From: Tetramitus jugosus | Lineage: Eukaryota > Heterolobosea > Eutetramitea > Acrasida > Vahlkampfiidae | Assembly (NCBI GenBank): GCA_937625935.1 | Contig: OW569382.1 | Span: 248,001-312,000, forward strand | Reading direction: 5' to 3' | DNA length: 64,000 nucleotides | Shown: positions 1 through 64,000 of the stretch, piece by piece | How positions within the stretch are numbered: the stretch's first letter is position 1 | How the letters are laid out: the number at the start of each line of letters is the position of its first letter | Made by a program: the position numbers and the translations under genes | Notes under the pieces: model-generated | The model's database searches: none | What the model saw: the letters and a program-made list of their open reading frames with translations, nothing else | What the model was told of the DNA's origin: nothing

Positions 1-1
1 T

Positions 2-1573
2 TATGAAAACGTTGCTCCTTTGCTAGTATCTGAAAGTATTGATGACGAGTCTGATTGTCTCAATTCTATTTCCAGTGAACAAGAAATTCGAGCTTTAACA
101 CGTATGTGTATCGCAAACCATAAATTGAAGGGACAAGAGGATAGTACTCTTCAGGATTATATTGACAAGTTCACAAACATTGCAAACTCCACCATCCAAG
201 AACAAGTTGTCCGGATGCTTTTCAATATCGAGAGACTGTACAAAACGAGTGTTTCTAATTCTAAGGTGATTAATTTCTCCAATATGGAAGACCATTTATC
301 TCATATCAGATCTGAAATCGAGGAAAGAGTTGCATTCGATCCTAACATCGAAGATCGCGAATTACGAAACAATTTGATAAATCTCATCTACTGCTATGAT
401 GTGGAGGTGAAAGATAAGTTAAACCAAGAGAAAGAGAATTACATAGAACAATGCAGGCAACTTTTTGGTGACTTATGGAATTCAGAACGTATCTCTCTCA
501 AATCCTTCTTTGGGTTTTGGTCTGACAGCGACCATAAACACTACTTGAAAATTCTACATCAATCTAAAGCTGAATCTGATGTTTTGAGCTACAAACCAAT
601 GACCTACTTGGAATTATGTCAAAAGGAATTACCCCATAAATCTCAGAGCGATTTTCTACTGCATGATAAGTGGTACAGGCAGATACACAGTTTTTATACT
701 CAAAGAGTTCATACAATCAAAGGTTCCTACATTGAAAATATTAGACCAAGTGTAGTTGAAAATGCATGTGATGCCATCCTACAAGCAATTGATATTCACC
801 ACTTTGAAGAAATGAAACGGAAACAAGAATCTCAACAAAGAGAAGACAAGCGAAGAAGAGACGAAGAACTGTCTTATTTGAGGAAGCAAAAACTAGAGGA
901 ATTAGAGAAAAAGCTCCAAGAAACGAGAGAGAGGGAGAGAGAACATCTGGAACAAGAAGAGAAGCTAGCGCAAAGGGCTTTGCATGAGAGATTAGCACAA
1001 AAACAAAAGTTGATTAAATACAAAGAAAACGAGAGAAAACTAAAGCAGGAGATTGAAGACAACCGAGTAGCAGAAGAGAGAGAAAGAGTTAGAGAAAAGA
1101 AAGAACTCGAAAAGTATAATGCAGAGAGGGTTGCTTATCGAACGAATCAGACTCAATTAGCACAGGAAAGAAAATTCGAACTTCAACAACAAGGAATAGA
1201 GAAGGAACGAGAAGCACAGTACCAATTAGACAAATTGAGGGAAATAGTCAGACAAAAACTAAAGTTGGATTTAATAGAGACAGATATGGATAGATTGACA
1301 CAACCCACTGAATCATTGCACCATGCGCACCAACAACAAGTGATGGAAGTAGAGCAAAAGAAGAGGAATGCTGGTTCTCGTGGTGCTACAGGAGTGCATG
1401 GTTATACCACTGATGAGTTGATGAAAGACAAGAGGTTCAAGCTCAAAACCTTGCTAAGCGAAGTTGGACTTTTGCACTTCAATTATGCGAAAGAAGTAGT
1501 CATGACTGCAACTCCATTCAAGCCACCTCGAATCGATACATTCACTACAGATGAGCGACAACGGTTTCGTTAG
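2..1573 (+). CDS. coiled-coil protein, 5' part outside the window; possibly CCDC148-like
   Basis: The reading frame is open to the left edge, so the start codon lies outside the window; about 523 codons are visible up to the TAG stop. The first 260 residues are mixed helical sequence. Residues about 265-425 form a long highly charged coiled coil rich in Glu, Lys, Arg and Gln. The C-terminal 60 residues are distinct, with a KDKRFKL / LLSEVGLLHFNYAKE / FKPPRID pattern. That tail resembles, from memory, the end of CCDC148, a coiled-coil protein of ciliated eukaryotes, but this is a weak match by pattern only. The stop lies 45 bp from the stop of the convergent gene on the minus strand. Coding status is secure; identity is not. 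Confidence 0.75.
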   Translation, partial: YENVAPLLVSESIDDESDCLNSISSEQEIRALTRMCIANHKLKGQEDSTLQDYIDKFTNIANSTIQEQVVRMLFNIERLYKTSVSNSKVINFSNMEDHLSHIRSEIEERVAFDPNIEDRELRNNLINLIYCYDVEVKDKLNQEKENYIEQCRQLFGDLWNSERISLKSFFGFWSDSDHKHYLKILHQSKAESDVLSYKPMTYLELCQKELPHKSQSDFLLHDKWYRQIHSFYTQRVHTIKGSYIENIRPSVVENACDAILQAIDIHHFEEMKRKQESQQREDKRRRDEELSYLRKQKLEELEKKLQETREREREHLEQEEKLAQRALHERLAQKQKLIKYKENERKLKQEIEDNRVAEERERVREKKELEKYNAERVAYRTNQTQLAQERKFELQQQGIEKEREAQYQLDKLREIVRQKLKLDLIETDMDRLTQPTESLHHAHQQQVMEVEQKKRNAGSRGATGVHGYTTDELMKDKRFKLKTLLSEVGLLHFNYAKEVVMTATPFKPPRIDTFTTDERQRFR

Positions 1574-1618
1574 TGAACAAAACGTATCCATGAGTATATC
1601 ATGGCAGTATCGTTCCCC

Positions 1619-3022
1619 CTAAATGATACATGTTGCGCTTGTGATGTTTGTCCCAGATTCCGTCTTGGCCACACGATAAGTCTTGTAGCAATCGATTCCC
1701 TTCTGTTCTGAATCAAAGTAATACTGCTGAAACTTTTCGATTTGTTGTGTGTGGAACAGAGATCCCATAGTTGTCGTTATCTTGCCCTTCAGTGAATAAC
1801 CTTGCTGCGGTTTTCGCATAATCAAATCTTGAATCTGACAAAAGAAGGGAGACGTTTTCACATCGATATACGATTGAACGTAGAATTGTTGGCTGGACCA
1901 ACGAGGTATCGTATCACTCGCATTCCAATTGAACTCTATCGGTTGTTCAATAATGTAGGACAAAGAGAGCGTTGGATCATACAGAGTCAACTCTAGCTCC
2001 AGACTCTTCATCGCAACGCGAGCAATATTTGGATTGAAACAGTTGAGAGAGGTTTGTAAGCCGAGCCAACCATCGATAGGTAAATGATACACCTGTATCT
2101 GATCAATAAATATGAACGCCGACCGGAAAAAGAAGTAATATACACTCACAGACGCAATCAACAACATGAACAAGATACTGAGTACACTTGTGACACAAAA
2201 GGACCACTTCCATCGCTTGTTCTTCTTCATCTCCATCGATATCATGGCATTGTACTTGACAACATGTCTCTGTTCTTCAACGTCGTTCAACGTGGCAAGT
2301 GTTGTGTGCGATGGTCCCATGCGACGCCTCGGAGTTGCCATCATATCAGGATAGTATTCTTCATTATCGTCATTATTGTACGTATTGTTTGCATATTGAC
2401 TGTGGGTATCATTACCGTCTTGATCATGAGTCATTTGACTATTGTTATTGTCATTGTTATTGTTATTGCTCGGGTAATTGTGTGATTTACTACTAAATCT
2501 TCTCAATGATCTCTTATTCGTATACGTATGATAATATTCTTCTTCATCCGATGGATCACTACTCGTATTCCTTGCTCCCATCGATGCATAATACTTTTTA
2601 GTCGACGACGATGACGTTGACGCTGGCTGCTGTACATTATACTTGGTGGTGGCGGCGGCGGTTGACTGAGATGATACATCACTTGGCACCTGCACTACAC
2701 TACTCGAATTTTTTCGCTTGTGTTGACTCGCACTACTGTTGGCACTCTGAGGTGAAACAGCAGTGATTGCAGAGCTATTGCTCACAGCATGCACTCTCAT
2801 TTGTTGTTTAATGAGCAGAGAGGAACGTTCACTTTTTCTTTGAGAGGAGGAAGTAGCTGCATGGCTGTTACTGTTGATACTGTTAGCTACAGGTGTCGAA
2901 AAGGAAGAAGTGTTTGCTCCATAGTGATAATAAAAGGATTCATCATCAGTGTGATCGTCGTTGGTACTTGTTGCGAGGTCATTGGCAAAACTGTGTCGCA
3001 TACGCGCGATTCTATCCTCCAT
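1619..3022 (-). CDS. single-pass membrane protein with LEA2-like extracytoplasmic domain
   Basis: The protein has 467 residues; the start chosen is the first ATG (MEDRIARMRH), two codons inside a longer frame that opens with TTG. The N-terminal 260 residues are low-complexity, rich in Ser, Asn and Thr, with Asn runs, and probably cytosolic. A Lys/Trp-rich stretch precedes one strong membrane segment (residues about 273-297, SVLSILFMLLIASVSVYYFF). The remaining 170 residues look like a LEA2 (LEA14/NDR1-type) beta-sandwich: an amphipathic strand after the membrane, then an N-x-N region and alternating hydrophobic strands. This resembles plant NHL/HIN1 membrane proteins. The function in protists is unknown. 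The domain call is by pattern and moderately sure. Confidence 0.7.
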   Translation of the reverse strand: MEDRIARMRHSFANDLATSTNDDHTDDESFYYHYGANTSSFSTPVANSINSNSHAATSSSQRKSERSSLLIKQQMRVHAVSNSSAITAVSPQSANSSASQHKRKNSSSVVQVPSDVSSQSTAAATTKYNVQQPASTSSSSTKKYYASMGARNTSSDPSDEEEYYHTYTNKRSLRRFSSKSHNYPSNNNNNDNNNSQMTHDQDGNDTHSQYANNTYNNDDNEEYYPDMMATPRRRMGPSHTTLATLNDVEEQRHVVKYNAMISMEMKKNKRWKWSFCVTSVLSILFMLLIASVSVYYFFFRSAFIFIDQIQVYHLPIDGWLGLQTSLNCFNPNIARVAMKSLELELTLYDPTLSLSYIIEQPIEFNWNASDTIPRWSSQQFYVQSYIDVKTSPFFCQIQDLIMRKPQQGYSLKGKITTTMGSLFHTQQIEKFQQYYFDSEQKGIDCYKTYRVAKTESGTNITSATCII

Positions 3023-3243
3023 TCTCAAATCTCGTTATTGTTGTGTCTTCTCTGAGCTCACGCGTGTTTTCGTTCTTTGTTGAATGAGTTGGAATTGTTT
3101 GTTTCCGCTTTGGAACTTTTTTCTCCTTCAGCAGAATCAAATTTCCCGCCGATTGCATTGAAAACAGAAAACAACCAAATTTGAGTTCACAACAATTTCG
3201 TAGTACACTAGTGTAGAGAGAGCATATATATATATCATTCACA

Positions 3244-4426
3244 ATGTCAGAGGATAACGGTTTTGATTTGTATGGTGATGTGCTTGACACAACAGATAAC
3301 AACACCAATAGCACCCACCACCATCACCATCATTCCTATTCACAACAACATCAACAATTGTCTGATCCAAGACTTGCACCATCTCTCAATCATCAACATC
3401 CATCATCAACATCCTTCCACTCAAGTGTCGTTGTTCCATCCAACATTATCATTCAACAACAACAACAACAGCAACAACAAGCATCAACAGTTGCAAAAGC
3501 AGCAGTAACAGACAATTTTATAGAAGAAGCCAACAACAACAACAACATGTTGATTGATGTTGTTCCTGGATTGATCACTAGACGTCAAACACCGTTTCAA
3601 CAAGCACCCATGAATTGGTTACAACATAGTAGTTCATCATCCACGATGGATCATGATGCCACCGTGTATGTGTCCATTTCTGGATTGCACTGGTATACGA
3701 CGGATGCTTACATGGAGAATTTGTTAGGACAGTATGGAAAGGTTGTTCGATGTGATTTTTTAGAGGAGAAGACCAATGGAAAGTCAAAGGGGTACGTGTT
3801 TGTTGTGTTGCTGCAATATTTTTCATTACATTTAATTTAACTCCAACATGTGTGTATGTGTGCGTGTATGTAGTGCCTTGTGTTGTGAGTATGCAACGTT
3901 GGAGGCTGCCAACTTGGCAAAGAATAACTTGAATGGCGCGTTTATACAGGGAGTGCCCATTACGGCTTCTTTTTCATCCAATTATCCAAATTCAAGGTAT
4001 GGTATCGGAGGAGAAGCATTGGTATCTAGTGGTGGTGGAGGTGGTGGATCAGGAAGCTATCATGGTGGTGGTGGTGGCAGTCGTAATCAGGGTGGACGCT
4101 CAACCGGACGTGGTGGCGGTTCAAAATCATCGTCATTCAGATCTGACTCCCATTCAACGATGGATCATGATCGTGATCGCCATGATGACGCACAACAAGA
4201 ATATTTCAGTAATGACAAGAACGAGTACAACAAGAGATCGAGGTCAGATGACAATAGAAGATCAGATTATTATGATGACCATCATCGATATAGAAGTAGT
4301 CGAAGAAGTAATGAAAGAGAGGATCGATATAGAGACAGTGACAGCAGAGGAAACAAAAGCCATGGTACTCGTGAGAGAAGTCCCTCTGATCGAAGAAGCA
4401 GTGGTGGTCATCGAAATCGAAGATAA
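3244..4426 (+). CDS. CPSF6-like RNA-binding protein (cleavage factor Im 68-kDa type)
   Basis: Two exons, 3244-3791 and 3874-4426, join to 366 residues across an intron (GTACGT...TATGTAG) that splits the RRM. The first 135 residues are rich in His, Gln, Asn and Ser. One RRM follows (about 140-215), with RNP2-like VYVSISGLHWYTT and the loop EEKTNGKSKG before RNP1. The LHWYTTD and TNGKSKG signatures are closest to the RRM of CPSF6/CPSF7, the large subunit of cleavage factor Im in pre-mRNA 3'-end processing. A Gly-rich linker follows, then a tail of Arg with Ser, Asp and Glu, comparable to the RS-like tail of CPSF6. Without the intron the frame ends inside the RRM, which supports the splice. An SR-type or other hnRNP assignment is possible. 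Confidence 0.75.
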
Positions 4427-4525
4427 ACAACAGTTGCCAATTCGAGCGTGATTGATGGAAAGCACACGAGACATTGTATATGCACAAAGTGTGAAAGAAA
4501 TTCAAAAATGTGGAGTTTCGAATGT

Positions 4526-5314
4526 TTATTCATTCCGCTTTCTCTTACCTGTCATTTGCTTGGTATTGGATGACTCGCTGTTGTTCGATTTTTTGGTGGC
4601 TGCATCACTTGCATTGGTTGATTTTCTGACTTTGACTCTCGATTTCTTTGCTGTTTTAGTAGCGGCAGAGTCATTCTTGATGGTCGTGGCAACTGCAACA
4701 GATCCAGTGGTGGATGTTGGCTGCGTTCTGTTCATTTGATGCACTTTGACCTTGTTGGACAAGTGCTGTTGAATGGCACTCAATGGTGAAGACTGAAACA
4801 CTGGATGCTCAAATACATTTTGTAATTGTTGCACTTCTGAAGACAATAGTTTTGCACGTTTCTTGGACGTCAGTCGCTTCTTCTTCTGTCCTTCGAGCTT
4901 TTGTTTCTCCAATAGTTCTCTCTGCTTGATTTTTCCATCTTCAGAGTGTAGCAAAGATGAAATTGCACCAAACGAAAACTTGGACTCATCATTTGCATCC
5001 ACAGCACCATGATTTGCATCGCTCATGTCGCTTGCTTTTTTGAATTTGGCTTGTTGTGCCTCAAGCTTTTGAAGAAATTCTTCTCTCTTTGATTTCGATT
5101 CGACTCTCTTCATCTTCCTTCTCTTGTTTCTCGACATGGGAACTTTGGAAGATGCAGCACTTGATGTTTCCTTTCTGTTGTTGAGTGATGATGCAGCATC
5201 GTCGCTGTTTTCTTCTTGCGCTTGTTGCTCTTCTTTTTCTCTGGTGGAAATCTCTTCCTGAGTCTCAATTTTTTCAAATGTATTGTCTGCTGCTAACTTT
5301 CTTCTCTTTGCCAT
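4526..5314 (-). CDS. SLX9: SLX9/FAM207A-like ribosome biogenesis protein
   Basis: The protein has 262 residues and begins MAKRRKLAAD. It is very basic, with several nuclear-localisation-like clusters (NKRRKMKR, KKKRLTSKKRAK). The recognisable part is residues about 165-200: an acidic-hydrophobic helix then HPVFQSSPLSAIQQHL. That matches the C-terminal SLX9/FAM207A motif, in which a helix is followed by a P-x-[FY]-x-x-[ST]-P-L-x-A-I core. SLX9 is a nucleolar factor for 18S rRNA and 40S maturation. The tail after residue 200 is low-complexity Ser/Thr/Lys. The gene converges with the CPSF6-like gene and diverges from the shugoshin gene. Confidence 0.7.
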   Translation of the reverse strand: MAKRRKLAADNTFEKIETQEEISTREKEEQQAQEENSDDAASSLNNRKETSSAASSKVPMSRNKRRKMKRVESKSKREEFLQKLEAQQAKFKKASDMSDANHGAVDANDESKFSFGAISSLLHSEDGKIKQRELLEKQKLEGQKKKRLTSKKRAKLLSSEVQQLQNVFEHPVFQSSPLSAIQQHLSNKVKVHQMNRTQPTSTTGSVAVATTIKNDSAATKTAKKSRVKVRKSTNASDAATKKSNNSESSNTKQMTGKRKRNE

Positions 5315-5478
5315 CTTTTTGTGTGTTTGTCTTTCGAATTGTTTTGTGTGAATTTTTTCGTTGAGACTTCAAGTTGCATTTTTTTCCCTCCAAAAAAGCA
5401 AGTTTGGGAGTTACAGAAAAAACTGGAAGTGCCCTTGGAAGCAAAGTTTCTCATATGATTAAAACCATCGACGTTTGA

Positions 5479-6452
5479 ATGAATAGTACGACAACAAAGG
5501 GTAGCAAAAAACAAAAAGCTCATGTTTCTTTTCAAGCGAGCACTTCAGAGCAAACACAATTGGTAGGTTTCGAAAATGGTGTCAGAATTACTGTTGTTGG
5601 GATCGTTCATTTTACTCTATCGTTATTTAATTATCTAATCAGACACGAGTTGCTCTACGAGAAGTAACAAACAAGGTACCAGAAGATGCAATGGACACAA
5701 AGAATAGACAAATTGCGTATCTTCAACAACAAATAGCTGAATGTAAGGTTATTGGTTTTCATTCTTTGCACGTTCTATCCTGAGGGTATTCTCTGTTATA
5801 ACTCTCTTGAATTATCGAAGTAAAACGAAGGACCTCTGAAACAAATAATAATATTATTCAAAAGAATGTGAGACTCTCTCGACAATTGACTATCGTTGCT
5901 TCTGAGAGAGATTTGCTAAAAGAAACAGTCGAAGAGTTGAAATTAGAGAATGCTCTTTACAAAGGACGGACTGAAGAGTTGCAGCGAATAATTCAAACAT
6001 TGTTGGTTAACTTGAGAAGTAGGGATAATTTGAATGAAACTTACCAAACATCTTCGATCGCACAACCACATTTGGAACTCAATCGAGAACCAACTCCCCC
6101 AAAAGACAATGAGTTTACAGAAGAGCCTCGAAGAAGGACGCTAAGCTTAAATTCAACTGAATCTCTTACTCATTCGTCTTTCGAATCCCTTGAAAGAACA
6201 GAACAAGAACTGCCTGGAGATTCTGAAGCAGACCAGGATGATCGAGGGAACATGGATGAACCAATGAACCAATCAACAGCACATCGACCCAGAAGAAATT
6301 GTACAGCCATGAAGAAGAGATACATAGAACCGAATTCGAGGTCAAAATTGAGAAGGGGTGACGCTAACACGTTTGGCATAAACGATGTCACGAAACTGTA
6401 CAAGTGCTTTGATAAAGTAATACACAAAAAAAGGAAGAATTCTCTGAAGTGA
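5479..6452 (+). CDS. SGO1: shugoshin-like protein
   Basis: Three exons, 5479-5562, 5643-5742 and 5821-6452, give 271 residues; splice sites are GTAGGT/CAG and GTAAGG/GAAG and all phases agree. An N-terminal coiled coil spans the exon junctions to residue about 120, including LKETVEELKLENALYKGRTE. The middle is acidic and Ser/Thr-rich. Near the C terminus lies a basic motif, RPRRNC...KRYIEP...KLRRGD. It fits the shugoshin C-terminal box (RR-S-x-R ... Y-x-E-P-x-x-x-x-K-[LM]-R-R) that binds phosphorylated histone H2A at centromeres. The length and the coiled-coil plus basic-box layout are typical for this poorly conserved family, which protects centromeric cohesin with PP2A. The tail after the box is about 33 residues. 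Confidence 0.7.
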
Positions 6453-6457
6453 ATAAT

Positions 6458-9220
6458 TTACAATACACCATATTTGTCAATAAGGAATTGTTTGTCGTCT
6501 CTCTCAAGCTTTGCATCGGCTTCAGCAGTGACCATTCTTGTTCTAAACATTTGAAGTCTCATGAACAAGAAATATGATAACAAAGCCATAATTATTGTCG
6601 TGATGGCGAGAGTTATTGGATGAAAGACATAAAAGGTTGCCAAGTACCAATATTTTCGAAGATTGTCCACATTTTTGAATACGACATTATTATTCCATGA
6701 TCGAGCCATCATATCCACAGGCGTCAAACGTTCGCTGTTCATGTGAGGTCCACATTCATCAGCAGTCCTCAATAAAAACACGACTGCAGGCACTATACTA
6801 AGTATCATTGTAATGAAGAGAAGCAAATGATTATAGGGAGAGCTCCTTCCATCAATCTCTGGATTGGTAGGAAATTTGCACATCAACATCATCGTGAAAT
6901 ACTTTGTATAGAACAGTATAACAGATGACAACACTCCTAGCAAAGGGATCATCGGAGACATGATCGATCCAATCCAAATGATTGATTGACGATACATAAG
7001 TTCGATTACATTCGTATGAATTTCAAACTCTAGCAAGGCTTTGTTGTGAGCAGATCTTCTCTTTGTTTCGATTTGAATCTTAGACCCTTCGCTATTTCTT
7101 CTGAACCATCGCCTTCTTCTCACACCCTTTGATTCTTCATTTTCTGATGCTGATGTATTGTCAACAATAGTTTGAATTGCCTCTGTCACTCCTTCTTGTG
7201 TACTAACTGCAAATATTCCTTGTTTTTTAATAGTTTCGACAGCAGTCTTTTGTTTCAACCGATACACGACTTCTTCATCTTCATCTTCTTTCACAAACAA
7301 CCTCATCCCTTGGTAGAAAACAAATGTACCAACAACAGTGAACAGCCAAGACAATACAAAGTCAATGAGAAGCATTTGCCAGAACAGCAAGCCCGCTTCG
7401 TTGGCTATACACTTGTTTGGCTTCAGAACATTTGTTTGTTTGATTAACTTGTTGGGATACAATACTCTAATCATCAACGCAACTGTAGTACTCATCTTGA
7501 CGAAGAAAATCCTCAGGATGATATTGTTGTTAGTGGTGGCCATACTTTCATAATCCTCCAGGTAGACTAAAAACTTCAAAACTAGTGGGAAGACAGCATT
7601 GATTGCGGATGTAATGATTGAAGTGGTATAAGCGAACTTGGTATTAATTTCATCGTAGTAGTACGCAACAAAGCCGACTGCAACAGGGGCACCAATAATA
7701 AGAATTAGGGACAGTACTATCCCAACTATTCTCCGAATAATCAATATGACTAGCTCTTTCTTGGACTTCTTCTTGCTCCGTTTCTCAAGCAATTCATCAT
7801 GTTTTAATCTTTCCTTCAACATATTTGCAATGCTTCTTTTCATTTGATCGACCGACTTTTCCTCTGAAGTGTTGTGGTCCCACATATTGAATACGCAGTT
7901 GACATAGAAATAGGAGGTACCAACCAAGGAACTTACTCTACGTAATCTCTTACCAATTGCATGTACAATGATTATTAGAGACACGATAAAGTAGCAAATG
8001 ATCGCCATAGGATGGAAGAATGTAAAGCTCCAATGAAGTTTCCCGAACAAATAGGAAAAACTTGCTGGATAAGCTCCATAGAAGAACCAGGAGTAATGTC
8101 CAATGATGCTCCCGTCTAATCCAATTATTCCAGAGAGAAAATCTACTGTCCAATTGTTCCAACCTCGAAAACCGATAAACCAAGGAAGAATCAAGAGTAA
8201 AAACATGATCACGAATGTCACAATATTCATATAGATAATAGATACAAAAAACTCGTAAAATGAAGCAATTCCACTTCCAAAGTTCTTTTCTACCAAGCGA
8301 ACAGTGCTCTTAAAAGGTCTGATTTTGTTCAAGAAGACCATGTATTTCCTTCCACCTAAGTACCTTTTGGCAGTATTCCAACTCTTTCGAATAAAAGTTA
8401 TTATTTTGGAATTGGATTTAATCTCTTCCTCTGCAGTGTTGGTCTGGATTGTGTATCGTCTGATGTACTCTCTTAGCTTATGTTTATCCTTTAATAACTC
8501 ATACCTCTCCTCTCTCTCTATCATCTGTTGATACTTTAACAATCTGTAATTCTGAGAGTAATCTTGTGAGACAACCTCATTTTCTATAACAGGACAGGAG
8601 GGAATCGGATGGTCTGTGCTAAGAGACTTTTCTCCAATTGATGTCATTTTGCTTATTTCTAGATGAGCAATATGAGGATTAAACTCTGGTTTATCCACTC
8701 CTCCATGATACTCATCCATTGGTACAGGATCAGCTTCATGTGTCCATTTTCCATCTTCCATCTGTTCGTTCTTTCGAAATATACCAGGAGAAGTTTGGTC
8801 AACATTCTCCATTTCAATTTCATTGAACGGAAACGGATTGTTGCCACCGTAGTCATGCATGGCAAAGGTAATAGAGCTTGGAGATGTAATGTTTAAGAGT
8901 GGTCCTCCGCTGTTCGCATAGGCAGGTGGGTGTATATTGCTCAGCGATGGAACTGAAATGTTATGATGAGATTGAGAAGCATTATTGGGAATAATTACAA
9001 TTTCTTCATCGGTGTCCGACCCACTGGAATCAGATATTTCAATGCCCCATTCGCTAGGATTTTCAACAGAATTGATTCTTGTCCTTGCCTCCACTCTTCT
9101 TTGATGCTCTTCTATGGCTGCCTGTATCTCTCTCAAGTTTGGAACTCTATTGGAGTAGACAGAGTTCCTAGTGTCATTGAAAGACCTGGGAGAATCGCGA
9201 GGTAGATTTTTATCAGACAT
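6458..9220 (-). CDS. transmembrane channel-like (TMC) family protein
   Basis: The protein has 920 residues with an ATG start (MSDKNLPRDS). The N-terminal 300 residues are soluble and acidic/Ser-rich. About ten membrane segments follow from residue 325 to the end. TMC-type features are RPFKSTVRLVEKNFGSG just before the first segment, a W-D box (FNMWDHNTSEE) in the loop after the third, and the TMC signature region with an invariant-like Cys (NKCIANEAGLLFWQMLLIDF) followed by QSIIWIGSIMSPMIPLL. TMC proteins form mechanosensory cation channels in animals and belong to the TMEM16/OSCA superfamily. A long charged cytosolic loop (about 650-730) separates the last two blocks. The stop is 5 bp from the shugoshin stop, so the genes are tail to tail. 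Confidence 0.85.
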   Translation of the reverse strand: MSDKNLPRDSPRSFNDTRNSVYSNRVPNLREIQAAIEEHQRRVEARTRINSVENPSEWGIEISDSSGSDTDEEIVIIPNNASQSHHNISVPSLSNIHPPAYANSGGPLLNITSPSSITFAMHDYGGNNPFPFNEIEMENVDQTSPGIFRKNEQMEDGKWTHEADPVPMDEYHGGVDKPEFNPHIAHLEISKMTSIGEKSLSTDHPIPSCPVIENEVVSQDYSQNYRLLKYQQMIEREERYELLKDKHKLREYIRRYTIQTNTAEEEIKSNSKIITFIRKSWNTAKRYLGGRKYMVFLNKIRPFKSTVRLVEKNFGSGIASFYEFFVSIIYMNIVTFVIMFLLLILPWFIGFRGWNNWTVDFLSGIIGLDGSIIGHYSWFFYGAYPASFSYLFGKLHWSFTFFHPMAIICYFIVSLIIIVHAIGKRLRRVSSLVGTSYFYVNCVFNMWDHNTSEEKSVDQMKRSIANMLKERLKHDELLEKRSKKKSKKELVILIIRRIVGIVLSLILIIGAPVAVGFVAYYYDEINTKFAYTTSIITSAINAVFPLVLKFLVYLEDYESMATTNNNIILRIFFVKMSTTVALMIRVLYPNKLIKQTNVLKPNKCIANEAGLLFWQMLLIDFVLSWLFTVVGTFVFYQGMRLFVKEDEDEEVVYRLKQKTAVETIKKQGIFAVSTQEGVTEAIQTIVDNTSASENEESKGVRRRRWFRRNSEGSKIQIETKRRSAHNKALLEFEIHTNVIELMYRQSIIWIGSIMSPMIPLLGVLSSVILFYTKYFTMMLMCKFPTNPEIDGRSSPYNHLLLFITMILSIVPAVVFLLRTADECGPHMNSERLTPVDMMARSWNNNVVFKNVDNLRKYWYLATFYVFHPITLAITTIIMALLSYFLFMRLQMFRTRMVTAEADAKLERDDKQFLIDKYGVL

Positions 9221-9428
9221 CTCAGACTTCGTTTTGTTCTTGTTCTTCGTTTGAGATTTAATGGGAAAAGATTTTTCCTAAGAAGGGAGCTCCCTTCTAA
9301 CTGCAATGGAGCCTTTCAACAGTAGTTGAATACTGAACGGTTGTCATTTTCTCCGTCAAGGCGCCAAAGAACTGACATCAAGTTCCGATCTCACTTTCTC
9401 TTCTCAGAAAAACGACGAAAAAAACCAA

Positions 9429-10052
9429 ATGAAAAGCGCGCGAACCTTGGCCGTCGTAGTGGTGCTTGTTTTGCTACTTCAAGCAATGATTACGACAATC
9501 ATCGCTGATTCATCGCAAATCTATCAAAACTGCTCTCAACTCTACCGAACACAATACAAGTGTCAATATCCATCTTTATCGAAACGAACATTCGAGTACA
9601 AGAATTGTCCCTCCAATGGAACACTCCTTGTTCGATGCTATCCAATACTAGGCGTCAACTGTACGATTGATGGAGACTCGTTTGAAGTGTTTGACGATGA
9701 ACAGACAACAACAGACGAAGCGCTGTCCACTCTTGTCAATACGAACATTTATTTTTTGAAACCAATTTCCTGTGTTTACACAAATGGCGCCAAATTTTTT
9801 GTAGCATTGGGTTTGAGTATCTTTTTGGGTATATGTGGAGTGGATCGGTGTTATCTGGGTTATTGGGGACTCGGTGTCTTCAAGTTGTTTACGATCGGAG
9901 GATTCGGTGTTTGGTGGATGATTGACTTGATGTTAATTAGTATGCAATTTTTGGGTCCGAATGATGGTAGTTCCTATGTCGTGGGTTACAATGGACCACG
10001 AACAAGTGCCATGTACCGAACGAATGAAACACTTGTGGTCAACTTTGGTTGA
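9429..10052 (+). CDS. TM2D1: TM2 domain-containing protein, TM2D1-like
   Basis: The protein has 207 residues. It has a clear signal peptide (residues 1-27, hydrophobic VVVVLVLLLQAMITTII) and then a Cys-rich lumenal region with eight Cys and N-glycosylation sequons. The TM2 domain (about 118-170) is two membrane segments joined by a short turn, with the typical FLGICGVDRCYLGYWGLG and the second-helix GFGVWWMIDLMLISMQ. The tail GPNDGSSYVVGYNGPR is close to the end of animal TM2D1 (beta-amyloid-binding protein). TM2D1-3 are conserved in animals and act near Notch signalling and phagocytosis; the role in protists is unknown. Divergent from the TMC gene, 208 bp between starts. Confidence 0.88.
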   Translation: MKSARTLAVVVVLVLLLQAMITTIIADSSQIYQNCSQLYRTQYKCQYPSLSKRTFEYKNCPSNGTLLVRCYPILGVNCTIDGDSFEVFDDEQTTTDEALSTLVNTNIYFLKPISCVYTNGAKFFVALGLSIFLGICGVDRCYLGYWGLGVFKLFTIGGFGVWWMIDLMLISMQFLGPNDGSSYVVGYNGPRTSAMYRTNETLVVNFG

Positions 10053-10257
10053 AAGGATGGAAGATTTCAGGAATGTTGAAACCAACAACAATTCATTTAT
10101 TTCAACGATAGAGTGAGGAGAGAATTGCTTTCAGAGACAATTGCACATACCACCATTTAACTGATGACATCTGTGCATCAATAGCAATTGCAGATGGCTG
10201 TGTGACAGAATCAAACTAAAAAAGTACAAGACAAAATGGTCACGTAAATAAACACGA

Positions 10258-11508
10258 CTATTTTTTATTCTTGTTTTGAGATGATTGTTGTTGAGGCTGT
10301 TGCTGTTGTTGTTGTGCTGCCTTTTGTTGTTCTTTCCTCTTTATCGTCCTCTTCTTCTTTCTGTTCTTTTTGCTAGGCTGTGGAACAGGAATGGTTTTCA
10401 CCGTTGGTTCACTCGCAGTTGGATGTTGGTGATGACTGGCTGCTGATGTCGATAACATAGATTGTGCCAACAATTGATGTTGATGCATGAGTGAATCAAC
10501 CAAGGTTCTCATCTCGAGTCTCGTTCGATTCAACTCTTCAATTTGCTTCTTATTCTGACTCAACTCTTGCTTCAATGATTGATTCTGTGTCGAGTATTCA
10601 ATGAGAGCTGACATTGCCTTTTGATACTTGATTGTGAGTGATTGATTCTGAGCAATGAGTTCATTCAGAGAGGAAACAGTGAAAATGGACAGCTGTTGTG
10701 GGGTCAAGTCACTAGTATCACCGTTTGTGGTATCCATGATGATGGGTAATGTCAGGGAACATGCCAAATTTTCATCTAAACTACTACTATTGTTGTTTGC
10801 GTCTATCGATTGTATCTTGTAGAGTGAAATGTTTGGTTTGATACTCTTTTTATCATCATCATCATCATTATCATTAGTTGTCGTAGTAGTATTACAATTT
10901 TGGTTCTGTTCATTACTCCGTTGTTGCGTCTTCAACCACTTGTTTTCAATGTGTTGCTTGACTTGATTGTACTCGTTGGTCGAATCGCTGCTCTCCACTA
11001 CACACTTGCAAAACTGTGGTACTATTAAATCAACTGTTACAATTCTCTTGTTGTTTGTTTTCACTTGATTATTATCACTGTTATTGTTGTTGCTGTTTGA
11101 TAATGTTTCTTCATCGACCATTGCCGTGGTTGTTGCGTTTGAAGCAGCAGCTGCAATCGAAGCATTCGACAATTTCATTGAACTCAAATTCAATTGTAAT
11201 TTTGGCATCAGTGTCGTTCTTATCTCATCTTCATTATCACCACTCTCTTCATGCTGTTCATCATCATCAATAGGATCATTATCGTTGTTATTTTGATCAT
11301 GTTGGTCCGTCAATTTCCCGTTTCTTAGTTGTGAGAGTGAGCTCATGTTCAATCGGAGAATTGTATCGGTAGAGGAAGAGTCGAGTCGGCTAGTGATGGG
11401 TGCTTGTTGTTGTTGTTCATCGACTGGAGTGGATGCTGAGGAAGAGGGTTCACTGTTTGATGGTGTTGTGGATTTTGGGGGGAGAGAACCAAGATTGAGT
11501 TTGAACAT
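10258..11508 (-). CDS. uncharacterised Q/N/S-rich coiled-coil protein
   Basis: The protein has 416 residues with an ATG start (MFKLNLGSL). I do not recognise a family. The N-terminal 120 residues hold three spaced copies of a short motif of the form [KRQ]-L-N-[LM]-[GS]-S-[LM], at residues 3-9, 52-58 and 105-111. An Asn-rich linker follows. A predicted helix or coiled coil runs from about residue 285 to 350, and the tail is basic and Gln-rich (KKNRKKKRTIKRKEQQ then a Gln run), suggesting nuclear or RNA-associated localisation. Codon structure, stop position and the divergent arrangement with the next gene support a real CDS. Confidence 0.6.
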   Translation of the reverse strand: MFKLNLGSLPPKSTTPSNSEPSSSASTPVDEQQQQAPITSRLDSSSTDTILRLNMSSLSQLRNGKLTDQHDQNNNDNDPIDDDEQHEESGDNEDEIRTTLMPKLQLNLSSMKLSNASIAAAASNATTTAMVDEETLSNSNNNNSDNNQVKTNNKRIVTVDLIVPQFCKCVVESSDSTNEYNQVKQHIENKWLKTQQRSNEQNQNCNTTTTTNDNDDDDDKKSIKPNISLYKIQSIDANNNSSSLDENLACSLTLPIIMDTTNGDTSDLTPQQLSIFTVSSLNELIAQNQSLTIKYQKAMSALIEYSTQNQSLKQELSQNKKQIEELNRTRLEMRTLVDSLMHQHQLLAQSMLSTSAASHHQHPTASEPTVKTIPVPQPSKKNRKKKRTIKRKEQQKAAQQQQQQPQQQSSQNKNKK

Positions 11509-11968
11509 GATATGATGCTTGTTTTTTTGAAGTGGTGTACGAAATCAGCAAATGTGTGTTTGTTGATTGCTGCCTATATGATGATGTTGTCCGTTTTCTT
11601 GTTTTTTTTTCTGTTGTGTTTGGCGGTTTTGTGGGGCAATCAAATGTCAAAGAGCGGCCATTTTTCTACGGTCACCGAAACGCTGGTTTTGTTTCATTCA
11701 GAAAAACGGTCACAATCTCTGACTTTTCGACAGTGGATTCATCTCGGACGTGAAATCACTACAGAAATCGATTGCCACTCTGAACTTGATAAAGACTGAA
11801 TTCATTTCAAAGACTTTTGTTGTTGTAATGATGTGGCGGGCAATTATTGTTCAAGGCTTTTTTTAGTTGGAAAGTACGAAGAAGAACTTTGGCGTACTTT
11901 GTTCATTTGGGATCAATCATTATTCTTTGAAGAAAAAAACGCGCACAAAACGAAAGCAATAGTAAATT
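11509..11968. other. intergenic, shared divergent promoter region
   Basis: 460 bp between two divergent start codons. Open frames here are short and in no recognisable family. No tRNA, repeat or strong hairpin was seen. It presumably holds both promoters. Confidence 0.5.
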
Positions 11969-14596
11969 ATGGCAAGCTTAGCAAATCGATTTAGAAGGCA
12001 AGCTGAACTCACACTCAAAGATGAAGAGTTGAACCCTGGAAATTTTAAGCTAAAGCAAGTTGGCACAAACACAATGACCTTTGCTGATGCAGACGATGAA
12101 GAAGAAACCAATTTCGTTCTCACCATTGTCGATCACAATGGAAACTATGAAATATCAACGGATAATGTGATTCTTGAGGGAGCATGGCTCAAACATATGA
12201 ACCAGTACTGTAAACAGGGCAAGCAGGACATTCAAGATGTCATCTCATTGGCCAGCAAAGAATACTACAATATTTTAATGAATGCTGATGATGTGGAAGA
12301 TTCTGAAGAGATGGAAGATGAAACCATGGAGGATGCAAATGCGAGTGGTAGGGGTGGTGATGAATTGCTAGAGGACGAAGAAGACGAGGAGGAAGACGAC
12401 GATGATGAAGATATTGTGATTGATGAGGATGAGATTGATGCGAAAGAGTTGCCGATTCATCAAATTATTCGGACAGAGTTGGAATCTTGGTTAAAGTCTT
12501 TCAAGTGGAGAAGAGATCAGGAGCAACGAGCCATTAGACGCGATCAAAAAATGCTGGAGATTCAGTATGAAAATATGGGAAAATCATTGCAGAGCAAGCC
12601 ACAGTTGGACATGGAGTTGATCGAAGTTGATTCAGACAAGAGAACAATCACACTGGCCCTCAATAAGCAAATATTCAACGTTCGATACCCTATTGATTAC
12701 AATCCTGCCAGAGGACAGAATTTGTTTGTTCAGACAGATTCACCTGAACTGGTGGATGTCGTGAAGAGATTGAATGCATATTTGAGTAAGAAGGCGGCTT
12801 CACTTTACGCACCAAATGTTGCCATTTCTGTTCTGTTGACCAAACTTCTCGAAATATATATCGAATACAAGTATATTGAGCCTATGACTCCAATGTCCAA
12901 GGAGAGCGCAAAGGAGCAAATCTTTGGCATTTCTGTCGAAGAGGAAATGATTGACGATGATTTCGAAGAACAACAAAAGGACACTGAGACCATGTATCAA
13001 GAAGCCTGGGGTTCCGCAACCGCCGTCACAGGTCCCTATTCTCAGGAATCAAAACAAGCTCTTATGAAGCAATTGCAAAACTGTATCAAGAGAAATGGTT
13101 TGGACGGATGGGAAGTTGAATTGTTCGAAGACAATCCTTTTATTTGGAGGATACGATTGTTTGATTTTCCAAAGGACAGCGACCTCGAAGCCGATCTTGA
13201 GTGCTTTGACGAGAGATATAATCTTGGAAAGGATGTTCTGATTGAAATGAAGTTCACGGGTCAATATCCAAACGATCCTCCTTCTGTTCGTGTCGTAAGA
13301 CCTAGAATGGTGTACTTGAGTGGTAATGTGTCATTCGGTGGTACATTCTGTTTGGATTTCTTAATGCCACAGAATTGGAACAAGTACACGTACTTGGATA
13401 CATTGATCACCCAAATCAAGAAAAGTTTGCTTGATAATGGAGCAAGGGTCGATCTACGAACATGTTTGGAGTATGATGAACAGCAAGCAACAGATACATT
13501 TATTAGGTTACGAAGGATGAATTCGATTCAATTCCCAACAGTTAACAAGTATTCGGACAAGCTACTTGCCTTCTCATCCAATTTTGCTAAGAATACCTAC
13601 GCAATACCGTTCAATCAAAATGCATTAGAAAAGGGTAATAAGGTTTTGTTGCCTCTCAGTGTTGCCGATCAAATTTTCCAGGGCAACTTTGAACTGCCAC
13701 TTATCTTCGAACTCAAGTCAAAGAGAAATGTGAAATTGTATGCGGGTGTAAGTGAATTCACTGCTCCAGAAGGTAACATTATCATACCTCAATGGTTGCT
13801 AAAGAGCTTGTTCTCTACTGAAGGCCAAAAAATTGGTGTCCGATGTGTCACCCTTCCACATGGAACTTATATGAAACTACAGCCTCACTCCAAGGAGTTT
13901 TATGAGATTGAAGATCACAAGACCGTTTTGGAAGAAACTTTATTTAACTACAGCTGTGTGACTGAGGGTCAATCGATTCCAGTGTACTACAACAACAAAG
14001 AATATTTGGTGGAGATCATTGAGTTGAAGCCTGAGAGAGCATGTTCTCTCATTGCTGACAAGGGATATCTCGAAGTTGAGATTGATTTTGCACCAGCTGT
14101 CGATTTGATTGACGAGAATACATTGAGAGAAATGCAAGATAAGCAGAGAAACTACAGAAAGATGGTGTTCAGAAAGAAGGTTGAGAAATGCATCAAGGAG
14201 GCTCAAAGAAGACGAGAAGACAAGATAGCTCGTGTTAAGAAGGCACTTGACGAGGCCACACGATATGACAAGAAGGAGCTATCCACCATTCGATTCAAGT
14301 TCCCTAATGGTGTTTCAAATCATGAGATCTCACTCCCATCTACAACCCCAACCCAGATTCTCTATGAATATGTGGAGACATTGGAGGATCCTTCTATTTA
14401 TGTTTGCAAGCCCTACACTCAAGGAATAGATCTCGAATTGAGTACCCAATATCAAGTCGGTACGTCAATGAGCAAATTCACCATCCCCAACTCCTTCGTA
14501 GATAACCTCGAAGCAGCAGGATTACATCCCAGAGGTATGGTTTTGGTCAGCGAGCACGACAGATTCCCTTCACTTGTCATGTCACCCAGCATTTAA
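11969..14596 (+). CDS. E2 ubiquitin-conjugating enzyme (UBE2Q-like) fused to UFD1 and UBX-like domains
   Basis: A single uninterrupted frame of 875 residues. Residues 1-115 resemble the N-terminal region of UBE2Q enzymes; 115-160 is an acidic run. A UBC fold spans about 350-515, with VRPRMVYLSGNVSFGGTFCL placing the catalytic Cys at residue 461, and MPQNWNKY where UBE2Q enzymes have a similar W. From about 530 to 715 the sequence matches the UFD1 N-terminal double-psi barrel: LLAFSSNFAKNTY at the start, KVLLPLSVADQI, PEGNIIIPQWLLKSLF, and GTYMKLQPHSKEFYEI. The last 105 residues (about 770-870) look like a UBX ubiquitin-like fold (TIRFKFPNGV ... LEAAGLHPRGMVLV). UFD1 and UBX modules recruit CDC48/p97, so the protein could ubiquitinate clients and hand them to that ATPase. 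Function is inferred; the E2 and UFD1 calls are strong, the UBX call moderate. Confidence 0.85.
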   Translation: MASLANRFRRQAELTLKDEELNPGNFKLKQVGTNTMTFADADDEEETNFVLTIVDHNGNYEISTDNVILEGAWLKHMNQYCKQGKQDIQDVISLASKEYYNILMNADDVEDSEEMEDETMEDANASGRGGDELLEDEEDEEEDDDDEDIVIDEDEIDAKELPIHQIIRTELESWLKSFKWRRDQEQRAIRRDQKMLEIQYENMGKSLQSKPQLDMELIEVDSDKRTITLALNKQIFNVRYPIDYNPARGQNLFVQTDSPELVDVVKRLNAYLSKKAASLYAPNVAISVLLTKLLEIYIEYKYIEPMTPMSKESAKEQIFGISVEEEMIDDDFEEQQKDTETMYQEAWGSATAVTGPYSQESKQALMKQLQNCIKRNGLDGWEVELFEDNPFIWRIRLFDFPKDSDLEADLECFDERYNLGKDVLIEMKFTGQYPNDPPSVRVVRPRMVYLSGNVSFGGTFCLDFLMPQNWNKYTYLDTLITQIKKSLLDNGARVDLRTCLEYDEQQATDTFIRLRRMNSIQFPTVNKYSDKLLAFSSNFAKNTYAIPFNQNALEKGNKVLLPLSVADQIFQGNFELPLIFELKSKRNVKLYAGVSEFTAPEGNIIIPQWLLKSLFSTEGQKIGVRCVTLPHGTYMKLQPHSKEFYEIEDHKTVLEETLFNYSCVTEGQSIPVYYNNKEYLVEIIELKPERACSLIADKGYLEVEIDFAPAVDLIDENTLREMQDKQRNYRKMVFRKKVEKCIKEAQRRREDKIARVKKALDEATRYDKKELSTIRFKFPNGVSNHEISLPSTTPTQILYEYVETLEDPSIYVCKPYTQGIDLELSTQYQVGTSMSKFTIPNSFVDNLEAAGLHPRGMVLVSEHDRFPSLVMSPSI

Positions 14597-14855
14597 TCAC
14601 CTCTTCCCATCTCATCCCATCAACAAGTTGTAAATAAAGTATCTCTCGTTGTGTGACTACATTTTTTTTCATCTCCTCGGCACCAATCAGTTCATTCAGA
14701 CACGAAGCGACTCCAACTGTTGTCATCTGTCATTGACCAGAACCGACAACTTGAATGGGGCAAAGGATTCTCCCATAACGCGCCACACAGAATAGAACAG
14801 CAACAAACAACACAAAACTTTCTGCCCCAGAAAAGATCTCACGCAAAAACCGATT

Positions 14856-16226
14856 ATGTCATCTTCAGAGTCTGGTCCAAGCACCACCGAATCACAGAAA
14901 TCACCAAGGCTAAAATTTCCAAGTCTCTTCCAAAGGGGAAAACCACAGGGTGCAACTGTGTTTGGTGATGACAGTGGCCTACCACACTCTGACAGTTTTC
15001 TTCACAAGGATGAATCATCATCCAGTGCTTCCACACCCAGAAAAAACGCAAAGGCTATCAAGCGCTTTTTTGGCAAACTAAAAAATGTGAAGATTACAAA
15101 GCGAAAAAAGGCGCCAATTTTTGATGACGAGTCCAATTCATCGTCTACGATTCTGGATGCCAATGTGCTCACAATTGAGAATGGCATGGAATATTTGATA
15201 TTGAGCAGTGGAGATGGGAGTCAGTCAGCACGAGACACTGAACATGTAGAGTCAATGAAAAAGTATGAAGAATCCATTAAGCACTTTATGAAATTGATTG
15301 TGTTTCAGAGTCCTCTGGACAATTACACGGATGTCTCCGTGTTGTACACTGGAGCTTCCAATCAGTCAAAGATTATGAGAGCTGTTCTCAAGCCGCGATC
15401 TTCAATTGTTGTTGTGAGTGATCTTGATGTGAATCACCAAGCTGACACCACCCAGTCAACGACAACCATTTGTCTCAAGTGTGCTCCGCTGAGCAACGAA
15501 GATAAAATTGTTGAGTTGAGCAACGAAGTACTGATCATGGAGCAGTGCAATCATGCCAATGTCATCCAGTTCAACAGTGTTTGTGTCTTTGAGAAATCCG
15601 TGTGGATTTCAATGGAGTATTGCACACGTGGTTCACTGACTGATCTCATATCGAGTCGCGGACTCTGTTTGACAGAGCTTCAGATTGCCAGCATTTGTCG
15701 CGAATTATTGAATGGCTTACAGTATTTGCATGAACAAATGTTTATCATTCACAGGGACTTGAAATCGGACAACATTCTAATCAGTGATCAATTTGAAATG
15801 AAAATTTCAGATTTTGGATTGTCAGTAAAGTGTTCGAATGCAAGTGAAGAGCACAGTGCATGTGTGGGCACTCCCTTTTGGGTTGCACCCGAAATGATTC
15901 ATCACAATAGCAAGTATAATTTTAAGGCTGACATGTGGAGTTTGGGAGTTGTGATTTGGGAAATGACTCATCATGGAGAGCCCCCACATTTTAATGTTCA
16001 GGATTCGAATCAGGTGTTGAACACGATTGCATTTAAACCTGCTCCTAGACTGACTGGTGATTGGAGTCCAATATTCAAGGATTTCATGGCCAATTTGCTC
16101 TGCAAAACACCTCAGCAACGGTTGAGTGCTCGACAAGCGTTGAATCACGAGTTCATTCAAAGTGCAACTCAGAGACCGAACGAATTTCTTCCAGAGATTT
16201 TTGCTGAGCTGCACTCTGTCATATAA
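14856..16226 (+). CDS. STE20/PAK-like protein kinase
   Basis: The protein has 456 residues with ATG start MSSSESGPST. The N-terminal 140 residues are basic and Ser-rich. The kinase domain covers about 150-450. Visible residues are the VAIK-type Lys208 (ICLKCA), helix-C Glu224, the catalytic loop HRDLKSDNIL with Asp301, DFG Asp319, and the activation segment GTPFWVAPEMI, typical of STE20/PAK kinases. The Gly-rich loop is not recognisable; the expected region is an extended insert ending near residue 200. A regulatory CRIB or SARAH domain is not evident. It could also be placed with MEKK-like STE kinases. Confidence 0.85.
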   Translation: MSSSESGPSTTESQKSPRLKFPSLFQRGKPQGATVFGDDSGLPHSDSFLHKDESSSSASTPRKNAKAIKRFFGKLKNVKITKRKKAPIFDDESNSSSTILDANVLTIENGMEYLILSSGDGSQSARDTEHVESMKKYEESIKHFMKLIVFQSPLDNYTDVSVLYTGASNQSKIMRAVLKPRSSIVVVSDLDVNHQADTTQSTTTICLKCAPLSNEDKIVELSNEVLIMEQCNHANVIQFNSVCVFEKSVWISMEYCTRGSLTDLISSRGLCLTELQIASICRELLNGLQYLHEQMFIIHRDLKSDNILISDQFEMKISDFGLSVKCSNASEEHSACVGTPFWVAPEMIHHNSKYNFKADMWSLGVVIWEMTHHGEPPHFNVQDSNQVLNTIAFKPAPRLTGDWSPIFKDFMANLLCKTPQQRLSARQALNHEFIQSATQRPNEFLPEIFAELHSVI

Positions 16227-16283
16227 TCTCAGTTTGTCAGTCTTCCTCAGGAAGGAGGATTGTAACAACAACACAACCATTCA

Positions 16284-17375
16284 TTATACCAAATGAAACA
16301 TGGTAATCTCAGGTCGACAAGCAATTCGAAGTCCCAAGTGGGATCCGATTCCTCGATTAATGTACATGTATCGAGAGTTTCCAAATCCTATCAAACCCTG
16401 TACCCATTCCCATTTTCCAACTGCATTATAATAGTTTCTAAAGAAGGATATCTTTTGATGGAAACTCTGAGGTAGTAGACGATAAATGATTGGCAGTAGA
16501 GGTACGTGCAGTATGGGCAGTCGAATCTGTGTCGCATGCGTGTGTCCACTGCACACTAGATCGGAGCGTATTCCATTGCCAAAATCGCACAACTTTCGTT
16601 CTGTTTTATCGTCCAACAAGCACTCTGCACTCACAGGATTATGAGACATGGTGATCACATAGGGTGATTGCACAGAGAGTTTTTGCTTTTGAGACCCTTG
16701 CTCTATTAAAGCTGCAGCCATCTTTTCTCTTACACGTTCATAATGAAAATCAGATCCACCATTGTGAATATAATCACCCAAACCCACAATCATTACTCGC
16801 TCATCTCTCAACATGACATAATCATTGTCCAACAGATGAACACGACATTGCTCTTTCAGAAAAGCCACGAGTTGTCGCTTCTTGTTCATCATGAGATCAT
16901 GATTGCCCAGAGAACCATAAATCTTCAAATCCTCTGGCAACAAGCTAAAAAATTGCTCATGCAATCGCTTCACTGATTCTTCCACTTCTCCATGCACGAA
17001 ATCACCAGTAATCAACAAAAAATCAATGCGATGCCTCCGGTGCAGAAGCTTCACCTTAATTGCCAACTGATACAGCACCTTGTCAGACAGTGCACTCCTC
17101 TCTACATCACTATGGATGTCACTCAATTGTAAGAAGCGTAATCCACGCACGTGATCATGCTGATCCGACACTGGAATATCAATTTGCACCAATTCAATTC
17201 GATGCTGGAAAGGAATCAAGTAACGCAACAGGGCAGGTGCATTTTGTTGAAGAAACACACTTGATTGGTCATCCATCATGGTGAAATAGATGCTGGGCAA
17301 CAATATAGAAAGGAGTATGACCCATAGAAAGAGCAAGCCTAAAGCAATTTTGCATCGTTTGGAAAGAACTTTCAT
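16284..17375 (-). CDS. membrane-anchored calcineurin-like metallophosphoesterase
   Basis: The protein has 363 residues. The ATG giving MKVLSKRCK is chosen; the frame extends six codons further only through a GTG. An N-terminal signal anchor (about 10-31, IALGLLFLWVILLSILLPSI) precedes the catalytic domain. The five metal-binding blocks are all present: LQLSDIHSD, ITGDFVHGE, GSLGNHD, MSHNP and CSGHTHATQ. The set with GHTH and the N-terminal anchor resembles the YkuE/YaeI and TMPPE group. The substrate is unknown. Tail to tail with the kinase gene, 57 bp between stops. Confidence 0.85.
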   Translation of the reverse strand: MKVLSKRCKIALGLLFLWVILLSILLPSIYFTMMDDQSSVFLQQNAPALLRYLIPFQHRIELVQIDIPVSDQHDHVRGLRFLQLSDIHSDVERSALSDKVLYQLAIKVKLLHRRHRIDFLLITGDFVHGEVEESVKRLHEQFFSLLPEDLKIYGSLGNHDLMMNKKRQLVAFLKEQCRVHLLDNDYVMLRDERVMIVGLGDYIHNGGSDFHYERVREKMAAALIEQGSQKQKLSVQSPYVITMSHNPVSAECLLDDKTERKLCDFGNGIRSDLVCSGHTHATQIRLPILHVPLLPIIYRLLPQSFHQKISFFRNYYNAVGKWEWVQGLIGFGNSRYMYINRGIGSHLGLRIACRPEITMFHLV

Positions 17376-17543
17376 TGTTTGTGATCGAATCACGTGCTAC
17401 ATTCGCTTTTGTTTTGCGACTTTCAGAAAATAATACTTCCGCTTGCAATCTCGTAGGTGCGAACATTCTCTGATAGACACTGAACCCTGACAATAGTTCG
17501 AAAGGAAATTGACCATTGAGAACAATGTTGGACCAGCACCGGT

Positions 17544-17558
17544 CCAAGGCGACCAAAA
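17544..17558. repeat. target-site duplication, left copy
   Basis: CCAAGGCGACCAAAA, identical in all 15 bases to 17728-17742. It abuts the T-rich end of the inserted retrotransposon fragment. Confidence 0.85.
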
Positions 17559-17727
17559 TTTGTTTTTTTTAATTCAACCAGTGCAATGGTTGCTCACTTT
17601 ATTATCAGTCCGTTGGTGACATCTCACATTATCGGACCAAACGTCGATACAGCTGTTAGCAGACACACCAATGCTGATCAGCTCCTTACCGCCACAACTA
17701 GACATCTCTAACATACACAGTCCTTAC
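17559..17727 (-). mobile_element. 5'-truncated non-LTR retrotransposon copy upstream of tRNA-Trp
   Basis: A 169-bp insert between perfect 15-bp direct repeats. On the minus strand it ends GGTTGAATTAAAAAAAA, a poly(A) tail on nearly the same 3' terminus as the elements at 51062-52179 (GGTTGTATTTAAAA) and 53958-54111 (GGTTGTATTAAAA). The minus-strand frame also gives an alignable remnant of the same C-terminal protein region: M-S-x(5)-EL-x-x-IGV-x(6)-IDVWSDNV here, against M-S-x-x-DEL-x-x-LGV-x(5)-IDLWFDSV there. Stops confirm it is dead. Its 5' end faces the tRNA gene, and the near repeat edge is 38 bp from the tRNA 5' base. Confidence 0.85.
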
Positions 17728-17742
17728 CCAAGGCGACCAAAA
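17728..17742. repeat. target-site duplication, right copy
   Basis: Second perfect copy of the 15-bp repeat at 17544-17558. It lies 39-53 bp upstream of the mature tRNA-Trp 5' end. Confidence 0.85.
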
Positions 17743-17780
17743 AGTTCGACCCGATTTCAAATTCCTAAGTAATATGGAAC

Positions 17781-17852
17781 GGGGGGTTAGCTCAGCGGTA
17801 GAGCATCTGACTCCAGATCAGCAGGTCGGGCGTTCAATTCGCTCACTCCTCA
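17781..17852 (+). tRNA. tRNA-Trp (anticodon CCA)
   Basis: A 72-nt cloverleaf without an intron. The acceptor stem GGGGGGT pairs with ACTCCTC through two G-T pairs, and the discriminator is A. The D stem GCTC/GAGC, anticodon loop CTCCAGA (CCA, Trp) and T stem GGGCG/CGCTC around TTCAATT are all present. The anticodon stem has one mismatch at its base (T27 against C43). Internal A and B boxes lie in the usual arms. Confidence 0.93.
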
Positions 17853-17909
17853 CGAATATTTTTTGTTGTTTTCTCTTTTCTTCACACAAGAAACAAAACA
17901 ACAAAGAAA

Positions 17910-18528
17910 ATGGAAGTGAATAAGAAGCCAGTCAGACATTGCAACGTTTGTGACAAGGAAGAGCAACTCAAACAATGTACGGGATGCAAGCAAGCCATGT
18001 ACTGCTCTCAAGAGCATCAAAGACAAGATTGGCCCACTCACAAGGAGCTTTGCAAAGCTGTCAAGTCAGCAGAGCAAGAAGGTTTCACGATCATGAAAGT
18101 GATCAAGCAAGGTGATGAAAAGACTTTTGCAAAGAAGGGAGATAAAGTCAGAGTTCACTACACTGGTACCTTGGTCAATGGTAATCAATTTGACTCTAGC
18201 AGAACACGCAATGAACCATTTGAGTTTATTGTTGGTGGAAAGCAGGTGATTAAGGGATGGGACGAAGGATTCAAGAGAATCTCTGTTGGAGAACAAGCCA
18301 TTCTTGTCATTTCACCAAGCTACGGATACGGTAGCTCTGATTTGGGAGAGTAAGTGTGATTAAGATTTGTTTGTTGTTTGTTGTTTGTTGTTACTTGCTT
18401 GTTAGTTTGCATTGTGTTTTTTTTCAAGTGATCATTTTGTACTCACTCAATTGTGTGTATGTGTGCCATTTAGTATTCCTCCAAATTCAACTCTTGTGTT
18501 CGATGTTGAGTTGCTTGAAATTTTGTAA
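17910..18528 (+). CDS. MYND zinc finger fused to FKBP peptidyl-prolyl isomerase
   Basis: Exons 17910-18349 and 18474-18528 give 164 residues; the 124-bp intron is GTAAGT...TTTAG, and the join restores the conserved FKBP end (DIPPNSTLVFDVELLEIL). Residues 11-48 are a MYND finger: C-x2-C, C-x2-C, YC-x3-H and a final H-x3-C, around QDWPTHKELC. Residues about 58-164 are an FKBP12-type domain. Rotamase-pocket residues are visible in VHYTGTLVNGNQFDSSR, QVIKGWDEG and SPSYGYG, so the fold looks catalytically competent and probably FK506-binding. MYND fingers bind proline-rich peptides, a plausible partner activity for a prolyl isomerase. The start is 57 bp after the tRNA. Confidence 0.9.
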
Positions 18529-18573
18529 AGAGTCTCTCTCACTCAGTAAACGCGTGCACAACGATCTGTGATC

Positions 18574-20667
18574 TCACATTGGAAAAATTTTATTCTTGTA
18601 GAAGGACGACCGCGGCTCTTCGACTTTGCGTTTGAATATGGGAATGGCCTTCTTTTGTGCTTCAGAATCAGCTCCTATCGCTTCAAGATCTAGAAGATAG
18701 GTCTTCATTTTTCCCTTTCCTTTGATATCTGTCATTCCTCTCTCTTCAAACGGAAATTTGCCATTCAATGAGGTATGAGTTGTTTCTGAAATGTGTAGGT
18801 GGCCTGTGAGACCGTGTGATTGCATTCTGGAAGCCACATTGACCGTGTCCCCAAATATGTCGTACACATATTTCGTAGTGCCTACGACACCAGCTACGAT
18901 TGGGCCACTGTTTATACCTATTCTAATGCCAATGCTCAGACCTAATTGTTCTCCAATGATTTTGGTGACATTGTACATGCCAAGGGCTTGCTTCACTGCT
19001 CGTTCTGCATGATCTGACACTTGTACAGGTGCTCCTGCCACGGCCATGAAAACATTACCAATGGTTTTAATCTTTTCGACACCTACCTGTGAGCATACAT
19101 GATCGAATCCAGAGAATATGGTGTTCAGGAGGCGAACCATCTCTGTGGATTCTGCATTGAAATTGTACAATCCAGACATGTCACTGAACAAAACTGACAC
19201 TTCTGATATTGTATCTGCGATTAACATTCGACTGATGATAGATTCACTCTCTGTCTTCACGTGATCTGCTCCCGAGTCGCTCGTAAGTGTGGACTCATCC
19301 ACCTTTTTTGCCTCTTTTAACCGCTCATAGATCACCTCAGGTAACATGTTAAATACTAACCTCTCACTCTTTTCCTTCTCCTCCTTCACTCCCTTCTGCA
19401 ATCCCTCAATACCATCCAACAATAGATTTACCTGCTTGGCCATATTCCCTAGCTCATCTCTCCCTTTCAACACGACTCTCTGTCCCACATTCATCGTTTT
19501 GGCTATACTCTTCACTTCTTTAATAAGTCGTAGAGTTCTGCTTATCACAGCTCTCTCGATGAAGAGGATAAAGGAAACAGAGACAAGAATACCTATTAAC
19601 ACTAGCGATCCAAACGCGAGCAAAATGGATTTGACTGACAACTTGTAGATATCTCTTTCAATGTCAGCTCTCCAGATTGCCACGGGTTTGCCGAAAACGT
19701 CAGACACTATATTATACGCAGCTATCCGGTTCACTGACAACTGTTCCTCCATACCCTCACTACAAACCCTATTCAGCTCTTTACCAGACTTGAGTACACC
19801 AATGTATGAAGGAGAACTATTCTTCCACTCAGGAGTCGTAACAGATACAGAGGATACTCGATGATTCCCTTTTTGAACGTGGCTCCACATTGGCGAAGAG
19901 TGATTATATGGTTGCATAGTTATACAAAATCTGTTTCTTGAAGCAATGTTTTGTAGTTGTAACTCTCTTAGGATGGTAGCCATACAAAATAATCCATAAG
20001 AGTTTCCAACCATAGCTCCAGCTTGTATTGGAGCACAAGAGATCATGAGAATATCATCGCTACAATTGATGTATCCGCCACTCCTCGTAGTAATATCCTC
20101 CACTCCTTTCAAGAGAGGATGATTGATGTCCAGATGTTGCAATTCAGACGGTGGAGTGAGAGGTGTGCTATCTATGGAATCATAAGAAGAATGAAACAGC
20201 AAAGTTCCATTCCGGGCATAGAACAGGGCATAATCCACTCGAATCACCTTCATGAACGCGTCGCCTAGATTGTCCACACTGAATGTCTGAGCTTGAGTCA
20301 TATTGTTGCTATAGTTGAAATCATCCAGCAATTGCATGGTATCATCCCATGCTGCTATCGGAAGAGCAGTAGCCAACAAACTTTCTAAATCATCATACAG
20401 GTTCCGTATCAATCGTTGTGATACATTATTTGCTTTAGATACTTCCAACTTTGAGAAACTCTTTGCAAACACACTAACAATCACTATTGCAAAGGCACAA
20501 AACATTACAAGAAAAAGAAAGACCAATACAGTCGTTGTCTTGACTCTCAGACTCATTAACCGTCTCATGAATCTCTTTCTGAATTTCTCGCTTCTGGTAG
20601 ACAAGGAACCGAAACTGGTACTCCAACTGTTACTCCCATTGGGATATGAGTGTGTGGTATCTTTCAT
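18574..20667 (-). CDS. CHASE4-HAMP membrane nucleotide cyclase, C2-like catalytic domain
   Basis: 697 residues in one exon. Membrane segment at about 43-68, then an extracellular CHASE4-type sensor with the family WDDT motif and N-glycosylation sites, a second membrane segment at about 340-362, a HAMP linker (RTLRLIKEVKSIAK...ELGNMAKQVN), a short coiled coil and a class III cyclase domain (about 485-670). Catalytic inspection: first metal Asp496 is present (FSDMSG); the second metal position is Asn538 (KTIGNVF instead of GDxF); the ATP-type Lys is present (EKIK); the transition-state residues Asn610 and Arg614 are present (TVNVASRM). This is the pattern of a C2 half. It probably needs a partner. 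Divergent from the paralogue starting 104 bp away. Confidence 0.9.
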   Translation of the reverse strand: MKDTTHSYPNGSNSWSTSFGSLSTRSEKFRKRFMRRLMSLRVKTTTVLVFLFLVMFCAFAIVIVSVFAKSFSKLEVSKANNVSQRLIRNLYDDLESLLATALPIAAWDDTMQLLDDFNYSNNMTQAQTFSVDNLGDAFMKVIRVDYALFYARNGTLLFHSSYDSIDSTPLTPPSELQHLDINHPLLKGVEDITTRSGGYINCSDDILMISCAPIQAGAMVGNSYGLFCMATILRELQLQNIASRNRFCITMQPYNHSSPMWSHVQKGNHRVSSVSVTTPEWKNSSPSYIGVLKSGKELNRVCSEGMEEQLSVNRIAAYNIVSDVFGKPVAIWRADIERDIYKLSVKSILLAFGSLVLIGILVSVSFILFIERAVISRTLRLIKEVKSIAKTMNVGQRVVLKGRDELGNMAKQVNLLLDGIEGLQKGVKEEKEKSERLVFNMLPEVIYERLKEAKKVDESTLTSDSGADHVKTESESIISRMLIADTISEVSVLFSDMSGLYNFNAESTEMVRLLNTIFSGFDHVCSQVGVEKIKTIGNVFMAVAGAPVQVSDHAERAVKQALGMYNVTKIIGEQLGLSIGIRIGINSGPIVAGVVGTTKYVYDIFGDTVNVASRMQSHGLTGHLHISETTHTSLNGKFPFEERGMTDIKGKGKMKTYLLDLEAIGADSEAQKKAIPIFKRKVEEPRSSFYKNKIFPM

Positions 20668-20771
20668 TTCTCGAGTTCTGTGATAGCGTAAATCATGAAA
20701 AGCCGTTGCCGGGTTTGTGGCGACATTTTGGAGGAAACATCCTCAAAAGGAAGAACACTCATTACACGAAA

Positions 20772-22816
20772 ATGAGCGACGAAGGAAGTATCATCGAGAA
20801 ACATATGACAGATAACGATGTAACTAATGAAGTTGAAAAAACTTCTTTCTTAAGAAGTATACGTTTCAAATCAATCATAGTTCTCGCAGTATTGCTCGTG
20901 TTAGTCTTCCTCGTATACTTGGCAATTATTCTAGGAATTTTTCCAAAGAGCTTTCAGGTGCTAGAGCATTCTCAATCAGGAGATACCATCATCAGAGTCC
21001 ATCGAGTTCTTTATGATGATCTTCGAAGTATTTTAAACGTTCTACTTCAGTACAGTCAATGGGATGGAACTCTGGAAGGTAAGAATTTTCCTCCCTTCTC
21101 TTTTCTTCATCTTGGAATACTCATCCCTTTGTGTCTACTCTAATAGTGATGGACAACTTTTCGAACTCTGCTGCCCATGATTATACGATGAACAACTTGA
21201 GTAACGAGTTCCTTAGTAGCGTGAGACTCGAATTTGCTATTGCCTATTTTCCTAATGGATCTTTAGCATTTGGTAGAGGCTATGATTATCTGAATGATAA
21301 GGACATCGAAATACCGCAAGAATTATCTCATTTGGAACCGGGAGTCCATCCGTTGATGATTAATACTTCTTATGCGGGTTCGAGAAGTGGAGGTTTACTA
21401 CATCTATCGGGTGGGAAAACACTAGCAGTAATAAGTGACCCTATTCAACAAACCATTTATGATGAGAATGGAAGAACGAACGGTCGGATGATATTTGCTA
21501 GAACTTTCAATTCTAATACAACAATGTTGGACTACGCCACCCGATCCAGAATATGTTTTTCAATGATCCCATATCAATCCAACGATTCTCGGTCTGTGCA
21601 ATTGAGAAGAGAGTCACTTGGAACCAAACCGGTTGTTGTAGACGTTTCTACTCCCCGGTGGAAAAACAATCGGGAATTCTTAATTGCACCACTCCATGAC
21701 ACTTCCAACAGGTATTGTTCGCCCACGGATTCAGAGAAAGGAAAACGAATCGCAAGTTACTCCCTGCTTCAAGATGTGTTTGGTGAACCAGTGTTATTCC
21801 TTCAATCTGACATCCCTCGAGATATAGTTAGATTAGAAATATCCAGCTTGTCCCTCGCGTTTGGAATGCTACTGCTCGTTATATGTATAGTTTCATTCGT
21901 CATCGCTCTATTCATTGAAATGGTTGTAGTCAAGCCTGTCACTGAATTAAATGGAAGGGTTAAGCAAATTGCAGCCAGGAGCGAAATGACTGATAGAGTA
22001 AAGGTAAAGAGCAGAGATGAACTTGGATCTCTGGCATTCGGTATAAACAGAATGTTAGACTCTCTGGAATTAGGTCACCAAGAACTGGAAAATCAGAGAG
22101 CTGAGAGCGAAAAACTACTCATGAACATGTTGCCAGAAGTTGTATCCAGAAAACTGAAAGCACAAGGACATTCACATCCATCATTTGTTGGAACTGTTGG
22201 TATTTCTGTGGAAGATAGTCTCTTGAACACTTACAATACCACTATTTTAATTGCCGAGTCCTTTCCCAACATTTCTGTCATTATCAGTGATATAGTAGGA
22301 TTCACTGCCCTTTCATCAAAAACAGAGTCACATAAGTTGGTATCCATATTGAACATGATGTTCTCTTCTTTTGACCAGGTATGTTCAAGAGTAGGAGTCG
22401 AAAAGATTAAGACTATTGGAGATGCATTTATGGCTGTCGCTGGAGCACCTATTCAAGTGGATGATCATGCTGATCGAGCTATAAAGCAAGCTCTAGGGAT
22501 GCTCGAGGTAATAGCTAGCATGAGAAAACAGTTGGATGTGGATGTTAACATTCGAGTAGGTATCAACAGTGGCCCCGCGGTTGCAGGTATCATTGGAACA
22601 ACAAAGTATGTCTATGATATTTTCGGAGATACTGTGACTGTAGCCTCGACAATGGAATCTCATAGTTTGCCTGGTTGTGTCCTTGTTTCGGAGTCAACTG
22701 TCTCCCTGGTTACAATACCCTATCCCTTTGAAAAGATGTCTCCTTTCCCAGTCAAAGACACAAAGGTGACAGGATATCTATTGAGACCGGAAGATATCTC
22801 CACAGTCAATGAGTGA
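20772..22816 (+). CDS. CHASE4-HAMP membrane nucleotide cyclase, C1-like catalytic domain
   Basis: Exons 20772-21078 and 21147-22816 join (GTAAGA...AATAG) to 658 residues. The domain order matches its neighbour: membrane segment at about 36-58, CHASE4-like sensor (SQWDGT), second membrane segment, HAMP, coiled coil and class III cyclase domain (about 475-650). Both metal-binding Asp residues are present (ISDIVGF Asp484; IGDAFMA Asp528) and the EKIK Lys is kept. The transition-state Asn and Arg are replaced by Thr600 and Thr604 (TVTVASTM). This is the C1-half pattern, as in the DVTLANVM of animal C1 domains. A homodimer would lack the phosphate-stabilising pair. The intron falls within the sensor region. 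Confidence 0.9.
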
Positions 22817-22926
22817 ATGGTGGCTCGTCAATGAAAAAGTGAATATTTATGGTTTTGTATTTACATGATCCTGAGTTTGATTATTTTAACCTAAGGTTCT
22901 TCCGATCCAGAATAACTCCTTAGAAG

Positions 22927-24000
22927 TTACTGAAGCAATCGTGCAACAGCTTTTGAAATGTCTCCCTTGAACTTGTCCAACCACTTCTTATTTTGTTCAA
23001 CATTGTCGAATCCCATGGCAACTAACGAGTCCAACGCATTTTGGAACTGATACTCTGGAATGACTGGAACAGGGGCTGGTGTTGGTGTTGGTTCTTCTTC
23101 GTCCATGACAATGTTACAAATCATGTCTGAATTGAATTCTCGAGCCAAGGGATTCAAAATTTCAAATTCTTCATCATCTTCTTGCTCCTCCTCCCAATCA
23201 TCTTCCATCAACTCACTAGAATCTGAAGAAGATAATGATGAAGTGTCAGAACCTGAGCTAGATTCTGTATCGACATGAATAACATCAATTTCCTTGGTTT
23301 CAATGGTGAATGGTATGAAATCTGTGATTTTGGTTTGTCTCCAGTCATAGTCACTCGTGCTAATTTCATCCATTTCTTGGGGACTCAATTCTTGATCTTC
23401 CGAGACGACTGTCTCTTCCTGCTCGTTCAGAGGAGTTTGAAGGACGAATTCCGAGATTCCAGTCACGACCTGTCCCAAGGAATTTTCAATGTCTTTGGAG
23501 GTTTCCTTCACCCAAGACATTCCCCTTTCAATTTCTTCACTGTCTTCAATTTGTCTCTGCAAACCGTTCAAAGCTTCACTTGTCTCTTGCATCAGAGTGT
23601 TCAATGCTTGAGATGTTTGTTGGATAATGGTGGAGACGGTGGCCGAATAATCCACGTTTTGCTTTCTTTGATTGAATGCCTTACTTCTGACAGTGAATTT
23701 CATGGTGTGATGAAAGTTGGACATGTACAGTTTTCTTTGTTCTTCGACGGCATCTCTCCACTCTGTCTCAGAAGCAATGGTTACCCAGTCATGTTCTCTG
23801 TCACAATAGGAAATGTGAATGTCAAGTGGCTCTGTCAGGAATTGACTCAATGATAAGTCTTGTTCAGTTGTGTTTTCGCATTGAAGATCTCTGATCATGA
23901 GTTGGAATTCGAGGAAACTGATTTCAGGATCGATTCGATTTCTTCGAACGGAGCGTTCAGGTTGAAAGTAAATCTTAATTGGTAGTAGAGTTCCGTCCAT
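22927..24000 (-). CDS. PB1-UBA protein resembling p62/NBR1 autophagy receptors
   Basis: The protein has 357 residues. Residues 5-108 look like a PB1 domain. The basic face is LPIKIYF plus Arg18-20, and the acidic OPCA loop is SYCDREHDWVTIASETEW, so the domain could polymerise. The C-terminal 40 residues (318-357) are a UBA domain (LDSLVAMGFDNVEQNKKWL...ISKAVARLLQ), closest in style to NBR1. Between them is a Ser/acidic linker with DDEEFEIL (276-282), a good LC3-interacting-region pattern (acidic residues, then F-x-x-L). ZZ and FW domains of p62/NBR1 are missing. A role in selective autophagy is inferred from this layout. Confidence 0.75.
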   Translation of the reverse strand: MDGTLLPIKIYFQPERSVRRNRIDPEISFLEFQLMIRDLQCENTTEQDLSLSQFLTEPLDIHISYCDREHDWVTIASETEWRDAVEEQRKLYMSNFHHTMKFTVRSKAFNQRKQNVDYSATVSTIIQQTSQALNTLMQETSEALNGLQRQIEDSEEIERGMSWVKETSKDIENSLGQVVTGISEFVLQTPLNEQEETVVSEDQELSPQEMDEISTSDYDWRQTKITDFIPFTIETKEIDVIHVDTESSSGSDTSSLSSSDSSELMEDDWEEEQEDDEEFEILNPLAREFNSDMICNIVMDEEEPTPTPAPVPVIPEYQFQNALDSLVAMGFDNVEQNKKWLDKFKGDISKAVARLLQ

Positions 24001-24323
24001 TGTTCTTTGTGGTAGGTGAGTTCTTCTGTTTCTGTTGTTGATGTAAGTATTGTTGTTTTTTGGTTCCTTCTGATCACATATGATCCGCTCTGGCTATTAA
24101 ATGGCTTTGGGTTTGAACGATTGGCAGGTGTCTGAATCGAGGTTGTTCATGCCATTTTTATGGAGGAACAAAAAACCAAGTGCCCAAAACCAAAACAGCA
24201 TGATCAGCAGGGATAAAAAATACTTGTCTGGTTGACTTTCTGGAATTGTTTATGAAGGAACCAAAATACTCTGTTTAGTATTCCATAGTAATGAACAGAA
24301 TTCTCAAGGTGCAATCTTGTTAT
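24001..24323. other. intergenic
   Basis: 323 bp between the PB1-UBA start and the stop of the exonuclease-ATPase gene. I see no gene, repeat or strong structure; it must hold the PB1-UBA promoter. Confidence 0.4.
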
Positions 24324-27219
24324 TTATTTGATTTGTGGGGCAAGTGGATCCACTGTTTCAATTCTCTTTGTCATGACAGACGTCTCTGGATCGAATGATC
24401 TCAGTTCATACTGATAACTCTTTCCTGCAAGAATCTTCTTGACCACAGATGAAATATCTCGATAAACCTTCCAACTGTTGAGATCCTCTTTGGATAGTTC
24501 GATAATATTTTCGAAGATAGGAGTGTCCTTCATCTGCGTGTGCACCTTCTTGTTGTCATGCTGTAATGCAGCAGCATCTCCAATAATGACTGTCTCCACT
24601 CCTCCCAATAGATTACAAAGAATTGGATTCTTCATTATGGATTGCATGTTACCATGAGCTGACGCACACAAGACCACTCCTCTTTGAGCTATTGTTCTTG
24701 CAGTCAAAACTTCTTTGCTTGTTCCAATCTCGTCAATTACAATGACGTCTGGAGTATGGTTCTGAACCGCTTGAATCATCACTTCCTGTTGCATACGAAT
24801 ATCAGGCACTTGCATTCTTCTGGCTTTCCCGATTGCTTGATGAGGAGTGTCTCCAAATCCGCCAATTTCACATGAAGTATCCACAATCATCACTCGATCC
24901 TTTTCAGACATGACTCTTGCAATGTCTCTCATTATCGTAGTCTTTCATTCCAAGCAAAGAGTTAGTGGTGGGATACAAATAAGAAACACATCAGTTGTTG
25001 AACAATAGATAACAAACCTTGCCTGTACCAGGATGTCCAAGAAGTAGAATGGATTGAGTCTTATCAGTAATATCGCTCAGACGATCAGCGATATTCATGA
25101 CAGCTCTTCCTACTCTAAGAGTTAAACCATTGATTTCTCCTCCTCTATTCTTCATGGAACTGATGCGGTGAAGCGTTCCATCGATTCCAGATCTGTTGTC
25201 ACCTCCAAATTCCAGTTGTTCAGCCACATGATTTATATGTTCGAATGTCACCTTTCCGAAAGACATTCTCTTGCCTCTGTAATAGAATACCTCGTAAGGT
25301 CTGTGAACATCCATTGCAATCTCCACAATTTCCTCTACAGAGAAATCAGCAGGCAGACCATTTATGTAATCCCTAATCTCTTCAGGCATCAGATCCAATA
25401 ATTGATCAACTTCATCCACAACCATTGGTTCAGTGCATTGTTGAATCAAAACAGTCTCAGTTGTCACAGAGTTGGATTGTGGAACTAGAATGGGATTGGA
25501 TTCTGATACAACGACGGGATTGGTTTGTGGAATCGCGACAGGGATAATCTTTGGAATTCCAACATTTGCAACCAATTTTTCAAAATGCATTGTATATGCG
25601 TCGATCTCATCATTCATTTCTTCCATTCGAGATTTGTCGACCTCAGAGAGCATAGTTCTAGCGAGCACTACCAACGAAATTACATCCTGAGCGGCATACA
25701 TCTTCATGAGGGGAGTCAGTGGTCTTACTCTCCAGTATGTTCGATTTAACTGGAAGAAAGGTTTAATTTGCTTCTTGTAAGGATTTCCTAGTCCATATTT
25801 CTCGCAGAGTGTGGTAAAACAGATTCTCTTTTTCCCATTCGTGCCGACAAATTTGTTCATTACTTGTGTGTCTAGGACTCCTCTGAGTCTGATGTTATAC
25901 TGATGATAGAGCACACAACTGTCCTGCCTACAATCATGAAATATTTTAATCTTCTTCTCATTCTCGAACCACTCCTTGAGGAGCAACGTAACTTCCGCCT
26001 TTACAGGATTGGAGTCAAGCATATCAAAGAGGAATTGATTGGTCTCACATCCAATCTGTACCAAACACAATTGGCCGCTTTTTCCCAAACCTTCCCCCTC
26101 ACAATCCACCGCTATGGTATCAGAATTAGAAATAATATGTCTAGCATAAGCCAACGACGAGTTATCATCGACCAAGGTCACAGAGTCAAGTTCAACGACT
26201 GGAACGCTACTCTTAGGGATAGGATTCACTGGTGAAACTACCATAGGGTAACTGTTGATTTGTGGAGCGACTACAACAGGAGTCTCAATGATAAGCTTCT
26301 TCTTTTCTGATAACCTCTCAAAATGCATAACGTATGAGTTGATCGCGTCATTCATCTCCTTGATTCGAGGCAATTCCACGCTTTTCAACATAGTGTTGTA
26401 CAGCTTTACCAACGGTTTCACATCATGAGAAGCATACATCTTCATAAGTGGAGTCAGTGGTCTGATTCTCCAGTATGGTTGATTTCCTCTGAAGAATGGT
26501 TGTACTAGTTTCTTGTAAGGATTTTCTTGTAGTCCATACTTTTCACATAGTTCACAAAAGCCGATTTGGTTGTTTTGGTTCTCAATAAATGCGTGCATAA
26601 CCTGTGTATCCTGTACACCTTTGAGTGTAATATTGTATTGGTAATACAATGCACTGCTGTCCTGTCTACAATCATGGAACACTTTGATTTTTTTCTCATC
26701 CTCGAACCACTTCTTGAGTAGAACTGTAATTTCTTCTTTCATCGGATTGGAATCCAGCATGTCAAACAAGAATTGCTTCTTTCCGCATCCAATCTGGACC
26801 AGGCACAATTGGCCAGTTTCACCCAAATTTTGACCCTCGCAATCCACGGAAATTATGTGGGCACTACCGATACCTTGACTAGCAAGTGCCAAAGAAGTGC
26901 CATCTTCTACCACGATCACAGACTCAGGTACAACTATATTACGGCTCAACTTAGTTAGATCCTTTATGAATTCTTTAGCTTCCTCCTTCAATAAGGTTAC
27001 ACGTTGGATTGCACCGTTTTCGTTACACACTGTCTGTACGAATGAATACTTCTTAATTTGTCTTCTTATTCCTCCAACTGGATATCCTTGGAGTACTAAT
27101 CCCTGTTTTATCTGGGAAATTGTTAGACTTGGTTTCTTTTTGAGCATGTTGATAAGGGCTTCTTCTCTTGTAATAACAGCAGTCGCTCGCTCATTATTCT
27201 TGGATGTTGATTGTGACAT
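24324..27219 (-). CDS. tandem DnaQ-like 3'-5' exonuclease fused to Ycf45/SpoIIIAA-type ATPase
   Basis: Exons 27219-25018 and 24941-24324 give 939 residues; the 76-bp intron (GTTTGT...GAAAG) splits the Walker A motif, which is restored as GHPGTGKTT (about 728-736). Residues 20-80 may be a small helical N domain. Two repeated exonuclease domains follow (about 118-280 and 366-525), each with DEDD-type residues: Asp126/Glu128, Asp183 and Asp266, then Asp372/Glu374, Asp429 and Asp512. The region 605-935 is colinear with Ycf45/SPD1 and bacterial SpoIIIAA: MPEEIRDYINGLP, EFGGDNRSGIDGTLHRIS, VDTSCEIGGFGD, IGKARRMQVP, and Walker B VIVIDEIGT. The R3H domain of Ycf45 is not seen. A role in organellar or nuclear nucleic acid processing is inferred. 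Confidence 0.88.
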
Positions 27220-27466
27220 ATCTTCTTGTTGATAGGCAATTCTAATAAGTTAGTTGTTTGGTTTTTGTTGTTCTTGCAAAGTGTCAGTCTGATCCCACAA
27301 AGTTCTAAAAAGACCATTTTCCAAGGACCTTCCTTCAAATTTTGTTCCGCTTGATGTTCTTCCTTGACTTTTTACCGCCAAAGAAGCGAGAATTCTGTCC
27401 GACAATAAAATAAATCCGAGGAACAATAGAATATTTTCCGGCAACAACCAGTGGAAAATCAAAAGC

Positions 27467-28531
27467 ATGGGTGCTCACTTTGAACGTCTCGGTCAAGCCA
27501 CTCCATTCTATGGTGATCAAGTCACAGTACAACAAGTATCCATCCAAATCCCAAACTGTTCCCATGTTGCTGCTCAACTCTACACTGTAGTCAACAACTC
27601 TGACAATCTAAATTTAGCTCTGGCAGTGCATGGCTGGATGGACAACTCTGGTTCTTTTGTTCCCCTGTTGAAACACTTGCTACCCATGCTGGACAGTCGT
27701 GTATTCAAGTATGTGCTCGCCATTGATATGCCAGGCTGTGGTCAAAGCACCAATAAGGGCACTGTTTCTTATCCTGTCATTGAGTCCGTGTATGACTTGT
27801 TGCAGGTGTTGAATGTGAGTTTGAATGGATTGGGTATCTCTGGTAGACGACTGCCATCGGAGGTTACCTATCTGGGGCATTCTCTTGGAGGTGGTCATGG
27901 CTATATTCTCAGTAGTCTATTTCCTGATCGAATTCATCGATTGATCACTATTGATGCACTGGGATACTTTACGGATGATGAAGAAAGGTTGCCTGATCTG
28001 TTGAAGGAAGCTCTACAGAAGAGAGAAGAGTTTGATGAAAAGATGAACATTTTGTCTCACAATACAAGCATTGCGAGACGTCAATTGTGTGACACAAAAG
28101 AGGAATTGATTCAGAGACTTCACAAGAGATACAAGCACGGATTGACCATTGAATCAGCTCGATATCTCACAGAAAGAGGATCAGAGCTCGTCGAAATTGA
28201 AGGTAGGAAGGGCTGGAGACTTACATATGATCCAAAGCATACGGCCATGAGTCTGTTTCGCATGTCTGATCAAGCTCTGTTCCAATTCCTGGGTCGCCTA
28301 ACGAATGTGCCCATTTTGACCTTGTGGCCCGAATCCAGTGGATGGCCATTCCAAGATAGAATCGACACCACCAAGAGACGACGATTCATGCAACAAGTGA
28401 ATCCAAGATACAAGGAAGTGTTTGTCGCAGGAACAAGCGGACATCACTTCCACATGGACTATCCAAAGGAAACTGCACTGACCATTGCTTCCTATCTACA
28501 GGAACAAACATCTCTGCGATCCAAGCTCTAA
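27467..28531 (+). CDS. alpha/beta hydrolase, serine hydrolase-like (SERHL type)
   Basis: The protein has 354 residues with start MGAHFERLGQ. The oxyanion region is LAVHGWMDNSGSF, the nucleophile elbow is GHSLGGG (Ser in G-x-S-x-G), and GTSGHHFHMDYP near the C terminus supplies the catalytic His, with MPGCGQS and FPDRIHRLITID as fold landmarks. The HGWMDNSGSF start and the overall length fit the serine hydrolase-like protein (SERHL) group. The substrate is unknown. No signal peptide. Divergent from the exonuclease-ATPase gene. Confidence 0.85.
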   Translation: MGAHFERLGQATPFYGDQVTVQQVSIQIPNCSHVAAQLYTVVNNSDNLNLALAVHGWMDNSGSFVPLLKHLLPMLDSRVFKYVLAIDMPGCGQSTNKGTVSYPVIESVYDLLQVLNVSLNGLGISGRRLPSEVTYLGHSLGGGHGYILSSLFPDRIHRLITIDALGYFTDDEERLPDLLKEALQKREEFDEKMNILSHNTSIARRQLCDTKEELIQRLHKRYKHGLTIESARYLTERGSELVEIEGRKGWRLTYDPKHTAMSLFRMSDQALFQFLGRLTNVPILTLWPESSGWPFQDRIDTTKRRRFMQQVNPRYKEVFVAGTSGHHFHMDYPKETALTIASYLQEQTSLRSKL

Positions 28532-28693
28532 TCCTCACTTTTAACAACAAAAATTCACAGTGATCATTGCTCGCTCTCACTTTTCGGTTTTTATTTACTT
28601 TAAGGAGTTTGTGCATTCTTTTACAACAAACTTGATTGAATCAAAATGGAGAGACAAGAGCACATTCACACCAACACACATTAACACAATTCA

Positions 28694-29515
28694 TCATCGA
28701 TGATTTGGAAAAAATCTTCTCATCAAAGCTTCTTGATCTCTCTTTGCTGGATCTTCAACTTCAGGATACAATTGATTCCTTGATTGTTGTTGCACTTGTT
28801 GTTGCTGCTGTACTTGCGATTGTTGCTGTTGCTGTTGCTGTTGTTGCTGTTGCTGTTGTTGATAGGGCAATCGATACGTCTCTGGATTACGTGGCGTGTT
28901 TTTGCCTAGTCCCTGTATCATTCTTTGATTTTCATATTGTTGTCTCACTTGTTGCAATTTTTGTTGTTGTTGTTGTTGATAAATAAAGCTATTATTATTA
29001 TTATTGTTATTATGATTGTTATTGGCACTAGGAGTAGCTACAGCTGTCAGAGGACTCGACACGGTGTGTAATTGTCCGCCCATACTGGTCGGAGAGGAGA
29101 ATTGTTGTGGTGGTTGTTGATAATGTTGTTGATGAGAAACAACAGGAGGAGAGGGCAATGGCTTTCCATGACTATCAAACATGGGAGGTGCTGATGGTGA
29201 GTGATTGTTGTTCAAGTGATAAGTGTCGGTTGGAGTGCTCGTAGTTGTTGTTGTTGTTGGTTGCTTTGTTGGAGGTTGTTTTTGAAACAAAAAATAATTA
29301 CTATTGTTGTTATTGTTGCCAACATGGTGGATATGGTTGTTCATGATGGTTGGTTTTTCAGGTTCAATGGGACAAAAATACATGTAATCGTCGTCATTGA
29401 GGAGTGAGGCAGGTGGTGGACCAGGATCATTGATACTCGTTATATTGTTATCATTGTTATTGTTATTATTGTTATTATTGTTGTTGTTATGATTATTGGA
29501 TGGTATCGAAATCAT
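28694..29515 (-). CDS. uncharacterised poly-Gln/poly-Asn protein
   Basis: The protein has 273 residues, starting MISIPSNNHN. Most of it is low-complexity: an Asn run at 8-25, a Thr/Pro region, another Asn run, and long Gln runs at about 175-250. The ends look constrained: LNDDDYMYFCPIEPEKPT near residue 45 and the tail EVEDPAKRDQEALMRRFFPN. No family recognised. The long hydrophobic frame on the opposite strand is the antisense of the Gln runs. Confidence 0.55.
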   Translation of the reverse strand: MISIPSNNHNNNNNNNNNNNNDNNITSINDPGPPPASLLNDDDYMYFCPIEPEKPTIMNNHIHHVGNNNNNSNYFLFQKQPPTKQPTTTTTTSTPTDTYHLNNNHSPSAPPMFDSHGKPLPSPPVVSHQQHYQQPPQQFSSPTSMGGQLHTVSSPLTAVATPSANNNHNNNNNNNSFIYQQQQQQKLQQVRQQYENQRMIQGLGKNTPRNPETYRLPYQQQQQQQQQQQQQQSQVQQQQQVQQQSRNQLYPEVEDPAKRDQEALMRRFFPNHR

Positions 29516-29976
29516 TTTTTTTTCGTTGTTTTGCTTTTTTGTTTCTGCTGCAGAAAGGATGTTTTTTGGGAAGCGCGATTATTCTGGAGAGAGAACAGCT
29601 GTATCGGAGTGATGGGAGAACCAACGGTGCAACTGAGAAGCAAAAAAATATACTGATGAAAGCCTGCTGGGTATGTTTTATGTGTTCGTTGTGTTCACCA
29701 GTGCTCAGGGTTTTTGTTTTCCAAGTGTTTGTTCTCAGAGATTTATTTTCAGAAAAGGTTAGAAGGAGTTAAAAAATCGCACATTCCATTTCGCACCACC
29801 TTCCTTTCGCGCCAATGTATTACTCCGACCGCCGTAGATGACGATTCGAAGCTGACACTGAAGGCCGAACCAGTCAAGTGTCAAAATATCGCATCACTTT
29901 TGAGAGCAAAGCACAACAAAAAGGGGTGAACAAGGCCACACAAACCAACCATTAGTTATAGAGAGTGTGACACAAG
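29516..29976. other. intergenic, shared divergent promoter region
   Basis: 461 bp between two divergent starts. No convincing gene or RNA; short open frames only. Confidence 0.45.
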
Positions 29977-31515
29977 ATGACGCCCGGCCCGACAATCTAC
30001 TCCATTGACCAGAGCCCCATTGAGCCCTCCATCATCAACCAAAGCACCAACAACAATCACACAACTCTCTTTCACAGCAGCAGCAGCAACGACATTTCAG
30101 ACGACATGAACAGCAGCAGCCACAATATCAACATTGTTCACATCACTGAGAACAACAGCAGTATCAGCAGTAGTAGTAGTAGTGCTGCTCAAGAAGAATC
30201 ACCTAGATCCCTACCCAACAATGACTCTACATATGCACAACAAAAGAGGACTGAAAGATGGGCCACCGTGATGAATCAACGCGTCCAGCACATGATTCAG
30301 TGCTCCAAGACAAAAATCAAGCTCAATGTCGGTGGTTACAACTTTACGTGCAGCACAGAGACACTCACTCGAGAAGGCAACACATTCTTCTCTTGCATGT
30401 TCTCTGGTCACTTTTTGTTGGGTCCTGATTCCGATGGAGAGTACTTTGTGGATCGCGATGGTGATTTATTCTATCTGATATTGAGACATTTGAGAGGGTA
30501 TCACATTCTTGAGTGCATTGCTCAATTGTCAGAGTCTGATAGGAATCGGTTGGCAATGGAGGCAGAATTCTACGGAATTCAGAGCATGTTGAAATATTTT
30601 AGAAGAAGACCGAGTGCTCTGGAGCTTCGATGTATCAGTAAATTGGCTTCATATGCTCCAACGGACACTGGAAAACCTCTGATCAGTAACAATGGTTGTC
30701 ATACGATTGCACTAGACTTGCAATCTGGTTGCATCTTTGTGAGTGATTCTGAGAATCATCGGATTGAGATTTTTGAACCAGATGGAACGTTGAGACAAAC
30801 GCTTGGTAGCAAGGGATCTCAGGACGGTGAATTCAATAGTCCTAGTGGTATTACACTCAATTCCAAGGGTCATTTGATTGTGTGTGACACAAACAATTCT
30901 CGTGTTCAGATATTCGATGCTCATTTGAATCATATTCGAACTGTGGGATCACGTGGTGGAAGAGCAGGAAGGTTCCTCACTCCAACCAGTGTGGCTGTTG
31001 ATTCCTTTGATTTAATCTATGTGACCGACAGTGGAAATCACAGAATTCAAATCTTTTCATCAGAGGGTTCTCTGCAGAGAGTGATTGGAGCAGGTTATGA
31101 GAGACAAGGATTCAGAAATGGAGGATCAGAGGACGGTGAGCTCAACACTCCATCAGGCATTGCTGTCAACGGACACAATGGACAAATCTATGTAGCTGAG
31201 GCTTGTAACAACAGAGTTCAAGTGTTCTCCAACGAAGGACAATTCTTGTTCAAGTTTGGAACAGGTGGAACAACGGGAGCCAGCTTGAATAATCCTAGTT
31301 CTATTACTCTCACGGATCAAGGTCATTTGATCGTTTGTGATAGTGGTAATCACAGACTACAGATCTTTGATTCCAATGATGGAACATTCTTGAACACAAT
31401 CAATGCACCAGAGGTTACTCGACCTTGCATGATTGCCTATGGACCAAACAATACCTTGTTTGTGAGCGATAGTAAGGAGTCAACCATTTGTGGTTTCGAA
31501 CTAGATGCTATCTAA
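29977..31515 (+). CDS. BTB (KCTD/T1 type) domain fused to NHL-repeat beta-propeller
   Basis: 512 residues in one exon. The first 110 are low-complexity Ser/Asn. A potassium-channel T1-type BTB domain spans about 113-205: KIKLNVGGYNF, TLTREGNTFFSCMFSG, YFVDRDGDLFYLILRHLRGY. No membrane segments follow, so it is KCTD-like, probably oligomeric. From about 225 to 510 there are six NHL-type repeats, each with a core such as GCIFVSDSENHRIEIFEPDG, SPSGITLNSKGHLIVCDTNN or IYVTDSGNHRIQIF. BTB(KCTD) proteins often recruit CUL3, and NHL propellers bind RNA or proteins, so a substrate-receptor role is possible but inferred. Confidence 0.88.
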   Translation: MTPGPTIYSIDQSPIEPSIINQSTNNNHTTLFHSSSSNDISDDMNSSSHNINIVHITENNSSISSSSSSAAQEESPRSLPNNDSTYAQQKRTERWATVMNQRVQHMIQCSKTKIKLNVGGYNFTCSTETLTREGNTFFSCMFSGHFLLGPDSDGEYFVDRDGDLFYLILRHLRGYHILECIAQLSESDRNRLAMEAEFYGIQSMLKYFRRRPSALELRCISKLASYAPTDTGKPLISNNGCHTIALDLQSGCIFVSDSENHRIEIFEPDGTLRQTLGSKGSQDGEFNSPSGITLNSKGHLIVCDTNNSRVQIFDAHLNHIRTVGSRGGRAGRFLTPTSVAVDSFDLIYVTDSGNHRIQIFSSEGSLQRVIGAGYERQGFRNGGSEDGELNTPSGIAVNGHNGQIYVAEACNNRVQVFSNEGQFLFKFGTGGTTGASLNNPSSITLTDQGHLIVCDSGNHRLQIFDSNDGTFLNTINAPEVTRPCMIAYGPNNTLFVSDSKESTICGFELDAI

Positions 31516-31879
31516 GCGAAATGTACAACAATTATTATCTCATATTCAAATAAAAACAACATCCTTCCATGATATCAGCCATCACCAACCCGTAGTCTTT
31601 TCCCGTATTCGATACTCGGAAAATAACTACAAAACGTTTTCCCGCTTGTCATATGTCATTTGGTCACCAAATGATGTCGGTTGTTTGTTCTCAGGAAGTT
31701 TTTTGTCAGTGCAGAGGAATCACCCCCTGTTGCTCACCGCAGCATCTGTCACTCTGTTGGTTAAAAAGCTTTCAACAAAAAAACAAACTCCACCACTCCT
31801 CACAAACAACAAACAAAGAAACCCCCAAGTGTACTACTAGAACTATAGTTTTTTTTTAACCTCAAAAAACAAATAAACA
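31516..31879. other. intergenic upstream of Ras, with a 19-bp dyad
   Basis: 364 bp, the promoter region of the Ras gene. Its only distinctive feature is the perfect odd palindrome TCATTTGGTCACCAAATGA at 31656-31674, about 205 bp upstream of the Ras start. A poly(T) tract precedes the start. Confidence 0.4.
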
Positions 31880-32734
31880 ATGGCAAATAACAACAAGGAT
31901 ATGGAAGAATACAAGCTGGCCGTCGTCGGTGGCGGTGGTGTTGGTAAATCAGCTCTGACTGTTCAATTCATCCAAAACATTTTCGTTGAAGAATACGATC
32001 CAACTATTGAAGATTCCTACAGAAAGCACGCCAAGGTTGACGATGTCGTATGTATCTCTATGCACTTCTCTCTCCCACACAACACACAATTTGCTTTTTT
32101 GAAGGCGCTCAATTTTTCACACACCATGAAAAATAATGGCAACGGCCAACCAAATCACAACCACAAAAGCTCTCTTCCCTTGTAACGAACAGTGGTGCCG
32201 GTGTGGTGTGAGAAAAAATGAGCGCCAAAAAAATACTTGTTTACAACGGGGGAACCAACAAACATGGACTGACACCAACGTATCATTATCATCATTTTAC
32301 AAAATAACAAAAAACAGACATGCTTCTTGGAAATTTTGGACACTGCTGGTCAAGAAGAATACAAGGCATTGAGAGATCAATACATGAGAACTGGTGACGG
32401 TTTCGTCATGGTCTACTCTGTCATTGACAGAAAGACTTTTGAAGAAATCAATGAGTTCTATGAGCAAATTTTGAGAGTAAAGGATGCTGATGCCGTACCA
32501 ATGGTATTGGTTGGTAACAAGTGCGATTTGGAGAGTGAACGTGTCATCTCTTCTGAAGAAGCAAAGAACTATGCCAAGGAGTTGAAGATTCAACACTTGG
32601 AAGCTTCTGCCAAGTTGAGAAAGAATGTTGATGAGTGCTTCTACGAGTTGGTCAGAGCTGTCCGTAGAGCAATCAACAAGAAGAACCCTGATACTAAGCC
32701 ACCAAAGAAGAATGGCAAGTGCCTCATTTTGTAA
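31880..32734 (+). CDS. Ras family small GTPase
   Basis: Exons 31880-32047 and 32318-32734 give 194 residues; the 270-bp intron begins GTATGT and ends AAACAG. All G boxes are visible: P-loop [10 protein letters not shown], effector loop [21 protein letters not shown] and EASAKLRKN. The C terminus is Lys-rich and ends in CLIL, a CaaX box whose last Leu favours geranylgeranylation. A normal Gly occupies the codon-12 position and Gln is at position 61. It is a bona fide Ras rather than Rho or Rab, similar to dictyostelid Ras proteins. Confidence 0.95.
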
Positions 32735-33001
32735 ATTTCTTCCGCTCCTCCCCCTGTCAGAGTAGTAGTAGTCGTCGTATTAAAGTTCATACAAATATCT
32801 AGATTCAAAAAAACAAATTTTGTTATTGATTGCCATCAGATGATTGTTTATTGGAAATGGTCTTGTTATCTTTTGCTTGAATGATGATCCTTTAAACAAT
32901 GGTTTTTTGCTCAACATGGAATACAATGCAAACACCACAATGCATATGTTGCGGTATGCGAGGTTGATTTAGTTAAATAGTTTTATATGAGGTGTATCCA
33001 C

Positions 33002-33907
33002 CTAATAGTTTGGAGGTGTATCCACTTCGTTGAAATTTGACTTGACTAGACTAGGAATCTCCACTGCACGTGGAGGTTCATTATGCTTTCGTTGTGGTAG
33101 AGAAGGCAATGACAGTGTTGGCATCGATATGTCTGGTAACTTATCCTTGAAGACCACATACAGGATATAGCCCAGAATGATACCTCCAAGCACAATGAAC
33201 ACGAACGTGGGAACAGCAGCAATAATCGTCACGATGATCAAACCAGCAATCTTTCCCTTGGAGTAAGCAATGGACAAGACGACTCTTGGAAAGTTGTTTG
33301 GATCATAGTAGCACGAGAGCTCACTGTTCACAACTAGAGAACTGAAAAAGTTGGTCACACATTGACCACCATCTTGCTTACAATCCTTGTAAATGTTGGA
33401 CGTGTAGTTTCCAGTGTATTGAGACGAGCTCACTGGATAGCTAACGATCACTTTTGGTCGATAGCACTGGAAACATCTCGTCGTGCAAGCACGATTCTTC
33501 ACACTATTACAACAGTAGCAGTTACAATTGTAGTAGGAGCAAGATCGACCTTTCCCCGTCCCCGAACATGAGCGGCAAGTTTGACAGCATTGTTTACAGC
33601 AATAATATCCCGCGCAACAGTCACTGACCTCCCCCGGCTTTAAAACAGCTTCCAAGTTGCTACAAGTGCTGAGACTCGAAACACACTCGGTACACTGACA
33701 AGTTCTCTGACAGCACGTATACGGATTATTCTCCTGTTGAAGCACCGTACAGCTCGACGATTTGTACCGGTTATGGATTTTTATCTCGGGATAATTCACT
33801 CCGAAAAATATGCCCGCCCATAGCGCGTAACAACTGAGAACGGCGAGAGGCAAACCGAGGAAAGCAAAAAGGTACCAATAAATTTTACTAATGCCTAGAA
33901 ATCCCAT
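33002..33907 (-). CDS. Cys-rich two-pass membrane protein
   Basis: The protein has 301 residues. Two membrane segments (about 12-36 and 219-252) bracket a roughly 180-residue extracytoplasmic loop with about 34 Cys, in CC, CxC and CxxC patterns (TCCQRTCQCTEC, YYCCKQCCQTCRSC, NCNCYCCN), followed by a region with sequons. The short C-terminal tail is cytosolic and Pro-rich. I do not recognise the family; it may be a lineage-specific surface protein. The stop and start are clear and there is no intron. Confidence 0.75.
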   Translation of the reverse strand: MGFLGISKIYWYLFAFLGLPLAVLSCYALWAGIFFGVNYPEIKIHNRYKSSSCTVLQQENNPYTCCQRTCQCTECVSSLSTCSNLEAVLKPGEVSDCCAGYYCCKQCCQTCRSCSGTGKGRSCSYYNCNCYCCNSVKNRACTTRCFQCYRPKVIVSYPVSSSQYTGNYTSNIYKDCKQDGGQCVTNFFSSLVVNSELSCYYDPNNFPRVVLSIAYSKGKIAGLIIVTIIAAVPTFVFIVLGGIILGYILYVVFKDKLPDISMPTLSLPSLPQRKHNEPPRAVEIPSLVKSNFNEVDTPPNY

Positions 33908-34123
33908 CGTGTTCGGTCTTGTCTGTTATGGATATGATATCGAATTGTTGTTTGTTGTTTGTGAGATTTGCAAAGTAACTCGATGAGAACTTGGAATTTT
34001 ATCCCCGGTGACAGGGAAAGAATCAACCAGTGACCTTATTTCCATCGCGCTATTTGAAATCGGACAATTGAACATTGAACTAGTGACATTGAAGTGACAT
34101 TTTACAGTTTTTTTAGGGCTTGT

Positions 34124-35770
34124 TCAGATTTCGTCTTTTGGATGAATGATTTTGTCTGTTGTAAACTTTGAGGTCGTGTTCTCCATAATCTCCCAATCAT
34201 CATCCTCTGGGTCATCAGCTTCCCGGAAATATTTGGGTACGCGATTAGTTTCGATTACTTGTTTGTTCTTTGAAGGAGTTATGATACGAGCAGGCGTTGA
34301 GTTATTGGGTTCTGCTGAGCTGGGAGAGGAACCTGAATATTCTAATATTACTGGATCAATATGAGGGACGAGCTCACGAAGACTGGGTAATTCTGTTGGA
34401 ACATAGGTGGATTGGCTGGTGTCTGATTCAGGAAACACAACATCAGTATCTGCGTCCAAATCTGTCATGTCGTACTCATTCATATCAACAAAATCACTTT
34501 CACATTCTGTTGTTACGACATCTTCTAGAGGAAATCCATAGTCTCTTGAGTTTACTTTCTCAGAGACTGAATTTTCCTCTGATTCAGTACTAACGAAAGA
34601 TGAAGCTATTTCATGAGTGGGTGTTTCCGTTGTCTTCTTTTCAATTGTTACTTGTATAAAGTCATCTTGTTCTTCGTCGCTCTCCACAGTTGACAGATGG
34701 ACATTGGTGTTTGGTACAGCGATTGACGTTTTTGCTTGGGATTGTCGCAATTTGTTATAACACTCCTCAAGCATCTTGAGTTTTTTCCTCAAATCTTCAA
34801 TATGTTCCTTATCACTTGCTTGCTGTTTGTAGGACCGAACAACTTGTTCACTCAGATCTAACACTTTCTTGTGTTGACCTTCAAGCATTGTGCACAGGTT
34901 GAACTTTGGTTCCTCGTCAAATCCTGCCTTCACACTAAGCGTAAAGTTATCAATACCTGTAATGGCCTGAGATTTCGATCGACTCGTACCAGACACTGTC
35001 ATGTATCCGAAGCGAATCATAGATCCCTTGTTTGAGAAATCCATAGGCATTGTTAGCTCGCTTACAATCACAGCATTCAAGGAACTACTAGCACAGTCAC
35101 TATTCGTATCGCTTTTTGAGCGGTGAAAGATCTCTGTTCGATCAATCAACTGACAAAAGTCATCAGATTTGATATTCTTTGCAACAAATCGTTTCCATGA
35201 GCTATTGCTATGAGTCAATTGAAAAACAGCCTTATTACACATGAACAATCTCCCATTTTGCTCTGCTAATAGCACATAGGATACAGTGTCATTATCCATC
35301 ATTTCAACTGAAATCAGATCCATGCTCAACTGAACGGACGAGATTCCATTGATGAAACGAGGTTGAACCATTGCAAAACGGTTCATATGACTCACAACCA
35401 TCACAGATCTCTTTGCTACTCCAATATGAGCACCACTCTTGATCATATTCACCAGTTTGAGGGTCTTGTTTGGTATCGTGCATGACCATTCTTGAATAAG
35501 CTGTCGGAATGCAGCACAAGAGCTCTTGCTCCCCTCTGAAGAAGGGCAATATTTGGGTACGGTAGAGCCTCCTTCACTCACGTGAGACACAAGATATGTA
35601 CTGTCGCACGAGTCATCAAACTGGTCATCGCTTCTAATGACCGCCGTACATGGCGGCATTTCATGGTTGGCGCCATTTTTCCAAGGTTGGCAATTGGATA
35701 GTTTACAATCGATCCACTCCGATTCAAGAAACGTCGAATCGTTAAAGGTAATGTTGTTATGAATGTTCAT
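34124..35770 (-). CDS. uncharacterised protein with central coiled coil and acidic C terminus
   Basis: The protein has 548 residues. The N-terminal 315 residues look globular, with beta-rich stretches (VMVVSHMNRFAMV, SVQLSMDLISVEMM, MIRFGYMTVSGTS). A coiled coil spans about 320-365. The last 180 residues are acidic and disordered, holding short motifs of LC3-interaction style (EEQDDFIQV) and a terminal DDDWEIM. I do not recognise a family. The autophagy-type motifs are suggestive only, since such patterns arise by chance in acidic linkers. Confidence 0.65.
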   Translation of the reverse strand: MNIHNNITFNDSTFLESEWIDCKLSNCQPWKNGANHEMPPCTAVIRSDDQFDDSCDSTYLVSHVSEGGSTVPKYCPSSEGSKSSCAAFRQLIQEWSCTIPNKTLKLVNMIKSGAHIGVAKRSVMVVSHMNRFAMVQPRFINGISSVQLSMDLISVEMMDNDTVSYVLLAEQNGRLFMCNKAVFQLTHSNSSWKRFVAKNIKSDDFCQLIDRTEIFHRSKSDTNSDCASSSLNAVIVSELTMPMDFSNKGSMIRFGYMTVSGTSRSKSQAITGIDNFTLSVKAGFDEEPKFNLCTMLEGQHKKVLDLSEQVVRSYKQQASDKEHIEDLRKKLKMLEECYNKLRQSQAKTSIAVPNTNVHLSTVESDEEQDDFIQVTIEKKTTETPTHEIASSFVSTESEENSVSEKVNSRDYGFPLEDVVTTECESDFVDMNEYDMTDLDADTDVVFPESDTSQSTYVPTELPSLRELVPHIDPVILEYSGSSPSSAEPNNSTPARIITPSKNKQVIETNRVPKYFREADDPEDDDWEIMENTTSKFTTDKIIHPKDEI

Positions 35771-36009
35771 ACTATGTTTCTATTTCTTTTGTTGTTGCTG
35801 TGTTCTTGTTGTGTTGGGAGAGAGAAGCATTAGGTTGAAATCAAAATCACAACTTCCCGTCAGAGTACTTCCATCTTGTTAATCGAACATTCTGCTCTCA
35901 TTTTCGCCGAACCTTCGGGGAAAAGATGCCCAACCGGCCAGTTCAATGAATTACTTCTTTTACAGTGTTCAGAGCACACCAAAACCCCGTCAATTATTGT
36001 AGATAATCA

Positions 36010-36336
36010 ATGAAGGTTCATTCTATTGTTATTCTAACTCTGCTCGTAGTGCTCGGTTTTCTCACTGTCCAAGCTGTTCCCATTGGACCTTCTTGCTTCG
36101 GCGTCCCTTTTGATAGCCCCAACACTTGTGGTAGTCACGGAATTTGTGTTGACGAAGATGATTGTAAATGTTTTGGAAACTGGCAGGGTTCCAACTGCGA
36201 CATAACTTCGTGCTTTGGATTTACCTCTGGATTGAAAGACAAGGTTTGTTCAGGCCATGGAGAATGTGTTTCAAGGGACGTGTGTAAGTGCAACCCAGGA
36301 AGAGGTGGTCATAGATGCCAAGTAGTTCTCCCATAG
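36010..36336 (+). CDS. small secreted EGF-like protein
   Basis: The protein has 108 residues. The signal peptide is residues 1-22 (IVILTLLVVLGFLTVQA). Two EGF/tenascin-like modules follow: CGSHGICVDEDDCKCFGNWQ and CSGHGECVSRDVCKCNPGRG. Both have the C-x-x-HG-x-C-V spacing. No membrane anchor or GPI signal is visible, so it is probably secreted. Partner and role unknown. Confidence 0.8.
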   Translation: MKVHSIVILTLLVVLGFLTVQAVPIGPSCFGVPFDSPNTCGSHGICVDEDDCKCFGNWQGSNCDITSCFGFTSGLKDKVCSGHGECVSRDVCKCNPGRGGHRCQVVLP

Positions 36337-36452
36337 GCAAAAACTCAAGTTCATCCATACATAACCAAAGTTATTGAATAAAAACTAGGAATATCTGTAG
36401 ATGGAGGGAACAACTTCAATGAAACAATCAAAAACAAACCTTGTGCAAAAAA

Positions 36453-37148
36453 ATGAAGAGACAAATTTTGGTGACGTCAAGTCACATGATGAAACAACTT
36501 GGATCTGTTGTTGCTTCTGTTGCGAAACCACATGATGTTCTTCTCCTCACTGGCGAAATGGGATCGGGAAAAACTGCGTTCGCCCAGGGATTCATTCAAA
36601 AGCTTTGTAACGATGAATCAATGTCCGTTCCGTCCCCCACTTTTTTCCTTGACAATACGTATCCTGTGAAGCTACCATCGTTGATGCGATCTGGTAGATC
36701 CCATCACCATCGTGATGAAAAGGATGCATCTTCTTCCGTTGTCGTTCATCACATGGATCTCTATCGTCTGGGAAAGATGACTCCACAAAACTTGGCCCGG
36801 TTGACCATACCAGAGGTTTTTCAGATGAATACAATTTCGTTGATTGAGTGGGCGGATAGTCTCATTGAGTACAATGAACATCACAATCAAGTGCTACACT
36901 TTAATCGGCTGCCAATCTTGCATGTGACGATGCATTACAATCTCGAAAAGTTCTCGAGTTTGCTCATAAACAAGCACAATAGCGACATGGACGATAGTGA
37001 AGAGGGAGGAGAAGGAGACGAAGATAGACTCGTTACTCTGTCCACTGATAGTGACGATTGGACAGCTAGGATAGACACTGTGTGGACTATGATGGACCAA
37101 CTTAGTAAGCATCAGACACAAACATTTGGTAGTGCCAGTGATGAATAA
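36453..37148 (+). CDS. tsaE: TsaE-like ATPase of tRNA t6A synthesis
   Basis: The protein has 231 residues from the ATG giving MKRQILVTSS; the frame extends four codons upstream only through TTG. Walker A is GEMGSGKT, followed by TsaE landmarks: SVPSPTFFLDNTY, HHMDLYRL, and the Walker B region ISLIEWADSL. In bacteria TsaE works with TsaB and TsaD to attach threonylcarbamoyl to A37 of ANN-decoding tRNAs. The first 30 residues could include a weak organellar targeting sequence but lack a clear amphipathic helix. About 40 residues are inserted after the SPTF motif, and the acidic C-terminal tail is extra. Confidence 0.85.
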   Translation: MKRQILVTSSHMMKQLGSVVASVAKPHDVLLLTGEMGSGKTAFAQGFIQKLCNDESMSVPSPTFFLDNTYPVKLPSLMRSGRSHHHRDEKDASSSVVVHHMDLYRLGKMTPQNLARLTIPEVFQMNTISLIEWADSLIEYNEHHNQVLHFNRLPILHVTMHYNLEKFSSLLINKHNSDMDDSEEGGEGDEDRLVTLSTDSDDWTARIDTVWTMMDQLSKHQTQTFGSASDE

Positions 37149-37426
37149 AGTGGGAATGAAACATTTATTAGTTGAGTCATTTGTTGCTTTTTCGGTCAGT
37201 TCTTCCTATCATAGTGTTAATATCATTCATTGGCTTTCGTAAATTATTGCTGATGTTGTTGGTTGTTGGTGTGGTTGATGTTGTTAAGGTTTCTAATGAT
37301 AAGAATGTTGTAAATATCGAGAGCGGTGTGTACCGTTCTTTACAATATCGGTTTCCATCCATTGCGGTACACTCATCTGAAAATATTAGTTGTTGAATTG
37401 TAATGAGTGGCCTTGCAGTGGACTTC

Positions 37427-40276
37427 TTACACTTGGTAGAGTGCTTGAAGCTTTTGCTTCAAATCAGCAGGGAGACTGTTGATAAAGGCGACCCAGGCTT
37501 GTTCATGCAGAGCTTGCTTGAAGCCATTGAAAATCTTTTGGAATTCTTCCTTCATCTCTCTTGATGGATCTGGATAGGCAACAATAGCATCACAAACGAG
37601 AGCAAATGTCTCGAATACACCGTGAGGATTCGTTCTAATCAAAACGCACAATCCCCGGTATGTGTGCTCTCTTTCGACTTCGTTTCTGATTCTGCGCAGA
37701 GACAAGAACCAATTCTTGCCAAAGGTGGCGAGACCAGGGGCCACAATCTCTGGAGCAACCAGACCCAATCTACCAATGGTAATGGCAATATTCTCCAATA
37801 GACGAATATTGTTGTCTGGATCTTGAATGATTGGTAGAATATTGTTCATGATATCAGCAGCAAATGGCTTCATATCAGGACCCACTTGCACAGCAATCTC
37901 ACCCAGTGCCCATGTGGCATTGTTGGACACAAATGCAGGTGCAGGAGCAACATTCTTTGTGAGGACGGCAATGTAGTTGGCAAGCACAGGTCTCAAGTGA
38001 CCAATGCATGTTCTTGCCAAATCACCAACTAATCCGAATGCGGATTGTCTAATGTCTTCTGTCTGATCTTGCATACATCTGAACAAGAGTGGCAACAGAT
38101 TAGAATCGGCTACCAATGATTCCACATTTGGTCCCAATCCTTCAATGATACCACTGACAAGATCTAGGGAGCAGACAATAAAGTCAATCTCTGGGAATTC
38201 CAAATCATTTGCCAAGGCATAGTCAATTTGGACATAAGTCTTCTCGATCAGTGTTAGGCATCTCTTGAAGACTGGTGGAGCAAATTGTTGGAATCCGGTT
38301 CTCAATGCACCAGCAACTCCAGTCAAGCACTCGAGCAATGGGAACAAGCATTTGTCACCATCGTCCAACTTGTTCCACTTTTGAATGAGAGGAGGCATGA
38401 GCTTTGAGATATATTCAGGGTTGTTGAGCTTGTCACCTACAGAGTCAGTCAATGCTCTAATGGCATCATACAGAACGAAAACATTCTTCTTTTGATAGAT
38501 CTGGAATGCTTGAGAAATAGTATCGAGCACTATGCCGAGATATGGCACCAACAGGAGACATGCTCTCTCTTCCAATGTAGCAAAGGCTGAGCAAGCAGCT
38601 TCTTGAACTCTCTTGTTAACGTCCAACATTTTTTGTAGCAATGAAACCAACACAGGCTGCAAGCATGTGTTTGCCTGTTCGACAACCCATCCAGAGTATC
38701 TGCTCAGAGTCCAGCACGTAATACTTCGCACCAAAGGCTTAGGATCATTCATCACGGACACTAAATAAGGAACAAGTCCAGCCAAGTGAGTAGACATACC
38801 ACCGCTGCATCCTTCTGCAACAGCACCCAACGCCAGAATGACACTCTCTCTGACTTCCCATGGTTGATTTGGCAGCATCTTTTCTTGAATCAATGGGAGC
38901 AAAATGGGCAGAATTGCATCACCAAAGCACATTGAGAATGTGTCTAGACTGCTGGCAGCACATTTTCTGAGATTCCAGTCGTGACCCTGAGCAAAGTCAT
39001 CAAACTCCTCATCGTCCTCGTCTTCTTCGTCCTTGTCCTCATCAATGGACTCTCCACCGTGATGACTCTTGGGACGAACGAAAAAGTTGCTTGGTGAAAT
39101 GTCAGAGTCTCTGTCTGGCATGCTTGACTCTTCTTCGAGCATAATGCGATCACTCTGTGCGTAAATCATACATTTGAGCAAAACAGGTATCAAAGCAGGC
39201 AAAACCTTTTGAATGTCGGACATGAACTGAGAACAGGAATCGCTCTCGGCAATCATACTCCAAAATTCACAGGCTTCCAATGCCAACTCCTCATCCGAAT
39301 CATTTGTGCACACAATCATAAACTGGATAATGTCCTTGATGTATGGGCTGAGGAATTTTGGATTGTCCAACATGACAACAAATGCTCTGCACACAAATCT
39401 CTTTACTCGCTTGTTCGGATCACTTGTGGCCAAATGGAAAAGTCCCTTCAAGAAATTGTCCATGTGCAACAAGAGTGCATTCGGAATGGTTTCATTCGGC
39501 AGGAATTGAATCAGTGCAATCAGTGCATTCTTTCTCACAGTTTCATCACTATGACCCATAAACATAATCAATTTTGGAATCAACACATCCAATGGCTTCG
39601 TATCATCATATATCAACTGTTCTGGGCTGTCTTCAGCAATCTTTAACACGGCATCGACTGCTCCCTGAACAGCAAACAAGTTATCCTTTGAATCCATGAG
39701 TGCAACCAATCGATTGATCAAATCTGGCCACAATTCCAACTGAATGTGAGTCACGATGCTTGTGACGAGTGAACCTGCAGTGTTTCGAATATAAATGACT
39801 GGATCACTCAGTGCATTCACAACGACTTGTTTAATGTGAGTGAGAGAGACTTCTGGAATGTGAGAAAACGATGTTCGTATATTGTTCTTCAATATCAAAC
39901 CAGCTGCTTGTCTAAGCTCTGGGTCCTTGTCCTTCATATTCGCAAAAATGTACACCAGATAATTGTTAAAGTCTGGGACATTGGCTTTAAAATTGGCCAA
40001 TTGCTATAGTTTTCAATGTTGAGTGTATTGATTGATGGTCGATTATTTTTTTTGGAGCATTTTGGTTTTTACCGAAAAAAATGTGTTAGCAAAAAAAAGC
40101 TCTCACAAAATGATGATGATAGTGATCAATGGGTTCACATGTGTGTGGTGTATGACACGAATGGAGAGACATACCCTTGTGCACTCGGCTTGAACTTGAT
40201 TGTCATATGTTCGACTGTTGACAAGAAGTTGAAGAATTTGTGCAAGTCCTTGCTCGTTTGGTTGCCAGTTTGACAT
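37427..40276 (-). CDS. TNPO1: transportin-1/karyopherin beta-2 nuclear import receptor
   Basis: Exons 40276-40175 and 40003-37427 give 892 residues, the usual transportin length. Exon 1 (34 codons) encodes WQPNEQGLAQILQLLVNS, the conserved start of transportins, and the 171-bp intron is GTATGT...TATAG. The rest is HEAT repeats: PDFNNYLV, GLILKNNIRTSF, ALEACEFWSMIAESD, and the acidic H8 loop (DEDKDEEDEDDEEFDDF) that releases cargo on RanGTP binding. It imports PY-NLS proteins such as hnRNPs. Without the upstream exon the frame would start at a non-ATG. Confidence 0.93.
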
Positions 40277-40638
40277 GTTGTTTCGGTGAGCAAATGTTTG
40301 TTTGTGTGTGGGCTTTTAAAAAAAAAGAGGAAAAGGTTTGTTTTGTTGTTGTTGTGTGCGGTGGCGCTTGAGAGTTTTTTTGAGTGTTCGAGCTCCACGC
40401 TGTGTGTTGTGAAAAAAAGAGGTGGTGGCACTCAGGGGAATTGCGCCACCAGCGTCAAAATCAGAAGCGAAAGAGAGATTGTGTGAAGCTCTTTTTTCCG
40501 ATCATTTCAATTTCAAGGAATTAGTTGAAGCTCGTCAAATTGACGAGATCGGTCCGAAAGGACACAAATTTGAAGCGAAGGTGGTTGAATCTCCATTCAC
40601 AAATGAGGTTGTATTACTTGTACATTCAACTTTGTATT
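40277..40638. other. intergenic with a weak open frame
   Basis: 362 bp upstream of transportin and downstream of the DeSI gene. A 77-codon frame (40422-40655, plus strand) has a protein-like composition (FKELVEARQIDEIGPKGHKF) but no ATG start, no recognised family and a small overlap with the DeSI stop. It may be a fragment or chance. Confidence 0.3.
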
Positions 40639-41439
40639 TTATTTGCTATCACTAGCACTGGAGCTCTTCAATCTTTGTTGTGTCGCCTCGAGAATCTTGC
40701 GTCTGTCGGCCGACATGACTGGCGAATCCCCACCATTGCTCTTGAGGGAATTGCTGGAGCTTGTTTTGGCCAAGTTGTTTCCGTCTGGTTGAGGGCTGGC
40801 ACCACCACTCGTAGATGGCTTGGTCCAACTCGACAACCGTCCAAAAAAGGTATTACTGGTCGTTTCAGAAGAAGCTGTAGAAGCAGTAGAAGCAGAGCTT
40901 CCCAGAGCTCTTCCCTCACCACTAAACGCACTAAACGATGGTTGTTGGCTTTGTTGCAAATCAGCAGGAAAAGACACGCTTTCTGAACCGTTTGGCACTG
41001 CACGATCACCAAATGCATCCTTTGGCAGCATCCAGCTAAAAGCACTACCAAGACCTGCAGCTCTGTTCACCCAACCAGGAAACGAGGACTCAGGAACGAG
41101 CTTCTCCGAGAACGCCTTGGCAAAATGATTGCAGTTTCGTTGTAAAATGTGATAATTTCCCTCTCTTTTCAAAGTTTCGGCGACTTCAGCGGCAATTTTT
41201 GTAATTTCGGCCGAGTTCTTGTTCGTGTGACCAAGAAGGATGGATTCCCGATAGAGAACACCATATGCTTTCTTTGGTTCGTTGCGGAATGGTCCGTCTG
41301 TTCCCCAAGAGTACTCTACCCCGTTGACTTCGAGTCCACTGTGATAGAGACCGAAACCTAGCTTATAGTATGATACGTTGCTCTCTGAGAGATCATAAAC
41401 ATGGAGAGTGACAGGTGTGTTGCCAACAGGTTTTGCCAT
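40639..41439 (-). CDS. PPPDE/DeSI-type desumoylating or deubiquitinating isopeptidase
   Basis: The protein has 266 residues from the ATG giving MAKPVGNTPV; the longer frame begins with GTG. The papain-like PPPDE fold covers residues 8-145, with the catalytic dyad His33 (GLYHSGLEVNG) and Cys103 (QRNCNHFAKAF). Landmarks are EYSWGTDGPF and FPGWVNRAAGLG. The order and lengths fit DeSI-2/PPPDE1. The last 120 residues are Ser-rich and disordered. It probably cleaves SUMO or ubiquitin from targets. Confidence 0.9.
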   Translation of the reverse strand: MAKPVGNTPVTLHVYDLSESNVSYYKLGFGLYHSGLEVNGVEYSWGTDGPFRNEPKKAYGVLYRESILLGHTNKNSAEITKIAAEVAETLKREGNYHILQRNCNHFAKAFSEKLVPESSFPGWVNRAAGLGSAFSWMLPKDAFGDRAVPNGSESVSFPADLQQSQQPSFSAFSGEGRALGSSASTASTASSETTSNTFFGRLSSWTKPSTSGGASPQPDGNNLAKTSSSNSLKSNGGDSPVMSADRRKILEATQQRLKSSSASDSK

Positions 41440-41739
41440 TATGTTATTTGGAGGAGATATTTGAGGTTGTTGATGTGGAAGTTTGGGTGGTTTTGTTGTT
41501 GATTTGAGTTTGTTTTGTGTCGGTTTTGTGCGCGAGAACACAGCCTAAAGATGCGATTCTTTTTTTCGATTCCCTCTATTCAAATACACATATTCCTCAG
41601 ATTACAATATCCAAACCACCCAAACCACTCCAACGATACACTGTGTATTCTGACCATTTGAGGGCAATGACACCCACCTTATCACAAGCAAGTGATTTTG
41701 CTTGTTTTTGAACAACAATTTTTATTTGATGATCAATGA

Positions 41740-42156
41740 TTAAGCTTCCATTGCTTCCATGGATTCCTTTTCTCGATTGCTCCTATAGTACATCCAATGC
41801 CTTCGTTGCTGATCCATCAAAAATTGTGAGAATCCTGCTTTGGCACACTCGGATCGAAATCCTTCATCTTGCAACCGATCCAAATAGTAGAGACAGTTGG
41901 GGTACATGATAAACTTGGAGTACTCTGGTTGTTTCCAATATAATAAATATTTGAGGTAGCTAATGAATGACTTGTCTTCAAAGTACTTGTACTGTGCCAA
42001 GTGTTGCAAGTAAAAGGGATTGGCAAGCATTTGAACAAATTCTAGTTCGACTTGAAATCGAATTTGTTCTTCTTCGTCTATGGGTGCGGTGGTATCGGCT
42101 TCCTCGTCTTGTTGTTCCTTCTCATTTTTTATGACTGGATTGCTTGTGTTCATCAT
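41740..42156 (-). CDS. MED31: Mediator subunit 31
   Basis: The protein has 138 residues. The core RFQVELEFVQMLANP, YLQHLAQYKYFEDKSF, YLKYLLYWKQPEY and DRLQDEGFR...QQRRHW is unmistakable MED31/SOH1, the small four-helix subunit of the Mediator middle module. Two ATG codons in tandem begin the frame; the first is used. Short extensions at both ends are acidic or Met/Glu-rich. Confidence 0.95.
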   Translation of the reverse strand: MMNTSNPVIKNEKEQQDEEADTTAPIDEEEQIRFQVELEFVQMLANPFYLQHLAQYKYFEDKSFISYLKYLLYWKQPEYSKFIMYPNCLYYLDRLQDEGFRSECAKAGFSQFLMDQQRRHWMYYRSNREKESMEAMEA

Positions 42157-42426
42157 GTTCTCTCGTTTTCCGCTTTTTTGTTCAAGAGATCACTCGAACC
42201 AAATTCTAAAATACCGATCAAAAAGGCGCCAAGAACTCATCTGTCGTTTACAATTTCATAGCCAGGTTGACAACGACCATGTTCAATCAGCTATAAATTC
42301 TGTGCACAAAAACAAACAACTACAGTTTCTTACCACCAATACAAAAAAAATCAAATACAATAATCTCCATCTTAACTTAAAGCTTTGAAGCTCTATTCAA
42401 CAATCATACCTCCAATACAAAAAATA

Positions 42427-43506
42427 ATGACTCATACAACCAACAATCAAGAATACCCTACCAGTAGAGCCATAGAAGAACGTTACAGTACTCTGTCTCT
42501 GGATACGGAAGCAATGACTCTGAATAGTCTATTGAATTTTACTCCAAGTGATACCATCACTACCCAAGAACAACACTCGAACAGAGTTCCCTTTTCCAAG
42601 TCTTCCTCCTCTGCTCCCTCTCCCTGTAATCATCATCATCATGAACAGCAACTGCAACAAAAAGACCAAACTCAAAAATTTCAACACCATGATGAAATTA
42701 TCACCCAAGAACAAGAACAAGAAGCAGAAGCTTGGCTCTTTGAACAAAATGTTCAACACACAGTGTCTCAGTGTATTGATACTCTGTTTTCAACCAACCA
42801 TTCTAGGAGTGAAGATGAACATGCCATACAAAAACACATGGAGCAACAACAGCCATTTGCCTATCATTTGTTGAGTCAAGTTCCACCCTACTTGAACCAA
42901 TGTAACATTGTTCATTCAAGAATACAAAAACTCGTCCATGATGATGCAAGTGTAAAGCTCAACAGCCAACCAAGTTGTCCTCTGTCCAGTGATCATCATG
43001 ATGTAGTTGTTGTTGGATCATGCCATCACAACAACTCCCTTTCATCATCATCATCATCACCAACTGCAACTACAACTGACAATCACAAGTACAAGACAGA
43101 GCTATGTAGGTCATACTTTGAAACTGGTCATTGTCGATATGGCAAAAAGTGCAAGTTTGCTCATGGGAGACAAGAGCTAAAGACTGTTGTTCGTCACTCC
43201 AAATTCAAGAGTGAACTCTGCTACAATTATCATTATTGTGTGACTTGTGTTTGTCCCTATGGTGTTCGTTGCTGTTTTTTGCACGAGATCCCATTAGAAT
43301 TCTTGGGAAAAGCTGTCGCCGAAAATATTGACTCTGTTTTGTTGTATCAGAGCAATCTGCGATTGAAAGCTTTCACTGAGCTATGTGAACAAAAAGAGGA
43401 GGAACCGGTGGCCCTTAGTGAGATGATGAAAAACAGAGCAAAAGAACCAAGTTTGGGAACGAGATGGAAGAAGAATGAAAATCAGGGGTTGTATCATAGA
43501 GCCTGA
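42427..43506 (+). CDS. tandem CCCH zinc-finger RNA-binding protein, TTP-like, atypical second finger
   Basis: The protein has 359 residues from the ATG giving MTHTTNNQEY; the open frame extends 14 codons up only through TTG. A low-complexity Gln/Ser/His region precedes two fingers. Finger 1 is canonical: KTELCRSYFETGHCRYGKKC with KFAH, that is C-x8-C-x5-C-x3-H. The linker RQELKTVVRHSKFKSELC is TTP-like. Finger 2 reads CYNYHYCVTCVCPYGVRCCFLH, with ten residues rather than eight between the first Cys and CPYG, and extra Cys. TTP-type proteins bind AU-rich elements and direct mRNA decay. The remaining tail is charged. Confidence 0.85.
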   Translation: MTHTTNNQEYPTSRAIEERYSTLSLDTEAMTLNSLLNFTPSDTITTQEQHSNRVPFSKSSSSAPSPCNHHHHEQQLQQKDQTQKFQHHDEIITQEQEQEAEAWLFEQNVQHTVSQCIDTLFSTNHSRSEDEHAIQKHMEQQQPFAYHLLSQVPPYLNQCNIVHSRIQKLVHDDASVKLNSQPSCPLSSDHHDVVVVGSCHHNNSLSSSSSSPTATTTDNHKYKTELCRSYFETGHCRYGKKCKFAHGRQELKTVVRHSKFKSELCYNYHYCVTCVCPYGVRCCFLHEIPLEFLGKAVAENIDSVLLYQSNLRLKAFTELCEQKEEEPVALSEMMKNRAKEPSLGTRWKKNENQGLYHRA

Positions 43507-46063
43507 GTTAATAAAACGAGTTGTAATGTAGATTTTTATGTGATTGCAATCACTTTGTGTTGCGTTTATTCGTTAGTGTGTATGAGAAAGCGAAAACTCA
43601 TACTGTTCAACTCCTGATTCATTTGCCAAAGCATGAATGGAATAAGGTCATTCACACAGGAGGAGTCCTTTGGAGAGAGTCTCATTGCAGAATAATTGCT
43701 ACTCATGTTCGCACTGATGCCTAGCTCATCAGTGATGGGTACCTCTGTTTCCCTTCTGGAAATATCAGCCTCTGTTAGACGAGGAGGAAAGCTTTTGTAC
43801 ACAGTCTCTGTACTTGACACTTTTCTTTGAATTACCATCCATCGTCAATCGATACTAGCTTGATCCTGCTTTCAGTATGTTGTTACTTTGTTGTTACTTA
43901 TTCATCACTCAGCTCACTACGATTTGATGAACGTAGCTATTCATTGTTCAATTCCTTTTATCCCAGTAGATCCTTACAACTGTAAAACTAGCACCTATTG
44001 TATAGTGACCGTCGTCCAAGAATAATCACTTTTTCGTCAGTTCATACTAGAGTCATTCAAAGTGTGGTTGGTTCTTCTTCACGAAGAACATCACATAGAA
44101 CACAGGTTTTTCGACTTCTTCTTTTCCCATTAGTGGATTGTTCCTCTGTAATCTTCAGGTATTATTTCATTGCTTGAGCCATTGCTTGGCATCTCTTTCG
44201 GGAAATCAACTCCTTTTATCAAAAAACAATCACGAACTTGTATTGTTCCTAAGGTTGGCTTGTACCTTTGTGAGTCAGCAGTGTTTTCTATAGATCCTTG
44301 TTGTAGTGGCACCACAGTGGTTCGTCATATCGTCGTCGCAACTCTGTCTGGTTCAGAGATTTTTCAGCATTACTCCAGTTGAGAAGTCCTCATCTTCTCT
44401 TCTGTTATCTTATCTTGATCGTCCATGGACTGACCTTGGTTGAATCGAGCAACGTGCGATCTCTTCTCATAGATATCACTCTTACTAGTTCTGCTCTTTG
44501 TCCTTTAACAGTATTGCTCTTTGTCTGTCGTCACCCAATGATCTATTACCCAATGATCTATTCTCTTCGAATAGTCAACTGAATTCATGCACATTGCTCT
44601 TGGCCGAATCTGAATAGAACCTATCGTGTGTAGTATATGAAGTTTCCTTCACCAAAACAAATCCAATGTCTAAAAGCTCTATTGCCATTTCTGGCTCTTT
44701 TCCTTCAAGTGACCTGAGAGATGGCAATCTTGTGTGGATACGTACCATTTAGTGATTGATTCCTTTGGGTGTGTGTTAGCCACACACAATCTTCAAATCA
44801 TCTGTTGTAGTGTAGGAGGTTAAGGGATTTTTCATCCATCCACCGAGTGGAAGTTCCTTCACAATGATCCAAACAGTCCGAATCAATAGTATAGGGGGTA
44901 GGGGTGAGAGTAAAATACTCATGCCGCTTCGATAGAGTAGTTGATTGTCGTGGTTGTTGCATGACCAGACTGAAGAACTCTCTTCACTGAGCTGACGTGT
45001 GGATTGAGTGAACCAAGGAAGGATTGATTTTTGCATACCTTCATTCCTATCCTTGTCACCTTTCTTCCTCACACTCAGTCATCCTAACGTTTTCACCAGG
45101 TAAGATTCAGTCATCTTGTAGTTCGCCTGTCGCAGTTTGTCAACATTTTCATCGTCGTCATCATCTGTCGTCTATCTTCCAAGTTATCATCATATCACTT
45201 GATCAATTGTAAATAGCTCTGCTTACACGTAGGTAGTTTTCTCGCATATAATAAAGTAAACCTTAAAATTTCCATTTTCTGAATGATCGTCCTAATACAT
45301 CTATCTGCACAATTGCTTTCTTCTGCCAATCAACATCTCTGTGAGTCCCAGGGAGCTCGTGAACCAACACACACTAGCCAGTGTGTGCTGGCCACATCAG
45401 AGAAGATGATACATGTATAGGATTAAAATGTGTCAGTAACTTTTATCACAATTCCAAGCTGCACTGAAGCAGCATTGGAATGCGAATGTTCTCATGAAGA
45501 ACGGAAAATTCTTTCAGAAGGAGTAGGTCACCAAAACAACAATTGTAAGGTAGCAAGAAACACTCCGATTACATACCATCACCCTGAGACTGACTGCATC
45601 CACTGGTAGTATGTGGATACAGTCAAGAAGTGAGCAGTGCTTCTCTATAGAGTACGTGTTCCGAACGGATCCAACAAACCAAAAAGTGTATCAAAAACTC
45701 AAACATTATTACTATTATTGCTACTATTATCGTATATAAAAATCGTCCTAGCTAGATAAGCTATCATCCGCTTCTGTAGGGTACTTAATGTACATCCGAG
45801 TTGTGATAATTCTTTATTTCCCGTAGTAGTTAACACTCAAGACTGTTTCTTCTCTTGACAACAAGAAAGATCTTCCTCAACACTTCAAACTTGAACCTAG
45901 AGTTGTTGTGATCATGTCAGCACAAAAACAAACGCTGAACACTGAGACTACTTGCCGTCGGTTTGGTTCACCTTACACATGAACACTTCTTTCGTTCTAT
46001 GCCGTGAAAAGTAAAGGAGGAAATGACGGAGGAGAACACAGTAAAACCAATCAAAAAACAAAA
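43507..46063. other. gene-poor interval
   Basis: 2.56 kb with no convincing protein gene. The longest frames (43566-43838 minus, 90 codons; 44776-45072 minus, 98 codons) have no recognised family, and part of the first is overlapped by another protein-like frame, so spliced or decayed coding sequence is possible. A 7-bp perfect hairpin, GTTCTTC/GAAGAAC, lies at 44071-44089. The only dense structure is the hairpin cluster at 45368-45624. Confidence 0.45.
45368..45624. ncRNA. candidate structured RNA: cluster of four hairpins
   Basis: Stem-loops: 45368-45387 (CACACACT/AGTGTGTG, with an overlapping alternative GCCAG/CTGGC at 45377-45392); 45451-45481 (ATTCCAAGCTGC with GCAGC and TTGGAAT, one bulged A); 45488-45502 (GTTCT/AGAAC); 45592-45624 (12 pairs with one C-A mismatch, 9-nt loop). 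No open frame crosses the cluster. I recognise no known RNA class. Strand is unknown. It could be a processed RNA or chance. Confidence 0.3.
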
Positions 46064-46434
46064 ATGTCGACAGCAGTGCAAACAAACGTTTCTGAGAAAG
46101 CGAATACGAGTATGACTAGATCAATCTGAGTGGTGGTAGGTGTGGTCCATGTGTAGTTGATGATTGTGTGAACGTAGAAGTGAAAGAACACTGGAACGAT
46201 GTTGAAACGGTTCCTTTTGAGTTGTTGCTTGGTACCTTTGGAGTTTACCTTCTGGCTAACATCATGGGTAGTTTAGTACTCATCATATCATGGTTATTAG
46301 TTTCGGGATTGTGTGTGATTGGTTTGCTTTGTGTGACTATTGCTCGGTTGATCCGTCCGAGCTGGCTTTTAAACCTTCGGTCTGCGATCAAGTTGTATTC
46401 TTGGGTTCCTGAAATAAATTGTTGGTTGACCTGA
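46064..46434 (+). CDS. small membrane protein, unknown family (spliced model)
   Basis: Exons 46064-46109 and 46178-46434 give 100 residues; the intron is GTATGA...CGTAG, and the phases agree. This supplies an ATG (MSTAVQTNVSEK) to a frame that otherwise begins with GTG. Residues about 30-75 are very hydrophobic (LLLGTFGVYLLANIMGS, then LIISWLLVSGLCVIGLLCV), probably a membrane hairpin, with short soluble ends. The shape recalls promethin/LDAF1-type proteins but no motif proves this. Confidence 0.45.
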
Positions 46435-46560
46435 ATTTGTCCATCCTTGGTGATTTGAACACATCGAGTAAAACAGATCATTCAAAAATAGTCTGTTTTG
46501 ATTCCTTTTCAAGTTTGATTGATGGATATTTTTTTGGTTTCTCTTCCTTCATAACCTTTG

Positions 46561-47988
46561 TTACCATCTTCCTTGTCGCAGAATAACACCTGGACGAGGA
46601 GGCACAACTACAGGAGCGTTGGCAGCGTCTTCATCAGTTAGTACTGGGTCCTGCCTTGGAATACACTGATAGTTTGAGAGGGCATCCACCTGCCACAGAT
46701 AGCCTGGATACTTTCTGAACCGTTGTTGCTTTTTTGCTGCACCGATAGCATAGTTGTTGTGCACTACATACACATCGGCAAACCTAGAGCGTGGCAAACT
46801 TGGATCAAAGTAGAACATGCCATTGGGGAAGAGATTTCCTGGGAGATAGGCCACTTTGATTTGTCCCCTAGTAGCTGCTCTCTGAATCATTTGTTGTTCA
46901 TTGTCAATCGATGGGTCAATAGCATTTTGTGTCAATTTTGTAAATTCCAAAGTCACATTCCTCCACACTTCCTTCATTTTGCCTGTGTTCTTCATGTACA
47001 AAAATCCACCACAGGTGACATGTTGATCGTGTACAGGGCTATCATCTTGAGCAATCAGATCATATTCCTTAAACTGTTCATTCAACAAGTATGGAATGGG
47101 ATTGCGCAGCCAAACAGAATCATTATCAGCGATAATCACGTTCAAATCAGAAGTCACCAATAACTTCTTAATAAACTCAGTTCTGTACAATATTAATCTC
47201 TGATAACCAAGTGTTTGAAAAGAGAGAGAACTTCCATCACTGGTGCTGTGATCCTTGGAAGCTCTCTTGTCTATAAACACATTGAAAAAGTTGTGTTGTG
47301 TAATGAGCTCCCATGCAATCTTTGAATCTGGAGTGTAGATGATTACTTGATCCAAAATCGATTGTCCACTTCCATCTGGCAAATTCTTGATACTACACAA
47401 CCAATTATAGAGGTAAGCTCTAAATCCAAATGTTGTCGTCGTCGCAATAATTTGTCTTGCTGCTTGTTTATTGCCTTCCTTGTCATAAATGGGCGTCGCA
47501 ATTCGCGCCACTTTTTCTTGTAAAGTTTCATGGAGGGCATATTTCGCAAATAGAGCCACACTGGCAGAGCTTTCCTGTGTGGTGGTCCATTTGGCAAGCT
47601 CTTGTTCATTCCAAGCTTGTTCATTAAATTCTGAGGAATGAAAATCGAGCAATGCATTGACATGCTGTGGCTCTGGTTCCTTCTTCTTCTTCTGAGGAGG
47701 AGGAGGAGGAGTAGAAACAACAGCATCAGCAGCAGCAGTAGGAATAACAGGAGCAGTATCAAGAGCACCTGCGAGTGGTGGTGATTGACCAATAGGAGAT
47801 GCATCATCACGCTCTATCCGTCTTACGCAACCAACAAACAACAAGGAGAGAATAAAAAAGACGAGAAAAAATTTACTCTTGGAAGAGATGAGGACACGGT
47901 GAGTTTGGTCGCAGAATGATGATTGTGGTCGGGATTCTTCTGATGATGAGAATCGATGACGTGGAGTCCTAGAGGTGGCTACTATCAT
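46561..47988 (-). CDS. type II membrane glycosyltransferase, GT77-like
   Basis: The protein has 475 residues. A cytosolic stub is followed by a signal anchor (about 38-56, KFFLVFFILSLLFVGCV), a disordered Pro/Ala stem, and the catalytic domain from about 185. Landmarks of the nucleotide-diphospho-sugar transferase (GT77) family are IIADNDSVWLRNP (DxD-type Asp-Asn-Asp), VTCGGFLYMKNT, DNEQQM and VVHNNYAIGA. GT77 includes plant arabinosyl-, galactosyl- and xylosyltransferases of the Golgi. Donor and acceptor cannot be told from sequence. An alternate frame covers the Pro/Ala stem. Confidence 0.85.
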   Translation of the reverse strand: MIVATSRTPRHRFSSSEESRPQSSFCDQTHRVLISSKSKFFLVFFILSLLFVGCVRRIERDDASPIGQSPPLAGALDTAPVIPTAAADAVVSTPPPPPQKKKKEPEPQHVNALLDFHSSEFNEQAWNEQELAKWTTTQESSASVALFAKYALHETLQEKVARIATPIYDKEGNKQAARQIIATTTTFGFRAYLYNWLCSIKNLPDGSGQSILDQVIIYTPDSKIAWELITQHNFFNVFIDKRASKDHSTSDGSSLSFQTLGYQRLILYRTEFIKKLLVTSDLNVIIADNDSVWLRNPIPYLLNEQFKEYDLIAQDDSPVHDQHVTCGGFLYMKNTGKMKEVWRNVTLEFTKLTQNAIDPSIDNEQQMIQRAATRGQIKVAYLPGNLFPNGMFYFDPSLPRSRFADVYVVHNNYAIGAAKKQQRFRKYPGYLWQVDALSNYQCIPRQDPVLTDEDAANAPVVVPPRPGVILRQGRW

Positions 47989-48130
47989 GTGTTGTTGGTT
48001 TCGTGTTGTTTGTTTCTGTGCAAGTTGTTTTCCTTGGGTATAATTGTACGTGAATTCATTGAAGAGAGTGGAAAATATTTCCCTACGGACATGGCGGAAA
48101 AGACCATCACATTGGACTCTACACCTTCAC

Positions 48131-48547
48131 ATGGGAAGTTATGTGAAGGTGAAGAGTAGGGATAGAATCTTCTTGTGGAATAGGTCATTCCTTCTCACAT
48201 ATTCCTCATTGCAACACCAGCTCACTTCATCACACCACGCCAAATTCATCTGGATGAATCAACTCAATTATTACTTGGTTACAGAGGTTGCCTATTGGAA
48301 GCTGCTTGAAAATCGAACACAGAACAGAAAGGCTGTTCGCAAATTGATTCGTCAATTGAAGAACCAAGATGCGCTTTTGAAACGATTTGAATCACCCATT
48401 AGGAACTACCAGAGCAAGAACTGCATGGGTTGTGCAAGTCAAGTAGGCACCATATCGGATGGTGGAGATAACTTCAATAGTCTGTATACCTTGTTTTATC
48501 ACAGTTTGAAACAGTTGGTTTACGGAGGCGTACTTCGGCGGTTGTGA
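48131..48547 (+). CDS. possible small protein gene or gene remnant
   Basis: 138 codons from an ATG giving MGSYVKVKSR to a TGA. The section YYLVTEVAYWKLLENRTQNRK to SKNCMGC looks protein-like, with a helical and charged composition, but no family is recognised. A protein-like frame continues after the stop in another phase (SAFRSDESVEDLKRVQRQEL, to about 48650), so this may be a decayed gene, a frameshift or an unseen intron. An alternative spliced start at 48091 reads MAEKTITLDST. Confidence 0.3.
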   Translation: MGSYVKVKSRDRIFLWNRSFLLTYSSLQHQLTSSHHAKFIWMNQLNYYLVTEVAYWKLLENRTQNRKAVRKLIRQLKNQDALLKRFESPIRNYQSKNCMGCASQVGTISDGGDNFNSLYTLFYHSLKQLVYGGVLRRL

Positions 48548-48719
48548 GTAATGATTTGAGTGCGTTTCGGAGTGACGAATCAGTGGAGGACTTGAAGCGA
48601 GTTCAACGTCAAGAACTCAATTTCTGGAGTACTAAGATTCACGCCAAGAGCTTTTTCTTTTTTTTCTTACATGGAATACAAAGATTAAAAGATCTCATTA
48701 ATAGAGAGGGCTGATTCTT

Positions 48720-49526
48720 TAGTACAATGGTCGCACTGTTGGGTTCTCGTTCAGTGCACAGCAATCGTTCCATTTTTGACTATGAATTGTCTTGGATTCA
48801 GGCAATCATCGATCGTTATCCAGTCGATACTCATCTATATCAGAACGTGCTTTTTTTTCTGCTGTCGTATCCAAGTCATCTAACACTTACGAGTTGATGC
48901 AGTCTTTGCAGCTTGGCACCATTGATCTAAAGTGAGACCATTAGGATCAGTGGTCACACTAAACAAACTGAGTTTACATTGAGTTAGTTGATGTTCTACA
49001 GAGACCCAAAAGAGGTGGTAGACTTTTCATACAAAGAAAAGATAGCTTAAAGTACATCTGTCTATCCTGTTTCCTGACAAGATCGAAATCATTGAATAGT
49101 TTGGAAACCATTTCACGGTTTCCAAACTCCAGGCTGCACAGCAGAAAAAATTACCTCTTTCGGTAGTTTCTTGTAGAAACCAACAACGGTAAACTATTAA
49201 AACAACATATTCTAAAGCGTTGAGAACCCCTAGGCTCAAGTAAGGCAAGGCGATCTCAGATCATCACCTTATTCCCTGAAAATCCACGACTTCCAAATTC
49301 AAAGCGAAAATTTAATCCCACGTTACTTACACATCATCTGTAATGCTAAGTATTGTCAAAGAACATGATCTTGAACAATGGAGTGTCGAACAATGGAGTT
49401 CCAAACACTTGTTCTTGTAACATTAGTGTTCCCATTACTAGAGTAGTAGGGGTACTTGCCAACTCAAAATGAACAGGATTGTTAATTCGTGATGAGAATG
49501 GTTTTGGCTCTCAAAAAAATAGATAT
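48720..49526. other. intergenic with a perfect 12-bp hairpin
   Basis: No gene is seen in about 800 bp downstream of tRNA-Asn. At 49098-49128 there is a perfect stem AGTTTGGAAACC / GGTTTCCAAACT with loop ATTTCAC. At about 49376-49405 the unit GAACAATGGAGT is repeated in tandem with variation. Confidence 0.45.
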
Positions 49527-49599
49527 CTCCTCCAGTTGGGCTCGAACCAACGACCTGCAGGTTAACAGCCTGACGCTCTACCAACTGAGCCATGGAGGA
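49527..49599 (-). tRNA. tRNA-Asn (anticodon GTT)
   Basis: 73 nt on the minus strand, no intron. The acceptor stem TCCTCCA/TGGAGGA has seven Watson-Crick pairs, discriminator G. D arm GCTCAGTTGGTAGAGC, anticodon loop CTGTTAA (GTT, Asn) and a GGTTCGAGCC T arm are all canonical. Retrotransposon insertions begin 41 bp upstream of its 5' end. Confidence 0.97.
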
Positions 49600-49640
49600 A
49601 TTGTTTCATAGTTCCTTGCGCGAGTAGTAAAACGCAGTAA

Positions 49641-49655
49641 AAACGCTCATGAAAT
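49641..49655 (+). repeat. junction repeat A: target-site duplication or conserved 5' end
   Basis: AAACGCTCATGAAAT, repeated with one change at 51047-51061 and as AAACGCCCATGAAA at 52180-52193. Each copy lies at the start of an inserted element, two of them just after a poly(A) tail. Copy A is 42-56 bp upstream of tRNA-Asn. Confidence 0.7.
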
Positions 49656-49667
49656 AAAAAAACCCCG

Positions 49668-50912
49668 ATGAAAAAACGAACACACACCCCTGTTGTTCGT
49701 GAGTATGAGAATCCACGCTATGCTGTGTGGACCACAGCACCAAGAGGAACTGCACCAAGCAGCAAGGAGGTCATCATCACTGGAAAGTGTGATGACTCTC
49801 CCAAGGCTGCCTTGGCCAAGAAGCTTGGCTTGGATTTTGGTGATTTGCTCACCAGGGTCCAAGTCATCAAGAAGGGCCCCAAGAGGTTTGTTGCGTGGGT
49901 AACTGTTGTTGATGACAACATTTACCCATTTGTTGAATCCTTCAACCGCAACAAGAAGACGAGTGGCTGCAAGACAGCACTCAAGCACAACGTAGATTGT
50001 GCCAAGAAGGTCGTCCTCCACGGTGTCAAAGGTAAGACGGAGGACGACATCAAGGCCATGCTTGGCACAACAAAGGTCAAGAACGTGCTCAAGAAGCATG
50101 ACACCGCCTTTGTTGTGATGGAGTCCGAAACGTATGCCGAAGCTTTGCTTCGGAATGTTCAATCCATGCCAGTGGAGGTGGAAGCAAAGCGCCTCATTCC
50201 ACGCCCATGTGATCTGGTCAAGGCTGTCAGCAAGAGGCTGACCAAGATGTACCAAGAGCTACTGGCTGTGGTGGACGACCTGCGCCACCAAGTCAGTGTG
50301 TTAAAAGATACGGCTTCCGTCAACCGGATTCCCCTCGCATCCCTGTCTCCAAGGACGCCGGAGCGAATCTCCGAATTCGAACCTTCGACTCCGTCTACGA
50401 CCGATGATTGGGAGTCGATCATGCCGGAGTCCCATCCCGCCACTCCAACTACGGTCACCCAAGAGCCAACCAACAACACCATTGATGAGGATGCTCGTAA
50501 CAGAGCAATCCTCGAGCTAGTATTGAACACCTCCGAGGTGTTCAAGAAAGTCAAGAAAGAGATTGCTGCCCGAGCAATCATGGTGGACCGTGCAAGAAGC
50601 ACAACCACCGAAGAAGATCCAGTTGAGTTGGATCTCAGTAACCCCGACTGTGAGTTACAGAGTCCCCAACTCAACGAACACAAGAAGCGATCAGCACGTG
50701 TCACCGTTGGTGACACTGCTGCCAACAAGATCCCGGCCAGGTTGGCCAGTATCAAGTCAGGTGCTCTCCGTAGGTCCTATCAACTGGCTAGGACTACGGA
50801 GCCATCTGACCTCACCAGTGGTGCTCCAGATGGTAGTGGAGGCCCTCGCAACGAATCCCTGAAGAAGGGATCAAAACAACATTCCAAGAAGAGAATGAAT
50901 CCTGTTGCGTAG
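49668..50912 (+). CDS. retroelement ORF1-like protein
   Basis: 414 residues, start MKKRTHTPVV. Diverged or truncated copies at 52188-52750 and, inverted, at 52751-53957 define it as a repeat-encoded protein. Residues about 45-200 are the conserved core (RVQVIKKGPKRFVAWVTVVD, NVDCAKKVVLHGVKGKTEDD, DTAFVVMESETYAEALL), with alternating strands and helices that could be an RRM- or trimer-type RNA-binding fold. The last 210 residues are Ser/Pro/Thr-rich and basic at the end. No catalytic motif. The ORF1 label rests on its place in the element family, not on a motif. Confidence 0.6.
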   Translation: MKKRTHTPVVREYENPRYAVWTTAPRGTAPSSKEVIITGKCDDSPKAALAKKLGLDFGDLLTRVQVIKKGPKRFVAWVTVVDDNIYPFVESFNRNKKTSGCKTALKHNVDCAKKVVLHGVKGKTEDDIKAMLGTTKVKNVLKKHDTAFVVMESETYAEALLRNVQSMPVEVEAKRLIPRPCDLVKAVSKRLTKMYQELLAVVDDLRHQVSVLKDTASVNRIPLASLSPRTPERISEFEPSTPSTTDDWESIMPESHPATPTTVTQEPTNNTIDEDARNRAILELVLNTSEVFKKVKKEIAARAIMVDRARSTTTEEDPVELDLSNPDCELQSPQLNEHKKRSARVTVGDTAANKIPARLASIKSGALRRSYQLARTTEPSDLTSGAPDGSGGPRNESLKKGSKQHSKKRMNPVA

Positions 50913-50956
50913 GCCTGCCACTCCACTGGGCAAGCACCACATCATGTTAGACAATT

Positions 50957-50978
50957 GAGAGCAGGCAAGCCTGCTCTC
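50957..50978 (+). repeat. perfect hairpin in the retroelement 3' UTR
   Basis: GAGAGCAGGC / GCCTGCTCTC around AA. The inverted copy at 54031-54052 keeps both 10-base arms with loop TA. It lies about 57 bp before the poly(A), a likely RNA recognition structure. Confidence 0.7.
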
Positions 50979-51046
50979 ACGCAAAAGAAAAATAAAAGTT
51001 CCGCAACGTGGTGCGTGAGCACCATTTGTTGTATTAAAAAAAAAAA

Positions 51047-51061
51047 AAACGCCCATGAAAT
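51047..51061 (+). repeat. junction repeat B
   Basis: AAACGCCCATGAAAT, directly after the poly(A) of copy 1. It differs from repeat A at one base. Confidence 0.7.
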
Positions 51062-52179
51062 GGCTCAAGAGCGATGTCACAGTTTCCTTCCGAGTTACTG
51101 TCGGTCAGTAGCGATCGTGGATCAGTGGGTCTCAATGACATAGAGGAAACTATAACCGCACAAACCGCCTGGTTTATCGGATCAATGGTGTCTGGTAAGA
51201 GGGACACGGAAGCGAAGCAGTTGCTGCTTGACACGCTTGAGGAAATCAAGCACACACAAACATTCCAGCATGAGAATGTCTTCCAGTCAAGCAACCGCCT
51301 CGAGTACGTCAAGAACACTTACCTTAAGTGGTGTGCACAAAGGATGCACACCCAAGGCATTACACTTAACAATGGGAGCATCCACCGCAATTGTGACGAT
51401 TGTAACATTGCCCGGTATGTTCCAACAACTATTCTCAAGAAGCAGTTCAAGGGTGGAATCACTAACAGAAGTCAGCTGATGGTTGGTGTGAGAGTCATGA
51501 GTTTAAAAGAGATCAAAAACAAGTTCCCAGGATGCAAGATTGGAACAAGGTCTCATGAGTTGTTGACAATAATGGTGTCACAAATGAATGAATGTGAGTG
51601 CACTCCGACGTTAGAGACTAACGCCAGAGTCTCTGTAGAGCAAACTTTGATGATAGGACAATATCCCGTCGAGGGCAGAGAGCAAATACAGTTGCGTATG
51701 GAGCATGAGAGACTCTGCAGGATTAAAGAGATTGGCGGTCTGTGGTGGTTACAAGTTGAAGCAATGGATGGTGGGGTGGACTGTAGTTTTCTAAAGTACC
51801 CCCACAAGATTGATAGAAAGCTGGAGTGGTTCTATGCACAAGTGCGGAGTGGTACTTTGCACACTCGAGAAGTCATGAGGGTATTTTATGGAAAAAATGA
51901 AGCTCCAACAGTGTGTGAAAGATGTAACAAGGAGTCAGAGACTATTCTACATTGTCTCATTCGCTGTCCACGAGCCATTTTGACTAGAAGAATGGCTATG
52001 TCGGTAGGTGATGAACTGAGTGGTCTGGGAGTCCACCCAAAGCACCAGATAGACCTATGGTTCGACTCTGTGTGTTGGAAAGGAGGTAAGCTGAGTGTGC
52101 AACCAAACCGAAAATCGAGCGTTATCCATTGTAAATATTCAGAAAATAAAACAGAGCAACCAGTTGGTTGTATTTAAAA
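51062..52179 (+). mobile_element. non-LTR retrotransposon copy 2 (5'-truncated, ORF2 C-terminal part)
   Basis: About 1.1 kb. An open frame enters at the left junction and continues to a stop in the final bases, so this is a 5'-truncated copy, the normal product of target-primed reverse transcription. It ends CAGTTGGTTGTATT plus poly(A), the motif shared with copies 1 and 5 and with the tRNA-Trp insert. It sits tail to head after copy 1. Confidence 0.8.
51074..52177 (+). CDS. C-terminal part of non-LTR retrotransposon ORF2 protein with CCHC zinc finger
   Basis: 367 residues from the first ATG; the frame is open back to the truncation point, so this start is not the natural one. The informative part is near residues 255-305: YAQVRSGTLHTREVMRVF then CERCNKESETILHCLIRCP. 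This is the zf-RVT CCHC finger (C-x2-C-x8-H-x4-C) found after the reverse transcriptase in many LINE-type ORF2 proteins. Reverse transcriptase and endonuclease domains are missing through truncation. A second Cys cluster (CDDCNIARYVP) lies near residue 112. Confidence 0.75.
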   Translation: MSQFPSELLSVSSDRGSVGLNDIEETITAQTAWFIGSMVSGKRDTEAKQLLLDTLEEIKHTQTFQHENVFQSSNRLEYVKNTYLKWCAQRMHTQGITLNNGSIHRNCDDCNIARYVPTTILKKQFKGGITNRSQLMVGVRVMSLKEIKNKFPGCKIGTRSHELLTIMVSQMNECECTPTLETNARVSVEQTLMIGQYPVEGREQIQLRMEHERLCRIKEIGGLWWLQVEAMDGGVDCSFLKYPHKIDRKLEWFYAQVRSGTLHTREVMRVFYGKNEAPTVCERCNKESETILHCLIRCPRAILTRRMAMSVGDELSGLGVHPKHQIDLWFDSVCWKGGKLSVQPNRKSSVIHCKYSENKTEQPVGCI

Positions 52180-52193
52180 AAACGCCCATGAAA
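52180..52193 (+). repeat. junction repeat C
   Basis: AAACGCCCATGAAA after the poly(A) of copy 2. It overlaps the first bases of copy 3, whose own start (ATGAAAAAACG) shares sequence with it. Confidence 0.65.
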
Positions 52194-52750
52194 AAACGAA
52201 CACACACCCCAAGAGGGACTGCACCAAGCAGCAAGGAGGTCATCTCCCAAGGCTGCCTTGGCAAAGAAGATTGGCTCGGATTTTGGTGAATGGCTCACCA
52301 GGGTCCAAGTCATCAAGAAGAGCCCCAAGAGATTTGTTGCGTGTGTAACTGTTGTTGATGACATTTACCCATTTGTTGAATTTTTCAACCGCGACAAGAA
52401 GATGAGTGGATGCAAGGCAGCACTCAAGCACAACGTAGATTGTGCCAAGAAGGTCGTCCTCCACGGTGTCAAAGGTAAGACGGAGGACGACATCAAGGCC
52501 ATGCTTGGCGCAACAAAAGTCAATAATGTGCTCAAGAAGCACAACACTGCTTTTGTTGTGATGGAGGCGGAAACGTATGCTGAAGCTTTGTTTCGGAACG
52601 TTAAATCCAAGCGCTTCCTTCAACGCCCACGTGATCCTGTCAAGGTTGTCAGTAAGAGGCCGACCAATATGTACCATGAGCTCCTGGCAACTACGGTCAC
52701 CCAAGAGCCAATCACCACCAATGCTAATGACGAGGATGCTCGTAACAGAG
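52188..52750 (+). pseudogene. retroelement copy 3: deleted ORF1-like copy
   Basis: Close to copy 1 but with several deletions: about 46 and 24 bp near the start, the first after CACACACCCC, and a large one between ELLA and TTVTQEP. Small deletions put the start ATG and the main frame (52258 onward) in different phases. Similarity stops at 52750, where inverted element sequence begins. Confidence 0.75.
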
Positions 52751-53957
52751 AATTTGAGATCTTTCGCTCCAAGGCTTGGTAGGACTTTCCAGTTACCATG
52801 TGATTTCTCTCATGACACAATAATTTGTCAACCCTCCCCAAATCACAGTCTTCTCTTATTCCACGTTGATTTGAGGAAAGCGTCGATGAAAGACTTAGGA
52901 ACTTTTCCTTGACCAATCCACGGATAACTTTCACCAAATTTTTGTACCAGTGCATGAAGCCATTACAGCTTCCTGTCTATACCATGAGGGTATTTGAGGA
53001 AGTTAAAATCTGGGCCCCTGTTTTTGCGGCTCGCGGTAGCCAACGCAGCTCGTCTACTCTTGCACTTCTTGGTCAAACAGAGACTGTAGATGCGATCTCT
53101 ACACATGCAGATTACCCCTCTGCACTTAAGACAGACCTCCGCCATCCGGCTTCCACACCCACTCACCTGGTATACTAACACTGTCACGTTGTTATTTTCT
53201 TCTTTTGGGTCTTGTTCCTCAGATCCTAGCACTCCTCTTCTCTGAATCTCCTTTTCGGAGTCATCATCCACATCCACATTGACTGGTTCGTCCTAAGTCA
53301 AACCATACCTTTTACGAGCAGTAACCAGCGCCAATGCTGCAATTTCCTTCTTCACTCTTGCTAACACATGCTCCAGGATAGGCCGATTCTCAGCACTGAG
53401 CGGTACAACAGATACTGGCTTTCTACTTCCACTAGTTCAAGTAGTCTCCACACTAGCAGTGGTTTGGTCAACTACTTCCTGTTTTGGAACGGTTTGTTTC
53501 TACCTTGATTCCTTGTCTTTCCTAACTCCTTGGTGAGTTTTATGACCTGCTGACGCGGTCCGTCTACCAGCGTCAGCAGCTCCTCCCTCATACATCTTGG
53601 TCAACCTTTTGTTGACAGCTTGAGAGGATCATGACGTATCGAGTTACTTCATAGGCACCATGTTCTTCATGCCGTGGACGACCACCTTTCTTGTGCAATC
53701 AACACTGCGCTTAGGTGCAGCAGTGCTGTTGCCAGGCCTCCTCTCTTTGTTGAAGAACTCAACAAACTCATAGATGCGGTCACCCTTGACCGTCACCCGA
53801 GCAACAAAGCGCTGGCCTTTCCTCTTGATGACTTAGACTCGGTTGAGCCAGTCATCACACATCTCTCCTATCTTTCTTGCCAAAGATGACTGAGAGACAC
53901 CATTACCGTTGCCAGTAATGACGACATGTGATTTCCGTTTTTTCTGAGTTTTTTCAT
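52751..53957 (-). pseudogene. retroelement copy 4: decayed ORF1-like copy, inverted
   Basis: The minus-strand frame from about 53957 aligns with the ORF1-like protein (VITGNG, DWLNRV, GQRFVARVTV, YEFVEFFN, VDCTRKVVVHGMK, NKRLTKMY, ARVKKEIAALA) but carries in-frame stops. Its distal part gains a Cys-rich segment (VCLKCRGVICMCRD, about 53090-53140) and then FLKYPHGIDRKL, which matches FLKYPHKIDRKL of the ORF2 fragment in copy 2. It is thus a composite, or a relic in which ORF1- and ORF2-like parts are still joined. The lower boundary is uncertain. Confidence 0.65.
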
Positions 53958-54111
53958 TTTTTTATTTTTTTTTTAATACAACCAATGGTGCTCGCGCACC
54001 ACGTTGCGGAACTTTTGTATGTTTTTGTGTGAGAGCAGGCTAGCCTGCTCTCGATTGCCTAACATGATGTGGTACTTGCCCAGTGGAGTGGCAGGTCTAT
54101 GCAACAGGATT
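53958..54111 (-). mobile_element. retroelement copy 5: 3' UTR and poly(A) only, inverted
   Basis: Nearly the same as the 3' UTR of copy 1 on the opposite strand, from CAACAGGATT through the GAGAGCAGGC hairpin to GGTTGTATT and a poly(A) of about 20 bases, interrupted by T. Copy 4 follows its poly(A) directly, so tail-to-head nesting recurs in inverted orientation. It is strongly 5'-truncated. Confidence 0.8.
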
Positions 54112-55647
54112 AATTGGGGTGATCAGAAGTCAATTTGTTTCGCTATGCTGGGAGCTCAACTAGCGATTGCCAAAAGGCACATTGTGCATTCTCAGTTCAA
54201 AATCCCTACATTAGTTATTGATTCCTCCCATTTTAAGGTGATCAAGCAAGACTCACACTCCCAGATGGTAAAAATTGTCTGTGTAATTCATAACCATGTC
54301 GTTCATGAGCACTCCCACTTGTAAATTTGTTTGTAAATACAATCAAGATATTTTTGACTAGATAACCTTCAAAGGTCAAAAAGCTCCATTATGATACGAA
54401 AATCGAGAGGACTCAGCAGCAAACAGGATGAGCTCAGGCGTTAACAATTCTGGTTGCTTGACTAGTTCACAGTTTTTGCATTCTCAAGAATCTTTAGTTC
54501 TCTATTTTTTCTTGTTTCTTCTTTGACCCTGTCCCCGTTGAGGTTTGTGAAGTCCGAGAGCTCTGACACCAGAATGCCTGTGGTTTGATCTCCTCTTGAT
54601 ATTCTCTGCGGCCTGCATAGTTTTCGTATCTTTCATAGATGAAGGAATTCCTTGGACGCAGCGAAACAGTGTTGAATGCGACAAAGTGATTTCCCTCAAT
54701 GTTGCTATGTTTCTATCGGTGGAGAGGTATGGAGGAGGAATATGTATCAACGATTACAAAGATAATCTAAAGGATAGATCTTGCATCGAGATAGAAGTAC
54801 GGATACTTCTTTTGGATATGATGTCAAGCATCTTCAAACACTCATTCGGTCTATCATATCCAACATTCGTCTTCGTGAGACATGTAATATGTCAAACTTC
54901 TCTATTGTTCTCCTCACCTATTTTAATATGATTTTTATTATGTCCAAGATGCCATGCAAAATCGGATACCTTCGTCTACGGTCTGATCAGATGTGGGTGT
55001 AATCGATGCATGCCGCAAGCTTGAGTTGAAAGTCTGTAAAAAACGCTCAGATTCCCATTGCATACTGTAGTTTGACAAGGTTATGTTCATTTCAAGGTCT
55101 CGAAAGACTCGAAATGGTTGATATAGAAAGGAAAGCTTTTGATAAAGTTATGGATGTAGTAGTGAAATGAAGTAGGTTTCAGTGTGTCGGAATCTATTCG
55201 TTGTTCTTGATATACACCCCATGGATAATGTCTAATCATATCAAGACAGAAAGATGTGGTAAATGTCAATAAATGTATGTATATCAATATTGCCCTGTAA
55301 AGACTGATAGGAATCTGTTTCATATCTGTTTAATTATCTAGATACATTGATTTTTCAAACATAAGATGTAATATCTGAATGTTGAGCTGTGCCAACGAAT
55401 TGCAAAAACTAGATTCGTTGATCAAGGAGCATGCAGATCAATTCCTCCTTCCACCTTCTGAGAAAAGTTTAATATCTGGACGATCCCATTCTGGTTCAAA
55501 GTCGAGAGTGAGACTCTTTTATTGAGTCCGACACTGTTATAAATATTGGATTTCGGTGACTACAATGCATATCCTCATTTGACTGGCAGGCACATAAAGT
55601 TTATGAGTAGCAAAAAAATATATCGTTTGTTTTCGCTCAGTATGCGA
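54112..55647. other. gene-poor interval to the right of the retroelement cluster
   Basis: 1.5 kb with no recognised gene. A minus-strand frame at 54502-54750 (82 codons, ending in a very basic GQGQRRNKKK tail) is the best candidate; it might be an exon or a relic. The rest is AT-rich with stops in all frames. No tRNA or repeat was seen. Confidence 0.4.
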
Positions 55648-58231
55648 TCATTGTTTAGTTGCGAATAGCGACATATCAGCATCAGTCGCACACACCAGCC
55701 GACGATCATCGGGACTGAAATCAAATGAAACAATTGGTGCGTTAGCTTCCATCCTGACCACTTCATTGTTAGTTGGTTGAGAAACGTCCCAAAGAGCCAC
55801 CGTGTTATGAAAACTTGTCGCTAGAAGAGTGGAGCCGTTTGAATGCCCCCAAGTCGAATAACGTGCTGAGGAATGTATAGGGCTTTCATTTTGCTCAAAT
55901 TTATGAACAGGACGCGATGATTTCCTCAAATCGTAAACTAGATGACTAGAGTTTCGCATTGACACGCACATATATTGATCATCATTGCTAAATGAGCAGG
56001 TAGAAATGTTAGTATCCTGAGTTGTTAGACAAGGCTTCATATTCAATTGTGTCAAGGGATGTGAGTCCTTTTTCAGTCGCAAATCGAAAAGATTCAACTG
56101 AGAGCTGGAGCAGGTGGCCAGAACAGTTCCAGAACCACTCAGTTGAAAAGATGATATATCCCGAGTTCCAAAAGGCAGTACACGAACGGAATTTTGTCGC
56201 ATATCTGAATCATAGCTCAGACAACGAAAATCAAAAATTGTGACACACCCTTTGCCGTTTGATGAATCTGAAAGACCAAATAACCAATCACTAGATCTAT
56301 TCTGGCCAAATCTGATATGAGAATATTCTGTCGCTACGGGTGTTTTTACATTCAAGAATGTTGGGACCGTGGCCTTGTTCTCACCCGTTTCTACATCCCA
56401 GATCATGATCTTACAGTCCTTGCTGGAGGCAGCAAAATATCGTTCATAACAGGGGTGAGGGGCGATAGAATTTACACTGTGTCTATATTCTAAACCATAT
56501 TGATTATGTCAGAATGTTGTCTAACAAGTTTGTTGTAATATACGATCAATACATACCAATAGAAAGCAACTCACTACCGCATGCAGGATTAACTATCCGA
56601 ACCGCATCATGGCAACCAAGCATTAAAAATCTCCCATTGCAAGAATGCATGGCAGCCCTTACTTGCGATTGCAACTTTATACTCGTGCACTGTTCATAAT
56701 TTGTCGAGAGTAGTACCTGATTGGATTTGTCCCCCGTTACTGCCACTAAGTGTCCCAACTCACTAAAACTAGCAAATCGGACGGGTCCAGAGTGAAGTCG
56801 ATTGCGCACATGTCCCTTCCTCCACTCCGACGTAGGATTCGATGGATTCTGCGAGCGATAACACAAGGATTAATATCTGGATCAATTGACAAGAATTTAA
56901 AGTAAAAATTACTCACCATTTCATATCGTTCATGATATTCAAGAACGTATCCGCTAATAAATGTAAACAACATCCAGAAATGAGTAAAAACTATTCAACC
57001 ATATCATCAAATAAAAAAGAAAATGTACATACTATTGCGACTTATTGTTTAGAACATCATCCAAATAGACTTGAATCGAAATCAGATTACGCATCGGTAA
57101 TCGATCGCAAATACTTGGATCCAATTTTTGCTTCTTCTTCAAAAAATCACGAATCACAAGTTGTTCCTCTAACGAGAAAGGATAGTGCAACAATTGACCG
57201 TTACTCAATCCAAGACCACCTAAATACTCAGTCAATTCTTGATTCGTCATGTCTTCTGTCAAATGACGACATACTTCAGATGAAATGTACGGCTTTAACG
57301 TAAAATTCTTTGTGAAAAACCTTTCGCTCTTTTTGCGTATTTTGTCATTCGTCCAACTGTGCGTCTCCATGCGAAACGATGTCATTGACGGTGTTAGGTT
57401 AAATCGAGGGAAAGGATCATTCGGCAATATCTTATCAATCGAATTCTCTTCTTCTAGCTCCAACAGCGCTACTCTTTCCAAATAAAAATCCGAGTCAGCA
57501 GCATCGTTCAATGCCAATAATTTCGCATAATACTCTTGGTCACATGTCGACACAGAACATTGATATTTGTGATTGCGTATTAATGGACACAAACTACTGT
57601 ATCTGCTCTGATAGGGGAATGTGTCCTGAGTCACATTTTCAACTGCACCATCATCATCATCCTCGATAGTATCGTTCGTTGTTGCTTGATCTCCACTCAG
57701 AGCTGGAGAGGACTTTCTTCGTTTTGATTCACTGATTGTGCCTCCATTCTGCTTGACTGTTGTTGAATCATCTTTCGATCGATTTCTCTTGTTGGAATCA
57801 CTTGATTTGGATGCCATTGAAATACTCTTGCATTGTTTCTCTGCAATTCGATCACATGGAGAAGTTACATTAATGAATGAAAATTTTGATGAGTAAGCAA
57901 TCAACAACAACAATTTTTAAAAAAATGGTAAATCGGACAAGCCGATCCTCTACTCAAAGCACACACACACGTACTCTTCTCCTTAATCTTGTTAATTTTT
58001 TGTTCGAGAGAAATGAGTTGCTTCAATGCCTCCATCTCCTTCTCCATTCTGTTTCACGACACAAAATTGATGAGAAAATGAACGATCAGTGTTAGTCGCA
58101 CACATTCAAAACTTCAACAATCTGTTGATGAGATCCAAACAGAGATAAAAAATCAAATCCATGTTTGGTTGATTGATCACATACTCTCCAAGAATATGGA
58201 TGGTTTGAATAATGTTAAAACCGGACTGCAT
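55648..58231 (-). CDS. WD40-repeat protein with N-terminal coiled coil
   Basis: Six-exon model: 58231-58185, 58048-57975, 57840-57033, 56953-56917, 56848-56557 and 56489-55648, giving 699 residues; all introns are GT-AG and all phases agree. The last joins restore a readable propeller: SELLSIG joins EYRHSVNSIAPHPCYERYFA. Residues 1-45 form a short coiled coil, 45-310 are basic/Ser-rich and then globular, and about 320-690 are WD repeats (KIMIWDVETG, TVALWDVSQP, LVYDLRKSS). No ortholog name is certain. A translation start at 58047 (second exon) would also be possible; the frame is the same. Confidence 0.75.
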
Positions 58232-58354
58232 TTCGACAAACGTTTCAGAGAGACAAGTGAATGCGACGTTCGGGTGTGATTGTGTTTTTTTTGGCTGACA
58301 GAAAATTGAGCGGGATGAAGAAGAAACCGTTTTGGTCAAGCGGAGAAATTACAG

Positions 58355-59947
58355 TTAAAATTTTCGCCATTTGTCTCTAGAGTTGGGAGTTATGCTTACA
58401 GAGGAGGATGTAGGTGTCATTCTTCTTGCTTGGCTTCTATTGTTTCCATTTGGTGGAGAGCGCCTGTTATTGGGAGCTGTGCTGGGTCTTGGAGGGCTTC
58501 CACCTGACACGACAGCTCGGCTAACGGGTGCATTTCTCATCACTCGCACCTTTTGTTGGCTAGCTCTTAATTCAGAAGCATCCATCGCAGAATTATTGTT
58601 GAATTGTGAGGTTTGTCTAGGCGCAGGTTGCTGAGTCGGGAAATAGGGCTGGTTGGGAGGTTGGTACTCCTTAACATATTGGTGTATGTGCGCTGAGGTT
58701 GCCGCGGGGATTGGTTCTCGAGGCATCATCAAATCTTCCTCATTGATATTATTCTGGCCCATTTGGGGACTATGATTCGATTGATCATTCTCAAATAGGT
58801 GTCTCAACATTGTTTCTTCTACTTCAGCCTCACTGAGATTAGGAATAGGGTTCTCTGTCGTTCCCTTAATGATATCTAAGAATTGATTATTCATTGCACA
58901 GACACCTCTCATCAAAGCTTTCTTCAAATTCTCTTGCAAAACTCTCTTATCCTTGGTCTCGTGAAGCAATCTAGAGTTCAACACTTCGATCTGTTGTCTG
59001 AGCTGGTCCATTTTCATATCATAATCGTTCTTTAATTCAGCTACAGTGGTGTCTAATCTCAGTCCCCAGATTGCATCACTGCTACTCTGTTTATGCTGAA
59101 GTATCCAGATGTACCAACCTTGAAGAATGCGCCGCTTTATTCCCCTCAGATAATGCTTCCTTGCGATAATTGAAAGTGTTGCAGTTCTCTTCTTATCATG
59201 AACGTATTCTCTCCACCTCATGAAACATTCAGCCCTCAAGGTTTTTAGATGTTCTTGATGGCGCACATGAGCCACAAGATCAGCCATTCTAAATGTTAAA
59301 CCTTTAAATTTGTTCAAGTAGAAATCTCTCTTCTTCACTCCTTCGATGAGCTTCTCAATCCTCTCCTCCCTCTCTGCAATGATACCTTCCTTCTCATTTA
59401 TAATTTTCCTCAACTGATCTTGTGTTTTCTTGTGTAACTTTCCCTTCACATCAAAATATTGAGACTACCCAAAGATAAATTGAATCGTTAGAATATTATC
59501 ACAGAATGAAAGAATTCTAGACATGAAAATAATCCTTACCATGATTTCCTTTCGAAGATAGTTTGAAACATCGTTTAGCTTTTCCGTTAAGCTCTCTACA
59601 TCATAGCTGGTTTCATCATTGAATATTGCAGAAGTATTTTCGTCCACTTCCTCTGATAATTCACTTGGATTTATCGCACTATGTTCACCTTCATGATCCT
59701 CATGCTCCTGAAAAGACTGCTCGTTAGACATTTCACTTCGATCTGCGATGGAAGCGCCAGTCGTTGGTGCCACAGTAGTTACAAAAGATGCTCTTCTTGT
59801 TGCAGGTCCTTGCAAAGATGAAACTAAAGAATTGTTAGAGCTCGATGGAACTCCATTACTTGAAGGCTCTTGTACGAGAAGCTGGTCATCAGAGTACTCA
59901 TCATCGTCATAGTCTAATGATGCACGAGAACTAAACATGGGGTTCAT
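58355..59947 (-). CDS. POC5: POC5-like centriole protein
   Basis: Exons 59947-59540 and 59464-58355 give 505 residues (75-bp intron GTAAGG...GGTAG). An acidic N-terminal part is followed by a coiled coil (about 120-185) and Trp-containing, centrin-binding-type segments (LRAECFMRWREYV, RRILQGWYIWILQHK). After a second coiled coil comes LQENLKKALMRGVCAMN, close to the most conserved POC5 box. The C-terminal third is Pro/Asn/Ser-rich. POC5 binds centrin inside the distal centriole, in line with a flagellate stage. Confidence 0.8.
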
Positions 59948-60326
59948 TTTTTATTGCGAGCTGGTAGAGCACAAGGTGATTGTTCTGCTGATTCTTCTTT
60001 CCGACACAAACTAATTTTTTCGTATGGTGTTTTTGGCGCCAATGTTCGAGCGGTGAAGTGTGTGATCACTTCTCATGAGCTGCAAAAGTGAGACACCAAA
60101 GGTTCAGGAAGCTACGGCAACATTTCCCAACATCCACTCCCTCCCTGGCCCTTGAATGGCTCAACGGAATGTGTGAAGAAGGCTATTTATGATTCGTCGA
60201 GTATTATTGTAACACCCACGAAAGCTGACAACTTTAAAAAAAGTTCCAAATCTCCTCCCACCATCGAAAACGAACTAACATTGGTACCACCACTTTTACT
60301 CATTAAAACTATCAACAAACTACAAT
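59948..60326. other. intergenic, shared divergent promoter region
   Basis: 379 bp between the POC5 and reticulon starts. The open frame over its right half ends inside the first reticulon intron and has no recognised family. Confidence 0.4.
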
Positions 60327-61377
60327 ATGTCTGGTATGTTTTTTGCACTATTGTGATTATTGTTCTCTCATCTATCTTGTCACCAAAGATCACAAGAGGG
60401 CAGCAAATTTTTGTGTTGCTTGTGTGTGGACTCTCCTTTGATCCGATCAAAAAAAAGCTAACTTACTTGTTCTACTTCCACCAACCACACTAGACACAGA
60501 ACAAAATGAAGGAAGCAGCACTAGCGTAGCTGACACTACTCCAGTCACTACCACCACTCCAAAGGAAACTGTCGCAAAGAAGGTTTCCAACTACAAGGCA
60601 CCTGCCAAGGGTGAATTCCCTGTTCGCTTCGATCTCGGCAACCAGAAGCCAATCGAACAATTGTCATTCTTTGACATCTTCTTGTGGAGAAACTTGTTTG
60701 TCTCTGGTGTCTTGTTCCTCTTGGTCCAAGCTGTCTATTTGCTCTTGACTAGATATCAATTCAGTGTGATCACACTCGTTGGTAGAGTCGTCCAAATTCA
60801 AGTTGTCGTTTTCTTCTTGTACATTGTGTTTGCAAGAATCGTCAAGAACACTTCTGGAAGGTAGGGTGATTTTTAGTTGAACTTTTTGATGTTTTCACTT
60901 GGTTGGATTCGCAATTTTGCTAACGTTCATTTTTCTCTTATTTTTTTATTGTTTGTCATTGTTAACATTAGCATTGTGTTGCCATTGACTGACTTCAAGG
61001 TCAGCAAGGAATTGCTTGAGCCATACGTTCATGCTATTGTTGAGAAATTCAACTCTTTGGTTTCTTGCTACGTTGATATCCTCATGTGCAAGGATTTGTT
61101 GAAGACCATTCAATTCATTGTTGTCGTCCAATTGGTTTGCATCGTTGGAAAGAAGGTTGAAGGTTTGAACTCTGCTTATGCCTTGTTGAACATTTTGTTC
61201 GTTGTTCCATTGATCTACGAATGGCAACAAGAAAAGATTGATGGTGCATTTATGCAAGCTTGGGCCAAGGTGAAGCAATTGCTCGACCAAGGTCTCACCA
61301 AGGTTCCTCCAAATATCAAGACTCAAGTCGTTGCTATCGTTGACAAGATCCAAGGAGGAAAGCAAAAGAGCCAATAA
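60327..61377 (+). CDS. reticulon-domain ER membrane-shaping protein
   Basis: Three exons, 60327-60333 (only 7 nt: ATG, TCT and one G), 60494-60860 and 60972-61377, give 259 residues; introns GTATGT...CTAG and GTAGGG...TTAG. The reticulon homology domain covers about 55-240: QLSFFDIFLWRNLFVSGVLF then two long hydrophobic hairpins (IQVVVFFLYIVFA; IQFIVVVQLVCIVG, ILFVVPLIYEWQQ). The N-terminal 50 residues are Thr/Lys-rich. Reticulons bend tubular ER. The tiny first exon is unusual but is the only ATG consistent with phase. Confidence 0.85.
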
Positions 61378-61597
61378 GTAAGTTGATATCAATCACACTC
61401 ATGTATGAATTAAACAATACCGGATTAACCTATGACCAATGACGACCTTCCAGATCACCTTTTACCGTAGTAATTTTGTTTTGTTTGTAAAATTCAACCG
61501 TTACGCTCAATCTACAAATATTTGTCAGACTGAAAAATTTCAACAGCGACAGAAAAAAGCTGAACAAAAACACCAGCGATATCACTTTTTGTACATT

Positions 61598-64000
61598 ATG
61601 AACTATGAAAAGGGCCAAAGAGTCTTTTTCAACCATCCTTCCGAGTCTTGGATTGTAGGCAAGGTTGACAAAATTGAAGAGAATCCACGAGCAAAAAATA
61701 AGACAAAATATTGGTGCGTACCTGAAGAAAAGTCGATCAAGGTAAGTGTAGCAAATACTATATACGAGTCAACTTGTTTCTTGGTAATATTGACATCAAC
61801 TGCTTGCTAGGATGCGGCAGTGTTTGCTGATGATCTTCTGGATTTAAAGGGAGAAGCTCTCGTTGCAGAGAATGAAGATTTATTGGAGATGGATGAACTA
61901 CATGAAGCTACTTTACTTCGATGCTTAGAGAATAGATATAACAAGGATGTGATCTATGTATGTAACACCATTACTACCACAATTTTGTTCAACAACAATC
62001 GTTCTAACTTTATGTTAACGTCACAAATTCAATAGACCTTTATTGGATCCTTAGTGGTATCATTTAATCCATTCAAATGGACAATCCCTTCGTACCAAGA
62101 TGATCAGATGGTAAACTATATTCAACGGAAAAAGACACTACCTCATGCTTGGTCTGTTGCAGATAGAGCATTCAGAGACATGGTCGAAGGAAATGGTAAC
62201 CAAACAATGTTGGTTTCCGGGGAATCAGGGGCAGGCAAAACGGAGGCGTGCAAGACAGTAATCAAATATTTGAGTGAGTTGAGTTGTAGTATGACAACAG
62301 ATGAAGCCATTAAGACAACAGCTTCCAACATTGCCCAGAGAATTCAAGAGTCTTCTCCAATTTTGGAAGCTTTTGGAAACGCAAAGACAAAAAACAATGA
62401 CAATTCATCTCGCTTTGGTAAGTTTATCAAACTCCAGTTTGATAGAAATGGAATTATCTTGGGAGCGGATATCGTGAATTACCTACTGGAGAAATCTCGT
62501 CTGATTATGCAAGGTCCCAATGAGAGGGGTTATCATGTCTTTTACCAACTGTTAGCTGGTGCCACTCCTGAGGAGAAGGCCAAACTGAAATTGACTTGTC
62601 CCGAAGATTTTGTCTGTGTGATGAAGGGTCAGTGCACAAGGATTGACGGAGTCGATGATGAAGCAGATTATAAACACGTTCGCAACGCTATGAACATTGT
62701 GGGTATGACAGAACAGGAACAAGAAGCAATTTTTAGAGTTGTAGCATCCATTTTACATTTACAGAACATCACATTTGCAGGGAGAGAAGATGCTTCGGTT
62801 GTAGAGAACGAAAACGTACTTGCTACAGCTGCTGACTTGTTGATGATTGATAAGGAGGGTCTGCGTTCAGCCCTGACAACAAAAACATACACTATTATGA
62901 ATAAGGAATACACATCTCCCTTAATGCCGGACAAAGCTTCAGACTCTAGAGATGCTCTATCCAAAAGTTTATACGATAATATGTTCAATTGGATTATTTG
63001 GAAGATTAACGAGAGAATTTGTGCGAAGGAGTTCGATAGGTTTATTGGATTACTCGACATTTTTGGATTTGAAATGTTTGAAGTCAACAGTTTCGAACAG
63101 TTCTGTATCAATTTCGCGAATGAGTCACTTCAAGGTCATTATAATGCTTACACTTTTAAGAGAGACAAAGAAGAATGTATTGCTGAAGGAATTGACACAA
63201 AAGATGTTTCATTCAGAGATAATCAGCCCTGTATTGATCTGATTCAAGGAAAGTTTGGCATCTTGTCTATGCTTGATGAACAAAGCAATTTTCCAAAGGC
63301 GACAGATATGACCTTCTTAGAGAAGTTAAAGAAGAATTTTGAAAAGAAACATCCATTCTTCCACATGGATCCTCGAAAGAGAGAAGAATTTATCATAGAA
63401 CATTTTGCTGGTAAGGTTGAGTATAATGTCTCCCAATGGCTGGAGAAAAATCGTGACTTGTTAAAGCCGGACTTAATCACTCTAATGAGTTCAAGCAAGT
63501 GTGCTTTTGTCAGCAAACTGATTCCAGACCAAATCGATGGCAAGAAGTTAACAGTAGCAGGATCATTTAAAAAACAACTACTTGATTTATTGGGTGTAAT
63601 TAATTCTACCAACCCTCACTGGATTCGATGTATCAAACCTCATCCCGCAAAGAAGCCTAATATGTTCAGTAGACCAAATGTCATGTCCCAACTGAGATCT
63701 TCAGGAGTTCTCGAAACCATTCGGATCAGAAGAGAGGGTTATAGCGCTCGAATTTTGCTTCAAGAGTTCTGGAAACGGTACCGTATTTTGATAGACGAAT
63801 CAACCACGAATGATTACAGAGCTTCCTGTATCCGCATTATCGAGAAGGTTAAATTCGACAAAGTTAAAGCTCAGATTGGAAAGACCAAAGTATTCTTGAG
63901 ATCCTATGCCTATGCTGAGATTGAACAACTCAAGAACTTAAAACTCCTCAAATCAATTAAGACTCTACAGAGATTCACTCGAGGATGGTTAGCTAGAAAG
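61598..64000 (+). CDS. unconventional myosin heavy chain, 3' part outside the window
   Basis: Exons 61598-61741, 61811-61957 and 62036 to the window edge; introns of 69 and 78 bp, GT-AG. 752 residues are visible. An SH3-like N-terminal barrel (GQRVFFNHPSESWIVGKV) precedes the motor. P-loop GESGAGKTEA, switch 1 NNDNSSRFGKF, switch 2 LLDIFGFEMFEVNSFEQ and the actin-binding WIRCIKPHP are intact, and the converter ends in an IQ-like neck (IKTLQRFTRGWLARK) at the edge. The SH3-like barrel argues for a class V/XI- or II-like layout, not class I. Tail unknown. Confidence 0.93.

Follow-up and report, generated by a model that had tools for sequence, protein, structure and literature searches.

A clade of APE-type non-LTR retrotransposons found within a narrow range of distances upstream of tRNA and 5S rRNA genes in Tetramitus jugosus

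We analyzed a window of 64,000 nucleotides (C39:248001-312000) of the 26.3-Mb Tetramitus jugosus genome. ARAGORN and an Rfam search at the gathering score agreed with the initial annotation that the window holds exactly two tRNA genes, tRNA-Trp and tRNA-Asn, and both have copies of a non-LTR retrotransposon on their upstream side (Table 1). The letters also confirmed that the tRNA-Trp insert (17559-17727) is flanked by perfect 15-bp repeats, the nearer one 38 bp from the gene, and that the first junction repeat at tRNA-Asn begins 41 bp upstream of it. At both loci the 5′ end of the element points towards the tRNA gene, as had been claimed. Over 108-109 bp, the tRNA-Trp insert matches other copies at 81-83% identity.

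Table 1. Features of the two tRNA loci and neighboring element copies, in window coordinates.
Feature	Position	Strand	Support
tRNA-Trp gene, insertion target	17781..17853	+	ARAGORN; Rfam RF00005, 61.1 bits
Target-site repeat CCAAGGCGACCAAAA, tRNA-proximal copy, 38 bp from tRNA-Trp	17728..17742	.	Identical 15-mer
Target-site repeat CCAAGGCGACCAAAA, distal copy	17544..17558	.	15/15 bp identical to proximal copy
Non-LTR copy truncated at its 5′ end; low-coordinate end carries the 3′ tail GGTTGAATT + A	17559..17727	-	Tail match C39:265565-265579
tRNA-Asn gene, insertion target	49526..49600	-	ARAGORN; Rfam, 67.4 bits
Target-site repeat AAACGCTCATGAAAT, starting 41 bp upstream of tRNA-Asn	49641..49655	.	
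ORF1-only (non-autonomous) element; poly(A) tail; ATG 12 bases inside 5′ boundary	49656..51049	+	
ORF1, 414 aa, open; low-confidence model shows two RRM-like folds followed by a long helix	49668..50912	+	
Second stacked copy; open frame is C-terminal ORF2 with zinc-finger-like CCHC	51059..52177	+	zf-RVT E 0.0029, below Pfam cut-off
Third stacked copy, older; decayed ORF1 remnant	52176..52689	+	tblastn, 56-79% identity
Minus-strand element remnants, tail 53970-53982; exception to Pol III adjacency	53665..54115	-	

Three copies are stacked upstream of tRNA-Asn. The repeat AAACGCTCATGAAAT occurs again, with one mismatch, past the poly(A) of the first copy at about 51047-51061, and the second copy carries the tail GTTGTATTT at 52167. 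The proximal repeat overlaps a leader-like stretch that starts at 49629 and resembles the beginning of an older copy. Tails of the form GTTGWATT followed by A, with at most one mismatch, number 4 in the window versus 0.49 expected, a count reached in 0 of 100 shuffles, and all but one of them come from the tRNA-Trp and tRNA-Asn loci. The minus-strand tail at 53970-53982, which was absent from the initial annotation, has no Pol III gene on its 5′ side by Rfam.

The genome-wide survey that the initial annotation had called for showed that tails and 5′ leaders cluster in head-to-head arrangement on the upstream side of Pol III genes, within a narrow range of distances. The first 20 stretches with a tail, taken in contig order, comprised 16 with a tRNA gene predicted by ARAGORN on the 5′ side and the opposite strand, three with a head-to-head 5S rRNA gene, and one (L015) with a half-deleted tRNA-Gly (first 35 of 71 bases) and an exact target repeat 38 bp away from it. 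The 15-base 5′ leader AAAACGCAGAAAAAA matched 48 times in the genome versus twice in a reversed control; 32 matches directly adjoin a tRNA or 5S gene and 16 directly follow the tail of another copy, so that copies form stacks. Of the 40 tails on C1-C8, 25 lay within 2 kb of a Pol III gene in head-to-head orientation, versus a random mean of 0.89 and a maximum of 5 in 1000 trials. Pol III genes were located in several ways. Searches with RF00005 scored 63 of 1593 first-look candidates and those with RF00001 47 of 772, and 10 of the 63 tRNA matches, on C54 and C56, were left out as probably mitochondrial. The tRNA map was built from GGTTCRANYCC (534 matches, 86 in a reversed control; those listed reach C8:475206), and the 5S map from the 100 listed of 120 5S cores, so these maps cover at least part of the Pol III genes and are incomplete.

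Copies occupied mainly the upstream side and opposite strand of Pol III genes and were scarce on the downstream side and other strand; orientation was the same wherever the junction gene was identified. Nine RT matches in frames of 1267-1318 amino acids were picked regardless of tail or leader, and seven of them had a head-to-head tRNA gene. Several diverged subfamilies all share this upstream-of-Pol-III habit. The proposal of a tRNA-targeting LINE lineage thus held for tRNA genes across the genome, but the targets are not tRNA genes alone, since dispersed 5S rRNA genes are used too.

Because nearly all copies with a visible 5′ side adjoin such a gene or stand in a stack, the tRNA or 5S gene might itself travel with the element as cargo, a small-RNA head of the mobile unit, rather than serve as its target. 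We reject this reading and give it practically no credence, as the 5′ target-site repeat falls between the gene and the element, the spacer of about 40 bp differs between loci, the adjoining genes represent 19 tRNA isotypes by ARAGORN, and the gene lies on the opposite strand. Near-identical copies also stand at different genes. Copies at tRNA-Arg (L056) and at a 5S gene (L050) are 98% identical, and the ORF1-only element at tRNA-Asn is 95% identical over 1385 bp to a copy in L039 at another tRNA-like gene, tRNA-Ser-like and incompletely read.

Target-site repeats scored at least 12 at 22 of 61 tails, compared with a shuffled maximum of 9, and 16 of these 22 well-supported repeats lie within 200 bp of a recognized gene and form our distance set. 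Gene-to-repeat distances were 28, 36, 37, 38, 39, 39, 40, 41, 45, 64, and 71 bp for tRNA genes and 22, 33, 34, 36, and 48 bp for 5S genes; the letters at L050 give a further 5S distance of 34 bp. For tRNA genes the repeats typically start 36-45 bp upstream, with outliers at 28 bp, 64 bp in the Asn stack, and 71 bp in L013. For 5S genes they typically start 33-36 bp upstream, with outliers at 22 and 48 bp. Leaders start 40-54 bp from the tRNA gene in 25 of 27 cases, with the other two at 6 and 58 bp.

The remaining six of the 22 repeats have no recognized gene within 200 bp. Two are in L039 and one is in L050, in both of which the stretch read ends inside the gene, one is in L015 with its half tRNA, one in L014 lies just behind the tail of another copy, and one is in L025. 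No Pol III gene was seen at the copy in L059, and in L065 the Pol III gene is present only as a tRNA-Trp-like remnant recognized by eye. ARAGORN found a tRNA in 10 of 27 shorter stretches, many of which probably end before the gene.

We considered whether these positions could arise from random insertion, or insertion into open AT-rich DNA, followed by selection that spares Pol III-adjacent copies in a compact genome. The genome is gene dense, which makes purifying selection plausible, and the nick has no base consensus at the 22 sites. Neither the narrow range of leader starts nor the single orientation and the scarcity of copies downstream and on the other strand is explained in this way, however, and we reject random insertion as highly improbable. 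Alternatively, a shared upstream DNA motif rather than a Pol III complex might pick the site. The upstream flanks are AT rich, with TATA-like stretches at several loci by eye, and two of the sixteen columns around the nick (+7 and +8) slightly exceed the 99th background percentile, but the other fourteen of these nick-site columns show no preference. As tRNA and 5S genes are also dissimilar in sequence and yet have copies at nearly equal distances, a motif is very unlikely and is likewise rejected.

These findings very probably identify an APE-type non-LTR clade that uses target-primed reverse transcription to insert within a narrow range upstream of Pol III genes, whether these encode tRNA or 5S rRNA. 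Because the distance is set and the nick lacks a consensus, the Pol III machinery rather than DNA sequence most likely determines the site, although we infer the Pol III complex from position alone. In the mechanism we propose, an element protein complex, with ORF1 as a candidate component, would bind the Pol III initiation complex once assembled, with TFIIIB as the most likely docking point. The endonuclease would then nick DNA, showing no sequence preference, about 35-45 bp upstream of the gene, and reverse transcription of the RNA would leave the 3′ end distal and the 5′ end towards the gene. With the gene and its first ~40 bp left intact, the site would be reusable, and older copies would be pushed outward.

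The element encodes ORF1 and an ORF2 composed of an apurinic-type endonuclease, a reverse transcriptase, and a putative C-terminal CCHC, and it ends in a poly(A) tail with a terminal hairpin. Pfam families PF03372 and PF14529 (endonuclease) and PF00078 (RVT_1) matched ORF2, no RNase H family matched in the Pfam search of the element proteins, and zf-RVT appeared only below the Pfam cut-off (E 0.0029 to 0.048), the CCHC spacing being seen by eye. Three ORF1 proteins had nothing above the Pfam cut-off, and an ORF1 protein search returned 13 matches, all unnamed proteins. The ORF1 model, built from 9 aligned rows, has a mean pLDDT of 51.8 and is better at residues ~11-160, the only part on which the low-confidence RRM reading of ORF1 is based. 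In L056, the one copy concerned, the ORF2 start overlaps the ORF1 stop as ATGTTAA. In the copies read, which represent three ORF1 types, only about 2-25 nt separate the 5′ boundary from the ATG, leaving almost no 5′ UTR.

The reverse transcriptase forms a lone long branch in a tree whose named anchors are human L1, two R2 sequences, and an Anolis protein matching human L1 ORF2, the other rows having no clade names. The best tree places it outside the L1 anchor group (support of 100/99), and constraining it with L1 was not rejected (AU p 0.135). No Dictyostelium protein was named among the 120 listed of 135 matches to the reverse transcriptase. A host transportin grouped with Acrasis and Naegleria with support of 100/100 in one tree of 28 proteins. 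Its identity is only 47% to N. gruberi and 46% to N. fowleri, and we rejected both species as the host, although identity by itself says little because animals reach 46% too.

According to PMC5911963 and PMC5391098, TRE5-A of Dictyostelium discoideum inserts upstream of tRNA genes in opposite orientation at 40-54 bp, and at 37-41 bp from 5S genes; it encodes ORF1 and ORF2 (APE, RT, and zinc finger), ends in an oligo(A) tail, and has an ORF1-only non-autonomous form. The T. jugosus elements closely resemble TRE5: they have the same orientation and nearly the same distance, use both tRNA genes and, at a slightly shorter distance, 5S genes, encode similar proteins (ORF1 plus an ORF2 with APE and RT and without an RNase H match, as expected for TRE5), and include ORF1-only derivatives. 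They differ in their heterolobosean host and in that their 5S targets are dispersed chromosomal genes. Whereas TRE5-A has a 5′ UTR A-module with a plus-strand promoter and a -1 frameshift between ORF1 and ORF2, here there are the short leader and, in the one copy, the overlapping start and stop.

Other non-LTR elements use related sites. According to PMC5911963, NLTR-B of Polysphondylium pallidum (39-64 bp) and NLTR-A of Dictyostelium purpureum (2-6 bp) also lie upstream of tRNA genes but carry the RNase H domain for which we found no Pfam match, and Dictyostelium TRE3 also targets tRNA genes, but 40-150 bp downstream and in the same orientation. Outside dictyostelids, the zebrafish non-LTR elements Mutsu (5S rRNA genes), Dewa (tRNA-Leu spacer), and Keno (U2 snRNA) are tied to small-RNA genes and, in PMC3706591, are described as recognizing target DNA directly, each at a single site in one gene family, in contrast to the many gene families used here, at a distance and with no nick consensus. 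Ty1, Ty3, Tj1, and DGLT-A also insert upstream of Pol III genes but are LTR elements; the host factors of Ty1 and Ty3 are Pol III subunits or TFIIIB, and the insertion of these two is by integrase, not target-primed reverse transcription (PMC5911963). A 2016 study called tRNA targeting by TRE elements unique to dictyostelids (PMC5006619), and in a literature survey with thin coverage of subscription journals we found no non-LTR element outside that group that keeps a set spacing to Pol III genes.

As a tentative and rather doubtful extension, these elements may have shed their own upstream promoter. With so short a leader, transcription would then have to begin right at the element boundary, and targeted landing would supply the promoter by divergent transcription from the open upstream region of the Pol III gene. 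Each newcomer would take over that promoter and silence the copy it pushed out, leaving one throne per gene, and the habit would have evolved independently of the dictyostelid elements. The promoter may instead lie inside ORF1.

With nearly the same position and the same orientation and tRNA and 5S targets, these elements of an apparent Naegleria relative offer another case for studying how a LINE locates the Pol III machinery. Insertion by a LINE at gene-adjacent, apparently harmless sites is also relevant to safe-harbour gene insertion tools. For the biology of these elements, the finding parallels the safe-landing strategy known from social amoebae and bears on whether Pol III targeting evolves convergently in compact genomes and on the landing site as a possible promoter source.

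Both tRNA loci in the window carry the arrangement described in the initial annotation. ARAGORN and Rfam recognized tRNA-Trp and tRNA-Asn as its only tRNA genes, as claimed; the tRNA-Trp insert has identical 15-mers on both flanks, the nearer one 38 bp from the gene, and at tRNA-Asn the first target repeat (the flanking target-site duplication) begins 41 bp upstream, with at least three copies lying in the same direction. The window holds four tails (element 3' terminus plus poly(A)), above the 0.49 expected by chance. For one of these, on the minus strand, Rfam recognized no Pol III gene on the 5' side. Around it lie same-family minus-strand copies with leader-like sequence between them, their 5' side also being without a recognized Pol III gene, and a B-box-like word seen by eye beside them is possibly a decayed tRNA gene. 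Divergent frames resembling membrane guanylate/adenylate cyclases were also noticed by eye.

Positions of features in the window and in genomic pieces fetched around matches
Feature	Sequence	Position	Strand	Size
tRNA-Trp gene	window	17781-17853	+	
Insert at tRNA-Trp	window	17559-17727		
tRNA-Asn gene	window	49526-49600	-	
Cyclase-like frame	window	18574-20742	-	
Cyclase-like frame	window	21083-22816	+	
Same-family copies	window	53665-54115	-	
Tail	window	53970-53982	-	
B-box-like word	window	near 54200		
Copy read end to end (L056)	C23	91450-96960		insert ~5.2 kb
Two tandem palindromes	L056	5280-5352		~23 bp
Open frame	L027	3539-6586	opposite	1015 aa
Two overlapping frames	L024	1723-3701	-	

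The genome-wide comparison of tails with tRNA genes proposed in the initial annotation favored its prediction. The tail GGTTGWATTAAAAAA matched the genome 96 times (reversed control, 0). Taking tail-bearing stretches in contig order, about 10 kb was fetched around each of the first 20, which contain 21 of the 96 matches, and ARAGORN placed a tRNA gene on the 5' side and opposite strand in 16 of 20. In three more (L010, L020, and L025), a head-to-head 5S rRNA gene is present. In the remaining one, L015, a tRNA-Gly is preserved for its first 35 bases out of 71, at 38 bp from an exact target repeat; Rfam did not call this partial gene. Further, shorter fetches, which longer copies probably run off, had an ARAGORN tRNA in 10 of 27. 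When coordinates were compared, each of the 10 tail/tRNA pairs lying no more than 8 kb apart was upstream and opposite, judged against 53 tRNA matches (63 scored minus the 10 found on contigs C54 and C56, which were regarded as mitochondrial). These two contigs have identical tRNA matches at identical coordinates and are probably two mitochondrial genome copies in the assembly.

A second tail class, GTTGTATGGAAAAAA, gave 93 matches (control, 0). On contigs C1-C8, the two classes together comprise 40 tails, of which 25 had a head-to-head Pol III gene no more than 2 kb away, against a mean of 0.89 and a maximum of 5 in 1000 trials of random placement; B-box matches on these contigs were listed as far as C8:475206. 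Within 6 kb, tails occupied the upstream-opposite position at 25 of 108 5S genes (upstream-same, 2; downstream-opposite, 6; downstream-same, 2), 15 of 53 tRNA genes (0, 1, and 0, respectively), and 22 of 87 B boxes on C1-C7 (0, 3, and 2). Some of the downstream pairs involve a tail located between neighboring genes, as on C46. The host 5S genes are dispersed, with 120 cores (≤3 mismatches), 60 per strand, on many contigs among the matches listed (100 of 120).

The 5' leader AAAACGCAGAAAAAA, a 15-base word at the element start, had 48 matches (control, 2). For nine, a mapped gene (six tRNA and three 5S) is 40-48 bp away, and four lie directly behind a tail. Of the other 35, 33 were checked by fetching about 170 bp of flank: ARAGORN found a tRNA in 21 flanks and Rfam in two (L105, 39.3 bits; L107, 33.2 bits), and 10 leaders were behind another copy's tail (L102 by eye), as were the last two, L071 and L074. 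Altogether, 32 of 48 leaders adjoin a Pol III gene and 16 are in stacks, where one copy starts directly behind another's tail. At 25 of 27 ARAGORN or mapped tRNA genes, the leader starts 40-54 bp away, nine of these 25 distances being arithmetic on match coordinates; at the other two, it starts 6 bp (L090) and 58 bp (L103) away.

A reverse transcriptase (RT) query of 750 aa found 64 matches. Among these, the nine longest open frames span 1267-1318 aa and share 45-72% identity with the query; seven have a head-to-head tRNA on the expected 5' side, and therefore diverged subfamilies share the targeting habit. A tenth copy, on C18 and previously known near a tRNA, has a head-to-head tRNA too. No tRNA was seen on the fetched 5' side of the L059 copy, where the fetch possibly missed the boundary, and by eye the L065 copy has only a tRNA-Trp-like remnant.

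Of 61 tails, 22 had target repeats with a score of ≥12, a level that shuffles did not reach (highest score, 9). For the 16 of these 22 with a recognized gene within 200 bp, the distances were 28, 36, 37, 38, 39, 39, 40, 41, 45, 64, and 71 bp to tRNA genes and 22, 33, 34, 36, and 48 bp to 5S genes; the window tRNA-Trp copy and L056 both measure 38 bp. The 22 nick sites had no consensus except two weak columns. tRNA transcripts start a few bases upstream of the mature 5' end, so a ruler measured from the transcription start would be consistent with the slightly shorter distance at 5S genes. The same tRNA/5S difference is described for the Dictyostelium TRE5 elements, at 40-54 bp versus 37-41 bp upstream, in passages of PMC5911963 and PMC5391098.

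We considered whether the Pol III gene is cargo of the element and rejected this in favor of its being the target. The target repeat sits between the gene and the element. The copies in L056 and L050 share 98% identity over 2.0 kb, with L056 at a tRNA-Arg and L050 34 bp from a 5S gene, and 19 tRNA isotypes are hit.

In L056, about 2 nt separate the element start from the ATG of ORF1, an A run making the exact boundary uncertain; for other copies, the distance from leader start to an ATG is 18-25 nt. The L056 ORF1 is frameshift-broken, and its ORF2 encodes an endonuclease (PF03372, E 1.4e-8) and an RT (PF00078, E 1.8e-23). Copies of about 1.4 kb with ORF1 only occur in the window and L039 (95% identical). 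Structural modeling suggests, with low confidence overall, two RRM-like folds and a long helix in ORF1. A 3' hairpin lies ahead of the L056 tail, and the hairpin CAAC..GTTG occurs in 50 of 64 distinct ends, compared with an expectation of 3.4 from shuffling. At the fifth pair, C-G occurs in 33, A-T in 7, T-A in 1, and T-G in 4, and 5 do not pair; therefore, both sides of the pair change in some ends. Also ahead of the L056 tail are tandem palindromes around CGCTCTNCGAGCG, and similar ones were seen by eye in the 3' UTRs of several copies. The long L027 frame, between tRNA-Lys and tails, may be the gene of a DNA transposon that sits inside the insert, and one of the L024 frames resembles, by eye, a DDE/Harbinger-type transposase.

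In phylogenies, the element RT stood on a long, isolated branch together with one close relative (P0001, 63% identical across 46% of the query region). This branch fell outside the L1 anchors, with L1 membership not rejected (AU p 0.135). The host transportin, a single protein, grouped with Acrasis and Naegleria (support, 100/100).

According to parts of PMC5911963 and PMC5391098, TRE5 elements are likewise opposite in orientation to their target gene; there and in portions of PMC5006619 and PMC4559204, TRE5 ORF1 interacts with TFIIIB and the A-module holds the promoter. A section of PMC3706591 sets sequence-specific elements apart from TRE5-A, which acts through host proteins. The present elements behave like TRE5, and by analogy their targeting mechanism would be the same. 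We did not file them as TRE5 because we tested for two of its features and found neither: L056, the one copy read for this, has an overlap of ORF1 stop and ORF2 start (ATGTTAA) in place of the -1 frameshift, and none of the copies read had the promoter-bearing 5' UTR.

Fish already provide examples of non-LTR elements associated with 5S and tRNA-Leu loci: PMC3706591 names zebrafish Mutsu, linked to 5S rRNA genes, and Dewa, linked to the tRNA-Leu spacer. A passage of PMC5006619 calls TRE targeting unique to dictyostelids. The placement of the present elements at Pol III genes is real, strong, and genome-wide, in a host that is apparently unrelated.
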